From contig JAOTOL010001546.1 in the NCBI GenBank assembly GCA_034440575.1, forward strand, positions 690,501-754,500: a stretch of DNA of 64,000 nucleotides, read 5' to 3'. The position numbers and the translations under genes were made by a program. This document shows, piece by piece, positions 1-64,000 of the stretch. Under the pieces are notes generated by a model, which was not told the origin of the DNA, did no database searches, and saw only the letters and a program-made list of their open reading frames with translations. Position 1 is the stretch's first letter, and each line of letters begins with the position of its first letter. The stretch is from Imbricaverruca yamaguchii. Lineage: Eukaryota; Arthropoda; Thecostraca; Neoverrucidae.

Positions 1-1900
1 GTGCACCTCGTCAACTCCTCTTATGGAACGACAGCTGCAACTTACAGTTTCTCGACTCGAGAAATGGGGACATCGGAATGGTTTTAGGGTTTCGACAGCA
101 AAAACGGTAGCAATTCATTTTTGTCGACGTCGACGTAGCTGCCCGGTCATGACGCTGAAGCTGTACGGGCAAGACGTTCCGCCAGTACAAATGGCTCGTT
201 TTCTAGGAGTACAGTTTGACCAACGTCTTTCTTACCGGGAGCATATCAAAGCGCTCCGAGATAAGTGTTTTAAGGCCATGTCGACATTGAAGTGTGTTTC
301 TCGTATGACATACGGTGCTGACCGAAGGACTCTGCATCTACTATATCGTAATCTTTTTCGTTCCAAGCTTGACTACGTGTGTTTCTATATGGCGGTGCGT
401 GTGCTACCACGAAGGGAATGCTAGATCCAGTACACCACGCTGCGTTGATAATAATTACCGGAGCAGTTCGCACATCCCCAACGGTCAGCGTACTAGCAGA
501 CGCTCATGAACCACCATTGTCCATCAGGCGTGAAATGCTCGGTCTCCGATACGCCTGCAAAATACGACAGTTCCCAGCACACCCGTCATATCCAGCGGTG
601 TTCTCCCGTGACATACACGCAGCCCTTCGTGATAATGTTAAGAGAGGAACACCCTACTGTGTGAGAATGAAAACGCTACTGAGAGAAATGAAAATTAGAA
701 TGCAAGGAATCAGGCAGTTTGAGCGAACAACTAACCCCCGAGGGAGCTTATCACCCCTTCATCGACATCGCCCTCGCTGTCGAGAGAAAACAAGATGTGA
801 CAAAAGAGGAGCTACTATCACGTACACCCGAAAACATTTAATCAGCTTATCATGGCTACACCGTTACTTACACAGATGGCTCGAAGACTGACACCGGCGT
901 GGGCAGTACTTTTGTAAGAGGATCCACCACACGATGTTTCACCCTCCCGCCACATGCCACGGTCTTCACTGCAGAGTTGATGGCCACAAGGAAAATCCTT
1001 GTATACATCGAGGTCGACGACGATATTTTACATGCTATTTTGAGTGATTCTCTGAGCAGTCTTGTAGCGTTGCGTAGTTTTAACCAGCAACATGTCCTTG
1101 TACGATACATTTTATCGAACCTTACTTTGCTACATCGCATGGGAAAACAGGTAGTACTGTGCTGGATTCCAGCACATGTCGGAATCGGGTGTAACGAGCT
1201 GGCCGATCGGGCTGCAAGGCGTGCAGCACAAGCGCCAAGGCGTCGCGTTCTCCCACTTCCTGCCAGTGACTACTACCCAATTATCTCAACATTTATTCTC
1301 AGACGGTGGCAGGGCAGATGGGATCAAGTGGAGTGGACAAATTAAAACAAATCAAACCATACTTGGCTCCGTGGCCCTCGTCCTTCAATAAGACTAGAAG
1401 GGACGAGGTAGCCATCTGTCGTCTCAGAATTGGTTGTACTATTGCGACACATAGGTATTTATTGTTCGGGGACGACAGACCGAAATGTGTTAGGTGTAAT
1501 GCTGCGCTGACTGTGCACCACGTGTTGGTGGCGTGCCCAGCATACACAGAAGAACGCAGGCGCCACTTCGGATATGACGCAAATACTCTGAAGTTGAAGG
1601 ACCTATTGGGGGATGATTCCCGATTTATACACAATAGAACGGTTTTGTCATTCCTTGAGAAGATAGGATTTGACGTAATATATTCACTTGCGTGACTGAT
1701 AAACTGCTTCCTCAGATTTTACATAAAGTGCCTTAGTAGCTACCGATGCTTGATATTTGTATGTGACCTTGTAACGCGTGCTTAGGCAACTTTGTTATGG
1801 GTGCAATATAACCCAATGGGGTTGACGCACCCGAAAACCCCAAGAATCATCGTGGCGTCTGGGAATATTTTTATGTTCATTCGACAAGCTCGCCTTGACG
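1..1900 (+). mobile_element. Decayed RNase H-bearing non-LTR retrotransposon (I-type), 5'-truncated by the window edge
   Basis: The 3' half of a LINE ORF2 is spread over several frames. Residues encoded at 23-424 match the palm/thumb end of a reverse transcriptase (motif FLGVQFD, then a Tyr-rich thumb). The next piece (379-891) carries the DPVHH motif typical of arthropod elements in this position. An RNase H domain follows (YTDGSK near 865, FTAELMA near 970, WIPAHVG and NELADRAAR near 1165-1215). The last piece (1306-1695) ends in a C-x2-C-x7-H-x4-C knuckle (CVRCNAALTVHHVLVAC). At least three frameshifts separate these segments, so the copy is dead. An RNase H after the RT points to the I group of LINEs rather than CR1 or RTE; that assignment is from family knowledge. 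The 3' tail holds two GGGYGC...GCGCNCC hairpin-like modules at about 1797-1835 and 1972-2015. Confidence 0.8.
23..1695 (+). pseudogene. Frameshifted RT-RNase H-CCHC ORF2 remnant
   Basis: This is the coding part of the LINE relic above. Order of domains: RT C-terminal half, connection, RNase H, CCHC knuckle. Frame changes occur near 375-425, 870-900 and 1306-1345. The first two acidic RNase H positions (D of YTDGS, E of AEL) and the later D (FSDSLSSL-like LSDSLSSL) are visible but fall in separate frames, so no complete protein can be made. Confidence 0.75.
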
Positions 1901-2029
1901 TGACATACCCCCACCCGTGAAGATGGATAGCAAGCTATGGTAGCAGCACCGTAGATTGATTATAATTCAGTTATGGGCGCAAAATGACCCTAGTTGTCGA
2001 CGCGCTCCTAAACTCCAATCCACCTCCAC

Positions 2030-2600
2030 ACACGGCCGTCACATGTGACACAATGCCGTCACATATGGCACACGGCAATCGCATGTGATACACGGCAGTC
2101 ACACGTGGCACAACCGTCACATGTGACGCACAGCCGTCACATGTGGCACACGGCCGTCACATGAGACACACGGCAGTTACATGTGACAGCCGCACACGTG
2201 GCACAGCCGTCACATGTGACACACGGGAGTCACACGTGGCACACGAAAGTCACATGTTATATACGGTCGTCACATGTGACGCACAGTCGTCACACGTGAC
2301 AAAGCCGTCACACGTGACATACGGCCATCACATATGACACAACCGCCACGTGTGATATAAGGCAGCCACATGTGACACATGTCAATTACACGTGACACAC
2401 GGCGGCTACATGTGGCACAACAGTCGCATGTGATATTCGATCGTCGATCGTGACATACATCACACAACTCACGTGTGAAAGTCGTCACGTGTGAAACACA
2501 GCAATGACATGTGACGCACATCAGTCGCATATGATACACAGCCACTACATGTGATCGCAGTCGTCACATGACACATGACACACACGTGGCACAGAACAGT
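2030..2600. repeat. Minisatellite of CACATGTGAC-type units
   Basis: About 0.57 kb of imperfect ~21-bp units built around the palindromic core CACATGTG (variants CACACGTG, CACGTGTG), spaced by ACACGGCAGT-like linkers. The unit is self-complementary, so short ORFs arise on both strands; none looks like a gene. It lies directly after the tail of the LINE relic. Confidence 0.85.
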
Positions 2601-2817
2601 CAGTTGTGGCACACATTTCAGGTCCAGTGATCTTTAAAAATCCTTGGGGTTGTGTTTAAAAAAAATAGTTGAAATCATGGGCTTAACACTTGAGCAGGTG
2701 GATTACACCCATGCGATTACTCTATGGCACAACAATTTTGGACGAATTGTGTGGCATGGGAGCGCACAGCTCTCGTCGATTTGTCATGGACAGCATCAGT
2801 TGCCGAAATTAGTGTTA

Positions 2818-5285
2818 TTACAAGGTTTCTTTGCCTCCCCCGAGAAAAGACCAACTGAAAGCGAGTCGCTGCACGGCCCGCCGGCGGTGGCAGTGGAACC
2901 CACCTCGGTCGGCCGACGCTGGTCCGGTGGGCAGCAGCACGACCGGGCCGGCGGCCAGCTCCAGGTCGAGTCTGTCCGGCGCCGGCCCCATGGACGCGCT
3001 GGCCGCCCGCACGTGCTGCCGCAGCCGCTCCAGCTGCGGCAGCAGCAGCTCGGCCGACGACCGGTCGTCCGACGGCGGCCGCCCAGTCGGAGCGGCGGCC
3101 GGAGCGGCGGCCGGAGCGCCGGCGTCACGCGCCGCAACCATCAGACGGTGCGTGCGCCGACCAGCTGCTGGCGGACTCGGCTGCACGTCGGCTCGGGTGC
3201 CGTCGGCGCCGACGGATATCGCCGCCGTCACCGCACGGTCACGCAGTGGACGGGAGGAGCCGGCTATCGCGCCGCTGCCGCCCGCGTCACCGTCGTTCGA
3301 TGCAGACAACAGAGCTCCACCGTCAACCGTCGCAGCTTGGCTCGAGCGAAAGGACATTGGTTTGCTGTCCGGCTGATGACGGCCCCCAAGATAACCTGGG
3401 CTGAACGCTTTTGCCACATAATCGGTCTGGGATTTTGGAACCTCACCCGTGCTAATTCCTACTGCCATAGGCTCACTTTGAGGTTTGACGGATTTATTGG
3501 AATTTGATCCTCCTTCCATGTCCCCATTCCCACCATGAACAGACTGAGTAATGTCAAACACCTCGGCTACAGAACTGCTTATAACTTTAAGAGGTTGACT
3601 TAAATTCACCCTTCCGGCGATAGGCTTACTCTGGCTGAGGCCTCCTGTCATAGGCTTACTTTGCGGTTTGACCCGTTGGCTTAGATCAAACTCCGCTCTC
3701 ATGGGATCGTCTTGAAGTTTGGCGGTCCTGCTGAATGAAAGTCCACCTGCAATGGACATATTCTGAGGCTTGGCTGGCTGGCTGAGGTCAAAACCTCCTG
3801 TCATGGGATTAGGTTGGGATGCGACTGGTTGACTTAGACTAAATCCTACTGTCATAGAACTATCTTGAGATTCATCTGATTGGCTCAGGTCAAACCCTCC
3901 TATCGCAGGGTGATTCTGGGGTTTGGCTGCCTGGGTTAGGTCAAATCCTCCTGTCTTTGAACTGCTTTGAGGCTTGGTTGGCATGCTCGGGTCAAAACTC
4001 TCTGCCATTGAATTTTGTTTGGGTTTGGCTGGCTGGTTTAGGTCCAATCCTCTTCTCATAGAGCTTTTTTCAAGTTTGGCTGCCTGGCCGAGATGAACCC
4101 CCCTGGTCATCGAATTACTTCGAGGTTCAGATGGCTGACTGAGATCAAACCTTCTTGTGCGCGTAACACCTTGAGGTTTTGCTGGCTGGTTCATATCCAA
4201 TCCTCCTGCCATGGAATTACTTCTGGGTTTAGATGGCTGACTAAGGTCAAACCCTCCTGTGGTAGGATCATCTTCAGGTCTTGCTGGCCGGTTGAGATCA
4301 AACCCTCCTGTCATGGGACCTCCTGTGGGTTTGGATGGCTGGCTAAGGTGAAACCCTCCTGTCGTAGGATTATCTTCAGGTCTAGCTGGCCGACTGAGGT
4401 CAAACCCTCCCGCCATGGGGCCACCTCTGGGTTTGGATGGATGGCTGAAGTCAATCCCTCCTGTCGTGGGACTATCTTCAGGGTTAGCGGGCCGGCTGAG
4501 GTCAAACCCTCCCGTCATGGTACCACCTCTGAGTTTGGATGGCCGGCTGAGGTCAAACCCTCCCGTCATGGTACCACCTCTGAGTTTGGATGGCCGGCTG
4601 AGGTCAAACCCTCCCGTCATGGTACCACCTCTGAGTTTGGATGGCCGGCTGAGGTCAAGCCCTCCTGTCATGGGACCACCTCTGGGTTTGGATGGCTGGC
4701 TAAGGTCAAACCCTCCTGTCATGGGACCACCTCTGGGTTTGGATGGCTGGCTAAGGTCAAGCCCTCCTGTCATGGGACCACCTCTGGGTTTGGATGGCTG
4801 GCTAAGGTCAAACCCTCCCGTCATGGGACCACCTCTGGGTTTGGATGACTGGCTAAGGTCAAACCCTCCCGTCATGGGACCACCTCTGGGTTTGGATGGC
4901 TGGCTAAGGTCAAACCCTCCTGTCATGGGACTACCTGTGGGTTTGGATGGCTGGCTAAGGTCAAACCCTCCTGTCATGGAACCACCTCTGGGTTTGGATG
5001 GCCGGCTGAGGTCGAATCCGCCTGCTGCGGGCTCGCTTTGTGCCTCGGCGGGCCGACTTAAATCAAGCCCGCCGACGACTTGAGTGTCCATGGGTTTGGC
5101 GGGCCATGGCCACTTTGGCTGGGGTGGGCCGGCCAGGTGGCCGGAGCCGGCGGTGTGGGCCGGGCCGGCCGAGTCGGCGCCGGAGCCGCGCGCCACAATC
5201 TGCTGCAGGTGGGCGTGCAGCTCCGGGTACAGCCGCGACAGCTGGGGCTCGGCAGACATCAGCTCCATCAGGGCGGCGACATACT
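2818..5285 (-). CDS. Gene A exon 3: repeat-domain exon with stop codon
   Basis: Terminal exon of an unrecognised membrane protein. The 3' splice site is TTGCTACAG at 5286-5294. The exon enters in phase 1 and reads EYVAALMELMSAEPQL, a predicted helical start. From about 5010 to 3600 it encodes roughly two dozen diverged 20-residue (60-bp) repeats of the form GGFDLSQPSKPRGGPMT; the copies between 4990 and 4500 are nearly identical, the later ones decay. The end, about 3350-2860, is much more GC-rich, Ala/Pro/Arg-rich, with one amphipathic stretch (ELLLPQLERLRQHV). The stop is at 2818. An unseen donor in the GC-rich part could trim the C-terminus, so the last ~170 residues are less certain. Confidence 0.6.
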
Positions 5286-8200
5286 CTGTAGCAACAGCAC
5301 ACGTACATCCGTAGTTCCTAGAACTAGATGCGTGCACACATCAATTGCTCGCAGTCACTTTTGATGCGACGTTCTAAGCCTGCATTTATCACGATGCTGG
5401 TGGGCAAGTAATCTAAACGAGGTTTTCCCTCGGTCCTATTGATTTTACAGTCGTGTTTCAGTTTCCTGGTGTTGGTTGTGATAAATACAACTTGGGTATT
5501 ACTTTATTCGGACAGTACAGCATTACTGTTCGGAGCATTTTTGGTGCATATTCGATATTATCGAAGAGCAGCTATTGCAAGGACAGCTACCGATCATAGC
5601 CAATGGTCACTTCACTGTACATTGTACATCATCACATGTCGACCGACGCTTGGCCCATCAAATCCAACAGCAACGAAGTCGACAACATCAGTGATGGAGG
5701 ACACAGCGTGGGGGAAGACACGCGCTGCCACCTTCAGCCACTTCCCCCACCCACGCGTTAGTGCCGCACTCTCACCGGTCTCGTCACGCGGCCTTCAGCC
5801 ACTTTCCCCACCACGCGTTAGTGTCGCACTCTCACCGGTCTCGTCACGCGGCCTTCAGCCACTTCCCCCGCCACGCGTCAATGTCGCACTCTCACCGGTC
5901 TCGAAACGCGGCCTTTAGCCACTTCCCCCGCCACGCGTCAATGTCGCACTCTCACCGGTCTCGACACGCGGCCTTTAGCCACTTCCCCCACCACGCGTCA
6001 ATGTCGCACTCTCACCGGTCTCGACACGCGGCCTTTAGCCACTTCCCCCGCCACGCGTCAATGTCGCACTCTCACCGGTCTCGACACGCGGCCTTTAGCC
6101 ACTTCCCCCACCACGCGTCAATGTCGCATTCTCACCGGTCTCGACATGCGGCCTTTAGCCACTTCCCCCACCACGCGTCAATGTCGCATTCTCACCGTTT
6201 TCGACACGTGGCCTTTAGCCACTTCCCCCGCCATACGTCAATGTCGCATTCTCACCGGTCTCGACATGCGGCCTTTAGCCACTTCCCCCACCACGCGTGA
6301 ATGTCGCACTCTCACCGGTCTCGACACGCGGCCTTTAGCCACTTCCCCCGCCACTCGTCAATGTCGCATTCTCACCGGTCTCGACACGCGGCCTTTAGCC
6401 ACTTCCCCCACCACGCGTCAATGTCGCATTCTCACCGGTCTCGACATGCGGCCTTTAGCCACTTCCCCCACCACGCGTCAATGTCGCACTCTCACCGGTC
6501 TCGACACGCAGCCTTTAGCCACTTCCCCCGCCACGCGTCAATGTCGTATTCTCACCGGTCTCGACACGCGGCCTTTAGCCACTTCCCCCACCACGCGTCA
6601 ATGTCGCATTCTCACCGTTTTCGACACGTGGCCTTTAGCCACTTCCCCCGCCATACGTCAATGTCGCATTCTCGCCGGTCTCGACATGCGGCCTTTAGCC
6701 ACTTCCCCCACCACGCGTGAATGTCGCACTCTCACCGGTCTCGACACGCGGCCTTTAGCCACTTCCCCCGCCACTCGTCAATGTCGCATTCTCACCGGTC
6801 TCGACACGCGGCCTTTAGCCACTTCCCCCGCCACTCGTCAATGTCGCATTCTCACCGGTCTCGGCGTACGGCGTGTTGCAGTCGATGAGGCCACGTCCGA
6901 TGCAGCGCAGCGTGTAGTTGCTGCAGCTGAGAGTGCCGAACAGCTGACACTGGTAGCCGCCGCCGCGCAGCATCTGCGCCGCCCCTGGCACACAGCACAG
7001 GCCGGCTCATGGCGCACAGCACAGGCCAGCTTATTGAGCACGGCACAGGCCAGCTCGTAGCACACAGCACAGGCCAACTCATGGCACACAGCACAGGACA
7101 GCTCATGGCAAGTCCGGCCGGACGAAGGCTGCACGCCCACTCAAGGTACGCAGCACGTGCACACGTCTGCTCATGCTATGTGGCACCAGAGGAGATTACC
7201 CATGTCTGCTCATGCTGTGCAGCACCAGAGGAAATTATACACGTCCGGTGATGTTGTGCGGCACCAGAGGAAATTACACACGTCCGGTCCGTTGTGCGGT
7301 ACCAGATCAAATTTTACACGTCCGGTCATGTTGTGAGACATCAGAGGAACGTGTGTACGTATTCTCATGTTTGCAGCATCACAGAGAAGCCGCATATTCG
7401 ACCACCGTAGCATACCACCTGCACATAGCCTAAGGTGGGTCACACGCCCACGCCCACTGTGCCGTACTGAGAGAAGCCTTGCTGATGCTGGGCAACATCC
7501 GTGCAATAGCGGCACACGCACATACGACGCCGCTCTAGGCGTGCTGTCAGACAATGTTGGGCCAGCCTGAGTTCGCTCAGGTGCTGCCATGCTCTCGACC
7601 ATGAGATTCGGTATGGTACCAGCGTACTGGTCGGGCGCTCGGTGGGGCACGGAGCCCGTTCTGTAAGTGTGTGAGTGATCATGAGCGGACCGGACTACTT
7701 TAGCGAGACTTGCTGTCCGGGTGTTGGAGAACAACCAGAAGGGCGGAAACTGCCCCCCACCCCATCCCACACTGGATGCTTACTAAATACAGGCAAGCAA
7801 GTGGGTGGCGTACTGCATAACGAAACATCCCGTTCGTATCCGGGCATATGCTAAAAGTATGCTAAATGTGTTGAAGTATCTTGCCCTGCCAAACGGTTTT
7901 CCCACTCAAATGTTGTCCCCTTCTTCCTTGCTCCTTCCAAGGTCCAATAATTATTTACGAGATACTCCGTTAGGCGTCAGACGTAATGCTAATGCGGACA
8001 TCAGGGGGACATCCAGTAAAGAAAGAAAACAGGTAGGTTCATGATGCCATTCAAGAACTCTGAAACAGGCGCCCGCGACAAGCGCGCCCGGATGCTCATT
8101 AGTGTGTGCGCGAAGAATATAGTTACAATTTATGAGACTCCATTTCTATAAAATATGATGCATAGTGTATTTACGAAAGTTAGCTTGCCTTCAGACGTCA

Positions 8201-10317
8201 ATTTCATTGCCACTTACCGTTACATATTGCGCATGTTGTTACTTTGCGTATAGCCTTCTGGATCTATTTCCACCATAGGCAGCTAGCCGCTGGCGGCGAC
8301 GACGGCCCCGACCCGTCTCCGACCGCCCGCCGCCATTCATAATATGATGGGGCGCAAACTATTCCCTGAATGTTAATGGCTCCAGCACAAAAGTTACAGC
8401 CAGATTATCATATTTGAAACGTTAGGCGATGTACCTGGCATGAGTTCCGCCATTATCACGGTCGAGACCGATAGGTTTTCTCGATATTGTTCAAGAATAT
8501 TTCGCTTATGAGCGTTGAATGGAAAAATTGCACCTGGCATCATTAATTTCTCCTACGTTTGGCGTGGCAGAGCCGATGTTCCTTAGTATGTAGTCGAGTG
8601 TGGGATCAGAAGGCAGCTAACTTTATACCGGTTTCTTAGAGACCATTGGAAATAAATTCGTTAATGTAGAACATCTGATATACAAATATAAGGAATACAA
8701 TGTCATAATTCGAGACAGAAATCCTGGAGTTGAGTGCAAAAATGACAGGGTTAGATGGGTGTAAAAGTAGTTAAGGCTGGCATCAGAAGGTAGCTGATTT
8801 CATGTCCATTTATTTGAGAACATTGAAAATGAATTCGCTCATGTAAAACATCTGCTATGCAGTTTAAAGGAATCTATTGTGATAATTCGAGACACAAATC
8901 CTGGAATTGAGTGCAAAAAATGACGGGCTATATAGTTATAAAGGCAATCGAGGATGGCATTAGAAGGCAGCTGATTCTATCCCTGTTTATTTGAGACCAT
9001 TGGAAATTAATTCGGTAATGTAGAACATCTGATATACAACTTAAAGGAATACAATATGATAATTGGTGACACGAACTCTGGAACTGAGTGCAAAGGTGAC
9101 AGGGTTAAACTTCCATGGAAGTTATTCAAGATGGTATCAAAATGCAACGTGTTCGATTGACGTTTAGTTAAGAACATTCGAAATTGCTAGCACATCACAC
9201 AGGAGATTTACGATACGTTTTTATCACAAGATGTTGAGTGGCCACTTGCTCAAATTTCACTTCAAGGGCAAAATGACAGGGTGAAATGATTTGATAATAA
9301 AATGAAATACACATCATAAGAGAGCTTGTTTCAATGTTGTTCAAATTTGACAATTGGATATTACCTGCACCTTTTCTGGAAACTAGAATATAGCATTAAT
9401 CAGAGCCAGCCCACTCTGGTGGTGTTCCTTCACAAACCCACCACCAGAGGCTCCACCGGTATTATGTACGCTCATGACGGCTAACGCTTCTTCCTCAGAG
9501 CGCTTTGCTACTAACCTAACCACTTAGTGATTATTCACTAAAAAGACCCGATTCTCACACTCACGTATGTGCTTTAAACTTTGAGAACGGCATGCGTAGA
9601 GATGGGGATGGCGCAGAATCTATCGAAAGTTATAGGTTATATATATATATATATATATAAGATATGCTGTAGATTCGATGGCACCTTCACGAAAACCTAG
9701 CAGTTTTCTTTTCAAGCAATTTGGACACACTTCATCCACTAATCACAGGGTGATTGCATCTTTAATGCGTCGCTAGACTTCTCATGTAATAGGCACTAGG
9801 AGCGCTCAGTCTTACCATATGACAGGCCCGAGAAGCGCACTGGCTTGCCATGCGGCAGGCACGAGGGGCGCCCTACCTCGTCGTGTGGGAGGCATGATAA
9901 ACGCATTACTTTGTCATGAGGCAGGCACGAGACGTGCCCTGTCTTGCCATGTGGCAGGCACGAGAAGCGTCCTACCTCGCCGTGTGACAGGCACGAGGAG
10001 CCTTGCCATAGGCATTGACATCCGAGTACATTCGATTCTGCCCCGTCCGAGCCGAACGACTCCACCACCCTCCTGTGTGCCCAGTGTGAAGCGGCACCAC
10101 GCCTCTCCCTCATCCACTTCTCTTCGTGCGGCGGCGGCGGCCGCGGCACCGGCCGCGGCGACTCACCGTCGGCGACCAGCAGCAGGTAGAGTAGCACGGT
10201 GGTCACCAGCACCACGGACATGGCGACGTTGTAGAACAGCGGGATGCCGGGAGTCGTCTTTCGGCAGTCGGCCGACTGGGCTGCGCCGGCGGTCGCTGTC
10301 GGTTTGATGTACACCAT
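2818..10317 (-). CDS. Gene A, three-exon single-pass membrane protein with repeat domain (whole locus)
   Basis: Exons 10317-10167, 6984-6856 and 5285-2818 join with matching phases (1 and 1) and no internal stop. Layout of the 915-residue product: short N-terminal tail, one membrane helix, four-Cys segment, helical link, then a large Ser/Pro/Lys/Gly-rich domain of 20-residue repeats. The repeats are hydrophilic and low in aromatic residues apart from the Phe of GGFDLS, as in extended linker or adhesive domains. Intron 2 is almost entirely a 60-bp minisatellite plus ~450 bp of unique DNA; intron 1 carries a 30-bp array, a ~46-bp array, a 177-bp satellite and unique DNA. I do not recognise the family. 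Confidence 0.55.
5286..5740 (-). other. Unique part of gene A intron 2
   Basis: No repeat or ORF of note. It contains the branch/pyrimidine region of the exon 3 acceptor (GTGCTGTTGCTACAG on the minus strand). Confidence 0.5.
5740..6856 (-). repeat. 60-bp minisatellite carrying the exon 2 donor of gene A
   Basis: About 18-19 head-to-tail units of 60 bp at 85-100% identity. On the minus strand every unit contains CGAGACCGGTGAGA, i.e. the last eight bases of gene A exon 2 followed by its 5' splice site, then ~45 bp of intron. The array runs directly into the real exon 2 donor (6855/6856). The multiple-of-three period explains the long open frames seen on the plus strand (HSHRSRHAAFSHFP repeats); these are not genes. 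Confidence 0.9.
6856..6984 (-). CDS. Gene A exon 2: Cys-rich extracellular segment
   Basis: Short internal exon of 129 nt. It enters in phase 1 from exon 1 and leaves in phase 1 to exon 3, and both junction codons are sound (Gly, Glu). The 43 residues contain four cysteines (GYQCQLFGTLSC, then LRCIGRG, then IDCNTPYAE), which suggests two disulfides in an extracellular loop just after the membrane segment in exon 1. The donor is CCG|GTGAGA and the acceptor is TGTGTGCCAG. Both splice sites are also the seed of tandem arrays on their intron side (see separate entries). No family recognised. Confidence 0.65.
6985..7110 (-). repeat. ~30-bp array of the exon 2 acceptor tract of gene A
   Basis: Four to five units containing, on the minus strand, GGCCTGTGCTGTGTGCCA. 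The unit nearest the exon ends in CCAG and is the real 3' splice site of exon 2 (6985-6988); in the other units the AG is changed to ATGAG or similar. Exon 2 is thus flanked on both sides by arrays derived from its own splice sites. Confidence 0.8.
7165..7360. repeat. Short ~46-bp tandem array in gene A intron 1
   Basis: Four to five diverged units around GGCACCAGAGGAAATTACAC and ACGTCCGGTC. No splice site of gene A is seen in the unit. Confidence 0.6.
7360..8600. other. Intronic DNA without recognisable feature
   Basis: Mixed-composition sequence inside intron 1 of gene A; short ORFs only, none with recognisable motifs. Confidence 0.4.
8610..9140. repeat. ~177-bp tandem repeat, three copies
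   Basis: The landmark TGAGTGCAAA recurs at 8731, 8908 and 9085, so the period is 177 bp. Copies are diverged by roughly 15-20% with small indels. The period is close to the length of many arthropod satellite monomers and one nucleosome repeat. Confidence 0.8.
9638..9660. repeat. AT dinucleotide microsatellite
   Basis: Pure TA run of about 20 bp in gene A intron 1. Confidence 0.8.
9790..10010. repeat. Degenerate ~29-bp array near gene A exon 1
   Basis: Units around GGCAGGCACGAG and CCTACCTCG with TTGCCATGTG linkers; six to seven copies. It lies 150 bp downstream (gene sense) of the exon 1 donor and does not clearly contain it. Confidence 0.65.
10167..10317 (-). CDS. Gene A exon 1 (as visible): N-terminus with one membrane segment
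   Basis: Begins at the ATG of MVYIKPTATAG (10315-10317) and ends at the strong donor GACG|GTGAGT (10166-10161) in phase 1. It encodes about 28 polar residues and then one hydrophobic helix (NVAMSVVLVTTVLLYLLLVA), so the chain is a single-pass protein with the Cys-rich exon 2 on the far side. Joined with exons 2 and 3 the protein would have 915 residues. The start is provisional: the frame stays open a little further upstream, so an earlier exon may exist. Function unknown; a cell-surface or channel-accessory role would be speculation. Confidence 0.6.
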
Positions 10318-10433
10318 TGGCGGCGCAGCGTGTCCAGCTGCCGGCCGGCAATCTCGTCAACGGCCGTATCGACTGCGTCATCCCGGCCGATGCCATGGTG
10401 ACCAGCAGCTATGGTGACCGCCGCCTGTTGCAG

Positions 10434-12247
10434 ACGGTTTCTATGTCAACGACCCGGGCACCGCGCCGCGCGAGGGTCGTCAATATCGCGACACCTCTTA
10501 CCCGGGCACCGCGCCGCGCGAGGGTCGTCAATATCGCGACACCTCTTACCCGGACAGGGCACCGCGCGGGGGTGGTCAATATCGCGACACCTCTTACCTG
10601 GGCACCGCGCCGCGCGTGGGTCGCCAATACCACGACACCTCTTACCCGGGCACCGCGCCGCGCGGGGGTCGTCAATACCACGACACCTCTTACCCGGGCA
10701 GGGCACCGCGCGGGGGTCGTCAATACCGCGACACCTCATGCCCGGGCAGGGCACCGCGCCGCGCGAGGGTCGTCAATATCGCGACACCTCTTACCCGGGC
10801 ACCACGCCGCGCGAGGGTCGTCAATACCGCGACACCTCTTACCCGGGCATCGCGCCGCGTGGGGGTAGTCAATACCGCGACACCTCTTACCCTGGTACCG
10901 CGCCGCGCGGGGGTCGTCAATACCACGACACCTCTTACCCGGGCACCGCACCGCGCGGGGGTCGTCAATACCACGACACCTCTTACCCGGGCAGGGCACC
11001 GCGCCGCGCGAGGGTCGCCAATACCACGACACCTCTTACCCGGGCAGGGCACCGCGCCGCGCGAGGGTCGTCAATACCACGACACCTCTTACCCGGGCAG
11101 GGCACCGCGCCGCGCGAGGGTCGTCAATACCACGACACCTCTTACCCGGGCGCCGCGTCGCGCGGGGGTCGTCAATACCACGACACCTCTTGCCCGGGCA
11201 GGGCACCGCGCCGCGCGAGGGTCGTCAATACCACGACACCTCTTACCCGGGCAGGGCACCGCGCGGGGGTCGTCAATACCACGACACCTCTTACCCGGGC
11301 AGGGCACCGCGCCGCGCGAGGGTCGCCAATACCACGACACCTCTTACCCGGGCGCGCGCGCCGCCCCGCGCCGCGCGGGGGTCGTCAATACCACGACACC
11401 TCTTACCCGGGCGCCGCGCCGCGCGGGGGTCGTCAATACCACGACACCTCTTACCCGGGCAGGGCACCGCGCCGCGCGAGGGTCGTCAATACCACGACAC
11501 CTCTTACCCGGGCGCCGCGTCGCGCGGGGGTCGTCAATACCACGACACCTCTTACCCGGGCAGGGCACCGCGCCGCGCGAGGGTCGTCAATACCACGACA
11601 CCTCTTACCCGGGCGCCGCGTCGCGCGGGGGTCGTCAATACCACGACACCTCTTGCCCGGGCAGGGCACCGCGCCGCGCGAGGGTCGTCAATACCACGAC
11701 ACCTCTTACCCGGGCAGGGCACCGCGCGGGGGTCGTCAATACCACGACACCTCTTACCCGGGCAGGGCACCGCGCCGCGCGAGGGTCGCCAATACCACGA
11801 CACCTCTTACCCGGGCGCCGCGCCGCGCGGGGGTCGTCAATACCACGACACCTCTTACCCGGGCGCCGCGCCGCGCGGGGGTCGTCAATACCACGACACC
11901 TCTTACCCGGGCAGGGCACCGCGCCGCGCGAGGGTCGTCAATACCACGACACCTCTTACCCGGGCGCCGCGCCGCGCGAGGGTCGTCAATACCACGACAC
12001 CTCTTACCCGGGCACCGCGCCGCGCGGGGGTCGTCAATACCACGACACCTCTTACCCTGGTACCGCGCCGCGCGGGGGTCGTCAATACCACGACACCTCT
12101 TACCCGGGCACCACGCCGCGCGCGGGTCGTCAATACCGCGACACCTCTTACCCGGGCACCGCACCGCGTGGGGGTAGTCAATACCGCGACACCTCTTACC
12201 CGGGCACCGCGCCGCACGAGGGCCATCAGTATCGCGGCACCTTTTAG
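10434..12247 (+). CDS. Possible plus-strand terminal exon made of a 48/53-bp array (gene B)
   Basis: A candidate acceptor GCCTGTTGCAG ends at 10433. The frame then reads GFYVNDPGTAPREGRQYRDT, followed by units of 16 codons (TAPREGRQYRDTSYPG, 48 bp). Many units are 53-bp variants that shift the frame; three shifts restore it, and the array is free of stops in all three plus frames. The last unit ends cleanly as TAPHEGHQYRGTF and TAG (12245-12247) in the same frame as the start. If expressed it would be a ~600-residue Gly/Pro/Arg/Tyr-rich tail that cycles through three peptide registers. The upstream plus-strand frame (VQLPAGNLVNGRIDCVIPA, 10330-10430) looks coding but is one base out of register. 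No family recognised; it may be only a minisatellite. Confidence 0.35.
10450..12240. repeat. 48/53-bp minisatellite, ~36 units
   Basis: Head-to-tail units of GGGTCGTCAATACC and CGACACCTCTTACCCGGGC with either a short (48 bp) or long (AGGGC insertion, 53 bp) form. Blocks of several units are themselves repeated (for example about 11050-11250 and 11540-11730), a higher-order pattern. On the minus strand each unit carries CCCGGGTAAGA, which resembles a 5' splice site. Confidence 0.9.
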
Positions 12248-12249
12248 CC

Positions 12250-13000
12250 GCCGCCAACGCACACAGACGCACAACCCTCGAGGTATGCCAATGGTTGTCA
12301 CGCCACGCGGGAGAACGAGAAAGTGGGGCCATCGGGGCGCAGCGTCCTGGCTTTTATAGCTGAATATCACCAATTCCGTTCAGTTGTTCGACCCGTTGCA
12401 ACCATCTCGGCAAAGTATTTGTGTTCATTTTTTACAACTCCCCATTTTCTAGGACCTTGCTTGTGAGCTCCGATGTTTTTTGGGGTACTCCATTGGTTTG
12501 TTCGGTAATTAAATCGCCTGTGAGTTAATGTACTCGCATCGCGCATACATCCACACTCGTGCTTTCCCACCCAACGAGTGAGCTAAAACCATTGATGTAA
12601 TTACACGCCATGCATTAAATGACGCAACATGTGGGGTGCGTTAGTTTTCTTGGGACAACCTACATACACAAAAGGTTTTAATTTCTAATTCCCCTCTTGG
12701 AAGAGGGGAATTAAAAGAACTCCTTGGATATTTGATGAAAAGTTGAATAAATGCACGAGTGCGTCAATTACATATACTTTTTTTTCGTACGTTTTAGGTG
12801 TTAGCTCCATTCCTAATACACACGTAGGATAAATTATAATTTTGTAAACAGATATCTGCTTGATCTGGCGAATTATATTCCATTGCGCACAGAAAGCTCA
12901 CAACCAAGGACATTTTAAATTCAGTTTGTAAACCGTAATTTTTACTATTGCTGTAGGGCACGAAACATCCCAAACCATCCTTGGTGATCAGCATCAGGCT
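12250..13000. other. Intergenic DNA; contains a perfect hairpin
   Basis: No gene seen. At 12686-12713 there is a perfect inverted repeat with 13-bp arms (TAATTCCCCTCTT) and a 2-nt loop. Confidence 0.5.
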
Positions 13001-13110
13001 GAGCTGATGGTACACTGGCCGAGCTGATGGTGTACTGGCCGAGCTGATGGTGTACTGGCTGAGTTGTTGGTGTACTGGCTGAGCTGAGCGTGCACTTGTG
13101 ATCAGTCACC
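13000..13110. repeat. Short 21-23-bp array
   Basis: About five units of GAGCTGATGGTGTACTGGCC. Confidence 0.7.
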
Positions 13111-13602
13111 TGCGTCATCCAGTGGTGCAGGTCAACCAACCTGCACCACCCAGAGCGCAGGTCAGCTGACCAGCAAACCAGAACCGCTCAGGATCACGCG
13201 CCGGCCGACGGACGCCTTACGGTAGAATGAGACAGCCCAGCCACGTAATAATGTAATGCGGGACAGCCCAGCCACATAACAGTATGGTGCGGGGACAGCC
13301 CAGCCACATAACAGTATGGTGCGGGGACAGCCCAGCCACATAACAGTATGGTGCGGGGACAGCCCAGCCACATAACAGTGTGGTGTGGGGACAGCCCAGC
13401 CACATAACAGTATGGTACGGGGACAGCGCAGCCACATAACAGTGTAATGCGGGACAGCCCAGCCACATAACAGTATGGTGCGGGGACAGCCCAGCCACAT
13501 AACAGTGTAATGCGGGACAGCCCAGCCACGTAACAGCGTGGTGCGGGACAACCCAGTCACGTAACAGTGTTGTGCGGGACAGCCCATATACATAGCGGTG
13601 TT

Positions 13603-14993
13603 GTCTCACATCCCTAGTCTGCAAGGCACTCGAATCAATTATCAAGGATAGAATAGTTAGTTATCTGGAAGGTAGCAGATTGATTCAAGATACTCAACAT
13701 GGGTTTAGAAAAGGACGATCGTGTCTCACAAACCTCTTGGGACTTTTTGAACTTCGCCACAGAACAATTTGATCAGGGAAATCAGGTTGATGTAGCATAT
13801 CTTGACTTTAGTAAGGCCTTTGACAAGGTACCCCATAAACGGTTAATAATACAGTTTCAGTCCCATGGTATTGCAGGTAGCATCTTAAAATGGATAGAGT
13901 TGTGGCTTCCAGATAGACAGCAAAGAGTGATGCTAAATGGTACAAAGTCATCATGGCAAAATGTTCTTAGTGGAGTCCCCCAGGGGTCAGTACTAGGGCC
14001 ATTACTGTTCATAATATTTGTAAATAACATTGAAAGTGGCCTAAGCAGTAAAGTTTTGAAATTTGCGGATGATTTGAAGGTCTTTAGGGCAATAACAGGT
14101 CAGGATGAGCATATCTCGCTGCAAAAAGACTTAGACGAACTTGTGAAGTGGTCCGAAGAATGGCAAATGAAATTTAACTTTGATAAGTGCAAAATCATGC
14201 ATGTAGGTAAGCAGCATATGAAGGCTCCATACTTGATGGGTGGCCAAGTGCTATCAGTGACTCAACAGGAGAAGGATTTAGGTGTCACTCTAAACACAAA
14301 ACTGGGGGCATCAGAACAGACCAAGGAAGCCAGGACGAAGGCACTGAGAATGCTCGGGGCAATAAATAGGAATGTATCCTACAGAAGTGAGGAAGTGATC
14401 AGGAAGCTTTACTGTGCATACGTCAGGCCACATTTGGAATACTGCATCCAAGCTTGGTATCCTAGCTATGAAAAAGATTGTTGGCTTTTAGAGAGAGTAC
14501 AAAAGAGGGCTACAAAAATGGTTAATGGCATAAGCAACCTGGCATATGAGGAAAGATTGAAGAAATTGAATATGTTTTCACTTAGATATAGAAGGCTGAG
14601 AGGAGATCTCATCGAGGTCTTTAAATTTGTCAATGGTCTGGAGAGAGGATACCTTGGGGAAATGTTTGAATTTAACAGAAATGATGCAATTAGAGGTCAT
14701 AAATTCAAAATTAAAGTTAACCACAGCAGAACAAGGTGAAGGCAAACTTTCTTCACCAACAGGGTAGTGGAACACTGGAACCAGCTGCCAGAAAAGATCG
14801 TCAGTAGCAGCACGTTGAACATCTTGAAAAGCAGCATAGACAATCATTATAAGAATAGAGGGCTTGCTTTTCAGTATTACAGGGAGGGCTGATTGACAGA
14901 TTTGGTGGGCAACTGGTTCAGTATACAGAGTGCAACCAAGAAGGGCCCTTGTGGCTCATAGTTGCACTAATCTTTCATGTCTTTATGTCTTTA
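13603..14993 (+). mobile_element. 5'-truncated CR1-like LINE, copy 1
   Basis: Starts inside the RT (CTCACATCCCTAGTC) and ends in (TTTATGTC)n, the 3' microsatellite shared with the other two copies here. Flanking TGTTGT occurs at 13599-13604 and 14994-14999, a possible short target duplication or microhomology. The insertion sits within a minisatellite. Motifs: [32 protein letters not shown]. Confidence 0.88.
13699..14739 (+). pseudogene. Reverse transcriptase fragment of CR1-like copy 1
   Basis: Open for 346 codons with RT blocks from AFDKVPH to the thumb. Compared with copy 2 it has one extra G near 13738 (frameshift) and a TGA replacing a leucine codon at 14737-14739, followed by the intact tail [15 protein letters not shown] out to 14890. 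No endonuclease domain. It is therefore a defective remnant. Confidence 0.85.
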
Positions 14994-15639
14994 TGTTGTG
15001 TGGGACAGCCTATCCACATAGCGGTGTCACGCTCCACAGCCCAGCCACGTAAGTGTAGTGCGGGGCAGCCTACCTACACATCGGGGTAGTGCGGGACAGC
15101 CTATCTACATGGAGGTGTAGTGCGGGACAGCCTATCTACATAGCGGTGTAGTGTGGGGCAGCCTATTTACATAGCAGTGTAGCGCTTGGCAGCACAGCCA
15201 CGGAACAGAGTAGTACGAGACTACAAAGCAGTGGAGAATCACAGCCTACCAACGTAACACATACTTAAGATATAGCATATTAATATATATTGCGGAGTAG
15301 GTTACTTACCAATGGGACAACTGATCTGCATGATATTGTAGCATGGGACAACTTATCGACATAGCGTTGTGGAGCGGGAAAACCTATCGACATAGCATTG
15401 TGAAGTGGGGAAGTCTACTTACTTACCTGTACAGCAGTAGTGTCCTACACCTATCCACAAAGTCCGGGTTAGAATACCAACGAAGTGTGGACCAGAAGAG
15501 CAGCAGGGGTCGCCGCCGCGGTCCTGTCATTCCCCCCCCCCTAATACAGATCAGAGGTGACAACGTCGCTATCCACCGCGCCGTTCATGCGACTGGAGCC
15601 CCGTCCAGATTGGTGAACACGTGAGAACTAGTGTGATGG

Positions 15640-16090
15640 TTGGTGCCTGGTGCCGTCTACCACGTGACTCCGGATCTCATGTCAGCCGCGTGACCCAGGA
15701 CGGTGGATCTCGGGTCAGCCGCGTGACTCGGGACGGTGGATCTCGGGTCAGCCGTGTGACCCGGGACGGTGGACCTCGTGTCAGCCACGTGACCCGGGAC
15801 GGTGGACCTCGTGTCAGCCACGTGACCCGGGACGGTGGATCTCGGGTCAACCGCGTGACCCGGGACGGTGGATCTCGTGTCAGCCACGTGACCCGGGACG
15901 GTGGATCTCTGGTCAGCCGCGTGACCCGGGACGGTGGATCTCGTGTCAGCCGCGTGACTCGGGACGGTGGATCTCGTGTCAGCCACGTGACCCGGGACGG
16001 TGGACCTCGTGTCAGCCGCGTGACCCAGAACGGTGGACCTCGTGTCAGCCGCGTCACCCGGGACGGTGGATCTCGTGTCAGCCGGCAACC
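15640..16090. repeat. 33-bp minisatellite
   Basis: About 13 units of CAGCCGCGTGACCCGGGACG plus GTGGATCTCGTGT. The 33-bp period keeps all frames open, so long Arg/Val/Ser/Asp repeats appear on both strands. No unique spacers, so not a CRISPR array. Confidence 0.9.
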
Positions 16091-16129
16091 GTTCTCCGGC
16101 CGGGATTGCGTCACGATGGGTCAGTGCTA

Positions 16130-16630
16130 AAATAATGGCTTTTCGTTGGATGCGAGATGTTGAAGCTGGACACGTACAATAGGATGTCGAAATTTGCCAT
16201 GAAAATTATGCTCTTTAGTTCCTGTGTATACTATATCAGCCCTTGAAATTCAGTGTTGAGCAAATATCCCTTTTGTACCTTTCAAACTATCCGTATCTTG
16301 CATTTTGTTTTGTGAAGCACACAATATTGGGATGCATACATTTACAATAAAAACACAAATAGCGATGCCATAAACCGGTATTGTACACCAAACTAGACCA
16401 TTAGCACTCCTGTCTGAAATTGTGCTGCAAGATGTTTGTGTTCCACGATCTGTTATGGTGAGCGTAAGCATGATACAAAAAATATGCTGTTAGGAATGAG
16501 GCATGAAGACTTCATAAGCACACAAGACGCACGACCTTAAAGCTTCTTTGGGAAAGCTGTCGATTCAGTGCTTAGAAAATGGTATATTCCACCCTATTTC
16601 ATCAGTAATTTATCACTGCGATCGGCCGCC
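16130..16630 (+). mobile_element. ~0.5-kb interspersed repeat, family M, copy A
   Basis: Shares with copies at 54000-54310, 59790-60310 and 60460-60930 a start near TTCGTTGGATGCGAGATGTT, a middle GGTGAGCRTAAGCATGATAC, GCATGAAGACTTC, and an end TATATTCCACCCTATTTCA. No ORF; no clear terminal inverted repeat. Probably a non-autonomous element. Confidence 0.75.
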
Positions 16631-16639
16631 CTGTGATTA

Positions 16640-17380
16640 CACACACGTGCAGCTTTACAGCGCCATCGCTACACGCTCCCATCGCCCGACAGGTGAACAA
16701 ACATCGTTAGGCACCGCAGAATGTATTTCTACCTGCCTCCAGCCCACATCCCATAAACAGGCATAGCACAGCACACATGAGAATTGATCGGACGCTGACA
16801 AGCAGCTGGCTTGAACCACGTAGTCGGCAATAAGTCAGCACAGAACAGCTCGGCCAGCTGCGTGAGCGTTAACAACGCTTCAGAGATTACCACGTCTGGT
16901 CGGCCCCACTCGCGTCCGCCTGCATGTTCGGCGACCACTCGGCGATTGCACGATGTGGAGAGGAAGACGAGCTGACACCGCATATACTTGACCTTCGAAA
17001 ACACAGCACAGCACAGCCACCAGCACCTGCACACAGAAAATCAACACCTCAGCGGACCAAACAGCGTCGCATAATGAAAAGACAAAACAACTACGTACAT
17101 TCAACTGAGACACACAGCCAGAACAACTAGTGTGCTTGCCAACAAGGCACGCTTCATCCTCTGGCAAACGCACTAGACCGATAGGAAAGAAACAGAGCAG
17201 TCGCATATTCAATAACATCTTATGCAGAATGTTTCTGTTCTTCGTGAAGTACCTGAATTCGATTTCCACGCCACTTAATCGGGAGAAATGACATTGGATA
17301 GCAAATCAATGATCTCAGTTGGTCTGATCGCGGGTGACCTGATCTCATTTGACACTCCTTTTGATTTCATTTCCAAGCAG
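16640..17380. other. Sequence downstream of the helicase gene
   Basis: No gene recognised. The helicase 3' UTR must lie here or in the array above it; I see no convincing minus-strand AATAAA. Confidence 0.4.
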
Positions 17381-17390
17381 TATACACTTC

Positions 17391-17880
17391 GGCGAAGGCC
17401 ACCACCGTCGGCGGCTCACCGTAGCCGTCGTCACGTCTGCGTGTACAGACTGGCGGCGAACACGACCGCCCTCCCCCTGCCCCCGCACCACCACCGTCGG
17501 CGGCTCACCGTCGCTGTCGTCACGTCTGGTGAAGGGGGGGGGAACCCTGTCGGCGGCCACCGTCCTGCCGCCACCGTCGCGGACACCGTTGTTGGGTACA
17601 GACTGGCGGCGAACACGACCGCCCTCCCCCTGCCCCCGCACCACCACCGTCGGCGGCTCACCGTCGCTGTCGTCACGTCTGGGTGTACAGACTGGCGGCG
17701 AACACGACCGGCCTCCCCCTGCCCCCGCACCACCACCGTCGGCGGCTCACCGTAGCCGTCGTCACGTCTGGGTGTACAGACTGGCGGCGAACACGACCGC
17801 CCTCCCCCTGCCCCCGCACCACCACCGTCGGCGGCTCACCGTCGCTGTCGTCACGTCTGCGTGTACAGACTGGCGGCGAA
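17391..17880 (-). repeat. 89-bp array carrying the helicase stop codon region
   Basis: Five units with starts of GTGTACAGAC at 17441, ~17594, 17683, 17772 and 17861 (89-bp spacing; one unit interrupted by a 64-bp insertion). On the minus strand each unit contains the codons [11 protein letters not shown] and TGA of the helicase, then ~50 bp of 3' UTR rich in CGGTGGTGGTGCGG. The 17861 copy is the one joined to the real last exon. Confidence 0.9.
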
Positions 17881-18054
17881 CACGATGTCGCGCTTGATGG
17901 CCGTGCTCGCCTGGTTGGCCTTCTCGTAGAGGGTGGGGTTGCCGACGGTTCGAGCGGCGGTCCGCACGTCGCGCAGCGTCTCGTCCAGCCGCTGGATGCA
18001 CCGCACGATGATGCCCTCTTGCACATCAGTCAGCTGCATGATGGAGTTGAACGT
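17851..18054 (-). CDS. SKIV2L: Ski2 helicase exon (last): DSHCT end and stop
   Basis: 68 codons including TGA. Reads [20 protein letters not shown] and ends [15 protein letters not shown], the hallmark C-terminus of Ski2/Mtr4-family DSHCT domains. Acceptor CCGCAG at 18055-18060 is preceded by a poor pyrimidine tract, but phase 0 joins it exactly to WARGV of the previous exon. Confidence 0.93.
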   Translation of the reverse strand, partial: TFNSIMQLTDVQEGIIVRCIQRLDETLRDVRTAARTVGNPTLYEKANQASTAIKRDIVFAASLYTQT

Positions 18055-21000
18055 CTGCGGCATACGCCCCCTCCCCCACGTCAGAGGCGCCTCTGCGAGC
18101 GGGCGGATACATACGCGGCCGGGATACTCACAGCGCCACGGAACCGAATGGGCACACATCACGAGTCGGAGCGAAGGAGTGAGTATATCTTTGCGTATAT
18201 ACGGAAGCGTTCGAAAGCACCGCCCCGCCGATATGACCACCACGCTTCTGAAACCTAAATACTTCTTGATATAGCATTATCTCAACTAGTGCCTTTGCTT
18301 GCAAAACCACATCACATTTCGACTTCGCATCGTCTCATAGGGTCTGTTCCGGCGACCTCATCCGGAATAGGTTGAGGGTGCATTTCCTCTACCGGCCGTT
18401 CCAGCGCCTCATCCAGAATAGGTTTACCCTCATCGAACCTCCACCGGATGAGCAAAATCTAATCCGGCCGGTCGGCGGTTGAAGAAGCGCAAACTCGGAA
18501 TAAGACAAACGTGCCGCAACAGTGACGTTCAGAATGAAATAGTTTTTTTTTAAACTTGACTTAGGCCATTAACACTCATTAGGTTGCATAAGTCGTACTT
18601 TCTTTATTTTATAACGCTTTTTCTTTGGGGGGGGGAAGAAATCCAAGAGACATGGGATATGTGATGGATGTGAGCAGCCACCCATGTTTATGCCACAAAC
18701 TACACAACTTTGTCTCCAGTGCACTTCGGGAGCATTCAATGTCCAAGTGGAAATTGGAGACGGGGGTTTGAAATTTGATGGGTAAATTGTAGGTTCAGAC
18801 ATGCATGCCAATTTGCGTGCTTTTGAGAGGCATGCTTACTGGCATGCATCCATGCTTTTCTTTACATGTATGTATCATTGGCTGATGGAGGAGCTCCGTG
18901 TGCCCTCCACATGGGAAGGTGGTTTCTCTCTGACACACGGGCTTTGAATATTTATGAAAATTATTTGAAGGGGCATGTGAAGGCAATGGCCAAGTAAAAA
19001 TGGGTTGGAGATCACACTCCATAGGGCCGAATGGTAGCAGTAAAAATTATTGGGGGAGGGAAACCAACATTAGTTGGCACTTGCCCATTCAAAAATGTAT
19101 AAAGCAACATCCCTGCTCAAACGGGTAGCCCATCAAGTACACCGTATTACTCGAATGCCCTTCGCTACACGGTCTTTCGTTCCAAGATGCCCCCCTCAGA
19201 GTAAAAGACGCTCATTCAATATGCTCCAGTGCAGTCCCCTTCCCTCGCTTAATGAATATTGTACTGAACGAGAGCGTCGAGGGACTAACGCAACATAGCC
19301 CTTCTGAAGAAATAATTCCCTTCCAGACGAGTACCTGCCTACCCAGAATTTGAAAATGTTTGGAATCCGCCCCTGAAATAAATGCTTTGGGAGCTCCGGA
19401 AGAAACACAAGCTATCGCCATACACTGCGCGTCAGCTTCACGTTCCGAGTCCGAATAAAAAAACAGCTTGCAGGGTGTATTATTCATCTTCCAATAGCTG
19501 CTGCACAATGGGATTAATCTGGCTTTCACAAGAGCAAATAAGTACATCAATCAATAAAAAAATATCGGCACTGCCACCCGCAAGATCGGAGTAAGCGGTC
19601 GAGAATGTCACCGATATGCACATATGCGCCAAATAACACAACAACCATATCACCACCAACAGCTGATTAACAAGCGCCCTGTAGGGCCTCGGAAAATTGC
19701 GCACTGGAGGGGGGGCGGGGCGGATTCCGCCCCCTAAAATCTCGGCTCCTATTGAGGCTAGAGCAACGAAATTCCCAGGGTGCATCGGCACGATGTTGAA
19801 CTCTATTGTGTGCAAATTTCGTGACCTTAGGTCAATATCTTCAAGGTCAAAGGAGGTCAAAATAGCCAAATTTTCTGGTTTTGCCAGGATTGGCTTGTCA
19901 TTGTTATGGATCGCTATGATTGTGTTTAGATGCTCCAATGTTGGCATTAATGATGTTTTGGACATTTTTAATGATGCAATACAGATGCCAGATCCGCCAC
20001 TTGACCTTAGGTCACCTATAGAGGGGACTTTAGCAGGTCAATACCTGCTCCAGTTACCGGAACTAGGCTGCCCACCCTACTGCTCCGTTGGGCGGTTCGG
20101 CACAATCGGCTTCGCAAAGAAAGGAGTGAAATACATGAAAAGTATGGCACACAGTGACAAACAGTATATTTCGGGATGTGTAGGGAGTAACATGTAAAGT
20201 GACATCAACCGCATGGCAGTCATTTGCATTTTTGACACCATTCCAGTTGACCAAGTTTGGTTCCATTAGCCTATCATGAACGACCTGACTTGACCTCGCC
20301 GACCTAACATGATTCTTTAATTATATAGCATAATAAAATGCATCAAACAAGTTGCTAGTGTTGTCAACAGTTCCATTTTGACAATATACGGGAAGAGCAT
20401 GAGCGCCGATTTTTGTGGTTTGGCGCTGCGAATTATTTTTATTTGCACAGCCCCTAACTTGAAAAGTTATCGCCCGATTGTCATGTTTCGTACTTTAAAC
20501 AATGCGCCGATCATTTCCAAGTAGGTACGCAAAACATGGCGTATATCGGCCGGTACGATATGGAGCTATGTACGAAAAATCGGAGGGGTGGGCGTATTTC
20601 GCCATCCCACTCCAGGGTGTGTTAACCTGTCATAAACTTGACCTGACTTGACCTGACTTGACCTCGGTGACCTGACATGACTTTTTGAAACAATATAGCA
20701 TAACAATGTACACCAAACAAGTCGCTAGTTTTAACAAGAACACTTCCTTTTTACCAATATACGGGAAGGGCATCAGCGCCGATATTTGTGGTCTAGCGCT
20801 GATTTTTTTAATTAGCGACCCCTAACTCGAACAATTTTCAGTCGATTTTCATTTTTCTTACTTTAAATAACGTGCCGGTCATTTATAAGCAGGTACACAA
20901 ACAATGGCGTATGGCGTATCCAGGGCGCGTGTTTAAGGACAAAACTCTGCCGGTCGTTCCGGCGCCTCGACTTGGAAGAGCTATTCTGGTCAAAGCTCAA

Positions 21001-22104
21001 CCTATTCCGGATGAGGTCGCCGGAACAGACCCATAGGTGCAAGGTAATGGAATGTGAGCTAACAGGGAATAGCTCGATAATAATGGCAACGCACACGCAC
21101 GCCCACCAGCAATAAATTGACACCAGACGTCACCCACCCGCCACTCACCACGCCCCGGGCCCACTCGTAGACGACCTCGACCAGGCCGAAGTTGAGCATC
21201 TCCTCGTACTTTTCCGCCTCGCTCAGGCGGCACTCGCGCTGCGTGTCGTCAATTTGCCGGGAGATGCGGGTCAACTCGTCAGTGCCCTGCGGCAGCGAAG
21301 GTGTCGGACAGTCATCGACAGTGTCAGTCGGTGTGCCACACCGGTTACGCCCAGGTCACCCGTGGCGGCAGCCGGCGTAGTGCAACGGTCACGCCCCGGC
21401 AGTCGTCGGCGCCACTTCGGCCGCGCTCCACCTCTGGTCTCCATACAACACTGTGCGTAGGTGGTAGCAAGAACGAAATCTGTCGGCTTATTCAAGCGGC
21501 AAGCAGATAAATAGCATTTGGGAGACATCGCGATGTCTGGATAGCTTCAGAGTTTCGTGTATTCAAACTAGGATATGCATGAATCATGGATTGGTGATGG
21601 CGTGCTGCATCTGTTTCCTGCTTTAGTCTGACGAAGATAGACAACTGACGTACCCATCAACTAATGGGCTTCAAGAAAAAATGAGATCATCATACTCAAG
21701 TACTGGTTCTATATGCCCAACTCTGCTCATGTGCTCGACTTGAAAACCACAGTTTCACAATTTTTTTATAAGACGTACACATGTCGCAGTGCAAGATACC
21801 ACAACTTAGGGAAGATAACGGCTGTCGGTAAATACCCTACCGCACAACGCTTGCTTTCCTTCAACTAAACGGCATTGAGATGCCTTAGAAGCAGCGTATG
21901 CACACGGAGCACTGAACAAGTCAACTTTATCACCATTAAGTAAGTCACATTATCTTGCCTTCTTACATAATAATTTTAGCAAGACGCATATAAACCTCTA
22001 GACGTCCGTGGGGAAATCGAAATTGACGCCACCAATGGGACGTAATGAATGAAGGCTGTCGGAACAGTCATGATTTGAATAATATATCCATAGCCTCTCT
22101 GGAG

Positions 22105-22176
<72 letters not shown>

Positions 22177-25100
22177 TAGAGTGGTCCTTAAAATCAAAAG
22201 TTTGAATTATGTTGCTCCTACCCCGGGAATCTGTTCATATACATGCAAAAACCGCGTAGGTATTTTTTTCTTCAAAATCGGCTCGTGTGAAGATGTTGCA
22301 CATCGAAGTTGATTTTTTACTCTACCCCAGTGTTTTACCACAGTGCCATATGACGTTGAAATTTTTACTTTACCACAGTAAGTACACCAGTGTACTTAGG
22401 CAATATGGGTATTGCATTAACCTCGCCCCTCTCTTCTTTTTCTCAGATTATTATGGCTACACGTAGCAAAGATTTCCTTGTTGTGCCCGAGCCAGAGCTG
22501 GTGGGGTCCAAACTTCCATCCAACGGCGATGTCTTAGCCGTTATTCTGCACAACTTACATTTGAAGAAGACGTCGCTCCGTGATGTGACGCTTGTCGTTG
22601 CTCCCATGGTGGCGCGATACTGGAGCATGGCTCGGATTCCCATGATGAGGAAGGACAACGTGGTGACGAAAATGGAGAAGCTGCATCGGGAGTACGAGCT
22701 CCTGAAGAAGGGGAAGCATCGACGCTTGGTGCCGCAGGTGGCCAAGGAGGAGGCGTTCATGGTCGTCTTGGAGAATCTCTTCGACGTGGCCCACGCAGAC
22801 GCCTTGAAGACGATGACGAATGCGGATGATAAGGCGTTTCTGCTTGCCCAACGCGAACCAGGCCGATGGGGGGGGATGGGGAATATGGATACTGTCCTTG
22901 CTGGACAAGAAGCTCGACGATGTCAGAGAACGGAGAGAGAGCTGGAGCAACAGAGGCGCGCGCAAGAAGAGGCAACGTCTTCGTCCGCAGTGGTTGAGCT
23001 GGAGTCCTCCACCAGTTCCAGCCCATCTGATCCAGAGTCGTCTGCTGAAGCTGCCGAAGTCCGTGATGCTGTTGGCGGAGCGAGTCCGCGGAAACGGATC
23101 CGGAGAGCCACCACCAACATGATCAGTCCAGCTCTTGCGGCAACGTTGGACAGGACGAAGATGACAGATCGATCGGCCGTTCACGTCCTGACTGCGACTG
23201 CTAGTGTTCTCGGACGCGATGTCAAGGAGCTAAACATCAACCGCTCTTCCATCCGCCGTCATCGGAGAAAGCACCGGGAAGCACTGGCCTCCAAGCTCAA
23301 GGAAGAGTTCCGAGCGGACACTCCGCTTGTTATCCATTGGGATGGCAAGCTGATGCCTGACCTAACCACCAAAGACCATGTGGACAGGCTTCCCATTCTT
23401 GTTACAGGGAAGGGAACATCTCAGCTACTGAGTGTTGCCAAACTTGCCAGCGGGACGGGACACGACATCGCTCGCGCCGTGGTGTCCGCTCTGGAGGAAT
23501 GGAGAGTTGCAGATCAGGTGGTCGGACTGTCGTTCGACACCACGGCTGCGAACACTGGCAGGAACAATGGCGCTTGTGTGCTCATTGAACAACAGCTCGA
23601 GAAGGGCATGCTTCACTTTGCCTGCCGACACCATATCCTGGAAGTCATGGTTCAAGCCGTCTTCACCCATCTCCTCGGAGCCTCCTCTTCCCCCGATGTC
23701 CTCCTCTTCAAACGCTTCCAGACCTACTGGAAGAACATTGACCGCGAAGCCTTCACCACAGGGATGCAGAGTGCAGAGGTAGCCACTCTTCTGCAGGACA
23801 TGAAGGACGAAGGCCTGGGCTTGGCAATGCAAGTCCTTCAGGATCGCAGTGACTTGCGTGATGATTACAAGGAGCTGGTCGAGCTTGTCATCATCTTCCT
23901 TGGCGGGGTTCCTGCTCGCGGCGTCCGGTTTCGAGCTCCTGGACCAATGCATCAGGCACGTTGGATGAGTAAGATCATCTATTCGTTCAAGGTATGGATG
24001 TTTCGCGATCAATTCTCCCTCAAGAAGAGAGAAGAGAACGCACTGATGAAGATGTGCGTCTTCTCTGCGAGAGTGTACGCAATGGCGTGGATGAAGGCAG
24101 GGTTCCCCGCTCAAGCTCCTCGGCTCGATCTGGACCTACTGAAGGCTCTGGACACGTACGGAAAGATTGACGCCGAGGTGGGGAACGTTGCCTTGAAGAA
24201 ACTCTCCAACCACCTCTGGTACCTGTCGGAGGAGCTGGATGGGCTCGCCTTTTTCGACCCTGAAGTCTCCGTTGACAGGAAGAAGGCGATGGCGATGACT
24301 ACAAGGCAAGAGAGCGGTGAGAGGGAGGAGTCAGCTCCGAAGAGGGTCATGTTGCCGAAGAAATCTATCCGCAGTGTCCATCTTGAAGATTTCGTCACGG
24401 ATCGAACGCTCGGCTTCTTCGAGAAGCTCAACCTGGACAAGTCGTTCCTGGACTTCCCCCCGGAGACGTGTGAGGAACGGGAGCCGTTCAAGGCGGCGGC
24501 AGCAGTGTCCATCTTGAAGATTTCGTCACGGATCGAACGCTCGGCTTCTTCGAGAAGCTCAACCTGGACAAGTCGTTCCTGGACTTCCCCCCGGAGACGT
24601 GGGAGGAACGGGAGCCGTTCAAGGCGGCGGCAGCAGTGGTCCACAAGCTGGCGGTGGTCAACGACCATGCGGAACGTGGAGTGGCCCTCATCAATGAATA
24701 CAACCGGTCACTGACCAAGGATGAGGAGCAGCTTCAGTTCCTCCTCCAGGTAGTGGCGGCCCACCGGAAGCAGTTTCCGGACACAAAAAAGACGACACTT
24801 GCCCAGACCAGGCAACAATGAGTGGTTTGGCCCCCACGATAGTATTATCCCCCAGTCTTTGAGCGGATAATACTCCTGAGCAGTGTGTACACTCCTGCGG
24901 GAGGGAGACCTGGAGCCAGATATTGGGTATATTTACGAGGTCGATGTGCAACATGTTATTACGATCGGATTTGAACAAAACTTTCTTCACACGTTTTTTG
25001 CTCCCAAAGGAACAATTCCCAGGGGTAGGAAGAAGTACTTTCCTGTGTTTATTTGTTCCCTATATACTAAGAACCACCCTAATATATATATTCCTATGTA

Positions 25101-28100
25101 TATATAGGAAAAGGCACGGCTTCACGAGTTCACAGAGAAGTCATCATGCGCAGTTCAGTCTGGCACCATACGAGCCGTGAAGAGGAGACACCGGGTTTCC
25201 CTGTCGGCAGCTGGCTGCACCTGTCTGGAGAGCTCGCGCACCTTCTGCAGTGACGGCGTCAGCGCCGGCGCGCTGCAGCGCTTCTGCTCGAACACGAGCG
25301 CCGACAGCAGCGCGGCGATCTCGGCCGGCTCGCGGCACGTCAGCACGTCGTGGAACACCAGCTCTGTCACCAGCAGCTCGCGGTAGCCCATCTCGCAGCA
25401 CACGCGGCCCTTCATCTTCACTGGCGACAGGCGGAGCACAGTGAGCTGGCACGGCGGCACGTCGGGAACGGTTGGGTCGGCAGTGGAGCACGTCAAACGC
25501 GGAACGGCAACACAGCCGACGACGGTCACAGCTCATTCCCATCACCCCCGACTCGGGTCGCACGTCCCACACCGGCGCTGCAACCGCCACGTTTGCACCC
25601 CTGACCCAGGTCACAGTCAACATAGCTCACCCCTCCCCCACCCCGAACCGGGTCGTACGTCCCCCGCCGACGCTGCAACTGTCTCACGTGCACTCCTGAC
25701 CCAGGTCACAGTCCACCGCTGACCAAGGTCGAACTGTCCACGCCCGGCCCAGCTGTCGAGGCAAAGCCGCGAGCCGGCACAGTCGGCTGACATCAATTCA
25801 ACCACACATACCGGCTCATTCACATCAAATAATGTCATGCATCCGAACGGCCCATATTAACATTCTTTTAAAACAACTGGGGAACGTTCCCGGAAAACAA
25901 ATCCAGATTTCGTCTTTAGCGTATGACCACCAAGAACGCTCGGATTGTCGGAGTTCTGTGTAATAAAGTCAATTTCGGACTCTCCTCACGGAATGCGTTC
26001 GGCTCCTATATTAACGGCCTCGTTGAGTCCTCCGGGATGCTGACGCTGAAAGCCTAGGGATTTCTCGCTCCACCACAATTTGTTTGCAATTCCAACAGTT
26101 TTTCCAGAACCACCAGTCGTCACTGCCCTTGTGTTGATCGGGATGGTAATTAACCGAACGGCCACCACTTGAACAACAGCTTCAACAGCAATGACACCAG
26201 CATGTGCCGTTTCCAAATGGGCACCTTTTATCTAACGGGAGCAAGCACGAGCGAGATTATGCCCCCAAACTTCCACAAGTCCTGGTCACGAACAACGGTC
26301 CAACCGGGCAGTTCGCTCACGTCGGCTGTTCAGCCACGTCCTCGTCATCCTCGGCTATCCTGAGCGGTGACGAAACGCCACGATGCCCGAGGTTCACCGC
26401 ACCAACGTTAGTGCGACACGCTTTAGTATCACATCCCCGGGTTGCCCACAAACGGAGACGTCACTTTAGACGCACCTGTTTTGCTTCGAGAAGTATTAAG
26501 GTATGAGTCGGATATTGTTCATTCAGGAGAGCTTCTTGAAGTCCTCTTGGAAATTAGATTGTCCGTGATTTACACCGGCCGTGATGCAAACGGCCTTATC
26601 TAGCACCAGTTTTATCATGAACAGATTTGATATCGTCTTTTAACTCGCTGTCCGAACTGACGTTCACTTTTTTCTATTATTTAATGACTTGAGTCATGGG
26701 GCATATACGGCCTATAGAGTTTATGCGCCCCTAAACCACAATAACTAACTGACCTCGGCTATCCTAAAACGACTGCCTTGCCAGGGCCAGTCACGCACCA
26801 CCCGGCCACACTAACATGGGTGTCACAACGGTAACACGACGAAATCATTTCCGACTGTGCCATGGCGCAATGGCACAGCATCCGTCGACCGGCCATCATC
26901 GTTCGTCAGTGAGAGCGGAACTGACATGGCACACCACCCCCGCCATAGACAAGAATCCAGGCGTTAAATCCGTGCCGGCATCCAGGCGTCAAATATCAGT
27001 GCCGGCACACCAGCGGACTCAACGAGTCCAAACACATAGGAGCAAAATACATCCCGAGAGAGGGGCGCGAAGTTGACTTCATTACACTTGACTGTACAGG
27101 TGACCCATACGACCAAAATATCCCCGAACACGAAAAAGTAGTTTTGCCGGGGACGGGGTTTATTTAAAGATAGCCACATGCCTACGAACAAAAGTTGCCT
27201 AGAACTGTCTATAGATTAACACCATCACTACACGCGCTCGTAATCAGGCTTTTGGGTAATAGCGCCTTCCCCAACCACACACAACACATATCCAGCATCG
27301 GCATGTGTAAGCAGCTTGAACAGCCACCCCTACCACCGTACCAGGACCCACTGCCACTGTACCCGGACCCACTACCACTGTACCCGGACCCACTAACACT
27401 CTACCCGGAACCACTGTCACCGTACCCGGACCCACTGCTACTGTACCCGGACCCACTGCCATTGTGCCCGTACCCACTGTAACTGTACCCGGACCCACTG
27501 CCACTGTACCCGGACCCACCGCCACTGTACACAGACCACCGCCACTGTACCCGGACCCACCGCCACTGTACACAGACCACCGCCACTATACCCGGACCCA
27601 CTGCCACTGTACCCGGACCCACTGCCACTGTACCCGGACCACCGCCACTTTCTGACACCGGACGCCAGGGGCTGGTATAAGGCGCCAGCCGCCGGTGCCG
27701 TCCCACTGACCGATGCCGTTGTTGTCGACGCAGTTGAGCGCGCGCAGCACGTCCAGCCGGAGCGCGTACTCGGGCATCAGCGCCAGCGAGTCGTCCGACA
27801 GGCGGAACTGCAGGTCGGCCACCTCGTCCCGGATGGCCCCGTGCTGGCAGACGGCGTTCAGCTGCCGCACGCACAGGCGCCAGTGTACCCGGGGTGCAAT
27901 GGGGCGGCAGAATGTATAGCACGAACGCTCCAGTGTAACAGGGCTACTACAGAGGTGTCGAGGAGTCCGGGGCGCAACAGGTGATACTGGTCATACTGGT
28001 TGAACATACAAAGCTGATGATGTTGGTCGGCTCCGTGTGAGCAGGCGGCAAATAGTTTCAGAGGGTAGAGAGTACCATAGGGTCTACGGAATGTTCAAGG

Positions 28101-29480
28101 GTGTTACATCAAAGCGCTACTGTGCCAGCTCCAAACAACTCCAGCAAATCCAGCAGCCACAACCCCAAACTTCCAGCCGCCACCACCGACCGGCACTGAC
28201 CGTGTCGGCGAACAGCGGACTGTGCGGGCTCTGGAGGCGCGCCAGCGAGCCGGCGATGGCGCGCAGACTGGCCATGTCGTCCACCAGCTCCATCTGGTTG
28301 ACGTGCAGCTGGCGCACGGCGGCCCCATCGGCGGCGGCGGTGCTCAGCTGACGGATGGCGTGTGTGCAGGCGGTCGACGGCGGGTCGGCCGCGAATCGCG
28401 GCAGCTGGCGACGCTGCACGTCGGCTACCACCTTGTCTGCCTCGACTGTGACCGAAGGTGAACGGCGCACAGCGGCCGGTCACGTGACGCCAGCGGAACA
28501 GCACGAAACAACGCGCGCCGTCTGGGCCCGCCCGGCGGTGCACGCAGATGCGGAGGCGCATACCATCTATCCATCACAACTGATGCACTGAATGAAGTGC
28601 AACATTTCCGAGCGCTCCGTCAAATATTCAAATACAAAAATAAATCCTACTTATAAATGAAGACAAACTGCGCTTCCGGCAAAAACACAAAGTTTATACT
28701 TCAGTTGATGGATAACAGATACCAGTGTTTCCATTTTCCCCACTGCGAACAAAAGATCAAAGAATCCTTCCGCATTGCAGGCGTGTAAATAACTCCGGTG
28801 TTAGCCGTCATTTTCAATCCAAAACTTCGCACTGATCACCCACATCCACCTGCTGACGAAAACACCAGCGCAATGCCCTCTGGAGATCGGTCGGCCTGAC
28901 CTTTGACGGTGTTGTCCAGCAGCTGGTCGACCTGTAGTCGGGTCACCGTGTGCAGACTGTAGGAGGCGGGCCCGTCCGGCTGCAGCAGGTCGTCCGACAC
29001 CGCCTGACGCATCCGCCAGGCGAGCGCAGGCGTGTCGGCCGGACAGGTGCCACCGTCGGCGGCCAACACCTGGTACGTGGTGCCGGCAACGCCCCTCTGC
29101 ACCTGCACACGCACACACAACACGTGGACACGGCTGGCTGGCCGCAGACGGCACGTGAGAGAATGGCTCCGTGCGGTGGGACATGGCCGACAGGAGACGG
29201 CACGTGAGGGAAAGGTTCCGTGCGGTGGGACGGGGTGGCCGACATGGCACGTGAGGGAAGGGCTCCGTGCGGTGGGACGGGTGGCCGACAGGAGACGGCA
29301 CGTGAGGGAAAGGTTCCGTGCGGTGGGACATAGTGGGAGACAGGAGACGGCACGTGAAGGAAAGGTTCCGTGCGGTGGGACGGGGTGGCCGACATGGCAC
29401 GTGAGGGAAGGGCTCCGTGTGGAATCACGTGGTAGAACATAACGACAAGGAGCAAATTCATCTATAAGCAATATATTACC

Positions 29481-29523
<43 letters not shown>

Positions 29524-32500
29524 TTTTCACGATACATGCCCTTCACGTGCAGTGGCTTTATGGACAGACCGTGCAATGATTATGCACAGAACTTAGTTTT
29601 CCATTGACGCTCCTTACAATGATCCGGAAGTTTAAAATTACGCGTAATATATTTCGGGCACAGCCCTTGGTCACATGCATTCAGACAATTGACATTGCCT
29701 TACCTACAACAAGGACTGAACGATCTAAGTTGATAAGGAACGATTATGTCAGTGAAAGGGAAACAGTACACCTGCACATACGACAATTCAGAGCTTCTCT
29801 AAGGTCTGCAAAATGGCTGAAAACTAGCATGTGGCCACGGCACTAAGTGTCTGAAGAATCTTCAGGATCCAAACAAGCTTCGTTGCTTAACCCAGAACGG
29901 TTATTCAGGCATGTCTAGAGGACAAGGTCATAGAGCATGAATAGTGTGATAACTAAGCAGAACAAGGACTCATCTAACATTTGCATTCCATGCATATCAC
30001 CTTCTGATATACCGATCTATTCGCCCCTCGCATCCATCCAAATTTGGATGGTACCTCCCGCGCCAACTACCTGTATGATGATGCCTGGTCGCCGAGCGAG
30101 CACATCGGTGGAGAAAATGATCACTTGTCCCACACTATCCAGCGCCTTGACCCCGGCGTTGGAGGCATACAGCCGCTCCTGGGGAACGGACCAGTCAGCT
30201 CAGCCAGTTTGTGAGCGAATGACACTTGTAGACGGTCATCTGGAAGTTCCAACAACGCTGCCTACACCGGTCTGACCGGCTACATTTAGGACTTCAGCCA
30301 GGTTGTGTTCGCGCTTACTGCCTCCAAAATCGCATATCCCCATGTACCTGGAGGCAATAATTATCGTCCCATCATAACTTCGCCTGACGACTCCGAGGAC
30401 AACAGCGGACGCCAATATTTTGCAATGCATGACAACACAGAAAATCTGCCGAGGTATGAAGCGCCATGCGACAGCTGCGTGAGAAACGCGCTGCAGAAAC
30501 GCGGCGTCGCAACCCGACATACGCTAACTTGCAATGTCGGGTGCGCTTGAGTTGTCATATCGTGGTGTGTCAAGTGGTCACGTGACCTAACCCGCCTGTC
30601 GACGACAGAGACGTCGGAGTCGTGGTGGTTATCGGCTTTACGACACATCAACCGTTGAGCCATGTAGCGAGCCATGTAGCAACTTACCCCTTGACTACTC
30701 GTTCCGACGTCGGAGTTGCGAGTTCGGAAACAATCGCTGCGTCCTCGACAGCGTCCTCCGACAGCGTCCTCGGCGACACACACCGCCAGGGGAGCCCGAC
30801 AAGCACTGCTTCGGCGGCGAGACGTCTCCAAGCCATCCTTAATTTTAATCTTATCTATTGAGACCTTCGCTGTCGTAGGAAAACACCCGACATAATACTG
30901 TCTCCTTCGCCCAATGACTCCAAAAACGTTCCAACGTCGCTGCCAGCAGCCCCGGGACACATCGCTAGGATACTGTCGCGCAGCCAGGGACCTTACTCGG
31001 GTGTTGTGGAACGGGACGCCTCATCCGGATACTGTTGCGCGGCAGGCCACGCTACCCGGATACTATCTCGTAGCGGGTCGCTACATCCGAATACTGTTGC
31101 GCGGCAGGCCACGCTACCCGGATACCGTCTCGCAGCGGATCGCGCTTCTTTCAGGCACTGTCGCGCAGCGGGCCAACTAGCCCAGCCACTGTCGCGCAGT
31201 GGACTCACCCGGACACTGTCGCGCAGTGGACTCACCCAGCCACTGTCGCGCAGTGGACTCACCTGGACACTTTCGCGCAGTGGACTCACCCGGACACTGT
31301 CGCGCAGTGGACTCACCCGGACACTGTCGCGCATCTCCAGGTAGTCGCGACACGTCGTGTAGAACTGATTGATGTCGGCGCACGACTTGTCTATCACGGG
31401 CCGCTGTTCATCGGCAGACACCCTGAGACTGAGGAACGCAGAGACAACGCCTCACCAATCCGTCCGCCCGTCAGCCATTGCTAACAACATCACTCAGATT
31501 AATTACACCATCTTTAGCTGGATGTACATAAAAAATGTTAAGTACTCACACGTGCACTTTACATATTTCGTGCACCAGGTTTTCATTTACAGAGCAAACA
31601 CGTGCACTAATTAAAATCCAACTTCCGTACCTCGCAGACACATCTGGATCATGATGAAAATTATTGAAACGGGTTCCGAGATTCTCAGGATAAAAAAAAA
31701 TCGCAGATGTCAAATAATCGTACAAGTGTTACAACAAATGTCCACGTGAGTTGCACTGGCTCCACTGCAGCGCAAATGTTCCAGTACATAGCCAAATAAT
31801 CATGATCGTTCAATACACTGACCTCTGCCGAACTTAACCTTTACGACCTGCCAAGTTTGTTGATCGACAACGAAAAACTACCTGCTTAATGTCGGGGCTT
31901 TCCAGCTTTAGTCTACTATACCGGTCTGAGCGCATGTTGAGCACCGCATCAGCTAACGAGCCGATTTGTGTCGCCACACTGTTACTATGGCGACTGCGAC
32001 AACTGACGACGGTAATCCTCGCCCACGTGCTCACGCACGATCTAGGTGGCTTGGTGCTATCATACAAACACTGTTGAAGGTGGTGGTGGGCGAACGCTGG
32101 TGACCCAGACGCAGATGGAGGTCGCACTAGGCGAAAACGGCTCGGATGTACCTTCCAAGGTGCTTACATAGGCTCACGGATCTAAAAAGAGCAGCCACTA
32201 GCGGAACACCGGAGTCTGGTGCTCGGATGAGAAGGCAAGTTAATTGGCAGATTCTACCAGAGGAGATGGGCTGACCAAGGCCGTCCGTACACCAGATTAC
32301 AGGTTTCAACAGGCGGAAACAGAGGATCGTCACGAAAATAACGACAGCGTTCCCAGGTTAACCAGGGAAGCGTCAACATAGCCTTGGGCACACATACAAC
32401 ACGTGACAACCTAAATGTTAATGACAGGAGAGCTGCAGTGAGACAGACATTGGGAGTCTGACAAAGGATTGCCGATTGTAGGGAAAAGAGTCTGGCAGTC

Positions 32501-35500
32501 TGATCAATGAAAAACGACTACCAAGATACCCGGTGAAGCACCGCACGTACACAACAGCGGCCGGGAAGCTGGCGGAATACTGTATTTCTTCACATGCATC
32601 GAAGATCTGTTAATATTTATGCAGCAAAAATGGTTTGTTTCTCTTTGCGTAACGCTCGTCCGATAGATGTTTCTGACACTATGTATGATAGTATGATTGA
32701 AGAGAGGCAGCGTGCGACTATGAACAATACTATGAACGTACCATATGTCATGCTGCAAAAAATATAAGACAACAATATAATGAATAGGCCGACTTCAGGT
32801 TACGAGGTAAATTACTAATGACTAATTATCAGGTAATTGTGTACCTATGACAGGTTCTTCCACTGCACAGAAATGTGAGGGCGACCAAAGCTGCATGCAA
32901 AAAAATACCTCTTGTCGATTTTAACGCTGCAGCATCTGGTTACGTTTAGCAACATGACTACAATTTCTGCTTAATATTACATGTCGCAAAATGGTATTAT
33001 TATATCGATTCCGAATTGCATCGGTTCCAGCTTTAGTCACCAGTTCAGTAGTACCGATACACGTGTTTGGTGAACTTATATTCACTATCATTAACGGGAA
33101 CAGTGCTCATCTGTTCAAGCATCTGTTTATGTTGTTCCTAATGTTGCCTAACGCGAAGACAGACCAAACAGTATGGCACATACCTGGTAGACTTATCAGA
33201 TCACCATTAATCGTTTGTAGCGACAGTCCGTGGGCGGCGCACACCTGAGTACAGTGACAAGTGGCAAGACGTGCTGATGACATACTTTCTTCGTCGATAA
33301 ACTGTTGTTTTTTCTCGGGTCATTAAGCCTACCACGAGCGATGCATTCGTGGTGCGCGGACACCACTATAAGGTGTTTCAAATTGAGTCAGTAAAAACGA
33401 AATGCATCAGAATGCCTATATTTCAGAGCGCGGAAGACATGTGCTTGGACATGAAACAGAAGTGCCAGTGTTTGTCTTTTTTAAAATAAATAAATACATT
33501 TTGGAAGAACACACTAGCGACTTGTGACTGGAAAAATTCATAGACGGAAGCAAACCATGAAAGTGACTACGTCTCCCTTTAAGATAACGGGGGGGGGGGG
33601 TAATCACGACCGGTGCGCATCATGCAGCAGTCCCGACGCCAGCCAACACCGGCCCTTTCCCGATCTACTGGTCGGACTGCCACTGGGTGGAGTAAGACAT
33701 AAAGAAATAAAGACATAAAAGATTAGCAACTATGAGCCACAAGGGCCTTTCTTGGTTGCACTCTGTACACTGAACCAGTTGCCCACCAAATCTGTCAATC
33801 AGCCCCCCCCCTGTAATACTGAAAAGCAAGCCCTCTATTCTTATAATGATTGTCTATGCTGTTTTTAAAGATGTTCAATGTGCTGCTACTGACGATGTTT
33901 TCTGGCAGCTGGTTCCAGTGTTCCACTACCCTGTTGGTGAAGAAAGTTTGCCTTAACCTTGTTCTGCTGTGGTTTACTTTAATTTTGAATTTATGACCTC
34001 TAATTGCATCATTTCTGTTAAATTCAAACATTTCCCCAAGGTATCCCCTCTCCAGACCATGGACAAATTTAAAGACCTCGATGAGATCTCCTCTCAGACT
34101 TCTATATCTAAGTGAAAACATATTCAATTTCTTCAATCTTTCCTCATATGCCAGGTTGCTTATGCCATTAACCATTTTTGTAGCCCTCTTTTGTACTCTC
34201 TCTAAAAGCCAACAATCTTTTTCATAGCTAGGAGACCAAGCTTGGATGCAGTATTCCAAATGTGGCCTGACGTATGCACAGTAAAGCTTCCTGATCACTT
34301 CCTCACTTCTGTATGATACATTCCTATTTATTGCCCCGAGCATTCTCAGTGCCTTCTTCCTGGCTTCCTTGGTCTGTTCTGATGCCCCCAATTTCGTGTT
34401 TAGAATAACACCTAAATCCTTCTCCTGTTGAGTCACTGATAGCACTTGGCCACCCATCAAGTATGGAGCCTTCATATGTTGCTTACCTACATGCATGATT
34501 TTGCACTTATCAAAATTAAACTTCATTTGCCATTCTTCGGACCCCTTCACAAGTTCGTCTAAGTCTTTTTGCAGCGAGGTATGCTCATCCTGACCTGTTA
34601 TTGCCCTAAAGACCTTCAAATCATCCGCAAATTTCAAAACTTTACTGCTTAGGCCACTTTCAATGTTATTTACAAATATAATGAACAGTAATGGCCCCAG
34701 TACTGACCCCTGGGGGAGTCCACTAAGAACATTTTGCCATGATGACTTTGTACCATTTAGCATCACTCTTTGCTGTCTATCTGAAAGCCACAACTCTATC
34801 CATTTTAAGATGCTACCTGCAATACCATGGGACTGAAGCTGTATCATTAACCGTTTATGGGGTACCTTGTCAAAGGCCTTACTAAAGTCAAGATATGCTA
34901 CATCAACCTGATTTCCCTGATCAAATTGTTCTGTGGCTAAGTTCAAAAAGTCCAAGAGGTTTGTGAGACACGATCGTCCTTTTCTAAACCCACATTGAGT
35001 ATCTTGAATCAATCTGCTACCTTCCAGATAACTAACTATTCTATCCTTGATAATTGATTCGAGTACCTTGCAGACTAGGGATGTGAGACTTATTGGCCTA
35101 TAGTTTTCAACTTTCCCTCTTTCTCCTTTCTTGAAAATAGGAACTACATTTGCCCTTTTCCAATCGGTTGGAATTTCATTTTGTGAAACTGATCTACAAA
35201 ATATTATACTAAGTGGAAATGCCAGTGCCTTTTCAGTTTCCCGCAACACCCTAGCATAAATTTCATCAGGTCCTGCTGCCTTGTTTGGCTTTATTTTCCT
35301 GATATGATTGTAAACAACATCACTATCAATGAAATCAACATCATTTGTCGGATCCCATGACACTGAACTATGGTGTACGGTCGGCAGATTGGTCATATCT
35401 TCCAATGTAAACACTGATTTGAACTGCTTGCTCAGCTCCTCAACCATCTCACTATCCTCACCCAATGCAGTCCCGTTTACTTCCAGTGGACCAATTGTGC

Positions 35501-38500
35501 TAGAAACTTTACTCAGCTTGTAGAAACTAAAGAACTTTTTACTGTCCCCATTACAATTTCTAGCTAAATCCAGTTCTTTTGCTCGCTTTGCTGTTCTGGT
35601 TTTTTGCTTCACAGTGCCTCTAGCTTTTCGATACGCCTTTAAATTAACGACATTTGAGGCTTGTTTAAAAAGTGTGCGGTCCTTCAAGCATGAGTAGTTA
35701 TGGTATTGTATTAATGTTGGAATTGTTGTAAAATAAACAATTTGTTGTATTTCACTTCCAGATCTTAAAGACGATTTAATATCCATTACATTTAATTGTG
35801 CAACGAGCGAATCAAACGTCTGTTGGCCAATATACATATACACTCATACTTGAAATAAAAATATGACATGCAGTCATGTCGAACATCGCGACAAGTATCC
35901 AGACCCCTGCATATTCGACAAACCAAGAGACCCGTCCGGCTTCGGTTCAATGAACACCCAGACAACGCTTGCTTGCGGAAACTTGATGTCTCTCTCTCGA
36001 CGCACATGTTGTCACCGTCCATATACATGCTGAGAATCAACTTTTGAACAACAGCATCACCATTTGCACCCTGGTCATCACTAATGGCTGCGCAGACTTG
36101 AAGCTACCAGCCGATGTGGAATAGGGATATCGAACCACTCTGAACAATATGTCTGGTTCATGGGCCCTCACACCACACATGGTGAGCAGCTTGGTGCCCA
36201 CCATGTGTGCAGCAAGCTGCTCACCATGCTTTGCCATTGTTTTTCCGTGCAATTATTCATATTTCCATGTTCGTCGTTATCTTGTAACCTACTTCTCATT
36301 GTAGGCATATTCATACCAAAGACCACGTGAATGTTTCTTTTTCCTATTCTCTCCAAGTGTGATGTTCTCTCCCGAGGATGATCTTGTAGTGAAACTGTTG
36401 AACTGAATCGTTCGAACCTTTCCAAAATACACAGCATGATCTTGTCTGATAACATGTTTTTATCTCTTAAAGACCACTTAATATCTATGACATCTCGAGT
36501 AGATATGGAATAGATTGAGAATAAATATACTAGAGCAAGTAAAGATTAACATTAACTGTTATCATTAGTACTAGACTTCATTTAATTCACTCCATTTTTG
36601 AAATCGCAGCAAACGAATTCAAACTAGCCAAACCCTACCCAGGAGTATGCAAATGTTATACTCCGAATCGAGCGAATTGTGCCGTGCGCGTCCAGGAAAT
36701 GAAAAGAGAAATTCAAATATTGACCATTGGTGATCAAATATCGAGTTATCGTCGGAAAATCGTTTATTCGTCCTCGTCCTCATTCTCGTTTGCGTAACTG
36801 CCTCCAAAGTGATAGCGAAGGATAAGTTGAGCTCATCATTTAAAACATCACTTGCAAACTTCGAAGTAAACACAAGCCTACTTACACCCGAAGCAGTTAC
36901 CTTTTCATTTCCGGTATCTTCTCCAACGGTGTAGGCACAAAACGTCGCATCGCAGAACTTCGCATAGCGAATCTTCGTACGTAAGTCTTTGTATGCAAAT
37001 TTTGGTACTCGGAAACCTTCGTACACATATCTTCGTACGAAAATCCTTGTAAGCATATCTTCGCATTCCAAAGTTCTTTGTACTCAAAGCATAGTACCCG
37101 GACAATTTTGCATGCGCAAACGCTCACGTGAGTAAATAAGCGAAGCGCACATTCACAAATCTTCGTATGACGTCAGCGTATGCAAGCCGACCAGTGGCGT
37201 ATTCATACTTGAAAAAGGTGGTGGTGGTGGTGGATTGGTTTTAGTACGGTACGCGCTGCTACCTTGGGTATTTTGCGCCCATGAATCAGTCAAGACGGGA
37301 GCATGCAATATCAAAGGGTGCCGGTGTCCCATAGGAAGGAAGCCATATTCTGAAGCGCTTCAGAATTTGCGGCTAGCCTCATTGTATATCGGCCAAAAGG
37401 GGCGCCGATTTTGAACTTCGGAGTGCCTGCATTGCCCCAAAGATCAACCATTCAAAAGCGGAGCTTTCCCAATGCAGATGGTTAGTTGGATATTTTGGTT
37501 TATTAACGATTGTTTCGGTCATACAGCGCCCACCACAGTCTAGATGGACTCCTGTTCCATAAAGGAGCCGATCTAGTCGAAAGGCGCCGACCGTGAAGAC
37601 ACCAAAGGAATAGACCTCAACATTCACCAAATGCATGCCAAATTTCGAAACGGTATTTTGAACGACTTAGGAGTTATCTCAGAAGAACTGGGGAGATTCA
37701 TCACGCACTATGGGAGTTCAACTATGAATATTCACTAGTACTGGGAAAAATAAGTCGCAGGCACCATTCCGAGCATCATCACTCAATATATTAGTGCTCG
37801 AATAATTGCATTAGGCAGCGCCCCTCAGATCGGAAAAACGGCGGCCCTTGGAAGGCTTGTCTGCATCTCGCCATATATTTGTTCACCCCTGGGTCCGATT
37901 ACTTCCATTCACCTCGGAATTGTATCGATGCGTGGATCCCGTCGTCCGGAAAAGTGCCGCCCTTGACGGCGAACTTACGAGATTACGAAATTTATCAATA
38001 CGCATCGGTATCCTGCGGACAAAGTTTCGTAAATCCATCACTGATCTGTGGTACGAAAATTGTCATTCGAAGATTTGCGTCCGAAGACGTGCACTTGAGA
38101 ACCTGCACGCGAAGATTTGTCCGTGCGAAGGCTTGCACATGGGAAGATTTGCTTTTCCTCTTGCGTGCCGAATTCCTCCGTACGAAGATTTGCACGTACG
38201 AAGACTTGCGTGCGAAATTATGCGCATACGAAGTCTGGCGGATACGAAATTTTGCGATACGATGCTTTGTGAATACGAAGTTTGGCGCGCACATAATCTG
38301 TTGGACTTGCTTTCGCCGTGTTTTGCGCTCGGAAGATTACTGTACGGAGGCTGACGAACGTATATTTGCGACACGAGCTTCTGACTCACGAAGACGTGGC
38401 CTAGTCTTCTCCAACACCTTATTTGTTTGCCGGTATCCTTAGCGACATGCACATTATCTTGCAGAAAGGAGGCGCTCACAGCCGTCTGTTCAGCATTACC

Positions 38501-41500
38501 CAGAACATTTGCGGCTCCACCCAACATGGGGTGTGACATTCTCACCGAGCCCGGCGACGTGACAGTGACCGCCGGCCAACTAACAACGGCAGTCGATGAA
38601 AGACGGCGCCACATGTCTCACGGCGTCGCCCAGCTGTCTACACACTCGGCTGCTGCCATAGCAGGCGGCACCGCCGCCAAGACGTATATAAGACGGGTAC
38701 GGCATCAGTGCGGCATCACATCAGCCGAGTACGGCAGCTTCGACACAGCCATTCCAACAGCACCCAAGTTCGCCGCCACGATGGCAATGCCTAGACACGC
38801 TCTGCTGCTCATATGCCTGGCGACTGCCGCCACGGCGGTGCCGGCCGTCAACGATCGTGAGGCCGTCAACGAGCGTGAGGAGACGCTAACGCAACAGTTG
38901 TTCACGCTCGTGGACACCAACCAGGACGGCTGTCTCAGCCGGGCAGAACTCATCTACGCACAGCTGAGCACGGAACTGGACTTGGACGGAGACGCCTGTG
39001 TCACGTTCAAGGAGGTGGGCCTCTTCGTGGCCCATGCCAATCACCATGCGAACATGATTGTCCAAGACATCATCCAGCTGATCAATCATTTGAAGCATCT
39101 GTGAAACGACGTGACTGATCGCAGACAAACTGCTAACACCAGGTGTAAAGGGATGAACAGCATGCCAATAGAACGGGAAGACAACGCGGGCGAAGCTTTA
39201 GTTTTAGTGGTGAATGGTGTCTGCCTCAGCCTCCCGCTGGGCATGGATTTCATGTGAGCGTGTCCACTAGGGTGTGTCGATTTGCACTGAATAATTTCAT
39301 GAATATGTTCGTTGTCATGAAACGGATGGTGATATTTCTGTATATCTGCATCCAAGAAGCTCAGAAATGCCCTTCAATTAAACATTTTAAATCATCATTT
39401 AAATCGTAGCCCCATCTATTAGGCCTTAAAAATACCGCATTGATCCGCCTTAGCATGTGTTCATGGATGGAACATTGCACATGGAACAGTTCTGCAGTAT
39501 TTGTGCGTTTGTCAAGCAACAGATAGGTATAACCTTGCATGGTTGTGTGTGGATGTTGTACAAGTCATTAAACAAAAATACACAGTTGGACCAGCAGACA
39601 TTCCTGCGCACAGGAGGCAGGTGAATGATATACAGAGATGTGAATAGAAGAGAAAGGCGGAGGAGAGAAGGAAGAGAAAGCTGGAGTAGTATGCGAGGAG
39701 GGAGGACGAGGCAAGGAGGGTTTCTCTGCTGAAGGAAGCTGGAAAATATGAAGGGTGAAAAATGATGGCAAGTTCACTGTCCCAGATCCTGGACCTGGTC
39801 CCGCGCATGAGAAGATTAAATACAACACATATAACATCAGGAGCAGTGCTCTTTCCAGCATAAGGTACCACGCTAGAATAGGAGAGCAACAGATTGCTAC
39901 GGCCGTCTAGGTTGATGTTGGCATCATCACAAAGGATGACACTTACCGGGAAATGGATCACATCAAGTTCAGCAGTGTGCAGTCGAAGTGATGGCTAGAT
40001 CAGGAAATTGAGTGGGGGTGGGGGAGACTGGGATCACCTGTATTTTGTTTAATGCCAGACACGATGACACAAAAGCAATGTTTGACGTCGTGAGCAGTAA
40101 CAAACTGTTACCTGGTATGTTCAAGAAGCATTACTATGTATGCGGTGAGCCAGGAGGGAGATGCCTGTCACATTTTGTTCGTGAGGAGGCCACAGGAGAG
40201 AACGCATACAGGTGTGATTGCAGACAACCTGGCAGACTCGCTGAGTGAGAGCGGGGCTGGCCAGTCCCTCCAGGCAATAAGAGGGGACCCCACTAATGCA
40301 AACACTGGGTGGGAGGGAGGCATGATGCAGTATGCGTAGGTCAAGCTGGGCAGGCTTGACCTACGCATCTCTGGCTGGTATACGACCTTCATACCGGGGA
40401 GTTGAGCCCCAGCCACCTGTCCACCAGCTTAGATGGTTGGTTGGTTGGTTATTTGGGCTTTGGGGCGCATCGACTGCGCTGGTCATATAGCGCCCACCAG
40501 CTTGGATGGTTGGTTGGTTGGTTATTTGGGCTTCGGGGCGCATCGACTGCGCTGGTCATATAGCGCCCACCAGCTTGGATGGTCCCACACTCAGCAAATA
40601 CATGTGAAGCGCCATGATTGGTGAGATGTTGCACACTGCTACTGAGTTGATCATAGATCCCAAGTTCGCCAAGATCTGCGTGGGGTCTGCCCTGATCCAT
40701 CTGAGTGAAGAAGGTGTGGGTGACCCCTGTACAGACAGGACTGTCCAGGCCATTAGTATTGAAGAGCCTCACCACCTGACTCTGCTGGAAATCCAATCAG
40801 CTTGTCGTGGTAAGTGGTTGACAATTGCACTAACCATGTGAATGCTGTTGGTGTCCAAGCATTAGCATATAACGCATAGAGGGAAGGATAAAGGGGAAGC
40901 AATATACGAATATCAAGCTGATAGTGGAGTCGCCTAACAAGTACTACATCAAAGTCAACCACAGTTGGGTGGAGGAGCCAAGTACACCCTGCACTAGCTG
41001 GAGCTTTTGCGAAGTCGGAAGGTATCGGTCACAGCGATGCGATGCCCATTGTGAGCTCAGTCTGGTTTGCATCCCAGAGGCAGTGTCGACTATACTGTGT
41101 AGAGAGAATAAGGAAGAGAGGGGAGAGGTATTGGACACGACGCTAGAGGTCGTGGTTATTGGTTTTTTCGACACGTCGACCGATGAGTCATGTAGCGTCG
41201 CCGATCTCTCACGCCGATTGGTCGCGGGCGAAGAGTAGTGACAGGTAAGACTCGTGCATCGAACATCGAACACAATCTTTCGATTGTGAGACGGGCAACT
41301 TACCCGTAGACTACTTGTCTCCGATGCTAGAAGTCAGGGCGGAGGGAGATGAGAAGACAAATTGATAAAGCTCTCTCGGGCCTGGGACAACAAGCGACAG
41401 AAATCCAGATTCATCCAAGCTGTCAGAGCTGGCAGACTGAATCACTGGGTCATTGAGCCTCCCCTCACCTGTACCCTCAGCACAACTCAGGACAAGAAGT

Positions 41501-44500
41501 TCCTACAGAGGCCAATGGAGGCACCAGAATGGCCTCCACAACTCAGAATGTGTGGAGGCTTGTCAAGCGTTCCATGAGACAACTATCATGTCTCATGAAA
41601 TCAGAGGAAACTATCCATGCGATAATCAGAAAGAAGGTGGGATGATAATGTCCCAATCGTCAAAAACGCAAAATTTAAAATTTAAACCGATGTGGGCACA
41701 ACGATTTTAATCTCAAAACCAAGGTGCTTCTAGAAATATACATGTAAAAACGCATCCGCTGGTAAGACCCTATCGTCAAATTCTTAAAGTTGCGCTTTGA
41801 CCACTGAAATGAATACACCGTGTGTGTACACACCCTAGGACCTGACAGATGCTCGATCGTGAGATGACCATCGTCGTCCCGTCCACTGAAGGTTGATTCG
41901 GTGCCGTGCAACGGCTCATGGTGAATACTCGTTCCAGCTCGGTGTTGGTCCCAGTTTACCTCACAGCCCCCCCTCAGTGACGTCTCCCACCCGTCCACGA
42001 TCTCCTCATCGTGTGGTGCACGCCACTTGTGAGCTGGCTTAGTACCGGCCGTGGATTTCCCGCGTGCCTGACGACTGACAACAGCTGAGCACCGCAATGT
42101 CGCCGAGCACGCCGTCGTGCCAACAAACGCTGCACGCAAACGTTCGCTTCAGTCAGCAACGAGAGGGCGGGCGCTGTGACGTCTAGCCAGGCGCGCCGGC
42201 ATCACTTCGTTAGACCTGACACCGGATCGGCTTCCCGCGTGGTATCAGGGACGGGGTTGAAAAAAAGACAACCACATTGTCTTACATTTTTGGAAAACAT
42301 GCTATGTAAAACATGCTCGCTAGACAATTTCCTCCCCTTTTTCTCGTGGGAGGGTTAATGTCAATGTTTGGCAATGAAATGGCGCCATCTTTCTGCTCTT
42401 TAATAGCGTCTAAGTCTGCGTTCCTGGGGACATGTTTGTATCCCAGTAGTAGCGCACTAGGGTACAACACTGGTGCCTTACCTCACACTCCTGCATTTAT
42501 TTTGGTCCATTTGTTATTCCGAACTCCATTATTTCTAGTTTATATCAAAGGAAATCTCCAAAGTCTGTGGGTACGAAAAAAGAGTTTGATGTAAAAAACA
42601 AGAAGACAACAACAAAACTGAATGACAGGACCTCCCTCAATACAGAACCTCCGAAAATAGTGCCACAACATGAGAAAAAAAAACATTGCCGGGACGGACG
42701 GGCACCGTGGTTCAATGCTCGCCGATGACAATGTAGCGCAATGCTGTGACCTGCACATATGAATGCAGATTCCTGGTGTACTACGGCCGAACAAGGTGCT
42801 TTTTGTCGGGCAGCTGCTCTCAAATGTCAATAATCTCAAACATTTGATGTCGTATCTGCTTGCCCTCAGCCATCGCCTCCTGTGTTGATCAAATGCTAGC
42901 TCACTCGCTTCTACTTGCTACATGAATGATAAATAATTATTGGTGAAAAACATTGCGAAACAAACGCAATACACGGCGGTGTCCATGACATTGCATGATT
43001 GAAGTAACTAAAATAAACTTAACGGTACTTCCGCATCCACCACAGGTGCTTCAGTACCCATGATCTTTAACAGTTTGGCCTAAAAGACTACGAACTCTCG
43101 CCGAGTTGTATTGCTATGTGATAATAATGAGCATGCGAAGTACGTGAAATGGCTGCACTCGGGAAAAACAAATCAATAAATTAATCACGAATAAATAAAT
43201 AAACATTCGTAAACTAGCTGCATGAGGCTCTGCAAATGCTACAATGGGCAGACTGTCCACAATCACCATTGTACGTAGAGAGCATGTAACGTGAAATAAT
43301 GGAAAAAAAATAACTAGTAGCGAATATTCACTGTTCAGGTACGGGTCCGGAGCGTAAAATGTGCCATCGCTTGATTATCAGAGTGCTACTATTACGAAAA
43401 CAGAAAATTACCTTTATATTTCTTCGCAATCGAAATGCATTTCCTGGAGAAAGATAGTCTGATGCGAGTCCACAAAGTCCAGGAAGTCTTCCCAGCATTA
43501 CCCTCACCTCTCGAGCCGCTTCACATCTTCGTCGCGGGTGCGCCGGGTGCCGATCTCGGCGAAGCTGGCCTTCATGATGTCCTGAATGCGCAGCTGCTGG
43601 ATGCGCAGCAGGTTCAGGATCATGCTGTAGGTGAGGTGGAACTGGGACACCAGCTGCGACGGACGGCCTGCGAAACAGGCCAGACGTGCGCTGTGAGGAT
43701 GGAGAACTTTCTGGGCCACGCAGCAACGGACACACGTTACCGGTTTGGGCATGTATTTTTTGAGATGTTACCATTGACTTAACCAAAACTGCTCCCGCGC
43801 TTCCCTGCCAGCAACCTCAAAACTGCTTCGTCCTTGCTGATGCGCAATACTGCAGCATAATTTGCTGCTGTCGACATTACTTCTGCACGATACTAGTGAT
43901 CAATACCAGTAGTACAGGCTCTGCTGTATCCACCCCCATTTCTGTTCGATATTAGTGATCAATGTAAGTAGTACAGGCTTTTGCTGCATCCACTATTACT
44001 TCTGCACGATAGTAACGATCAACACCGGTAGTGCATGTTTTGCTGCACTCACCACTACTTCCGCACGATACTATTGATTTACTGTTTGGGCTTAATGGCG
44101 CGATAACTACGAGGTCATTTAGTGTCCATCTGCACGATACTAGTGATCAACGTCAGCAGTACATGCTTTGCTGCATACACTACTGCTTCTGCACGAGACC
44201 AGTGTCCAATACCAGTAGCACAGGCTTTGCTGTATGTACCATTACTTCTGCACGATACCAGTGGTCAATGCCAGTAATACAGGCCTTGTTGCATCCACCA
44301 TTACTTTCTGTGACACTACTGCTACGCCGCATCACTCATACAGACCTCACTGAACCCCTGACAAGGGAGCCCTAAAATACAAGGTCCGTTGTGCGTCACT
44401 TCGTGTGCCTTTAGGGAAGATTTTATGTTGAACAGTGAGTGGGACTGCAGGTCAATATTGCTATATATGTGTTTGTGTGTACGCGATGGCGAATTGCATG

Positions 44501-47500
44501 GCATCCGAAAAGAAAACCTGTTTTTTTTGTTCTCTTCTTAATGCTGGTCAACAATGCCAAGTAGCCCCAATACCTCTCAAACATCGTTGTTTTAATGTGA
44601 CACGGGCATGACTCATGCACGCGCTAGAAGAAATCGGTAGGCAACATTTCGAGGTAGGTGCGTTTTCCGAACAACGCATCCAGGTTTCAGCGAACCAACG
44701 TATTCAACACTAAAGCTATTTATCGTATGCTGGTACAAATCAGTGACAATCACACACCGCTGTAGGGTAAATAATCCACATAAATGGCCGCACTATATCG
44801 GCGGGGAGGGTGAGTCGGTCTCCACACATATTTTAGGTTTGGAAGCCAGAGGCGCAGCAATTCTCTTCAATGTGTGAACAATTCTAAAAGGTACTTGCAA
44901 TCACAAACTTCACAATTTTGTTTGGTTCCAGTCATTTAGAGAACTCGACCTCATTTCATGGGATTTTAGTATAGTTGTCATACGCGCAAAACTTCCATGC
45001 TGTATTTATTCTTCTTCACGTAAGTACTTCGAAACCTCATACTAAAACGATTACTGAAAGGCTTGTCTCATCTGCTTACTAGGAACTAGGCACATGTGAG
45101 CAGATCATATGTCATTGTGATGGATACAAAGCTCAGCTCCATTGTGCATGATAGTGATTTTGAAACCAACTAACTATTCTTCGCCGGTGCATGTCTCAGT
45201 CCTTGTGCGCTACTAAGTTCATGAGTGGCTTAGGTGCGGATTACGACGTCAAGGGGAGAACATATATGGAGTCTGCCAGGTGGATGAGTACGTTCCTTCG
45301 TTTATATATAAACCATGTAGGTGAGACATAAGTAAATCAATGTAAGCTGGGGGACGGATGCTTCCATAAAACACATGCAATTTAAAAGCCATCAAAAGAT
45401 GTTTCATGCCCGGGTTTTCAAAACCACGCATCGTCGAAAAAAGCAGAAGTCCGAGCAGCTTCTACATTATTCGCCAACTATTCCTAGGCTTGCACATGAG
45501 TAAAACAGGGTGGATGCTGCTTGTTAGGCAAGAAATCCCATAACGAAGCGAACGATTCCCAGGTCATACCCAGAGGGGAAACGAGGGTCAAATGCTGAAA
45601 ATGTTGTTCGTTTGACCCCGTTTAACTGAGCAAGCATTCGACTACGATAAGGAATATACTACCGATTACGAACCCACGTATTCGCCACCTACCTTAAAAC
45701 AACGCGGGAAATCTTATTGGTTCTATGGATGGCAGGACGAAGGTTCGATTATGTGGGGATGCAGGGAACCTATTCCATTGATCAACCATCCTTTGGCTGA
45801 AAACCTGTCAGCGCTGAACTTTGATTTGTCCAACCTGAAATGATGACCCCTATGTGATGCTCTGAATGGAAGAGGATCATTCCGATTGATATGGTCTAAC
45901 CGTGTAACTATTTCATACATTCCAATCACATCACGCCTTAATCTCCCATACTTCAATGTGTGCATACATAAAGCCATAAGGACATAAAAGATTAGTGCAA
46001 CTATGAGCCACAAGGGCCCTTCTTGGTTACACTCTGTACACTCAACCAGTTGCCACCAAATCTGTCAATCAGCCCTCCCTGTAATACTGAAAAGCCAGCC
46101 CTCTATTCTTATAATGATTGTCTATGCTGTTTTTAAAGATGTTCAATGTGCTGCTACTGACAATGGTTTCTGGCACTGGTTCCAGTGTTGTACTACCCTG
46201 TTGGTGAAGAAAGTCTGTCTTAACCTTGTTCTGCTGTGGTTAACTTTAATTTTGAATTTATGACCTCTACTTGCATCATTTCTGTTCAATTCAAGCATTT
46301 CCCCAAGATATCCCCTCTCCAGCCCAAGGACAAATTTAAAGACCTCGATGAGATCTCCTCTCAGCCTTCTATATCTAAGTGAAAACATTCAATTTCTTCA
46401 ATCTTCCCTCATATGCCAGGTTGCTTATACCATTAACCATTTGTGTAGCCATCTTTTGTACTCTCTCTAAAAGCCAACAATCTTTTTCATAGCTAGGAGA
46501 CCAAGCTTGGATGCAGTATTCCTAATGTGGCCTGACATATGCACAGTAAAGCTTCCTGATGACTTCCTCACTTCTGTATGATACATTCCTATTGATTGAC
46601 CCAAGCATTCGCAGTGCCTTCTTCCTGGCTTCCTTGGTCTGTTCTGATGCCCCCAATTTTGTGTTTAGAATAACACCTAAATCCTTCTCCTGTTGAGTCA
46701 CTTTGCCACCTATCAAGTATGGAGCCTTCATATGCTGCTTACCTACATGCACGATTTTGTACTTATCAAAATTAAATTAAATTTGCCATTTTTCGGATCA
46801 CTTCACAAGTTCGTCTGAGTCTATTTGCAACTAGATATGCTCATTTTTATCTGTTATCGCCTTAAAGACCTTCAAATCATCCGCAAAGTTCAAAACTTTA
46901 CTGTTTATGCTACTTTCTATGTTATTTACAAATATAATTGTACAGAACAGTAGTGACCCCAGTACTGACCACTGGGAGACTCCACTAAGAACATTTTGCC
47001 ATTATAACTTCGTACCATTTAGCATCACTCTTTGCTGTCTACCTGAAAGCCACAACTCTATCCATTTTAAGATGCTACCTGCAATACCATGGGCCTGAAG
47101 CTGTATCATTAACCGCTTATGGGGTACCTTGTCAAAGGCCTTACTAAAGTCAACATATGCTACATCAACCTGATTTCCCTAATCAAATTGTTCTGTGGTG
47201 AAGTTAAAAAGTCCAAGAGATTTGTGAGACACGATCGTCCGTTTCTAAACCCATGTTGAGTATCTTGAATCAATTTGTTTCCTTCCAGATAACTATTCTA
47301 CTCTTGATAATTGATTCGAGTACCTTGCAGATTAGGGATGTGAGACTTACTGGCCTATAGTTTTCAACTTTCCCTCTTTCTCCTTTCTTGAAAATAGGAA
47401 CTACATTTGCCCTTTTCCAATCTGTTGGAATTTCATTTTGTGAACCTGATCTACAAAATATTATACTAAGTGGAAATGCCAGTTCCTTTTCAGCTCCCCG

Positions 47501-50500
47501 CAATACCCTAGCATAAATTTCATCAGGTCCTGCTGCCTTGCTTGGCTTTATTTTCCTGATATTTTCCCATACCTAATGACATAGATCAAAGAACATGCGT
47601 ACCTGCATTAAAGGGAACAAAAGGCAGACACCTTTCCTCTCTATCGCTTTTCCTTTGAGAGCATAAAGGAACACCATAGCAACACTGATCCACTGTTTTA
47701 ATCATTCCCGCTGAATTATTGACACCGCCACTGACCAAGCATCATGGTGTGTAGCTCCGAGCTTTCTGGCACCTCCTGCTTGCAGAGAATGATGACCGTT
47801 CCCGTCGGATCCAGGCCGCGTCGGCCCGCCCGACCTGCCATCTGGATGTACTCCCCTGAAACAAGACAAGCACCTGACATCAACGGTGTGTGCCTTGAAA
47901 CAACGGCAAAGGTCCCATGCACACTTGCGCTCGTCCCGATTTGATTCAATGTCGGGTCAGTTTTGCATTGACCCTTTGTCCGTCGGGAAGTAGAGGGAGG
48001 GGAAAGGGTGTGCGAATGCCCAAGTGTTTCCATAGACGCAGTAGCCAACATGCGGTAGCCAACGTGACATAAATTTGTGCATCCCTCCTGATCTGGGTCA
48101 AATCCTTAAAGCGTTTAATGCATAACGCAGTCAGCTTACTTCAACTTATACACAGGTCAAAGCACAAATCTGAAAATATGGTAAGAAATCTATATTTCCC
48201 TGGCATGTGCTCCTTGAGGCTCAGGCATCATACAACCAATGCGGGAATCTATCACAGTGTATCAATCATAATCATAGTGTTTCATGTCTAATAACACTAT
48301 GCCATCAGACTAGCTGATGCATGAAGTAAGCGCCAAGCACGACACGCTGATGTGCTATTATACGTGGAAGTCACCAAAAGCAGTGAGTCTGTAGAACTGC
48401 AGCAAAAGTTAAGGAAACAAAGCCAGTGGAAACCAATGGAATCCTGCCCAATATCCGCTGAGATCCCACTGTCCGCGCTTAGCAGAGGAGAACCAAAGTA
48501 TAAAAACCTATCTGGGGAATACACAATAGATGCAACTCCCTTATTGTTGGCCACATGACTCAGACATCCATCTTCTCGAAACTGAAATAGACCAACGGTT
48601 TTCGTAATAACAGTTATTTGCGCCCTATGCAAATGATGAAGGACTTTAAGAAAATAGTACGAAGTCGAAGCCGAAAAGCCCGCGGGTTCAAAATGTCACA
48701 ACGGTGAAGCCAACTCTGAAAAAGCCGCGAAGCCGAAACCAAACACAAAATACGTGGCTTCGAGAAGAAGAAACTGTTGAATTGTGACGAAATGAAGGTC
48801 AGGCAATCCTTTTAATCATGTAAAGCCAAAACTAAATCAAATATTTCATGAACTGAGAAACCATGGTGACATTTAGAGTGAGTTAAAAAAATTGATGAAT
48901 GTCTTGTTCATTCGTTTTGTGCAATTATTATCAGAAAACTTGACGTGAGTTGGTGAAGCACATTGTGAATTGCGGGACCGTCCAGCAGCCATAAGATCCT
49001 CCAAGAAACATTGAGGCAATGGGAAATGGGTGTTGACCGAGGAAGGGGAATGGTCTGGCCTGGGGTGGGTGCACAGTTACAATTTTATAAAGGATCCTAG
49101 TAGGGGAATGGACATGTTATATGTCTGGATAAACCGTATTTTTGTAAAGTTTTGTTAGTTATTTTTAACTTTAAACATGATAGTGGCATTCATTATCTTT
49201 TTAAAAAGCCCTTAAATAGTTCACAAATCACTTCAGAATGCCTCGCTTTGATTGGTCAAAATACCTGTGACGTTACGCATGTCGTGGGCCGTGGGTAGCG
49301 AACGTCGACTGCCGGGCATCCGATTTTACGTATAGGATACCGCCGAGTTTGGATTAATTGTGACTGTTTTAGCTTAAGTGACATCCCACCGTGCGATGAT
49401 AATGGATTGCAGAAAACGCCGCTATTATACTTGTTTTTTGCCAAAGTGCAAAAATACAACTTTTAGCAAGCCAGACACGATATTCATCGGCCTTCCGAGT
49501 TCAGACGAGATGAGGACGCTGCAGAGCGATGTTGCGCGTCGAGATGGTCCTCTGATCACCGCATACCCAAGTATGATTGATCACACAAGCCTACACCTGC
49601 GGAGAGCGTCATCTCTTCCTACACCTATTGATAATTGATTGAATTAACTACTACACCAGCACAATTTACATCTTCCAAGAAATGCCTTTAAAATTCCACA
49701 ACATGCCTGACATTCCATATACCAATAGACTGAACTTGAATACCTGTACCACATTTAAAAGCCACGGGTTATGGCCAATGCATACGTTTAATTTGTCATT
49801 TGACAGCTTTCCCTTCTCGTAATACCTCCATTTACATCAGCAAAACATGCCAGCATTTGCATGAGGCATCATACTCAATATGTCCCATCACAATGATGAT
49901 TAGAGATCTTGACGTCTGCCAAAATATCATCAATGTATGCATACATTTCACCCACATCCCTATGCAGGGAAAGAGGGGAGGGGTTCCGAGCACCTAAGAC
50001 ATGCAGCAAATAGCTATACTGCTGCTTCTGTACGGCCGAACCAGTAATTGTACTGCTTACTGCACACAAAAATGAACAAACAATCCATATTCAAACAGTT
50101 CTTTTGAACAAAAGTCCTCAAAAGGTTTGCAAAGAGGAACTTTAAAACAATTATTATCTTGCAGTGGTGTGTCATATCATGAACATGAAAATGTCGTGCA
50201 GGTGTGCTTCACTGTAGTTGCTGTAGTGCAAGTTATTAGTAGCCACTAAAAAACACCAATGTAATTGAAAAATAAAATATTAGAGGTAGCTTTTGTATAG
50301 CTTTCCTGAGCTAACTGCTCCTGGAAGCCTAAAAATGGTACCGGTAGACTTCAATAGCTCGGTACACAAATAATTGGTAGGACTATGCAATCAAACCTTT
50401 ATATTCCGGTAGAGACAGGGCCACCTTATATGAATATTTCCATATTAAAAAAAAAAAATATTTATGCACTAAACATGACATGGGGGACGTCCAACTGTAG

Positions 50501-53500
50501 GTGTTTGGAAAACGGAACATGTTCAGGTTACCCCCTCCCTCCTATTCCCTCAAGTAGGTGTTTGATATATCATGTAATGATAAATTAATGGTCAATAAAT
50601 AAACTAAACTTGTCATGATTCATCAATCAATCATCAAGTTATTACAACATTTGGGTACAGCTTACAGTATACCATTACCTACCATGGAATGTCAGTTACC
50701 CCATTGTGGAGTAAAAATATAAAAGAAAATTAAATGTATAAACAGCTTCTCTTTCACTGGAGGCGAAACCGTGGCGTCCAGCTAAGGCATATATGATTTA
50801 TGCTATGACCCTTCCCAGTATTCCACACGTTAACAAAAAAAAACAGTACAAGCATTTGCTGTTTGTTCACATGACACCAAAAGGCCCTGGATTTAAAAGA
50901 AAAAGGTTAGCTGTTGCATTGCCACCATAGCAGATTACTTATCCGTTCGAGCTTCATATTTTCTTTAAAATCGTTCAGCTTAGTCCCACAGGCACTCACC
51001 TTGTTCTCCATGACGCGACTCGGTTGACAAAGTTCGCGAAGAAATATGCGATCTAGACTTCACTACGCGTCTCCGACTCGGCCGCTTTGAGGCACGACAT
51101 AGCTGAAGTCATCGCCACGAGTAGGTTTCCTAACCGAAGACAACACTTAACTAAAATAATTCAATTTGGCAGGATATACACCTATGAGCAAAATATTTCA
51201 GCTTTGGATACGAAATATTACATACGTTTTTTTGCAACAAAATACCCATTACGTGAAACTTGTCCATTACAGATAACGTAACGAGAAATGTGCAAGGGTA
51301 CTAGGTAGCCCGGAGCATGAATCTCTTGAAACACCTATCCACACAACTATCTCTTATTTAAAATAGCATTTGGTGAGAATACACGAAACCAGGCTGCCGG
51401 CTTCGAAGCTGAAGACACAATATGTTGGCAAACCCAAGCCACCGCCTCAATATGACACGAAACCAAATTCGAAGCCGAAGCCGAAACAAGCAGTTCAAAA
51501 TGTCACAAGGCCAAAGCCGAATCGTGTGTTAAAGTACAAAATGACGGAGCCGACTAGTAAGCTAAAGCCAGCATATTAAAACAGCGCGCAGCTGAAGCCG
51601 AACCCAACGCCGAAAAAAAACATGGCTTCGTGAAGCCAAAGCCGGCTTTGACCCCACGTTCGATCTGAGCATCGTTATCGTCGGCGTGATGAGAGCAGCA
51701 CTCACAACGCCAGACTGCTACAGCTCAACACACCAGTCGTCAGCGACGACTACAGCCGGCGGGAGACGATACCATTCGCCGACCGACAGCCAGCCGAACG
51801 TCCGCGCCGGGGGCCACCGGGGGCCGCCCGGCCACTCACCGGGAAGCAGGGTGCGGAAGGCCTTGCCGTCGTGCTTGCGGATCGAGTCGAAGACGACGGT
51901 GCGCGCCGGCATGTTGACACCCATGGCGAACGTCTCGGTGGCGAACAGGAGCTGGAGGCGGTGGTGCTCACGCTCACGCTCACGTTCACCGGGCACTCCG
52001 GCCACTCACGACCAACCGACAACTCACAAAGAGTTAGTTAGTTTGTTATTTGGGATTTAGGGCGCTTCGACCAGTTTTGATCATTCGCGCCCCAACTCAC
52101 AGAGAGGAACGACCCACACAGTGTCGGCACAGAGCAGGGAGCTATTACGTACGCAGAGTAACGTGCTTACAGCGTAATAACACGCACGCATGACAAAACA
52201 AGGATGCCGACGACTCACACAGAGTATGGACTGAAGTAGTGCAACACACAAACGCATACACACTTTCACATGAGCACGTGCGCGCACACACATACAGTAC
52301 AGGGTCGTTAATTGGTGTGGGCAACGAGTCGCACCCAGTAGGGACTCACGGGCAGAGCAAGAAGCCGAAGAGAGCACTGATACTCAGAGCTATGATTTAT
52401 CCAGCATAACGAAACATGCATAGTATCATCTCACATCTCGATAGCTGAAATGGAGCGATAAATCACAACACGCAAGAACTTGTAGCAACCACACATAGTA
52501 CCGCAGTGTGACGACTGACAGACTTACACAGCTGTCAGACTGACACTGAAACAGCTGACCCACACATAACACTACACACAGAACATTATTCACACAGTGT
52601 GACGACTGCCATTCACCATGAGGTGAACGTCGGGCAGGTGATTTATCTGGACATTGCACATGCACACAGACACAGACACATGTTAGGGCAACACATATAC
52701 AGGTTAGACTTGACCCAGATGGACTATTTCGTTAATCTCCGCTACTGTGAAATACCACCAGCTAAAGACTCACAAATACCCGGTACATAAGGTAGCTACT
52801 TATTTGGGCTCAAGAGGACCGAATAGCATCTTTAAAAAAAATACTTAAGACACATCACGCGTTTTACGAACAATACAATAAAATTAACTTCGCCACAAAA
52901 AAAAACAGTCTCAATCGGAACATTTTGGTTTAATTGGAAGTCCAGTGGACCCTCAAACAACTTTTGGGACGGAAAGGCACACAAGTCATATCAATCATCA
53001 TCCCAAGGCAGAAATAAATTAAATTAATCGAAATTTTGTATATTAAATTGCGCGCTTTTGTATAACTTGGTTCATCTCACGCTTTTCGCCATTCAGAAAA
53101 AGGTAAAAAGGCAAATCTTATAACTTTATTGGACATCCAAGTGCTTGGAAGATTGTGGCCATCTTCAATCGATTAATTCATTGCCACATTTATCCAGCAA
53201 ATATGTGTTGCATCACAATTGTGCTTCAGCCATTCAGGTAAGTCACAAAAAGAATCGTGATGAGAGATAGGAAATCTACATGCGATTTCATTTGCGATAT
53301 TAATTCATGCAGCGACAAGTGCGCAATGTTTGTCTAAGTGGGACCGCAATTATAGGTAAAGGAACATGCTGCTTAAAGCTAACACCAAGGACATCAGATT
53401 GCACACAAAAAAAAAAATTATGAATATTTTCCTCGCCCCACCTCATACAATCTTCTACTTTTTTCTACTTTCTACTTTTCACACAATATTCATATTTGCA

Positions 53501-56500
53501 AAACGAACGGATGATGTCGAATCTAGTGCGCACTCACCTTCACAAGGCCGCGTTGAAACAGCAGCTCAATGACCTCCTTCAGAATGGGAAGAATCCCACT
53601 GTGGTGAACTCCAACGCCACGACACAGCAGATCGGACATCTGCGTCACCTGCGGGACACGAGTCGGACTCCAAACCTCGACCCTTCGCCACACCACTTTG
53701 AAACATACGGAACAACACCACGAAACGACAGCAGTGGGGCAGCCAGGGTCAGCGCGTTGCCGTTCGGAGACGCGAACCAGCGCGGTGCTGCAACGGTTCC
53801 CGGTGCTATGACGTCACCACTGCGGTGGCGAGGTCGCAGCACCGGTCGACAACGCTACCTGATGCGGCAACTGCGGTGGTGGCATTGCTGGCCTGCGCAG
53901 CTGCTGGTGCAGTGACGTCGCCAGAGCAAGTTCGGTGCCGTGACGTCACCACTGAACTCGGCCAGTGTTAAAATCACGGCCTGCATCCGTTTTGACGGCC
54001 TGCATCCGTTTAACGATAATGATACAAACACCTATCATATAAACCAGTAATGCAAGGCATATCACATCCTAGGTCATCTCTTTAACTGGAATTGTGCCAC
54101 GGGATGTTCGGTATCACAATCCCAGATCCTTTATGGTGAGCATAGGCATAATACACATCAACGGTATGCAACTAGAAACAAGGCATGGAGACTTCGCACA
54201 CATGCACCAAGAAGCACGATATCGATCTTTGAAAAGGATGACGATTCAGTGTTCAGTAGGTGGTATATTCCACCCTATTTCACGAGTAATGTACCACTGC
54301 GATGTTGTGACATCACCAGAGCAGTCTCGGTGCCGTGACGTCACCACTGACCTGCGGCAGCTTCTGGTCGGGCGCCGTCAACCGCTGCGCGCACCGGCTG
54401 AAGAAGTGCTTGATCTCGTTTTTTTCGCGTTCCGTGGTCAGGTCGAGCGAGGTGAGCGAGGCTGCGTTGGCGTCGCAGCGCGCGCGCGAGAAGGTGAATG
54501 CCACCACGGGCAGCAGCTCGCCGCGCCGCAGGTGGTCCACCAGGCCGACCCAGGTGTTGCGCTCCATCTGGTACGTGTTGCCGCCGCCACCGTATGTGCC
54601 GCCGCCGCCGCGACCGCCACGGCCGCCACCGCCCTTCTTGGTGGCGTTCTTCTTCGCCTCGACAGCCTTCACGTATCTGAAAACGCATACTCGTATGCAG
54701 ACGCGGCGTGCATACATATTGTACTCGCCGCGGTACTCCTGTACGTCCAGCTCGGATATTACGGTATTAACAATTCTGCACCAACACAGGTCATACGAGT
54801 TTCCCTGAAAACGTCCACATTCGACAACCGCCGAGACACTGCCAAATTTCACAGCAACCATGCCCGGTACAGTGCGTCACCCTCGACCCCCCCCACACCA
54901 CCGTCCACACACTGCGGCACTAATCGATCACTCGCTTCCCGGCTCAGCAACTTGCACTCACCCTAACCGCACCAGTCCCACCAGACCACACACCCGACTG
55001 CAACGTCCCCCAACGCAGCACCCATCTGTGCAGCGTCCATTAAGACCGACCGGGCCGGCCCGGCACCCACTCGGAGCGGACCGGCGGCTCACCCGGGCAG
55101 CATGAACTGTCCGCGCGAGTCCAGCACCAGGAACCGGTCGTCCTTGGACTTGCCACCCTGGCCGGTGTAGAGGAAGTGCTCCAGCGGCACCGGCCGCTTC
55201 GCGGTGCTGATGACGCGCAGCTTCCGCTTCTGCAGACGCACGGCAGAACACACTTGCACACTGCCCAGCCAGTCAAACGGAGCGCTCACTGAGAGACCGA
55301 GCGCGTCATGGGAGACCCTTGTAATTGCGCGTAATTGACTGAAACTGTACCTGCTCAGCATAGGTATCAAAACAATGTAGTTTCAAAACGTAAATCTCAC
55401 CATACACACCTTACAATATACCATACACACCTTACCCAATACCTTGGATGGAGACCCAGTTTCACGGTAGTTCACTGACATTGGCATCCCAGCCTACCAT
55501 GGCCATTGCAGTATTTGCTACATAATACTAGTGCTTTGAATCGCTGGAGTCGAAGCGATCAACAGTCGATTGCCACCAGAGGGAGGATCTCAGCGCCGGT
55601 AGGTGCTGAGGCTCGCCACGATGGGCATCACTCCGGATCACGCACCGTCAGAGAGGCGGTCACGCATCGTCAGAGTGGCGATCCCGCACACCGTCAGAGT
55701 GGTGGTCACGCACACCGTCAGAGAGGTGGTCCCGCACACCGTCAGAGAGGTGGTCACGCACAGTCAGAGTGGTGGTCACGCACACCGTCAGAGTGGTGGT
55801 CACGCACAGTCAGAGAGGCGGTCGCGCACCATCAGAGGGGTGGTCACGCACACCGTCAGAGAGGCGGTCACGCATCGTCAGAGTGGTGGTCACGCATCGT
55901 CAGAGTGGCGATCCCGCACACCGTCAGAGAGGCGGTCACGCATCGTCAGAGTGGTGGTCACGCATCGTCAGAGTGGCGATCCCGCACACCGTCAGAGAGG
56001 TGGTCACGCACCGTCAGAGTGGTGGTCACGGACCGTCAGAGTGGCGGTCGCGCACCATCAGAGGGGTGGTCACGCACCGTCAGAATGGTGGTCACGGACC
56101 GTCAGAGAGGTGGTCACGCACCGTCAGAGGGGTGGTCACGCACAATCAGAGTGGCGGTCGCGCACCGTCAGAGGGGTGGTCACGCACCGTCAGAGGGGTG
56201 GTCACGGACCGTCAGAGAGGTGGTCACGCACCGTCAGAGGGGTGGTCACGTACCGTCGGAGTGGCGGTGATGGTGTTGTGCATTGACTTCACGAAGCGCC
56301 GACAGTTTTGGATCACATAGCGTCGCCAACATTGCTTGCTGCTTGCCCATTGATCGTGTGAGAAGAGTAGCACCAGGTGGAATTATAACTCGCGACCTTT
56401 CTGCTGGTAGACGGTTACCTTACCCCCTAGACTGCTCACCACCACCAGCCGCCAGAGCCAAGTCCACGGCGGACAATGGATGGAGGGCGGCGGTGCCCAC

Positions 56501-59500
56501 CTTGATGGTGCCGATCCAGTCGGCGAACTGCAGCGTGTTGGGTACGGTGGCCGAGAGCAGCACGATGCCGACAGTGTCCGGCAGCAGGATCAGCGACTCC
56601 TCCCACACCACCCCGCGCTGAAACAGACGGAACGCCGCTGACACAAACGGCACACCGCTGACACAGACGGAACACCGGTGACACAGACGGAACACCGCTG
56701 ACACAGACAGAACACCGCTGAAACAGTCGACATACTGATATAATTATTGATTGATTATTTGGGCTTTGGGGCGCATCAACGGCTACTGGTTATGTAGCGC
56801 CCATATCTGAGCTGATATAATTACACATCCGAAACAATGCTATAGCGAACATCAACAACCAACATGACAGGATCAACAATTAGCATACGGCATGATTTGT
56901 TGTCCATAAATCATGCTATTCTAAGCCGGATATCTGCACACGAAGTATAATATCGGATATTAGTAGGGATTCAGTTAGCTATTAAGGTGTACGGCCCAAG
57001 TGCTGATTTGGTACCATGAACCCCAATGGTTCACATGGTTCACCCCAATAGAGCAGCGAACCTGTGAAACGGGTATCGGGCATCTCAGTTCCGACGTTCA
57101 GCGGCTGAATTCGGCCGCGTTTTCAAGTGCCGTCAATAAATCGACACGCCATCCACACCAGCGTTTTCACCAGTGTGCGAGTACGTCAATATATATTTGT
57201 CAGTATCCCAGCTCATCAGTGTGCGGGTACGTCAGTTCATCTTTGTCAGTGTATCAGTTCACCAGTGCGCCGGTGCATCAATACATCTTTGTCAGTACAT
57301 TATTTCATGAGTGCCAGCTGGTGGGACGAAAAACATCGCTTGGAAATCAGGGCAGTCGCGTATACACTGGGTCGCAGTTTGCAGAAACTAATGTGCGCAT
57401 ACTTTGACATGTATGCGCGTACTTTGACATACTAACAACATTCCAATGCTGTTGGTTTGCACGGACCTTCAATACAACCTACAGTCAGCTCTTCTTTCGT
57501 AATGGTTATTGGCTTTACGACACATCAACTGTTGACCCATGGAGCGTCGCCAATTTCGCACGCCGATTAGTCGCGGGCGAAGAGTAGCAACAGGCGAGAC
57601 TCGAGCCAACAACCTCTCGATTGAGGGACGGGCAACATACCCCTAGACTATTCGTCCCTGCCAGCTGTTCTTTCGACTACCGCGGATATTACATGATGCA
57701 ACCGAGGTGAGCTGCAGCCAAGGTATCATTTCGACTTATACAAAGCGTATGTGAAATCAATCGGGCATGTTCAGCGATTAAATATCACAATCCTGCATGT
57801 CCAAGCCGTGCGCCGAAATTGTTTCAGGAAAATCGTAACTACTACAGGTGGGAACGCTTATCTTCCCACACCAAACGTCAGCCCAGTGCTCCGCAATCTG
57901 TTACGAGCGATCATAAGGATGTCTGCACACACAATGCATTTATACCCACACACAATGACAATCACGACACAAACCAAGCGAGTCCCACCTCCGGATCGTT
58001 GATGTAGTGCACTTCGTCAAAGATGACCCATTCAAGGTCGCGGATGAGATCACTGCCGTTGTACAACATAGAGCGAAGGATCTCGGTAGTGCAGATGAGG
58101 CAGGACGCCTCCTTGTTGATCTGAATGTCGCCCGTCAGCAGGCCCACGTCGGTGAACGTGTTCTTGAAGTCCCGGAACTTCTGATTGGACAGCGCCTTGA
58201 TCGGCGACGTGTAGACAGCCCTGGGGACGCGGTTGGCCGGTTGGTTAGTCGGTTGGTGGATTAACGGGCTGGTGGTTTGTGACTGAAGGGCGTGTCGACT
58301 ACCATGGTTAGTATGCGTCCATTTCGGCTGGCTTGGTTGTTGGTTGGTAAATGGTTGACACAGATAGGTTGACGGTTGACAGATAGCTTCGTTTTTGATT
58401 GGTAGATAGGTTGGTTGTTGGTTGATAGGTAGGCTGATTTGTTCGTGCTGCTCTCGTCCGGTGGCTGGAGTGTTACGTTGTAAATTCTCAGTTGGTTGTG
58501 GGACGAACATTTTTATCGTCAGCTGAGATACAAAGGAGCAGCGAGTATCCATCCCTAAACGGAGAATATTACCCTTGGTTTCATGTTGGCATATCCATCC
58601 ATCCTTACTGATTGAGGAAACATTAGTCCAATGGTGATCGGGTCAAAACGTAACAGTCCGTACTGGCGGATCTCTTGGCACGAACTTTAGATAATTGGTC
58701 ATTACAAAAGGTAACAAATAAGGGCGTAAGACAGTCCCAGCAAAATGCAGTTACATCGACAGTTAACCTTTCCTCAGCGCTTCAACCATTTAACACTCCA
58801 GTTAATTTTCTTCGTGCTGTTGGGAGATTGCAATATGCACTGTACATTCCAGCCGATGCATTCATTGCACTCCAAAAACCCTCAAGCTTTGACTGCCTTT
58901 CACCTCACCAACATATTCAGTAAGTGTAATTATTCAAACACTTGTGTCGCCGTGGCACAATGCCAGCACCATTCCAGCACACAATAGCGTCACTTATGTT
59001 AGACAACGTCACGGCAAGGAGCCGTGTCCGTCGCCTGCAGTGGCTGGGATGATGACCCACCGCACCGCCACCCGCCGCATACTTAGTTCCGTGTCGCTGC
59101 GACAGGGCGATGGCGTACTCTGCCACGGCCGTCTTGCCGGCCGACGTGTGTGCTGCCACGAACACGCTCTCGCCCTTCTCCAGCGACAGCACGGCCTGCA
59201 GCGGAACGGTCCAAGGTCAGGTCACGAACACACAACTGTCATTCTCCAGCGACAGCACGGCCTGCAGCGGAACGGCCCAAGGTCAGGTCACGAACACACA
59301 ACTGTGCTCCAGCGACAGCACGGCCTATGGCGGAACGGGTCAGGGTCAGGTTACGAACATACAACTGTCATTCTCCAGCGACAGCACGGGCAATGGCAGA
59401 ACGGGTCAAGGTCAGGTCGTGTCAGGTGCGTGGAACGGCGACACACTGACACACCATTCATAAATAATGACTAGGCATAAGGTGGACTCGCAATACAGTC

Positions 59501-62500
59501 AGCTTCGATATCGCAGTTATTGGTAGTAAATCAGCGAGGATGCGCTTACAGCAGGCCATGGCTGACAAAACCAGGATGCACGCCAGGATAAACTGAACAT
59601 AGCAAAGCCACTTCATTGGTCATCAGCCATGATTGTGCATACCTCAGTGGCATAAACTGTACTATAAAAACGTTAGAAGGAAAGCAATGTTCGCATTGCA
59701 TATTTTAGCAACAATATTTCAGAGTCGACACACTGAGACAGCCGTGGGATGTGCATCGAAAAAAATGACACGGCTATGGCAGTGTTAAATTACTCGTGAA
59801 ATAGGGTGAAATATACCACTTATTGAACACTCGATCGACATCCTTCTCCAAGAAGTATCCACATCCTGCTCCTTGATGCATGCTCATGAATCTTCATGTC
59901 TTCTTTCTAACAGTATCTCGCTTATCAGTGCCATCTCTATGCTCTCGATAAGGTATGGTAATACCCGAATGTTTCGCAAGTCAATTTCAGGAAAAGGGAT
60001 TGTCTATAATGTGATATGGCATATACTGTCAGTTTATAGCATAGTATTATTATCCCAATCCGAATGTAGCTCTTCATAAATTACGAATCTCAAAACAAAT
60101 AGCAAAGGTGCAGTCATAAGTAGCTACACCATTGGCTCAAATATGAATCTGAAAGACTTCATATTTGAGCCAATGGTGCAATTTAATTGGTTTCATATTT
60201 GAGCCATTTAATTGACATTTTAAATGACGCCAATTCCATGGCCAATTTCGACATCCTATTGTCTTCGTTTCAACATCTCACACCTAACGAAAACCAATTA
60301 TTTTAACCCTGCTATGGGATTTACATAGAAATAATGACACGACAGTGGAATGTGCATCGAAATGACACGGCTATGATATATACATCGAAATAATGACATG
60401 GCTATGGGATATATATAGAAATAACAACACGGCTATGGAACATCGTTACAACAATGGTTTTTTGTTAGGTGTGAGATGTCGAAACAAGTACAAGATGTGG
60501 AATTTCACTAGAAAAATACTGTCATGTAAGAACTTTGTCACGTCATCATAGCTTAATTTTGAGTCAATATGGTACTAATGGCCGTACATTTTTCGCTTGT
60601 TTTGAGGCATCTAAAGTATACATACATATATCAACGATAACGATACAAAATACCTATGCTATAAACGGGCATTGTACAGCAGAGCACATGAAAGGTAATC
60701 CCTCCACCTATAATTGCACTACGAGACGTTCGTGCATCACGACAGGTTGTGGTGAGCATAAAAATGATACTTATATACGAGATGATGCTAGACACGAAGC
60801 ATGAAGACTTCCCATGCACGTATCAAGAAGCACTATGTCGATGATTCTTCGAGATGGATCTCGATTCAATGCTCAAAAAGTTGTATATTCCACCAAATTT
60901 CACGAATAATTTATCACTGCTATCGAATGTGCGTCGAAATAATGACGCGGCTACGGGATATACATCGAAATAATGTCACGGCTGCGGAATGTGCATCGAA
61001 ATAATGACACGGCTACGGAAATTCGTTAAAAAACACTACGATCGGCTGCAGCCGAACGCAGTCGCATCTCGGGACTACCGAGGGGCCCGCATCGACCGAC
61101 ACCACTTCGCCTCACTAGCTTCTGGAACGTGTCCAGCTGGTAGGGGAAGCTGTGCGCCATGTTGGGCACCAGCCGGTGGAAGTCGTCGACCGGCCGGCTG
61201 ATGTCCAGCTCCTCGGCCCAGCGGGTGGAGCGGAGCCGACGACCGGGTCTGCCGGCGTCAGCGGCACTGTCCGTCGTCAGCACCGGCACACACACCGGCT
61301 CCGGCTGCGAATGAATACCGCAACGGCTCACACATACCGCTAATATAGGCCCACACCGGCTCCCGCTGCGAAGGAATGCCACAACGGCTCACACACACCG
61401 CTAATGCAGGCCCACACCGGCTCCCGCTGCGAATGAATACCGTAACGGCTCACACACACCGCTAATGTAAGACAACGCCAGCTCTAGCTGCCGGGGAACG
61501 CCGTAATAGTCTCACATACACATCCTTAATGTAAGCCCACACCGGCTCTGGCTGCCGGGGAACGCAGTAACGGACTCACACACACCGCAGCTGTAGGCTC
61601 AGTCAGTTGGTTATTTGAGCTTTAGAGCGCATCGATCACGTTGATCATATAGCAACTGTAGGCTCACACACACCGCAACTGTAGGCCACCGACTCCGGCT
61701 GCCGGAGAACTCACAACATCGGGGATCAACATGGCTGAATGACGACAAACAAGGTCCGAAGACCCCTGCTGCAAGTCAGACGGACACTTGTCGCAGGTCA
61801 GGACAGACCCCCCTCTCGGCTCTAGAACTGATTTCGACTGTTCAAGGTCAGGACGGCTCCAGTTCCATCCAGTCCCACACGGCAGCTGGCGCCACCGACG
61901 ACCGGCCTTCAGCCTCTGGTCTAACCGCCGCCGCCACCACCACACCACGCAGCCGCCACCACACCACGCAGCCGCCACCACACCATGCAGCCGCCACCAC
62001 ACCATAGAGCCGCCACCACACAACACAGCCACCACCACACAACACAGCCACCACCACACCATGCAGCCGCCACCACACCATGCAGCCGCCACCACACCAT
62101 GGAGCCACCACCACACCACGCAGTCGCCACCACACCACGCAGCCGCCACCACACCATGCAGCCGCCACCACACCATGGAGCCGCCACCACACAACACAGC
62201 CACCACCACACAACACAGCCACCACCACACCACGCAGCCGCCACCACACCATGCAGCCGCCACCACGCCATGCAGCCGCCACCACACAACACAGCCACCA
62301 CCACACCACGCAGCCGCCACCACACCACGCAGCCGCCACCACACCATGCAGCCGCCATCACACACCACAGGCGCCACCACATCACGCATCCACCACCACA
62401 TAACACAGCCACCACACAACACAGCCACCACCACACAACACAGCCACCACCACGCCATGCAGCCGCCACCACACAACACAGCCACCACCACACCACGCAG

Positions 62501-64000
62501 CCGCCACCAGATCACGCAGCCACCACCACACAACACAGCCGCCACCACACCACGCAGCCGCCACCACATCACGCAGCCACCACCACACAACACAGCCACC
62601 ACCACACCATGCAGCCGCCACCACACCATGCAGCCGCCACCACACCATGGAGCCACCACCACACCACGCAGTCGCCACCACACCACGCAGCCGCCACCAC
62701 ACCATGCAGCCGCCACCACACCATGGAGCCGCCACCACACAACACAGCCACCACCACGCCATGCAGCCGCCACCACACAACACAGCCACCACCACACCAT
62801 GCAGCCGCCACCACACCATGCAGCCGCCACCACACCATGGAGCCACCACCACACCACGCAGTCGCCACCACACCACGCAGCCGCCACCACACCATGCAGC
62901 CGCCACCACACCATGGAGCCGCCACCACACAACACAGCCACCACCACACAACACAGCCACCACCACACCACGCAGCCGCCACCACACCATGCAGCCGCCA
63001 CCACATCACGCAGTCGCCACCACACCACGCAGCCGCCACCACACCATGCAGCCGCCACCACACCATGGAGCCGCCACCACACAACACAGCCACCACCACA
63101 CCACGCAGCCACCACCACGCCATGCAGCCGCCACCACACAACACAGCCACCACCACACCACGCAGCCGCCACCACATCACGCAGCCACCACCACACCACG
63201 CAGCCGCCACCACATCACGCATCCACCACCACACAACACAGCCACCACACAACACAGCCACCACCACACAACACAGCCACCACCACGCCATGCAGCCGCC
63301 ACCACACAACACAGCCACCACCACACCACGCAGCCGCCACCACATCACGCAGCCACCACCACACCACGCAGCCACCACCACACAACGCAGCCGCCACCAC
63401 ATCACGCAGCCGCCACCACACCACGCAGCCGCCACCACACAACACAGCCACCACCACACCACGCAGCCACCACCACACAACACAGCTACCACCACACCAC
63501 GCAGCCACCACCACACAACACAGCCACCACCACGCCATGCAGCCGCCACCACACAACACAGCCACCACCACACCACGCAGCCGCCACCACACCACGCAGC
63601 CGCCACCACACCATGCAGCCGCCATCACACACCACAGGCGCCACCACATCACGCATCCACCACCACATAACACAGCCACCACACAACACAGCCACCACCA
63701 CACAACACAGCCACCACCACGCCATGCAGCCGCCACCACACAACACAGCCACCACCACACCACGCAGCCGCCACCAGATCACGCAGCCACCACCACACAA
63801 CACAGCCGCCACCACACCACGCAGCCGCCACCACACCACGCAGCCGCCACCACACAACACAGCTGCCACCACGTATTCACCTTCAGCGCCGCCTCCAGCT
63901 CGACAGGAATCTCGTCTGGCTGTGTCGTCGGCTTCCTTTCCAGCCGCCCTCCCTCCTCGGACTCGCGCTGTCGCGGCTGCTCGGCGGGCTCGCGTCGCCA
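17851..64000 (-). CDS. SKIV2L: Ski2-like DEVH-box RNA helicase (Ski complex motor), 19 exons, N-terminus outside window
   Basis: Cytoplasmic 3'-5' RNA helicase that works with SKI3 and SKI8 to thread mRNA into the exosome. Exons (high to low): 64000-63881, 61304-61116, 59195-59083, 58220-57989, 56617-56501, 55229-55093, 54676-54352, 53648-53538, 51951-51840, 47855-47736, 43667-43508, 31422-31317, 30178-30071, 29096-28901, 28445-28201, 27861-27711, 25420-25221, 21286-21149, 18054-17851. All junctions are GT-AG and all phases match, giving 1027 codons without a stop. Motifs in order: AHTSAGKT (Walker A), [53 protein letters not shown], arch, DSHCT. TIYTSP/AVYTSP and FAASLYTQ favour Ski2 over Mtr4. 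Human SKIV2L has ~1250 residues, so about 200 N-terminal residues are missing. The gene looks functional. Confidence 0.95.
18340..21032. mobile_element. DNA transposon with perfect 36-bp terminal inverted repeats, non-autonomous
   Basis: The left end 18340-18375 (GGGTCTGTTCCGGCGACCTC...) and the reverse complement of 20997-21032 are identical over 36 bp. Both ends are flanked by ATA (18337-18339 and 21033-21035), a possible 3-bp target duplication as in PIF/Harbinger-like elements. No transposase is recognisable inside. The element occupies 2.7 of the 3.1 kb of the last helicase intron. Confidence 0.85.
20284..20935. repeat. ~368-bp diverged tandem duplication inside the inverted-repeat element
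   Basis: CCTGACTTGACCTCG starts copies at 20284 and 20652. Shared landmarks: AATATACGGGAAG, GGCATCAGCGCCGAT-like, and CAATGGCGTAT. Identity roughly 80%. Confidence 0.75.
21149..21286 (-). CDS. SKIV2L: Ski2 helicase exon 18: DSHCT core
   Basis: 46 codons, phase 0 to 0, ending [16 protein letters not shown], the most conserved DSHCT block. Acceptor GCCGCAG, donor GTG|GTGAGT. Confidence 0.93.
21290..22100. other. Intron between helicase exons 17 and 18, unique part
   Basis: No ORF, repeat or RNA gene recognised before the AT microsatellite. Confidence 0.4.
22106..22172. repeat. AT dinucleotide microsatellite
   Basis: About 65 bp of pure AT directly abutting the left end of the transposon, which hides its target duplication. 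Confidence 0.9.
22176..25082 (+). mobile_element. Complete 2.9-kb DNA transposon with hAT-like transposase
   Basis: Terminal inverted repeats: TTAGAGTGGTCCTTA at 22176-22190 and, reverse-complemented at 25068-25082, TTAGGGTGGTTCTTA (13 of 15 identical). Between them is a single transposase gene with a likely 69-nt 5' UTR intron (GTAAGT at 22378, TTTTTCTCAG ending 22446). The insertion is in an AT-rich site, so the target duplication cannot be read with certainty. Confidence 0.82.
22453..24821 (+). pseudogene. hAT-like transposase, C-terminus frameshifted by a 131-bp duplication
   Basis: Start ATG at 22453, seven bases after the candidate acceptor. Visible features: Lys/Glu-rich N-terminal domain; Ser-rich linker (~residues 180-225); IHWDGK (D297); [11 protein letters not shown] (D362); ACRHH (C391 onward, the C-x2-H-like signature after the second Asp in hAT transposases); HQARWMSK; and [20 protein letters not shown] (E near 594), a pattern seen in many uncharacterised transposon-derived animal proteins. 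The segment 24371-24501 is repeated at 24502-24632 with one mismatch. Since 131 is not a multiple of three, the frame leaves the family C-terminus; that ending ([20 protein letters not shown]) is present in another frame to a stop at 24821. The current frame stops at 24714. Confidence 0.8.
25221..25420 (-). CDS. SKIV2L: Ski2 helicase exon 17
   Basis: Enters phase 1 (Val codon across the junction) and ends in phase 0. Reads [20 protein letters not shown] then [14 protein letters not shown], matching the family block GRVAC...ELVLTEL...EIAALLS. Acceptor TGTCGCCAG, donor CAG|GTGCAG. Confidence 0.93.
25554..25720. repeat. 95-bp tandem duplication upstream of helicase exon 17
   Basis: CGGGTCGYACGTCCC at 25554 and 25649; both copies include CTGACCCAGGTCACAGTC. 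About 85% identity. It lies 130 bp into the intron before exon 17. Confidence 0.7.
25850..26690. other. Intronic DNA without recognisable feature
   Basis: Only short ORFs; nothing recognised. Confidence 0.4.
26690..26750 (+). mobile_element. Solo LINE 3' tail module
   Basis: GACTTGAGTCATGGGGCATA followed by GTTTATGCGCCCCTAAACC resembles the hairpin-like tail of the RNase H LINE at 1797-2015. Very short, so low confidence. Confidence 0.35.
27320..27655. repeat. 18-24-bp array CCACTGTACCCGGACCCACTG
   Basis: About 15 units with higher-order variation, in the intron 55 bp downstream (gene sense) of the exon 16 donor. The minus-strand unit GGCAGTGGGTCCGG resembles the donor-proximal GTCAGTGGGACGG, but the match is too short to be sure of a common origin. 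Confidence 0.85.
27711..27861 (-). CDS. SKIV2L: Ski2 helicase exon 16
   Basis: Phase 0 in, phase 1 out. Reads [18 protein letters not shown] then [20 protein letters not shown], matching the LSD..LLPEY..R..VL block before the DSHCT domain. Donor ATCG|GTCAGT. Confidence 0.93.
28201..28445 (-). CDS. SKIV2L: Ski2 helicase exon 15
   Basis: Phase 1 in, phase 0 out. [20 protein letters not shown] then [15 protein letters not shown] and LQSPHSPLF: family blocks KRQ.P.F..DPP and ..HSPRF. Donor ACG|GTCAGT; acceptor TTCGGTCACAG. Confidence 0.92.
28901..29096 (-). CDS. SKIV2L: Ski2 helicase exon 14 (arch to DSHCT link)
   Basis: Phase 0 in, phase 1 out; 65 codons. [15 protein letters not shown] begins the second arch strand region and [17 protein letters not shown] matches the VKLQ..D...IT block. 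Less conserved than its neighbours but phases agree on both sides. Confidence 0.85.
29130..29420. repeat. ~47-bp minisatellite before helicase exon 14
   Basis: Five to six units of GGCACGTGAGGGAAAGGTTC plus CGTGCGGTGGGACGGGG, alternating short and long forms. It starts 35 bp from the acceptor of exon 14 but does not contain it. Confidence 0.85.
29478..29526. repeat. TTTA tetranucleotide microsatellite
   Basis: About 12 uninterrupted units. Confidence 0.9.
30071..30178 (-). CDS. SKIV2L: Ski2 helicase exon 13
   Basis: 36 codons, phase 0 to 0: [20 protein letters not shown] ... RRPGIIIQ. This is the KOW-like part of the arch (V.ALS.GRVV..., GVILQV in relatives). Acceptor CTGACTGGTCCGTTCCCCAG has a good pyrimidine tract; donor CAG|GTAGTT. 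Confidence 0.92.
30615..30720 (+). mobile_element. Family T2 tail fragment, copy 1
   Basis: GTGGTTATCGGCTTTACGAC then CATCAACCGTTGAGCCATGT and ACTTACCCCTTGACTACTCG, shared with 41147-41330 and 57499-57660. Truncated in the middle. Confidence 0.6.
31020..31340 (-). repeat. 27-bp array carrying the donor of helicase exon 12
   Basis: Five GTGAGT donors (minus strand; ACTCAC on plus at 31203, 31230, 31257, 31284, 31311) at an exact 27-bp spacing. The unit is CGCGACAGTGTCCGG|GTGAGTCCACTG, i.e. the last 15 exon bases plus 12 intron bases. Farther into the intron (31020-31190) it grades into a longer, more diverged ~66-bp repeat. Confidence 0.9.
31317..31422 (-). CDS. SKIV2L: Ski2 helicase exon 12 (arch helices)
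   Basis: Phase 2 in, phase 0 out; reads [20 protein letters not shown] and YLEMRDSVR. Length and position agree with the arch helix before ERLYASNAG. The donor GTGAGT at 31316-31311 is the first of five in-frame copies; using later ones would add 9 residues each ([13 protein letters not shown]). Confidence 0.88.
31430..33690. other. Intronic DNA without recognisable feature
   Basis: AT-rich, short ORFs only. A G10 homopolymer lies at 33591-33600. Confidence 0.4.
33693..35700 (-). mobile_element. 5'-truncated CR1-like LINE, copy 2
   Basis: 3' end with (TTTATGTC)-like tail at 33693-33715 (as reverse complement), then 3' UTR shared with copies 1 and 3. The coding homology extends to about 35700, upstream of the RT domain but short of the endonuclease. 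Inserted in the 12-kb helicase intron, same strand as the helicase. Confidence 0.88.
33795..35843 (-). CDS. Reverse transcriptase ORF of CR1-like copy 2 (open, endonuclease missing)
   Basis: 682 open codons, the longest of the three copies. Blocks: KSAKELDLA-like linker, [76 protein letters not shown] (catalytic DD), [13 protein letters not shown], thumb, and the CR1-type end [15 protein letters not shown]. The first ~45 residues are probably flanking sequence. No endonuclease, so not autonomous as it stands; the open frame suggests recent arrival. Confidence 0.85.
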   Translation of the reverse strand: MYMYIGQQTFDSLVAQLNVMDIKSSLRSGSEIQQIVYFTTIPTLIQYHNYSCLKDRTLFKQASNVVNLKAYRKARGTVKQKTRTAKRAKELDLARNCNGDSKKFFSFYKLSKVSSTIGPLEVNGTALGEDSEMVEELSKQFKSVFTLEDMTNLPTVHHSSVSWDPTNDVDFIDSDVVYNHIRKIKPNKAAGPDEIYARVLRETEKALAFPLSIIFCRSVSQNEIPTDWKRANVVPIFKKGERGKVENYRPISLTSLVCKVLESIIKDRIVSYLEGSRLIQDTQCGFRKGRSCLTNLLDFLNLATEQFDQGNQVDVAYLDFSKAFDKVPHKRLMIQLQSHGIAGSILKWIELWLSDRQQRVMLNGTKSSWQNVLSGLPQGSVLGPLLFIIFVNNIESGLSSKVLKFADDLKVFRAITGQDEHTSLQKDLDELVKGSEEWQMKFNFDKCKIMHVGKQHMKAPYLMGGQVLSVTQQEKDLGVILNTKLGASEQTKEARKKALRMLGAINRNVSYRSEEVIRKLYCAYVRPHLEYCIQAWSPSYEKDCWLLERVQKRATKMVNGISNLAYEERLKKLNMFSLRYRSLRGDLIEVFKFVHGLERGYLGEMFEFNRNDAIRGHKFKIKVNHSRTRLRQTFFTNRVVEHWNQLPENIVSSSTLNIFKNSIDNHYKNRGLAFQYYRGGAD
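36940..38290. repeat. Two degenerate TACGAAGATTTGC arrays in inverted orientation
   Basis: 36940-37190 contains CTTCGTAYGNAAATCTTCG-like units; 38020-38290 contains the reverse-complement form (TACGAAGATTTGCACGTACG and variants). They flank ~0.8 kb of unrelated sequence and may be the ends of a foldback-type element. Confidence 0.6.
37479..37540 (-). mobile_element. Family T1 tail fragment (diverged)
   Basis: GGTTAGTTGGATATTTTGG then TTTCGGTCATACAGCGCCCA; weaker match to the T1 unit at 40433. Confidence 0.5.
38685..38692 (+). promoter_or_regulatory. TATA box of the nested EF-hand gene
   Basis: TATATAAG, with initiator-like TCAGTG at 38705-38710 and TCACATCAG at 38716-38724, and a start codon 96 bp downstream. 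The ~60-bp leader and the GC-rich context fit a compact inducible promoter. Confidence 0.7.
38781..39104 (+). CDS. Small secreted EF-hand protein, nested in a helicase intron
   Basis: Single-exon gene, 107 residues. The ATG (context GCCACGATGG) is chosen because it follows the TATA box and opens a signal peptide (hydrophobic core [14 protein letters not shown], cleavage likely near residue 20); the frame is open further upstream but that part precedes the promoter. Two EF-hand loops: [12 protein letters not shown] (residues 45-56, canonical D1, N3, D5, G6, E12) and [12 protein letters not shown] (67-78, with Ala instead of Gly at position 6). Each loop has one Cys (51 and 73), so an intramolecular disulfide is possible. 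C-terminal helix is His- and Ile-rich. Probably a secreted Ca2+-binding protein; exact role unknown. It lies on the strand opposite to the helicase. Wobble positions are C/G as in the host gene. Confidence 0.85.
   Translation: MAMPRHALLLICLATAATAVPAVNDREAVNEREETLTQQLFTLVDTNQDGCLSRAELIYAQLSTELDLDGDACVTFKEVGLFVAHANHHANMIVQDIIQLINHLKHL
39377..39382 (+). terminator. Possible poly(A) signal of the EF-hand gene
   Basis: ATTAAA, 273 bp after the stop codon; the common variant hexamer. No downstream GU-rich element was verified. Confidence 0.4.
40332..40368. repeat. Perfect hairpin, 15-bp arms
   Basis: ATGCGTAGGTCAAGC and its exact reverse complement around a 7-nt loop (TGGGCAG). In intron DNA with no gene recognised nearby. 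Confidence 0.9.
40428..40575 (-). mobile_element. Family T1 tail, tandemly duplicated (73 bp x 2)
   Basis: Two near-identical copies beginning GATGGTTGGTTGGTTGGTTA at 40432 and 40505. Read on the minus strand the unit is a hairpin-like TGGGCGCTATATGACCAGCG ... GATGCGCCCC, then AAGCCCAAATAACCAACC, i.e. a LINE/SINE 3' end with an (AACC)n tail. Related copies: 37479, 52033, 56745 and 61603. Confidence 0.75.
41147..41330 (+). mobile_element. Family T2 tail fragment, copy 2
   Basis: GTTATTGGTTTTTTCGACAC, CATGTAGCGTCGCCGATCTC, GATTGGTCGCGGGCGAAGAG, GACGGGCAACTTACCCGTAG: same order as at 57499-57660. It shares the CGACAC...GCGTCG hairpin logic of family T1. Confidence 0.65.
42000..43500. other. Intronic DNA without recognisable feature
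   Basis: AT-rich in 42250-43400; no repeat or RNA gene recognised. Confidence 0.4.
43508..43667 (-). CDS. SKIV2L: Ski2 helicase exon 11 (winged-helix to arch)
   Basis: Phase 1 in, phase 2 out. [20 protein letters not shown] and [16 protein letters not shown] match the LTYTMILNLLR...F.EF block after motif VI. Acceptor TGTTTCGCAG, donor AG|GTGAGG. Confidence 0.94.
43870..44310. repeat. ~62-bp tandem array
   Basis: Seven diverged units of TTCTGCACGATACTAGTGAT and CAGTAGTACAGGCTTTGCTG, in the intron upstream of exon 11. Confidence 0.8.
44310..45960. other. Intronic DNA without recognisable feature
   Basis: Nothing beyond short ORFs. Confidence 0.4.
45965..47560 (-). mobile_element. 5'-truncated CR1-like LINE, copy 3 (decayed)
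   Basis: Same family and orientation as copy 2, ending in ATAAGGACATAAAAG at 45975. RT pieces survive at 47503-47270 ([20 protein letters not shown]), 46752-46522 (thumb) and 46388-46143 (tail). Many frameshifts, stops and small deletions make it the oldest of the three. Confidence 0.87.
47736..47855 (-). CDS. SKIV2L: Ski2 helicase exon 10: motif VI
   Basis: Phase 1 in, phase 1 out. [20 protein letters not shown] carries the QxxGRxGR arginine-finger motif; then [20 protein letters not shown]. Donor CTTG|GTCAGT, acceptor CTTGTTTCAG. Confidence 0.96.
48655..48780. repeat. GAAGCC-rich interspersed repeat, copy 1
   Basis: GAAGTCGAAGCCGAAAAGCC and TTCAAAATGTCACAACG, shared with 51385-51640 in the same intron. 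Confidence 0.6.
48790..51380. other. Intronic DNA between the two GAAGCC repeats
   Basis: AT-rich, no ORF above ~85 codons, no RNA gene recognised. Confidence 0.4.
51385..51640. repeat. GAAGCC-rich interspersed repeat, copy 2
   Basis: AATTCGAAGCCGAAGCCGAA and CAGTTCAAAATGTCACAAGG; same orientation as copy 1, 2.7 kb apart. It may mark the two ends of an element, or be two independent insertions. Confidence 0.55.
51840..51951 (-). CDS. SKIV2L: Ski2 helicase exon 9: motif V
   Basis: Phase 0 in, phase 1 out. [20 protein letters not shown] and [17 protein letters not shown]. Acceptor CGCCTCCAG, donor CCCG|GTGAGT. Confidence 0.96.
52033..52094 (-). mobile_element. Family T1 tail fragment
   Basis: GTTAGTTTGTTATTTGGGAT, then AGGGCGCTTCGACCAG and GATCATTCGCGCCCC: the same hairpin tail as at 40432. 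Confidence 0.65.
52100..53530. other. Intronic DNA without recognisable feature
   Basis: CA-rich in 52130-52330; otherwise AT-rich. No gene recognised. Confidence 0.4.
53538..53648 (-). CDS. SKIV2L: Ski2 helicase exon 8
   Basis: 37 codons, phase 0 to 0: [20 protein letters not shown] then [17 protein letters not shown], the HHSGILP block between motifs IV and V. Too short and ATG-free to show as a long ORF. Acceptor GTCCCGCAG, donor AAG|GTGAGT. Confidence 0.96.
54000..54310 (+). mobile_element. Family M interspersed repeat, copy B
   Basis: Carries the distal half of the element (CCTTTATGGTGAGCATAGGC, GGCATGGAGACTTCGC, TATATTCCACCCTATTTCAC, ACCACTGCGATG). Confidence 0.7.
54352..54676 (-). 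CDS. SKIV2L: Ski2 helicase exon 7: RGG-like insert and motif IV
   Basis: Phase 2 in, phase 0 out; 108 codons. [20 protein letters not shown] opens a Gly/Arg-rich run of ~20 residues (RGG-like) in the loop between RecA lobes where relatives have a variable insert. Then [26 protein letters not shown] (motif IV) and [18 protein letters not shown]. Acceptor GCGTTTTCAG, donor CAG|GTCAGT. Confidence 0.95.
55093..55229 (-). CDS. SKIV2L: Ski2 helicase exon 6
   Basis: Phase 0 in, phase 2 out. [20 protein letters not shown] then [18 protein letters not shown]; family block VISTxxRPVPLEH. Acceptor GTCTGCAG, donor CCCGG|GTGAGC. Confidence 0.95.
55640..56280. repeat. 22-bp minisatellite
   Basis: About 29 units of GTCAGAGAGGTGGTCACGCA with variants (GTGGTGG, GGCGGTC, GGCGATCCCG) arranged in higher-order blocks. 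It lies in the intron between helicase exons 5 and 6 and contains neither of their splice sites. Confidence 0.9.
56501..56617 (-). CDS. SKIV2L: Ski2 helicase exon 5: motif III (SAT)
   Basis: 39 codons, phase 0 to 0: [20 protein letters not shown] then [19 protein letters not shown]. Acceptor CCGTCTGTTTCAG, donor AAG|GTGGGC. Confidence 0.97.
56618..56735 (-). repeat. 21-bp array made of the exon 5 acceptor
   Basis: Five units, minus strand CGGTGTTCCGTCTGTGTCAG, each a pyrimidine-rich tract ending in CAG. The unit touching the exon (CGTCTGTTTCAG) is the real 3' splice site. The array thus offers about five consecutive acceptors. Confidence 0.88.
56745..56805 (-). mobile_element. Family T1 tail fragment
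   Basis: TTGATTATTTGGGCTTTGGG, GCGCATCAACGGCTACTGGT, TATGTAGCGCCCA; directly after the 21-bp array. Confidence 0.7.
56810..57490. other. Intronic DNA without recognisable feature
   Basis: Weak GTCAGTRTATCAGTTCACCA-type repetition at 57180-57310; nothing else. Confidence 0.4.
57499..57660 (+). mobile_element. Family T2 tail fragment, copy 3
   Basis: GGTTATTGGCTTTACGACAC through GCGGGCGAAGAGTAGCAACA to GGGCAACATACCCCTAGACT; the most complete T2 copy in the window. Confidence 0.65.
57989..58220 (-). CDS. SKIV2L: Ski2 helicase exon 4: motifs Ia and II (DEVH)
   Basis: Phase 2 in, phase 0 out. [58 protein letters not shown], then [14 protein letters not shown] with the DEVH box. Acceptor GCGTCCCCAG, donor GAG|GTGGGA. 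Confidence 0.97.
59083..59195 (-). CDS. SKIV2L: Ski2 helicase exon 3: Walker A
   Basis: Phase 0 in, phase 2 out: [20 protein letters not shown] then [20 protein letters not shown] binds ATP phosphate. Acceptor TTCCGCTGCAG, donor ACTAA|GTATGC. Confidence 0.97.
59175..59440 (-). repeat. ~65-bp array of the exon 3 acceptor plus exon start
   Basis: CCAGCGACAGCACGG (plus strand) recurs at 59180, 59246, 59309 and 59375. Each minus-strand unit contains CCGCTGCAG|GCCGTGCTGTC and 15-20 bases of exon 3, followed by ~45 bases of intron (GACCTTGGGCCGTTCCG). The first unit is the real junction; the AG is kept in the next two copies and lost in the last. Confidence 0.88.
59790..60310 (-). mobile_element. 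Family M interspersed repeat, copy D (inverted)
   Basis: Reverse orientation: GTGAAATAGGGTGAAATATA near 59800 to ACATCTCACACCTAACGAAA near 60290. It contains the 21-bp perfect hairpin at 60127-60178. Confidence 0.75.
60127..60178. repeat. Perfect hairpin, 21-bp arms, 10-nt loop
   Basis: Arms 60127-60147 and 60158-60178 are exact reverse complements (core TTGGCTCAAATATGAA). A third copy of TTTCATATTTGAGCC follows at 60189-60203. Not present in the other M copies. Confidence 0.92.
60460..60930 (+). mobile_element. Family M interspersed repeat, copy C
   Basis: GTTAGGTGTGAGATGTCGAA to GTATATTCCACCAAATTTCA and ATCACTGCTATCG, in full order with copy A. Confidence 0.75.
61116..61304 (-). CDS. SKIV2L: Ski2 helicase exon 2: lead-in to the first RecA domain
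   Basis: 63 codons, phase 0 to 0. After a variable part, [20 protein letters not shown] then [13 protein letters not shown], the conserved WA..ID...DF..L.P..A..FP.ELD.FQK block. Acceptor TCATTCGCAG, donor CTA|GTGAGG. (Numbering counts exons from the window edge.). Confidence 0.93.
61295..61600 (-). repeat. ~61-bp array of the exon 2 acceptor plus exon start
   Basis: ACCGGCTCC(C/G)GCTGCGAA (plus strand) recurs at 61295, 61355 and 61416, with more diverged copies at ~61475 and 61541. Minus-strand units contain ATTCATTCGCAG|CSGGAGCCGGTGTG, i.e. the 3' splice site with ~14 exon bases. Four to five potential acceptors in series. Confidence 0.88.
61603..61655 (-). mobile_element. Family T1 tail fragment
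   Basis: CAGTTGGTTATTTGAGCTTT, AGAGCGCATCGATCACGTTG, ATCATATAGC. Confidence 0.65.
61930..63870. repeat. 19-bp minisatellite, ~100 units
   Basis: CAGCCGCCACCACACCATG and close variants over 1.9 kb with strong strand asymmetry (plus strand almost free of T and poor in G). The 19-bp period makes all frames cycle without stops, producing long false ORFs on both strands (His/Thr/Pro-rich and Trp/Gly/Val-rich). The array starts ten bases past the donor of the exon at 63881. Blocks such as 62060-62460 and 62620-62760 recur, showing higher-order duplication. Confidence 0.95.
63881..64000 (-). CDS. SKIV2L: Probable Ski2 helicase exon 1 of the window (partial, cut by the edge)
   Basis: 40 codons open in the frame required by the next exon, ending [12 protein letters not shown] at the donor AAG|GTGAAT. 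Charged, Gln/Glu/Arg-rich and poorly conserved, as expected for the region upstream of the helicase core. Supported mainly by phase, donor and position. Confidence 0.7.

Follow-up and report, generated by a model that had tools for sequence, protein, structure and literature searches.

The original paper on the repeats called mirages is reportedly that of Canestro in 2002. In the amphioxus Adh3 gene, mirages are tandem repeats that span the boundaries between exons and introns; they recur in amphioxus globin genes, at 5' and 3' boundaries, and their units measure 10-72 bp in Adh3 and 150-160 bp in the globins (PMC3087553, available sections). According to the same sections, mirages seem not to disturb regular splicing, judging by the data on Adh3 and the globins, and a path from them to new introns has been proposed (PMC3087553). 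Additional amphioxus mirages have been described in the troponin C and PGBD5 genes (PMC3902484, available sections). Tandem duplication also copied existing splice signals in a potato RdRp gene, but there a new intron arises inside an exon, whereas the copies described below sit in introns already present, with no sign of a new one (PMC4974935, available sections).

TRF output for the window, which is the whole 64,000-bp stretch of barnacle DNA analyzed here, has 69 rows; merging yields 43 arrays with a period of at least 7, spanning 12,678 of the 64,000 bp. Six of these arrays contain an exon boundary, five in the gene for the RNA helicase SKI2W and one at an inferred exon of a second gene, gene A. 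They resemble the amphioxus mirages (Adh3, BflGb6, BflGb9, troponin C and PGBD5) in being head-to-tail repeats of varied unit that span the boundary, and in that many copies, not all, keep the AG or GT (PMC3087553 and PMC3902484, available sections of both). Units span the boundary at four helicase splice junctions (3 acceptors, 1 donor) and at the gene A donor, with 5' and 3' boundaries both involved; the splice-junction units measure 20 to 66 bp, AG being retained in 5/5, 3/4 and 4/5 copies and GT in 5/5 and 18/19. Unlike the amphioxus cases, the arrays have a barnacle host, occupy five boundaries in one gene, and include one array at a stop region. Splicing and length instability have been studied for amphioxus mirages, whereas the barnacle arrays are known from the sequence of one assembly. 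An earlier note on this DNA was aware of no named process for such repeats, but "mirages" is the established term in amphioxus (PMC3087553 and PMC3902484, available sections). What is new here is the barnacle as taxon and the presence of several cases in one gene. No report of junction repeats in barnacles or other arthropods was recognizable from the titles and abstract beginnings of the matches listed, in a search that most subscription journals lay outside, and the main text of the Pollicipes genome paper (PMC8917513) makes no mention of "tandem" or "minisatellite".

The helicase gene, gene A and their arrays

The minus strand of the window encodes SKI2W, the Ski2-type helicase of the superkiller complex. 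Our model has 18 exons, 18 AG acceptors, 17 GT donors and an open reading frame of 983 codons, stop counted in; the exons are numbered 2 to 19 after the count of the earlier note, which began at the first exon seen. The protein has the DEAD helicase core and the DSHCT domain, matched by Pfam in separate exon frames, and is similar over its full length to known members of the family: human SKI2W (7qdr_A) aligns with model residues 26-981 at E 2.8e-298. Among the best 120 of 7988 proteins scored, the top relative is that of Pollicipes pollicipes (77% identity over 100% of the query), followed by two isoforms from Amphibalanus amphitrite (74-75%), and the remaining 117 show at most 55% identity. 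These identities point to a barnacle other than either of those two species. The Pollicipes and Amphibalanus proteins identify 18/18 exons by tblastn, with one spurious weak match in the same search (52849-52751, E 0.004). At E 0.01, tblastn finds nothing in the window for residues 1-192 of the Pollicipes protein, so the first SKI2W exons are probably located beyond its ends. The exons that border arrays, and the arrays themselves, are as follows; signal counts refer to the copies listed per array, and exonic bases are taken from array coordinates.

61116..61304, minus strand: SKI2W exon 2, the first seen (exon model, tblastn)
61291..61588, minus strand: 61-bp array with the exon 2 acceptor (61304); TRF; AG in 5/5 copies; 14 exonic bases
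59083..59195, minus strand: SKI2W exon 3 (exon model, tblastn)
59176..59418, minus strand: 63-66-bp array with the exon 3 acceptor (59195); TRF; AG in 3/4 copies; 20 exonic bases
56501..56617, minus strand: SKI2W exon 5 (exon model, tblastn)
56616..56726, minus strand: 20-bp array ending on the exon 5 acceptor (56617); TRF; AG in 4/5 copies; 2 exonic bases
31317..31422, minus strand: SKI2W exon 12 (exon model, tblastn)
31187..31333, minus strand: 27-bp array with the exon 12 donor (31317); TRF; GTGAGT in 5/5 copies inside; 17 exonic bases
17851..18054, minus strand: SKI2W exon 19, the last (DSHCT domain, exon model, tblastn)
17596..17885, minus strand: 89-bp array with the coding end and stop of exon 19 (17851); TRF; TGA in 3/3 copies; 35 exonic bases

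The five helicase cases named by the earlier note (acceptors of exons 2, 3 and 5, donor of exon 12, stop of exon 19) are thus borne out, each boundary lying inside a TRF array. Exon 5 is the weakest of the five. Similarity to the Amphibalanus protein P0002 starts at the exon 2 acceptor, and a sixth, degenerate copy just outside the exon 12 array carries GT. Together the exonic bases of the five arrays (14, 20, 2, 17 and 35) amount to 88 of 2949 coding bases. Interrupted copies coding for VFAASLY extend past the TRF limit of the 89-mer array (17434-17595, minus strand), and a 21-mer array at 27326-27649 stops 62 bp from exon 16. Lowering the TRF threshold, which yields 49 arrays, places no additional helicase junction inside an array. 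A search with 25-mers centered on the junctions detected a near copy (0.8 identity or more) at 3/35 helicase junctions, those of exons 2, 3 and 12, which is about the rate of 0.088 at random intronic points; it misses exon 5, where the array has only 2 exonic bases.

The sixth array lies at a donor in gene A.

6856..6984, minus strand: inferred gene A exon 2 (GT-AG, open, SKI2W-like codon usage)
5731..6863, minus strand: 60-bp array of about 19 copies with the gene A exon 2 donor (6856); TRF; GT in 18/19 copies; 8 exonic bases
6986..7110, minus strand: 24-bp array adjoining the gene A exon 2 acceptor, with the acceptor outside; AG in 1/5 copies

The seven junction arrays originally proposed are therefore reduced to six. 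The seventh, said to contain the gene A exon 2 acceptor, only adjoins it: the exon start lies 2 bp beyond the 24-mer array, and only the real copy has AG, the other four being without it. Unit lengths do differ between arrays, as claimed, but the lengths of 21 and 30 bp listed among them do not occur at junctions, where TRF gives 20 and 24.

No stop interrupts the frame when gene A exon 2 is joined to the inferred exon that begins at 5285. The codon-usage score of exon 2 is 0.51; of 2293 random open GC-matched stretches, among which some may overlap the exon itself, a fraction of 0.001 score as high. Six of the 18 helicase exons, compared without being held out from the training set, score 0.09-0.67. 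Protein searches with 221 and 7991 candidates gave no gene A homolog at E 0.001 or better, nothing passed the Pfam cut-off, and a single PDB match (E 0.62) is of no weight. An 840-residue open frame at 2818-5340 on the minus strand consists largely of a 51-bp repeat and stays open, the unit length being divisible by three. We rejected the reading in which an 840-residue coding exon of gene A runs from 2818, since SKI2W-like codon usage is confined to the first 185 bases of the inferred exon 3 (0.43). This exon as a whole scores -0.37 and its last 1180 bases -0.30, the latter no different from the average for random open GC-matched 126-mers (-0.30). The frame is nevertheless the best of six, 2.8 SD over shuffles of its own composition, and there may be some coding signal beyond the first 185 bases. 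With the long frame poorly supported as coding, the donor at 2904 is doubtful.

Origin of the repeat units

Alignments to human and barnacle SKI2W indicate that the exonic portions of the units come from coding sequence that other animals share. The exon 3 unit encodes AVLSLE, and the 89-mer repeats the conserved C-terminal end of SKI2W, which is common to both barnacles; human SKI2W ends ...FAASLYTQ. Judged from these alignments, the repeat sequence was evidently in the gene first and was copied afterwards, not brought in by a mobile repeat. A single dispersed mobile repeat was also rejected because the units differ in length and sequence, each matching its own exon, and on this point the earlier note was right.

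Each of the six arrays leaves one complete exon in place and reaches from its edge into the intron or past the stop. We consider it probable that the arrays stem from random tandem duplications straddling an exon boundary, combined with selection for an intact protein; that is, from minisatellites arising in the ordinary way in a gene that is GC-rich and prone to repeats. Slippage, template switching or unequal exchange would have produced a head-to-tail duplicate of 20-89 bp. A duplication inside an exon would alter the protein and would usually be lost. One straddling a single boundary would keep a complete exon and a working splice site at the array edge, and could persist because of that intact exon, its surplus copies landing in the intron or past the stop, where they would be tolerated. 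A tolerated array could later grow to about 3-19 copies. GC-rich exon flanks, resembling the repeat units in this respect, may raise the duplication rate there: GC content is 0.65 in exons, 0.62 in the 50-bp exon flanks and 0.49 in the region. Near copies, here 25-mers repeated at 0.8 identity or more within 700 bp, are rarer within exons (0.014 of 504 exon-interior positions vs 0.088 of 3550 intronic ones). Duplication, protein selection and GC give much of the pattern, where we infer the duplication mechanism, its neutrality and the use of the splice site at the exon edge.

The junction arrays are in several respects like ordinary intronic minisatellites, represented by 36 other arrays in the window, with overlapping ranges of unit length, copy number and GC (6 vs 36). 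They differ in that the unit includes the exon boundary, in unit length (median 60 vs 26 bp, Mann-Whitney P 0.056, 6 vs 36 arrays), and in a somewhat higher copy identity (median 91 vs 84%); mean unit GC is 0.63, against 0.58 in the other 36. Longer units make it likelier, from length alone, that a boundary is spanned. Structure-prone units were rejected as a cause. In this small comparison (6 vs 36) neither folding z-scores nor minimum free energy per base differed between junction and other arrays (Mann-Whitney P 0.48 and 0.21), and slippage at structures, one of the causes originally suggested, is accordingly unsupported here.

Junction overlap and chance

Overlap was evaluated at the 35 splice junctions of the helicase, at the 39 splice junctions of the window (including the doubtful donor at 2904, which lies in no array), and at 40 window sites when the stop is added. 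Under the first null model whole arrays were rotated or placed independently. Under the second, one repeat unit was placed, uniformly or with GC matching; this null was chosen because every array goes back to a single duplicated unit, and because one that covered a whole exon would escape observation.

No clear excess emerges when whole arrays are placed. At the 40 window sites 6 arrays overlap, where rotation predicts 5.2 (P 0.42) and independent placement 4.8 (P 0.33). The corresponding values are 5 against 5.1 and 4.7 without the stop (P 0.62, 0.53), 7 against 5.3 and 4.9 with a 3-bp tolerance (P 0.26, 0.19), and 6 against 7.9 and 7.3 when counted by junction. For the helicase, 4 arrays overlap splice junctions against 2.7 and 2.6 (P 0.29, 0.25), 5 against 2.8 and 2.7 with the stop (P 0.11), and 5 against 2.5 and 2.4 if, with the stop, only arrays longer than about 60 bp are used (P 0.07).

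Unit placement gives a different result. The helicase splice junctions show 4 overlaps where 0.75 are expected (P 0.0055), or 1.08-1.57 with GC matching (P 0.018-0.057); with the stop there are 5 against 0.77 (P 0.0005), or 1.11-1.62 GC-matched (P 0.003-0.013). Across the window the counts are 5/39 splice sites against 1.01 (P 0.0025; GC-matched 1.49, P 0.013) and, with the stop, 6/40 against 1.03 (P 0.0004; GC-matched 1.53, P 0.0025). Requiring at least 10 exonic bases in the unit leaves 3 helicase cases against 0.57 uniform (P 0.017) and 1.05 GC-matched (P 0.077), or 4 with the stop against 0.58 (P 0.002) and 1.09 (P 0.016), respectively; requiring at least 7 exonic bases leaves 4 in the window against 0.84 (P 0.009; GC-matched 1.25, P 0.031). 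When transposon stretches, set by hand, were masked and arrays were collapsed, the helicase gave 4 against 0.84 uniform (P 0.009) and 1.54 GC-matched (P 0.052), and, in both cases GC-matched, 5 against 1.58 with the stop (P 0.012) and 3 against 1.18 with at least 10 exonic bases (P 0.096).

The verdict on a junction excess thus depends on whether a whole array or a single unit is placed. The proposition that chance overlap is unlikely stands for uniform unit placement at helicase splice sites (P 0.0055), becomes borderline there with GC matching (P 0.018-0.057) and does not clearly hold for whole-array placement in the window (P 0.33-0.42); the supporting argument, that exons are only about 5% of the locus, overstates the case. 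In our view the fairest null places single units with matched GC, and under it the helicase retains an excess of about 2.5- to 4.5-fold, which for one locus, tested after the pattern had been noticed, is borderline to moderate.

This excess, together with the upward lean under whole-array placement once arrays below about 60 bp are dropped, speaks against random duplication with protein selection as the whole account, and leaves room for a real junction preference. Arrays might be seeded at boundaries beyond neutral duplication, with co-transcriptional splicing, R-loops, pausing or chromatin provoking breaks or template switching. Such seeding would fit the unit-placement results at the helicase junctions and across the window, with and without the stop, and also the proximity of arrays to exons: rotation predicts 7.1 arrays within 200 bp of a helicase exon, where 12/25 are seen (P 0.032), and 5.3 within 100 bp, where there are 9 (P 0.061). 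However, arrays within 50 bp of an exon (6 vs 4.3, P 0.25) or overlapping one (5 vs 3.4, P 0.24) are not in excess, the helicase ratio falls from 5.3 to 2.5-3.7 with GC matching, the GC-matched tests on units with at least 10 exonic bases are weak, whole-array rotation gives no clear excess, and junction units fold like the others. With a single locus and a post hoc test, we regard boundary seeding as unlikely. Its extension, that exon boundaries are preferred birthplaces of arrays in minisatellite-rich genomes such as those of amphioxus and barnacles, beyond the effects of GC and selection, is slightly more doubtful still; if true, it would imply a steady supply of duplicated splice sites, such as the five in-frame donors of exon 12, from which new introns and length-variable isoforms could arise. 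Should such arrays be common in barnacles and amphioxus, they would be a general by-product of the way minisatellites arise and would supply duplicated splice signals again and again, bearing on intron gain and on the annotation of gene models. The choice between whole array and single unit decides how surprising the overlap is, and genome-wide studies must settle it first.

Duplicated splice sites and other elements of the window

The copy number of tandem arrays is often mis-assembled, and the numbers in this assembly may be wrong. One aberrantly assembled amphioxus mirage has indeed been reported (PMC3087553, available sections). That the arrays themselves are artefacts of assembly or of haplotype merging is nonetheless very unlikely: their copies have diverged and unit lengths vary between arrays, which simple joins of one read error would not produce.

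The protein predicted from the splice sites at the exon edges matches both barnacle relatives at its C-terminus and where exons 2-3, 4-5 and 12-13 meet, and needs no insertion at any of these points. This agreement of the exon-edge model with orthologous proteins is an indirect sign that normal splicing may be retained. It also counts against the idea, raised in the earlier note, that extra splice sites are selected for and yield alternative isoforms. The upstream acceptors of exon 2 (2 of 4 copies tested) and exon 5 (3/3 AG copies) cause frameshifts, and 4/5 of these reach a stop within the stretch read; both upstream AG copies of exon 3 are in frame, adding 66 or 129 nt, but carry a stop; and two inner donors of gene A, tested out of 17 with GT, both bring a stop. 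Such selection is therefore unlikely at exons 2, 3 and 5 and at gene A exon 2. Only exon 12 differs. Its five identical GTGAGT donors, 27 bp apart, share one open frame, and the four inner, downstream donors would add 9, 18, 27 or 36 residues, in blocks of nine, in frame and with no stop. As a general explanation of the arrays, selection for extra splice sites is highly improbable.

Where identical 5' splice sites compete, the intron-proximal one may be preferred, which makes the exon 12 donors the most testable point. The exon 12 array offers a test, in a natural gene, of donor choice among several identical, equally spaced donors.

The window includes several other elements. A reverse transcriptase element of non-LTR type is present in three copies, at 33795-35843 (minus strand), 46072-47572 (minus strand) and 13684-14739 (plus strand); the copy at 33795-35843 matches RVT_1, and the other two look alike by eye. 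A 784-residue open frame at 22360-24714 (plus strand), which has no Pfam match and carries a tandem duplication of 131 bp close to its end, may belong to a transposon. In the region 61929-63872 a 19-mer is repeated about 103 times, with a very strong asymmetry between the strands, and 62001-64000 has a GC skew of -0.59 and an AT skew of +0.76. At 2028-2433, an array of a 20-bp repeat is rich in palindromic CACATGTG and CACACGTG-like motifs, as judged by eye from the TRF consensus.
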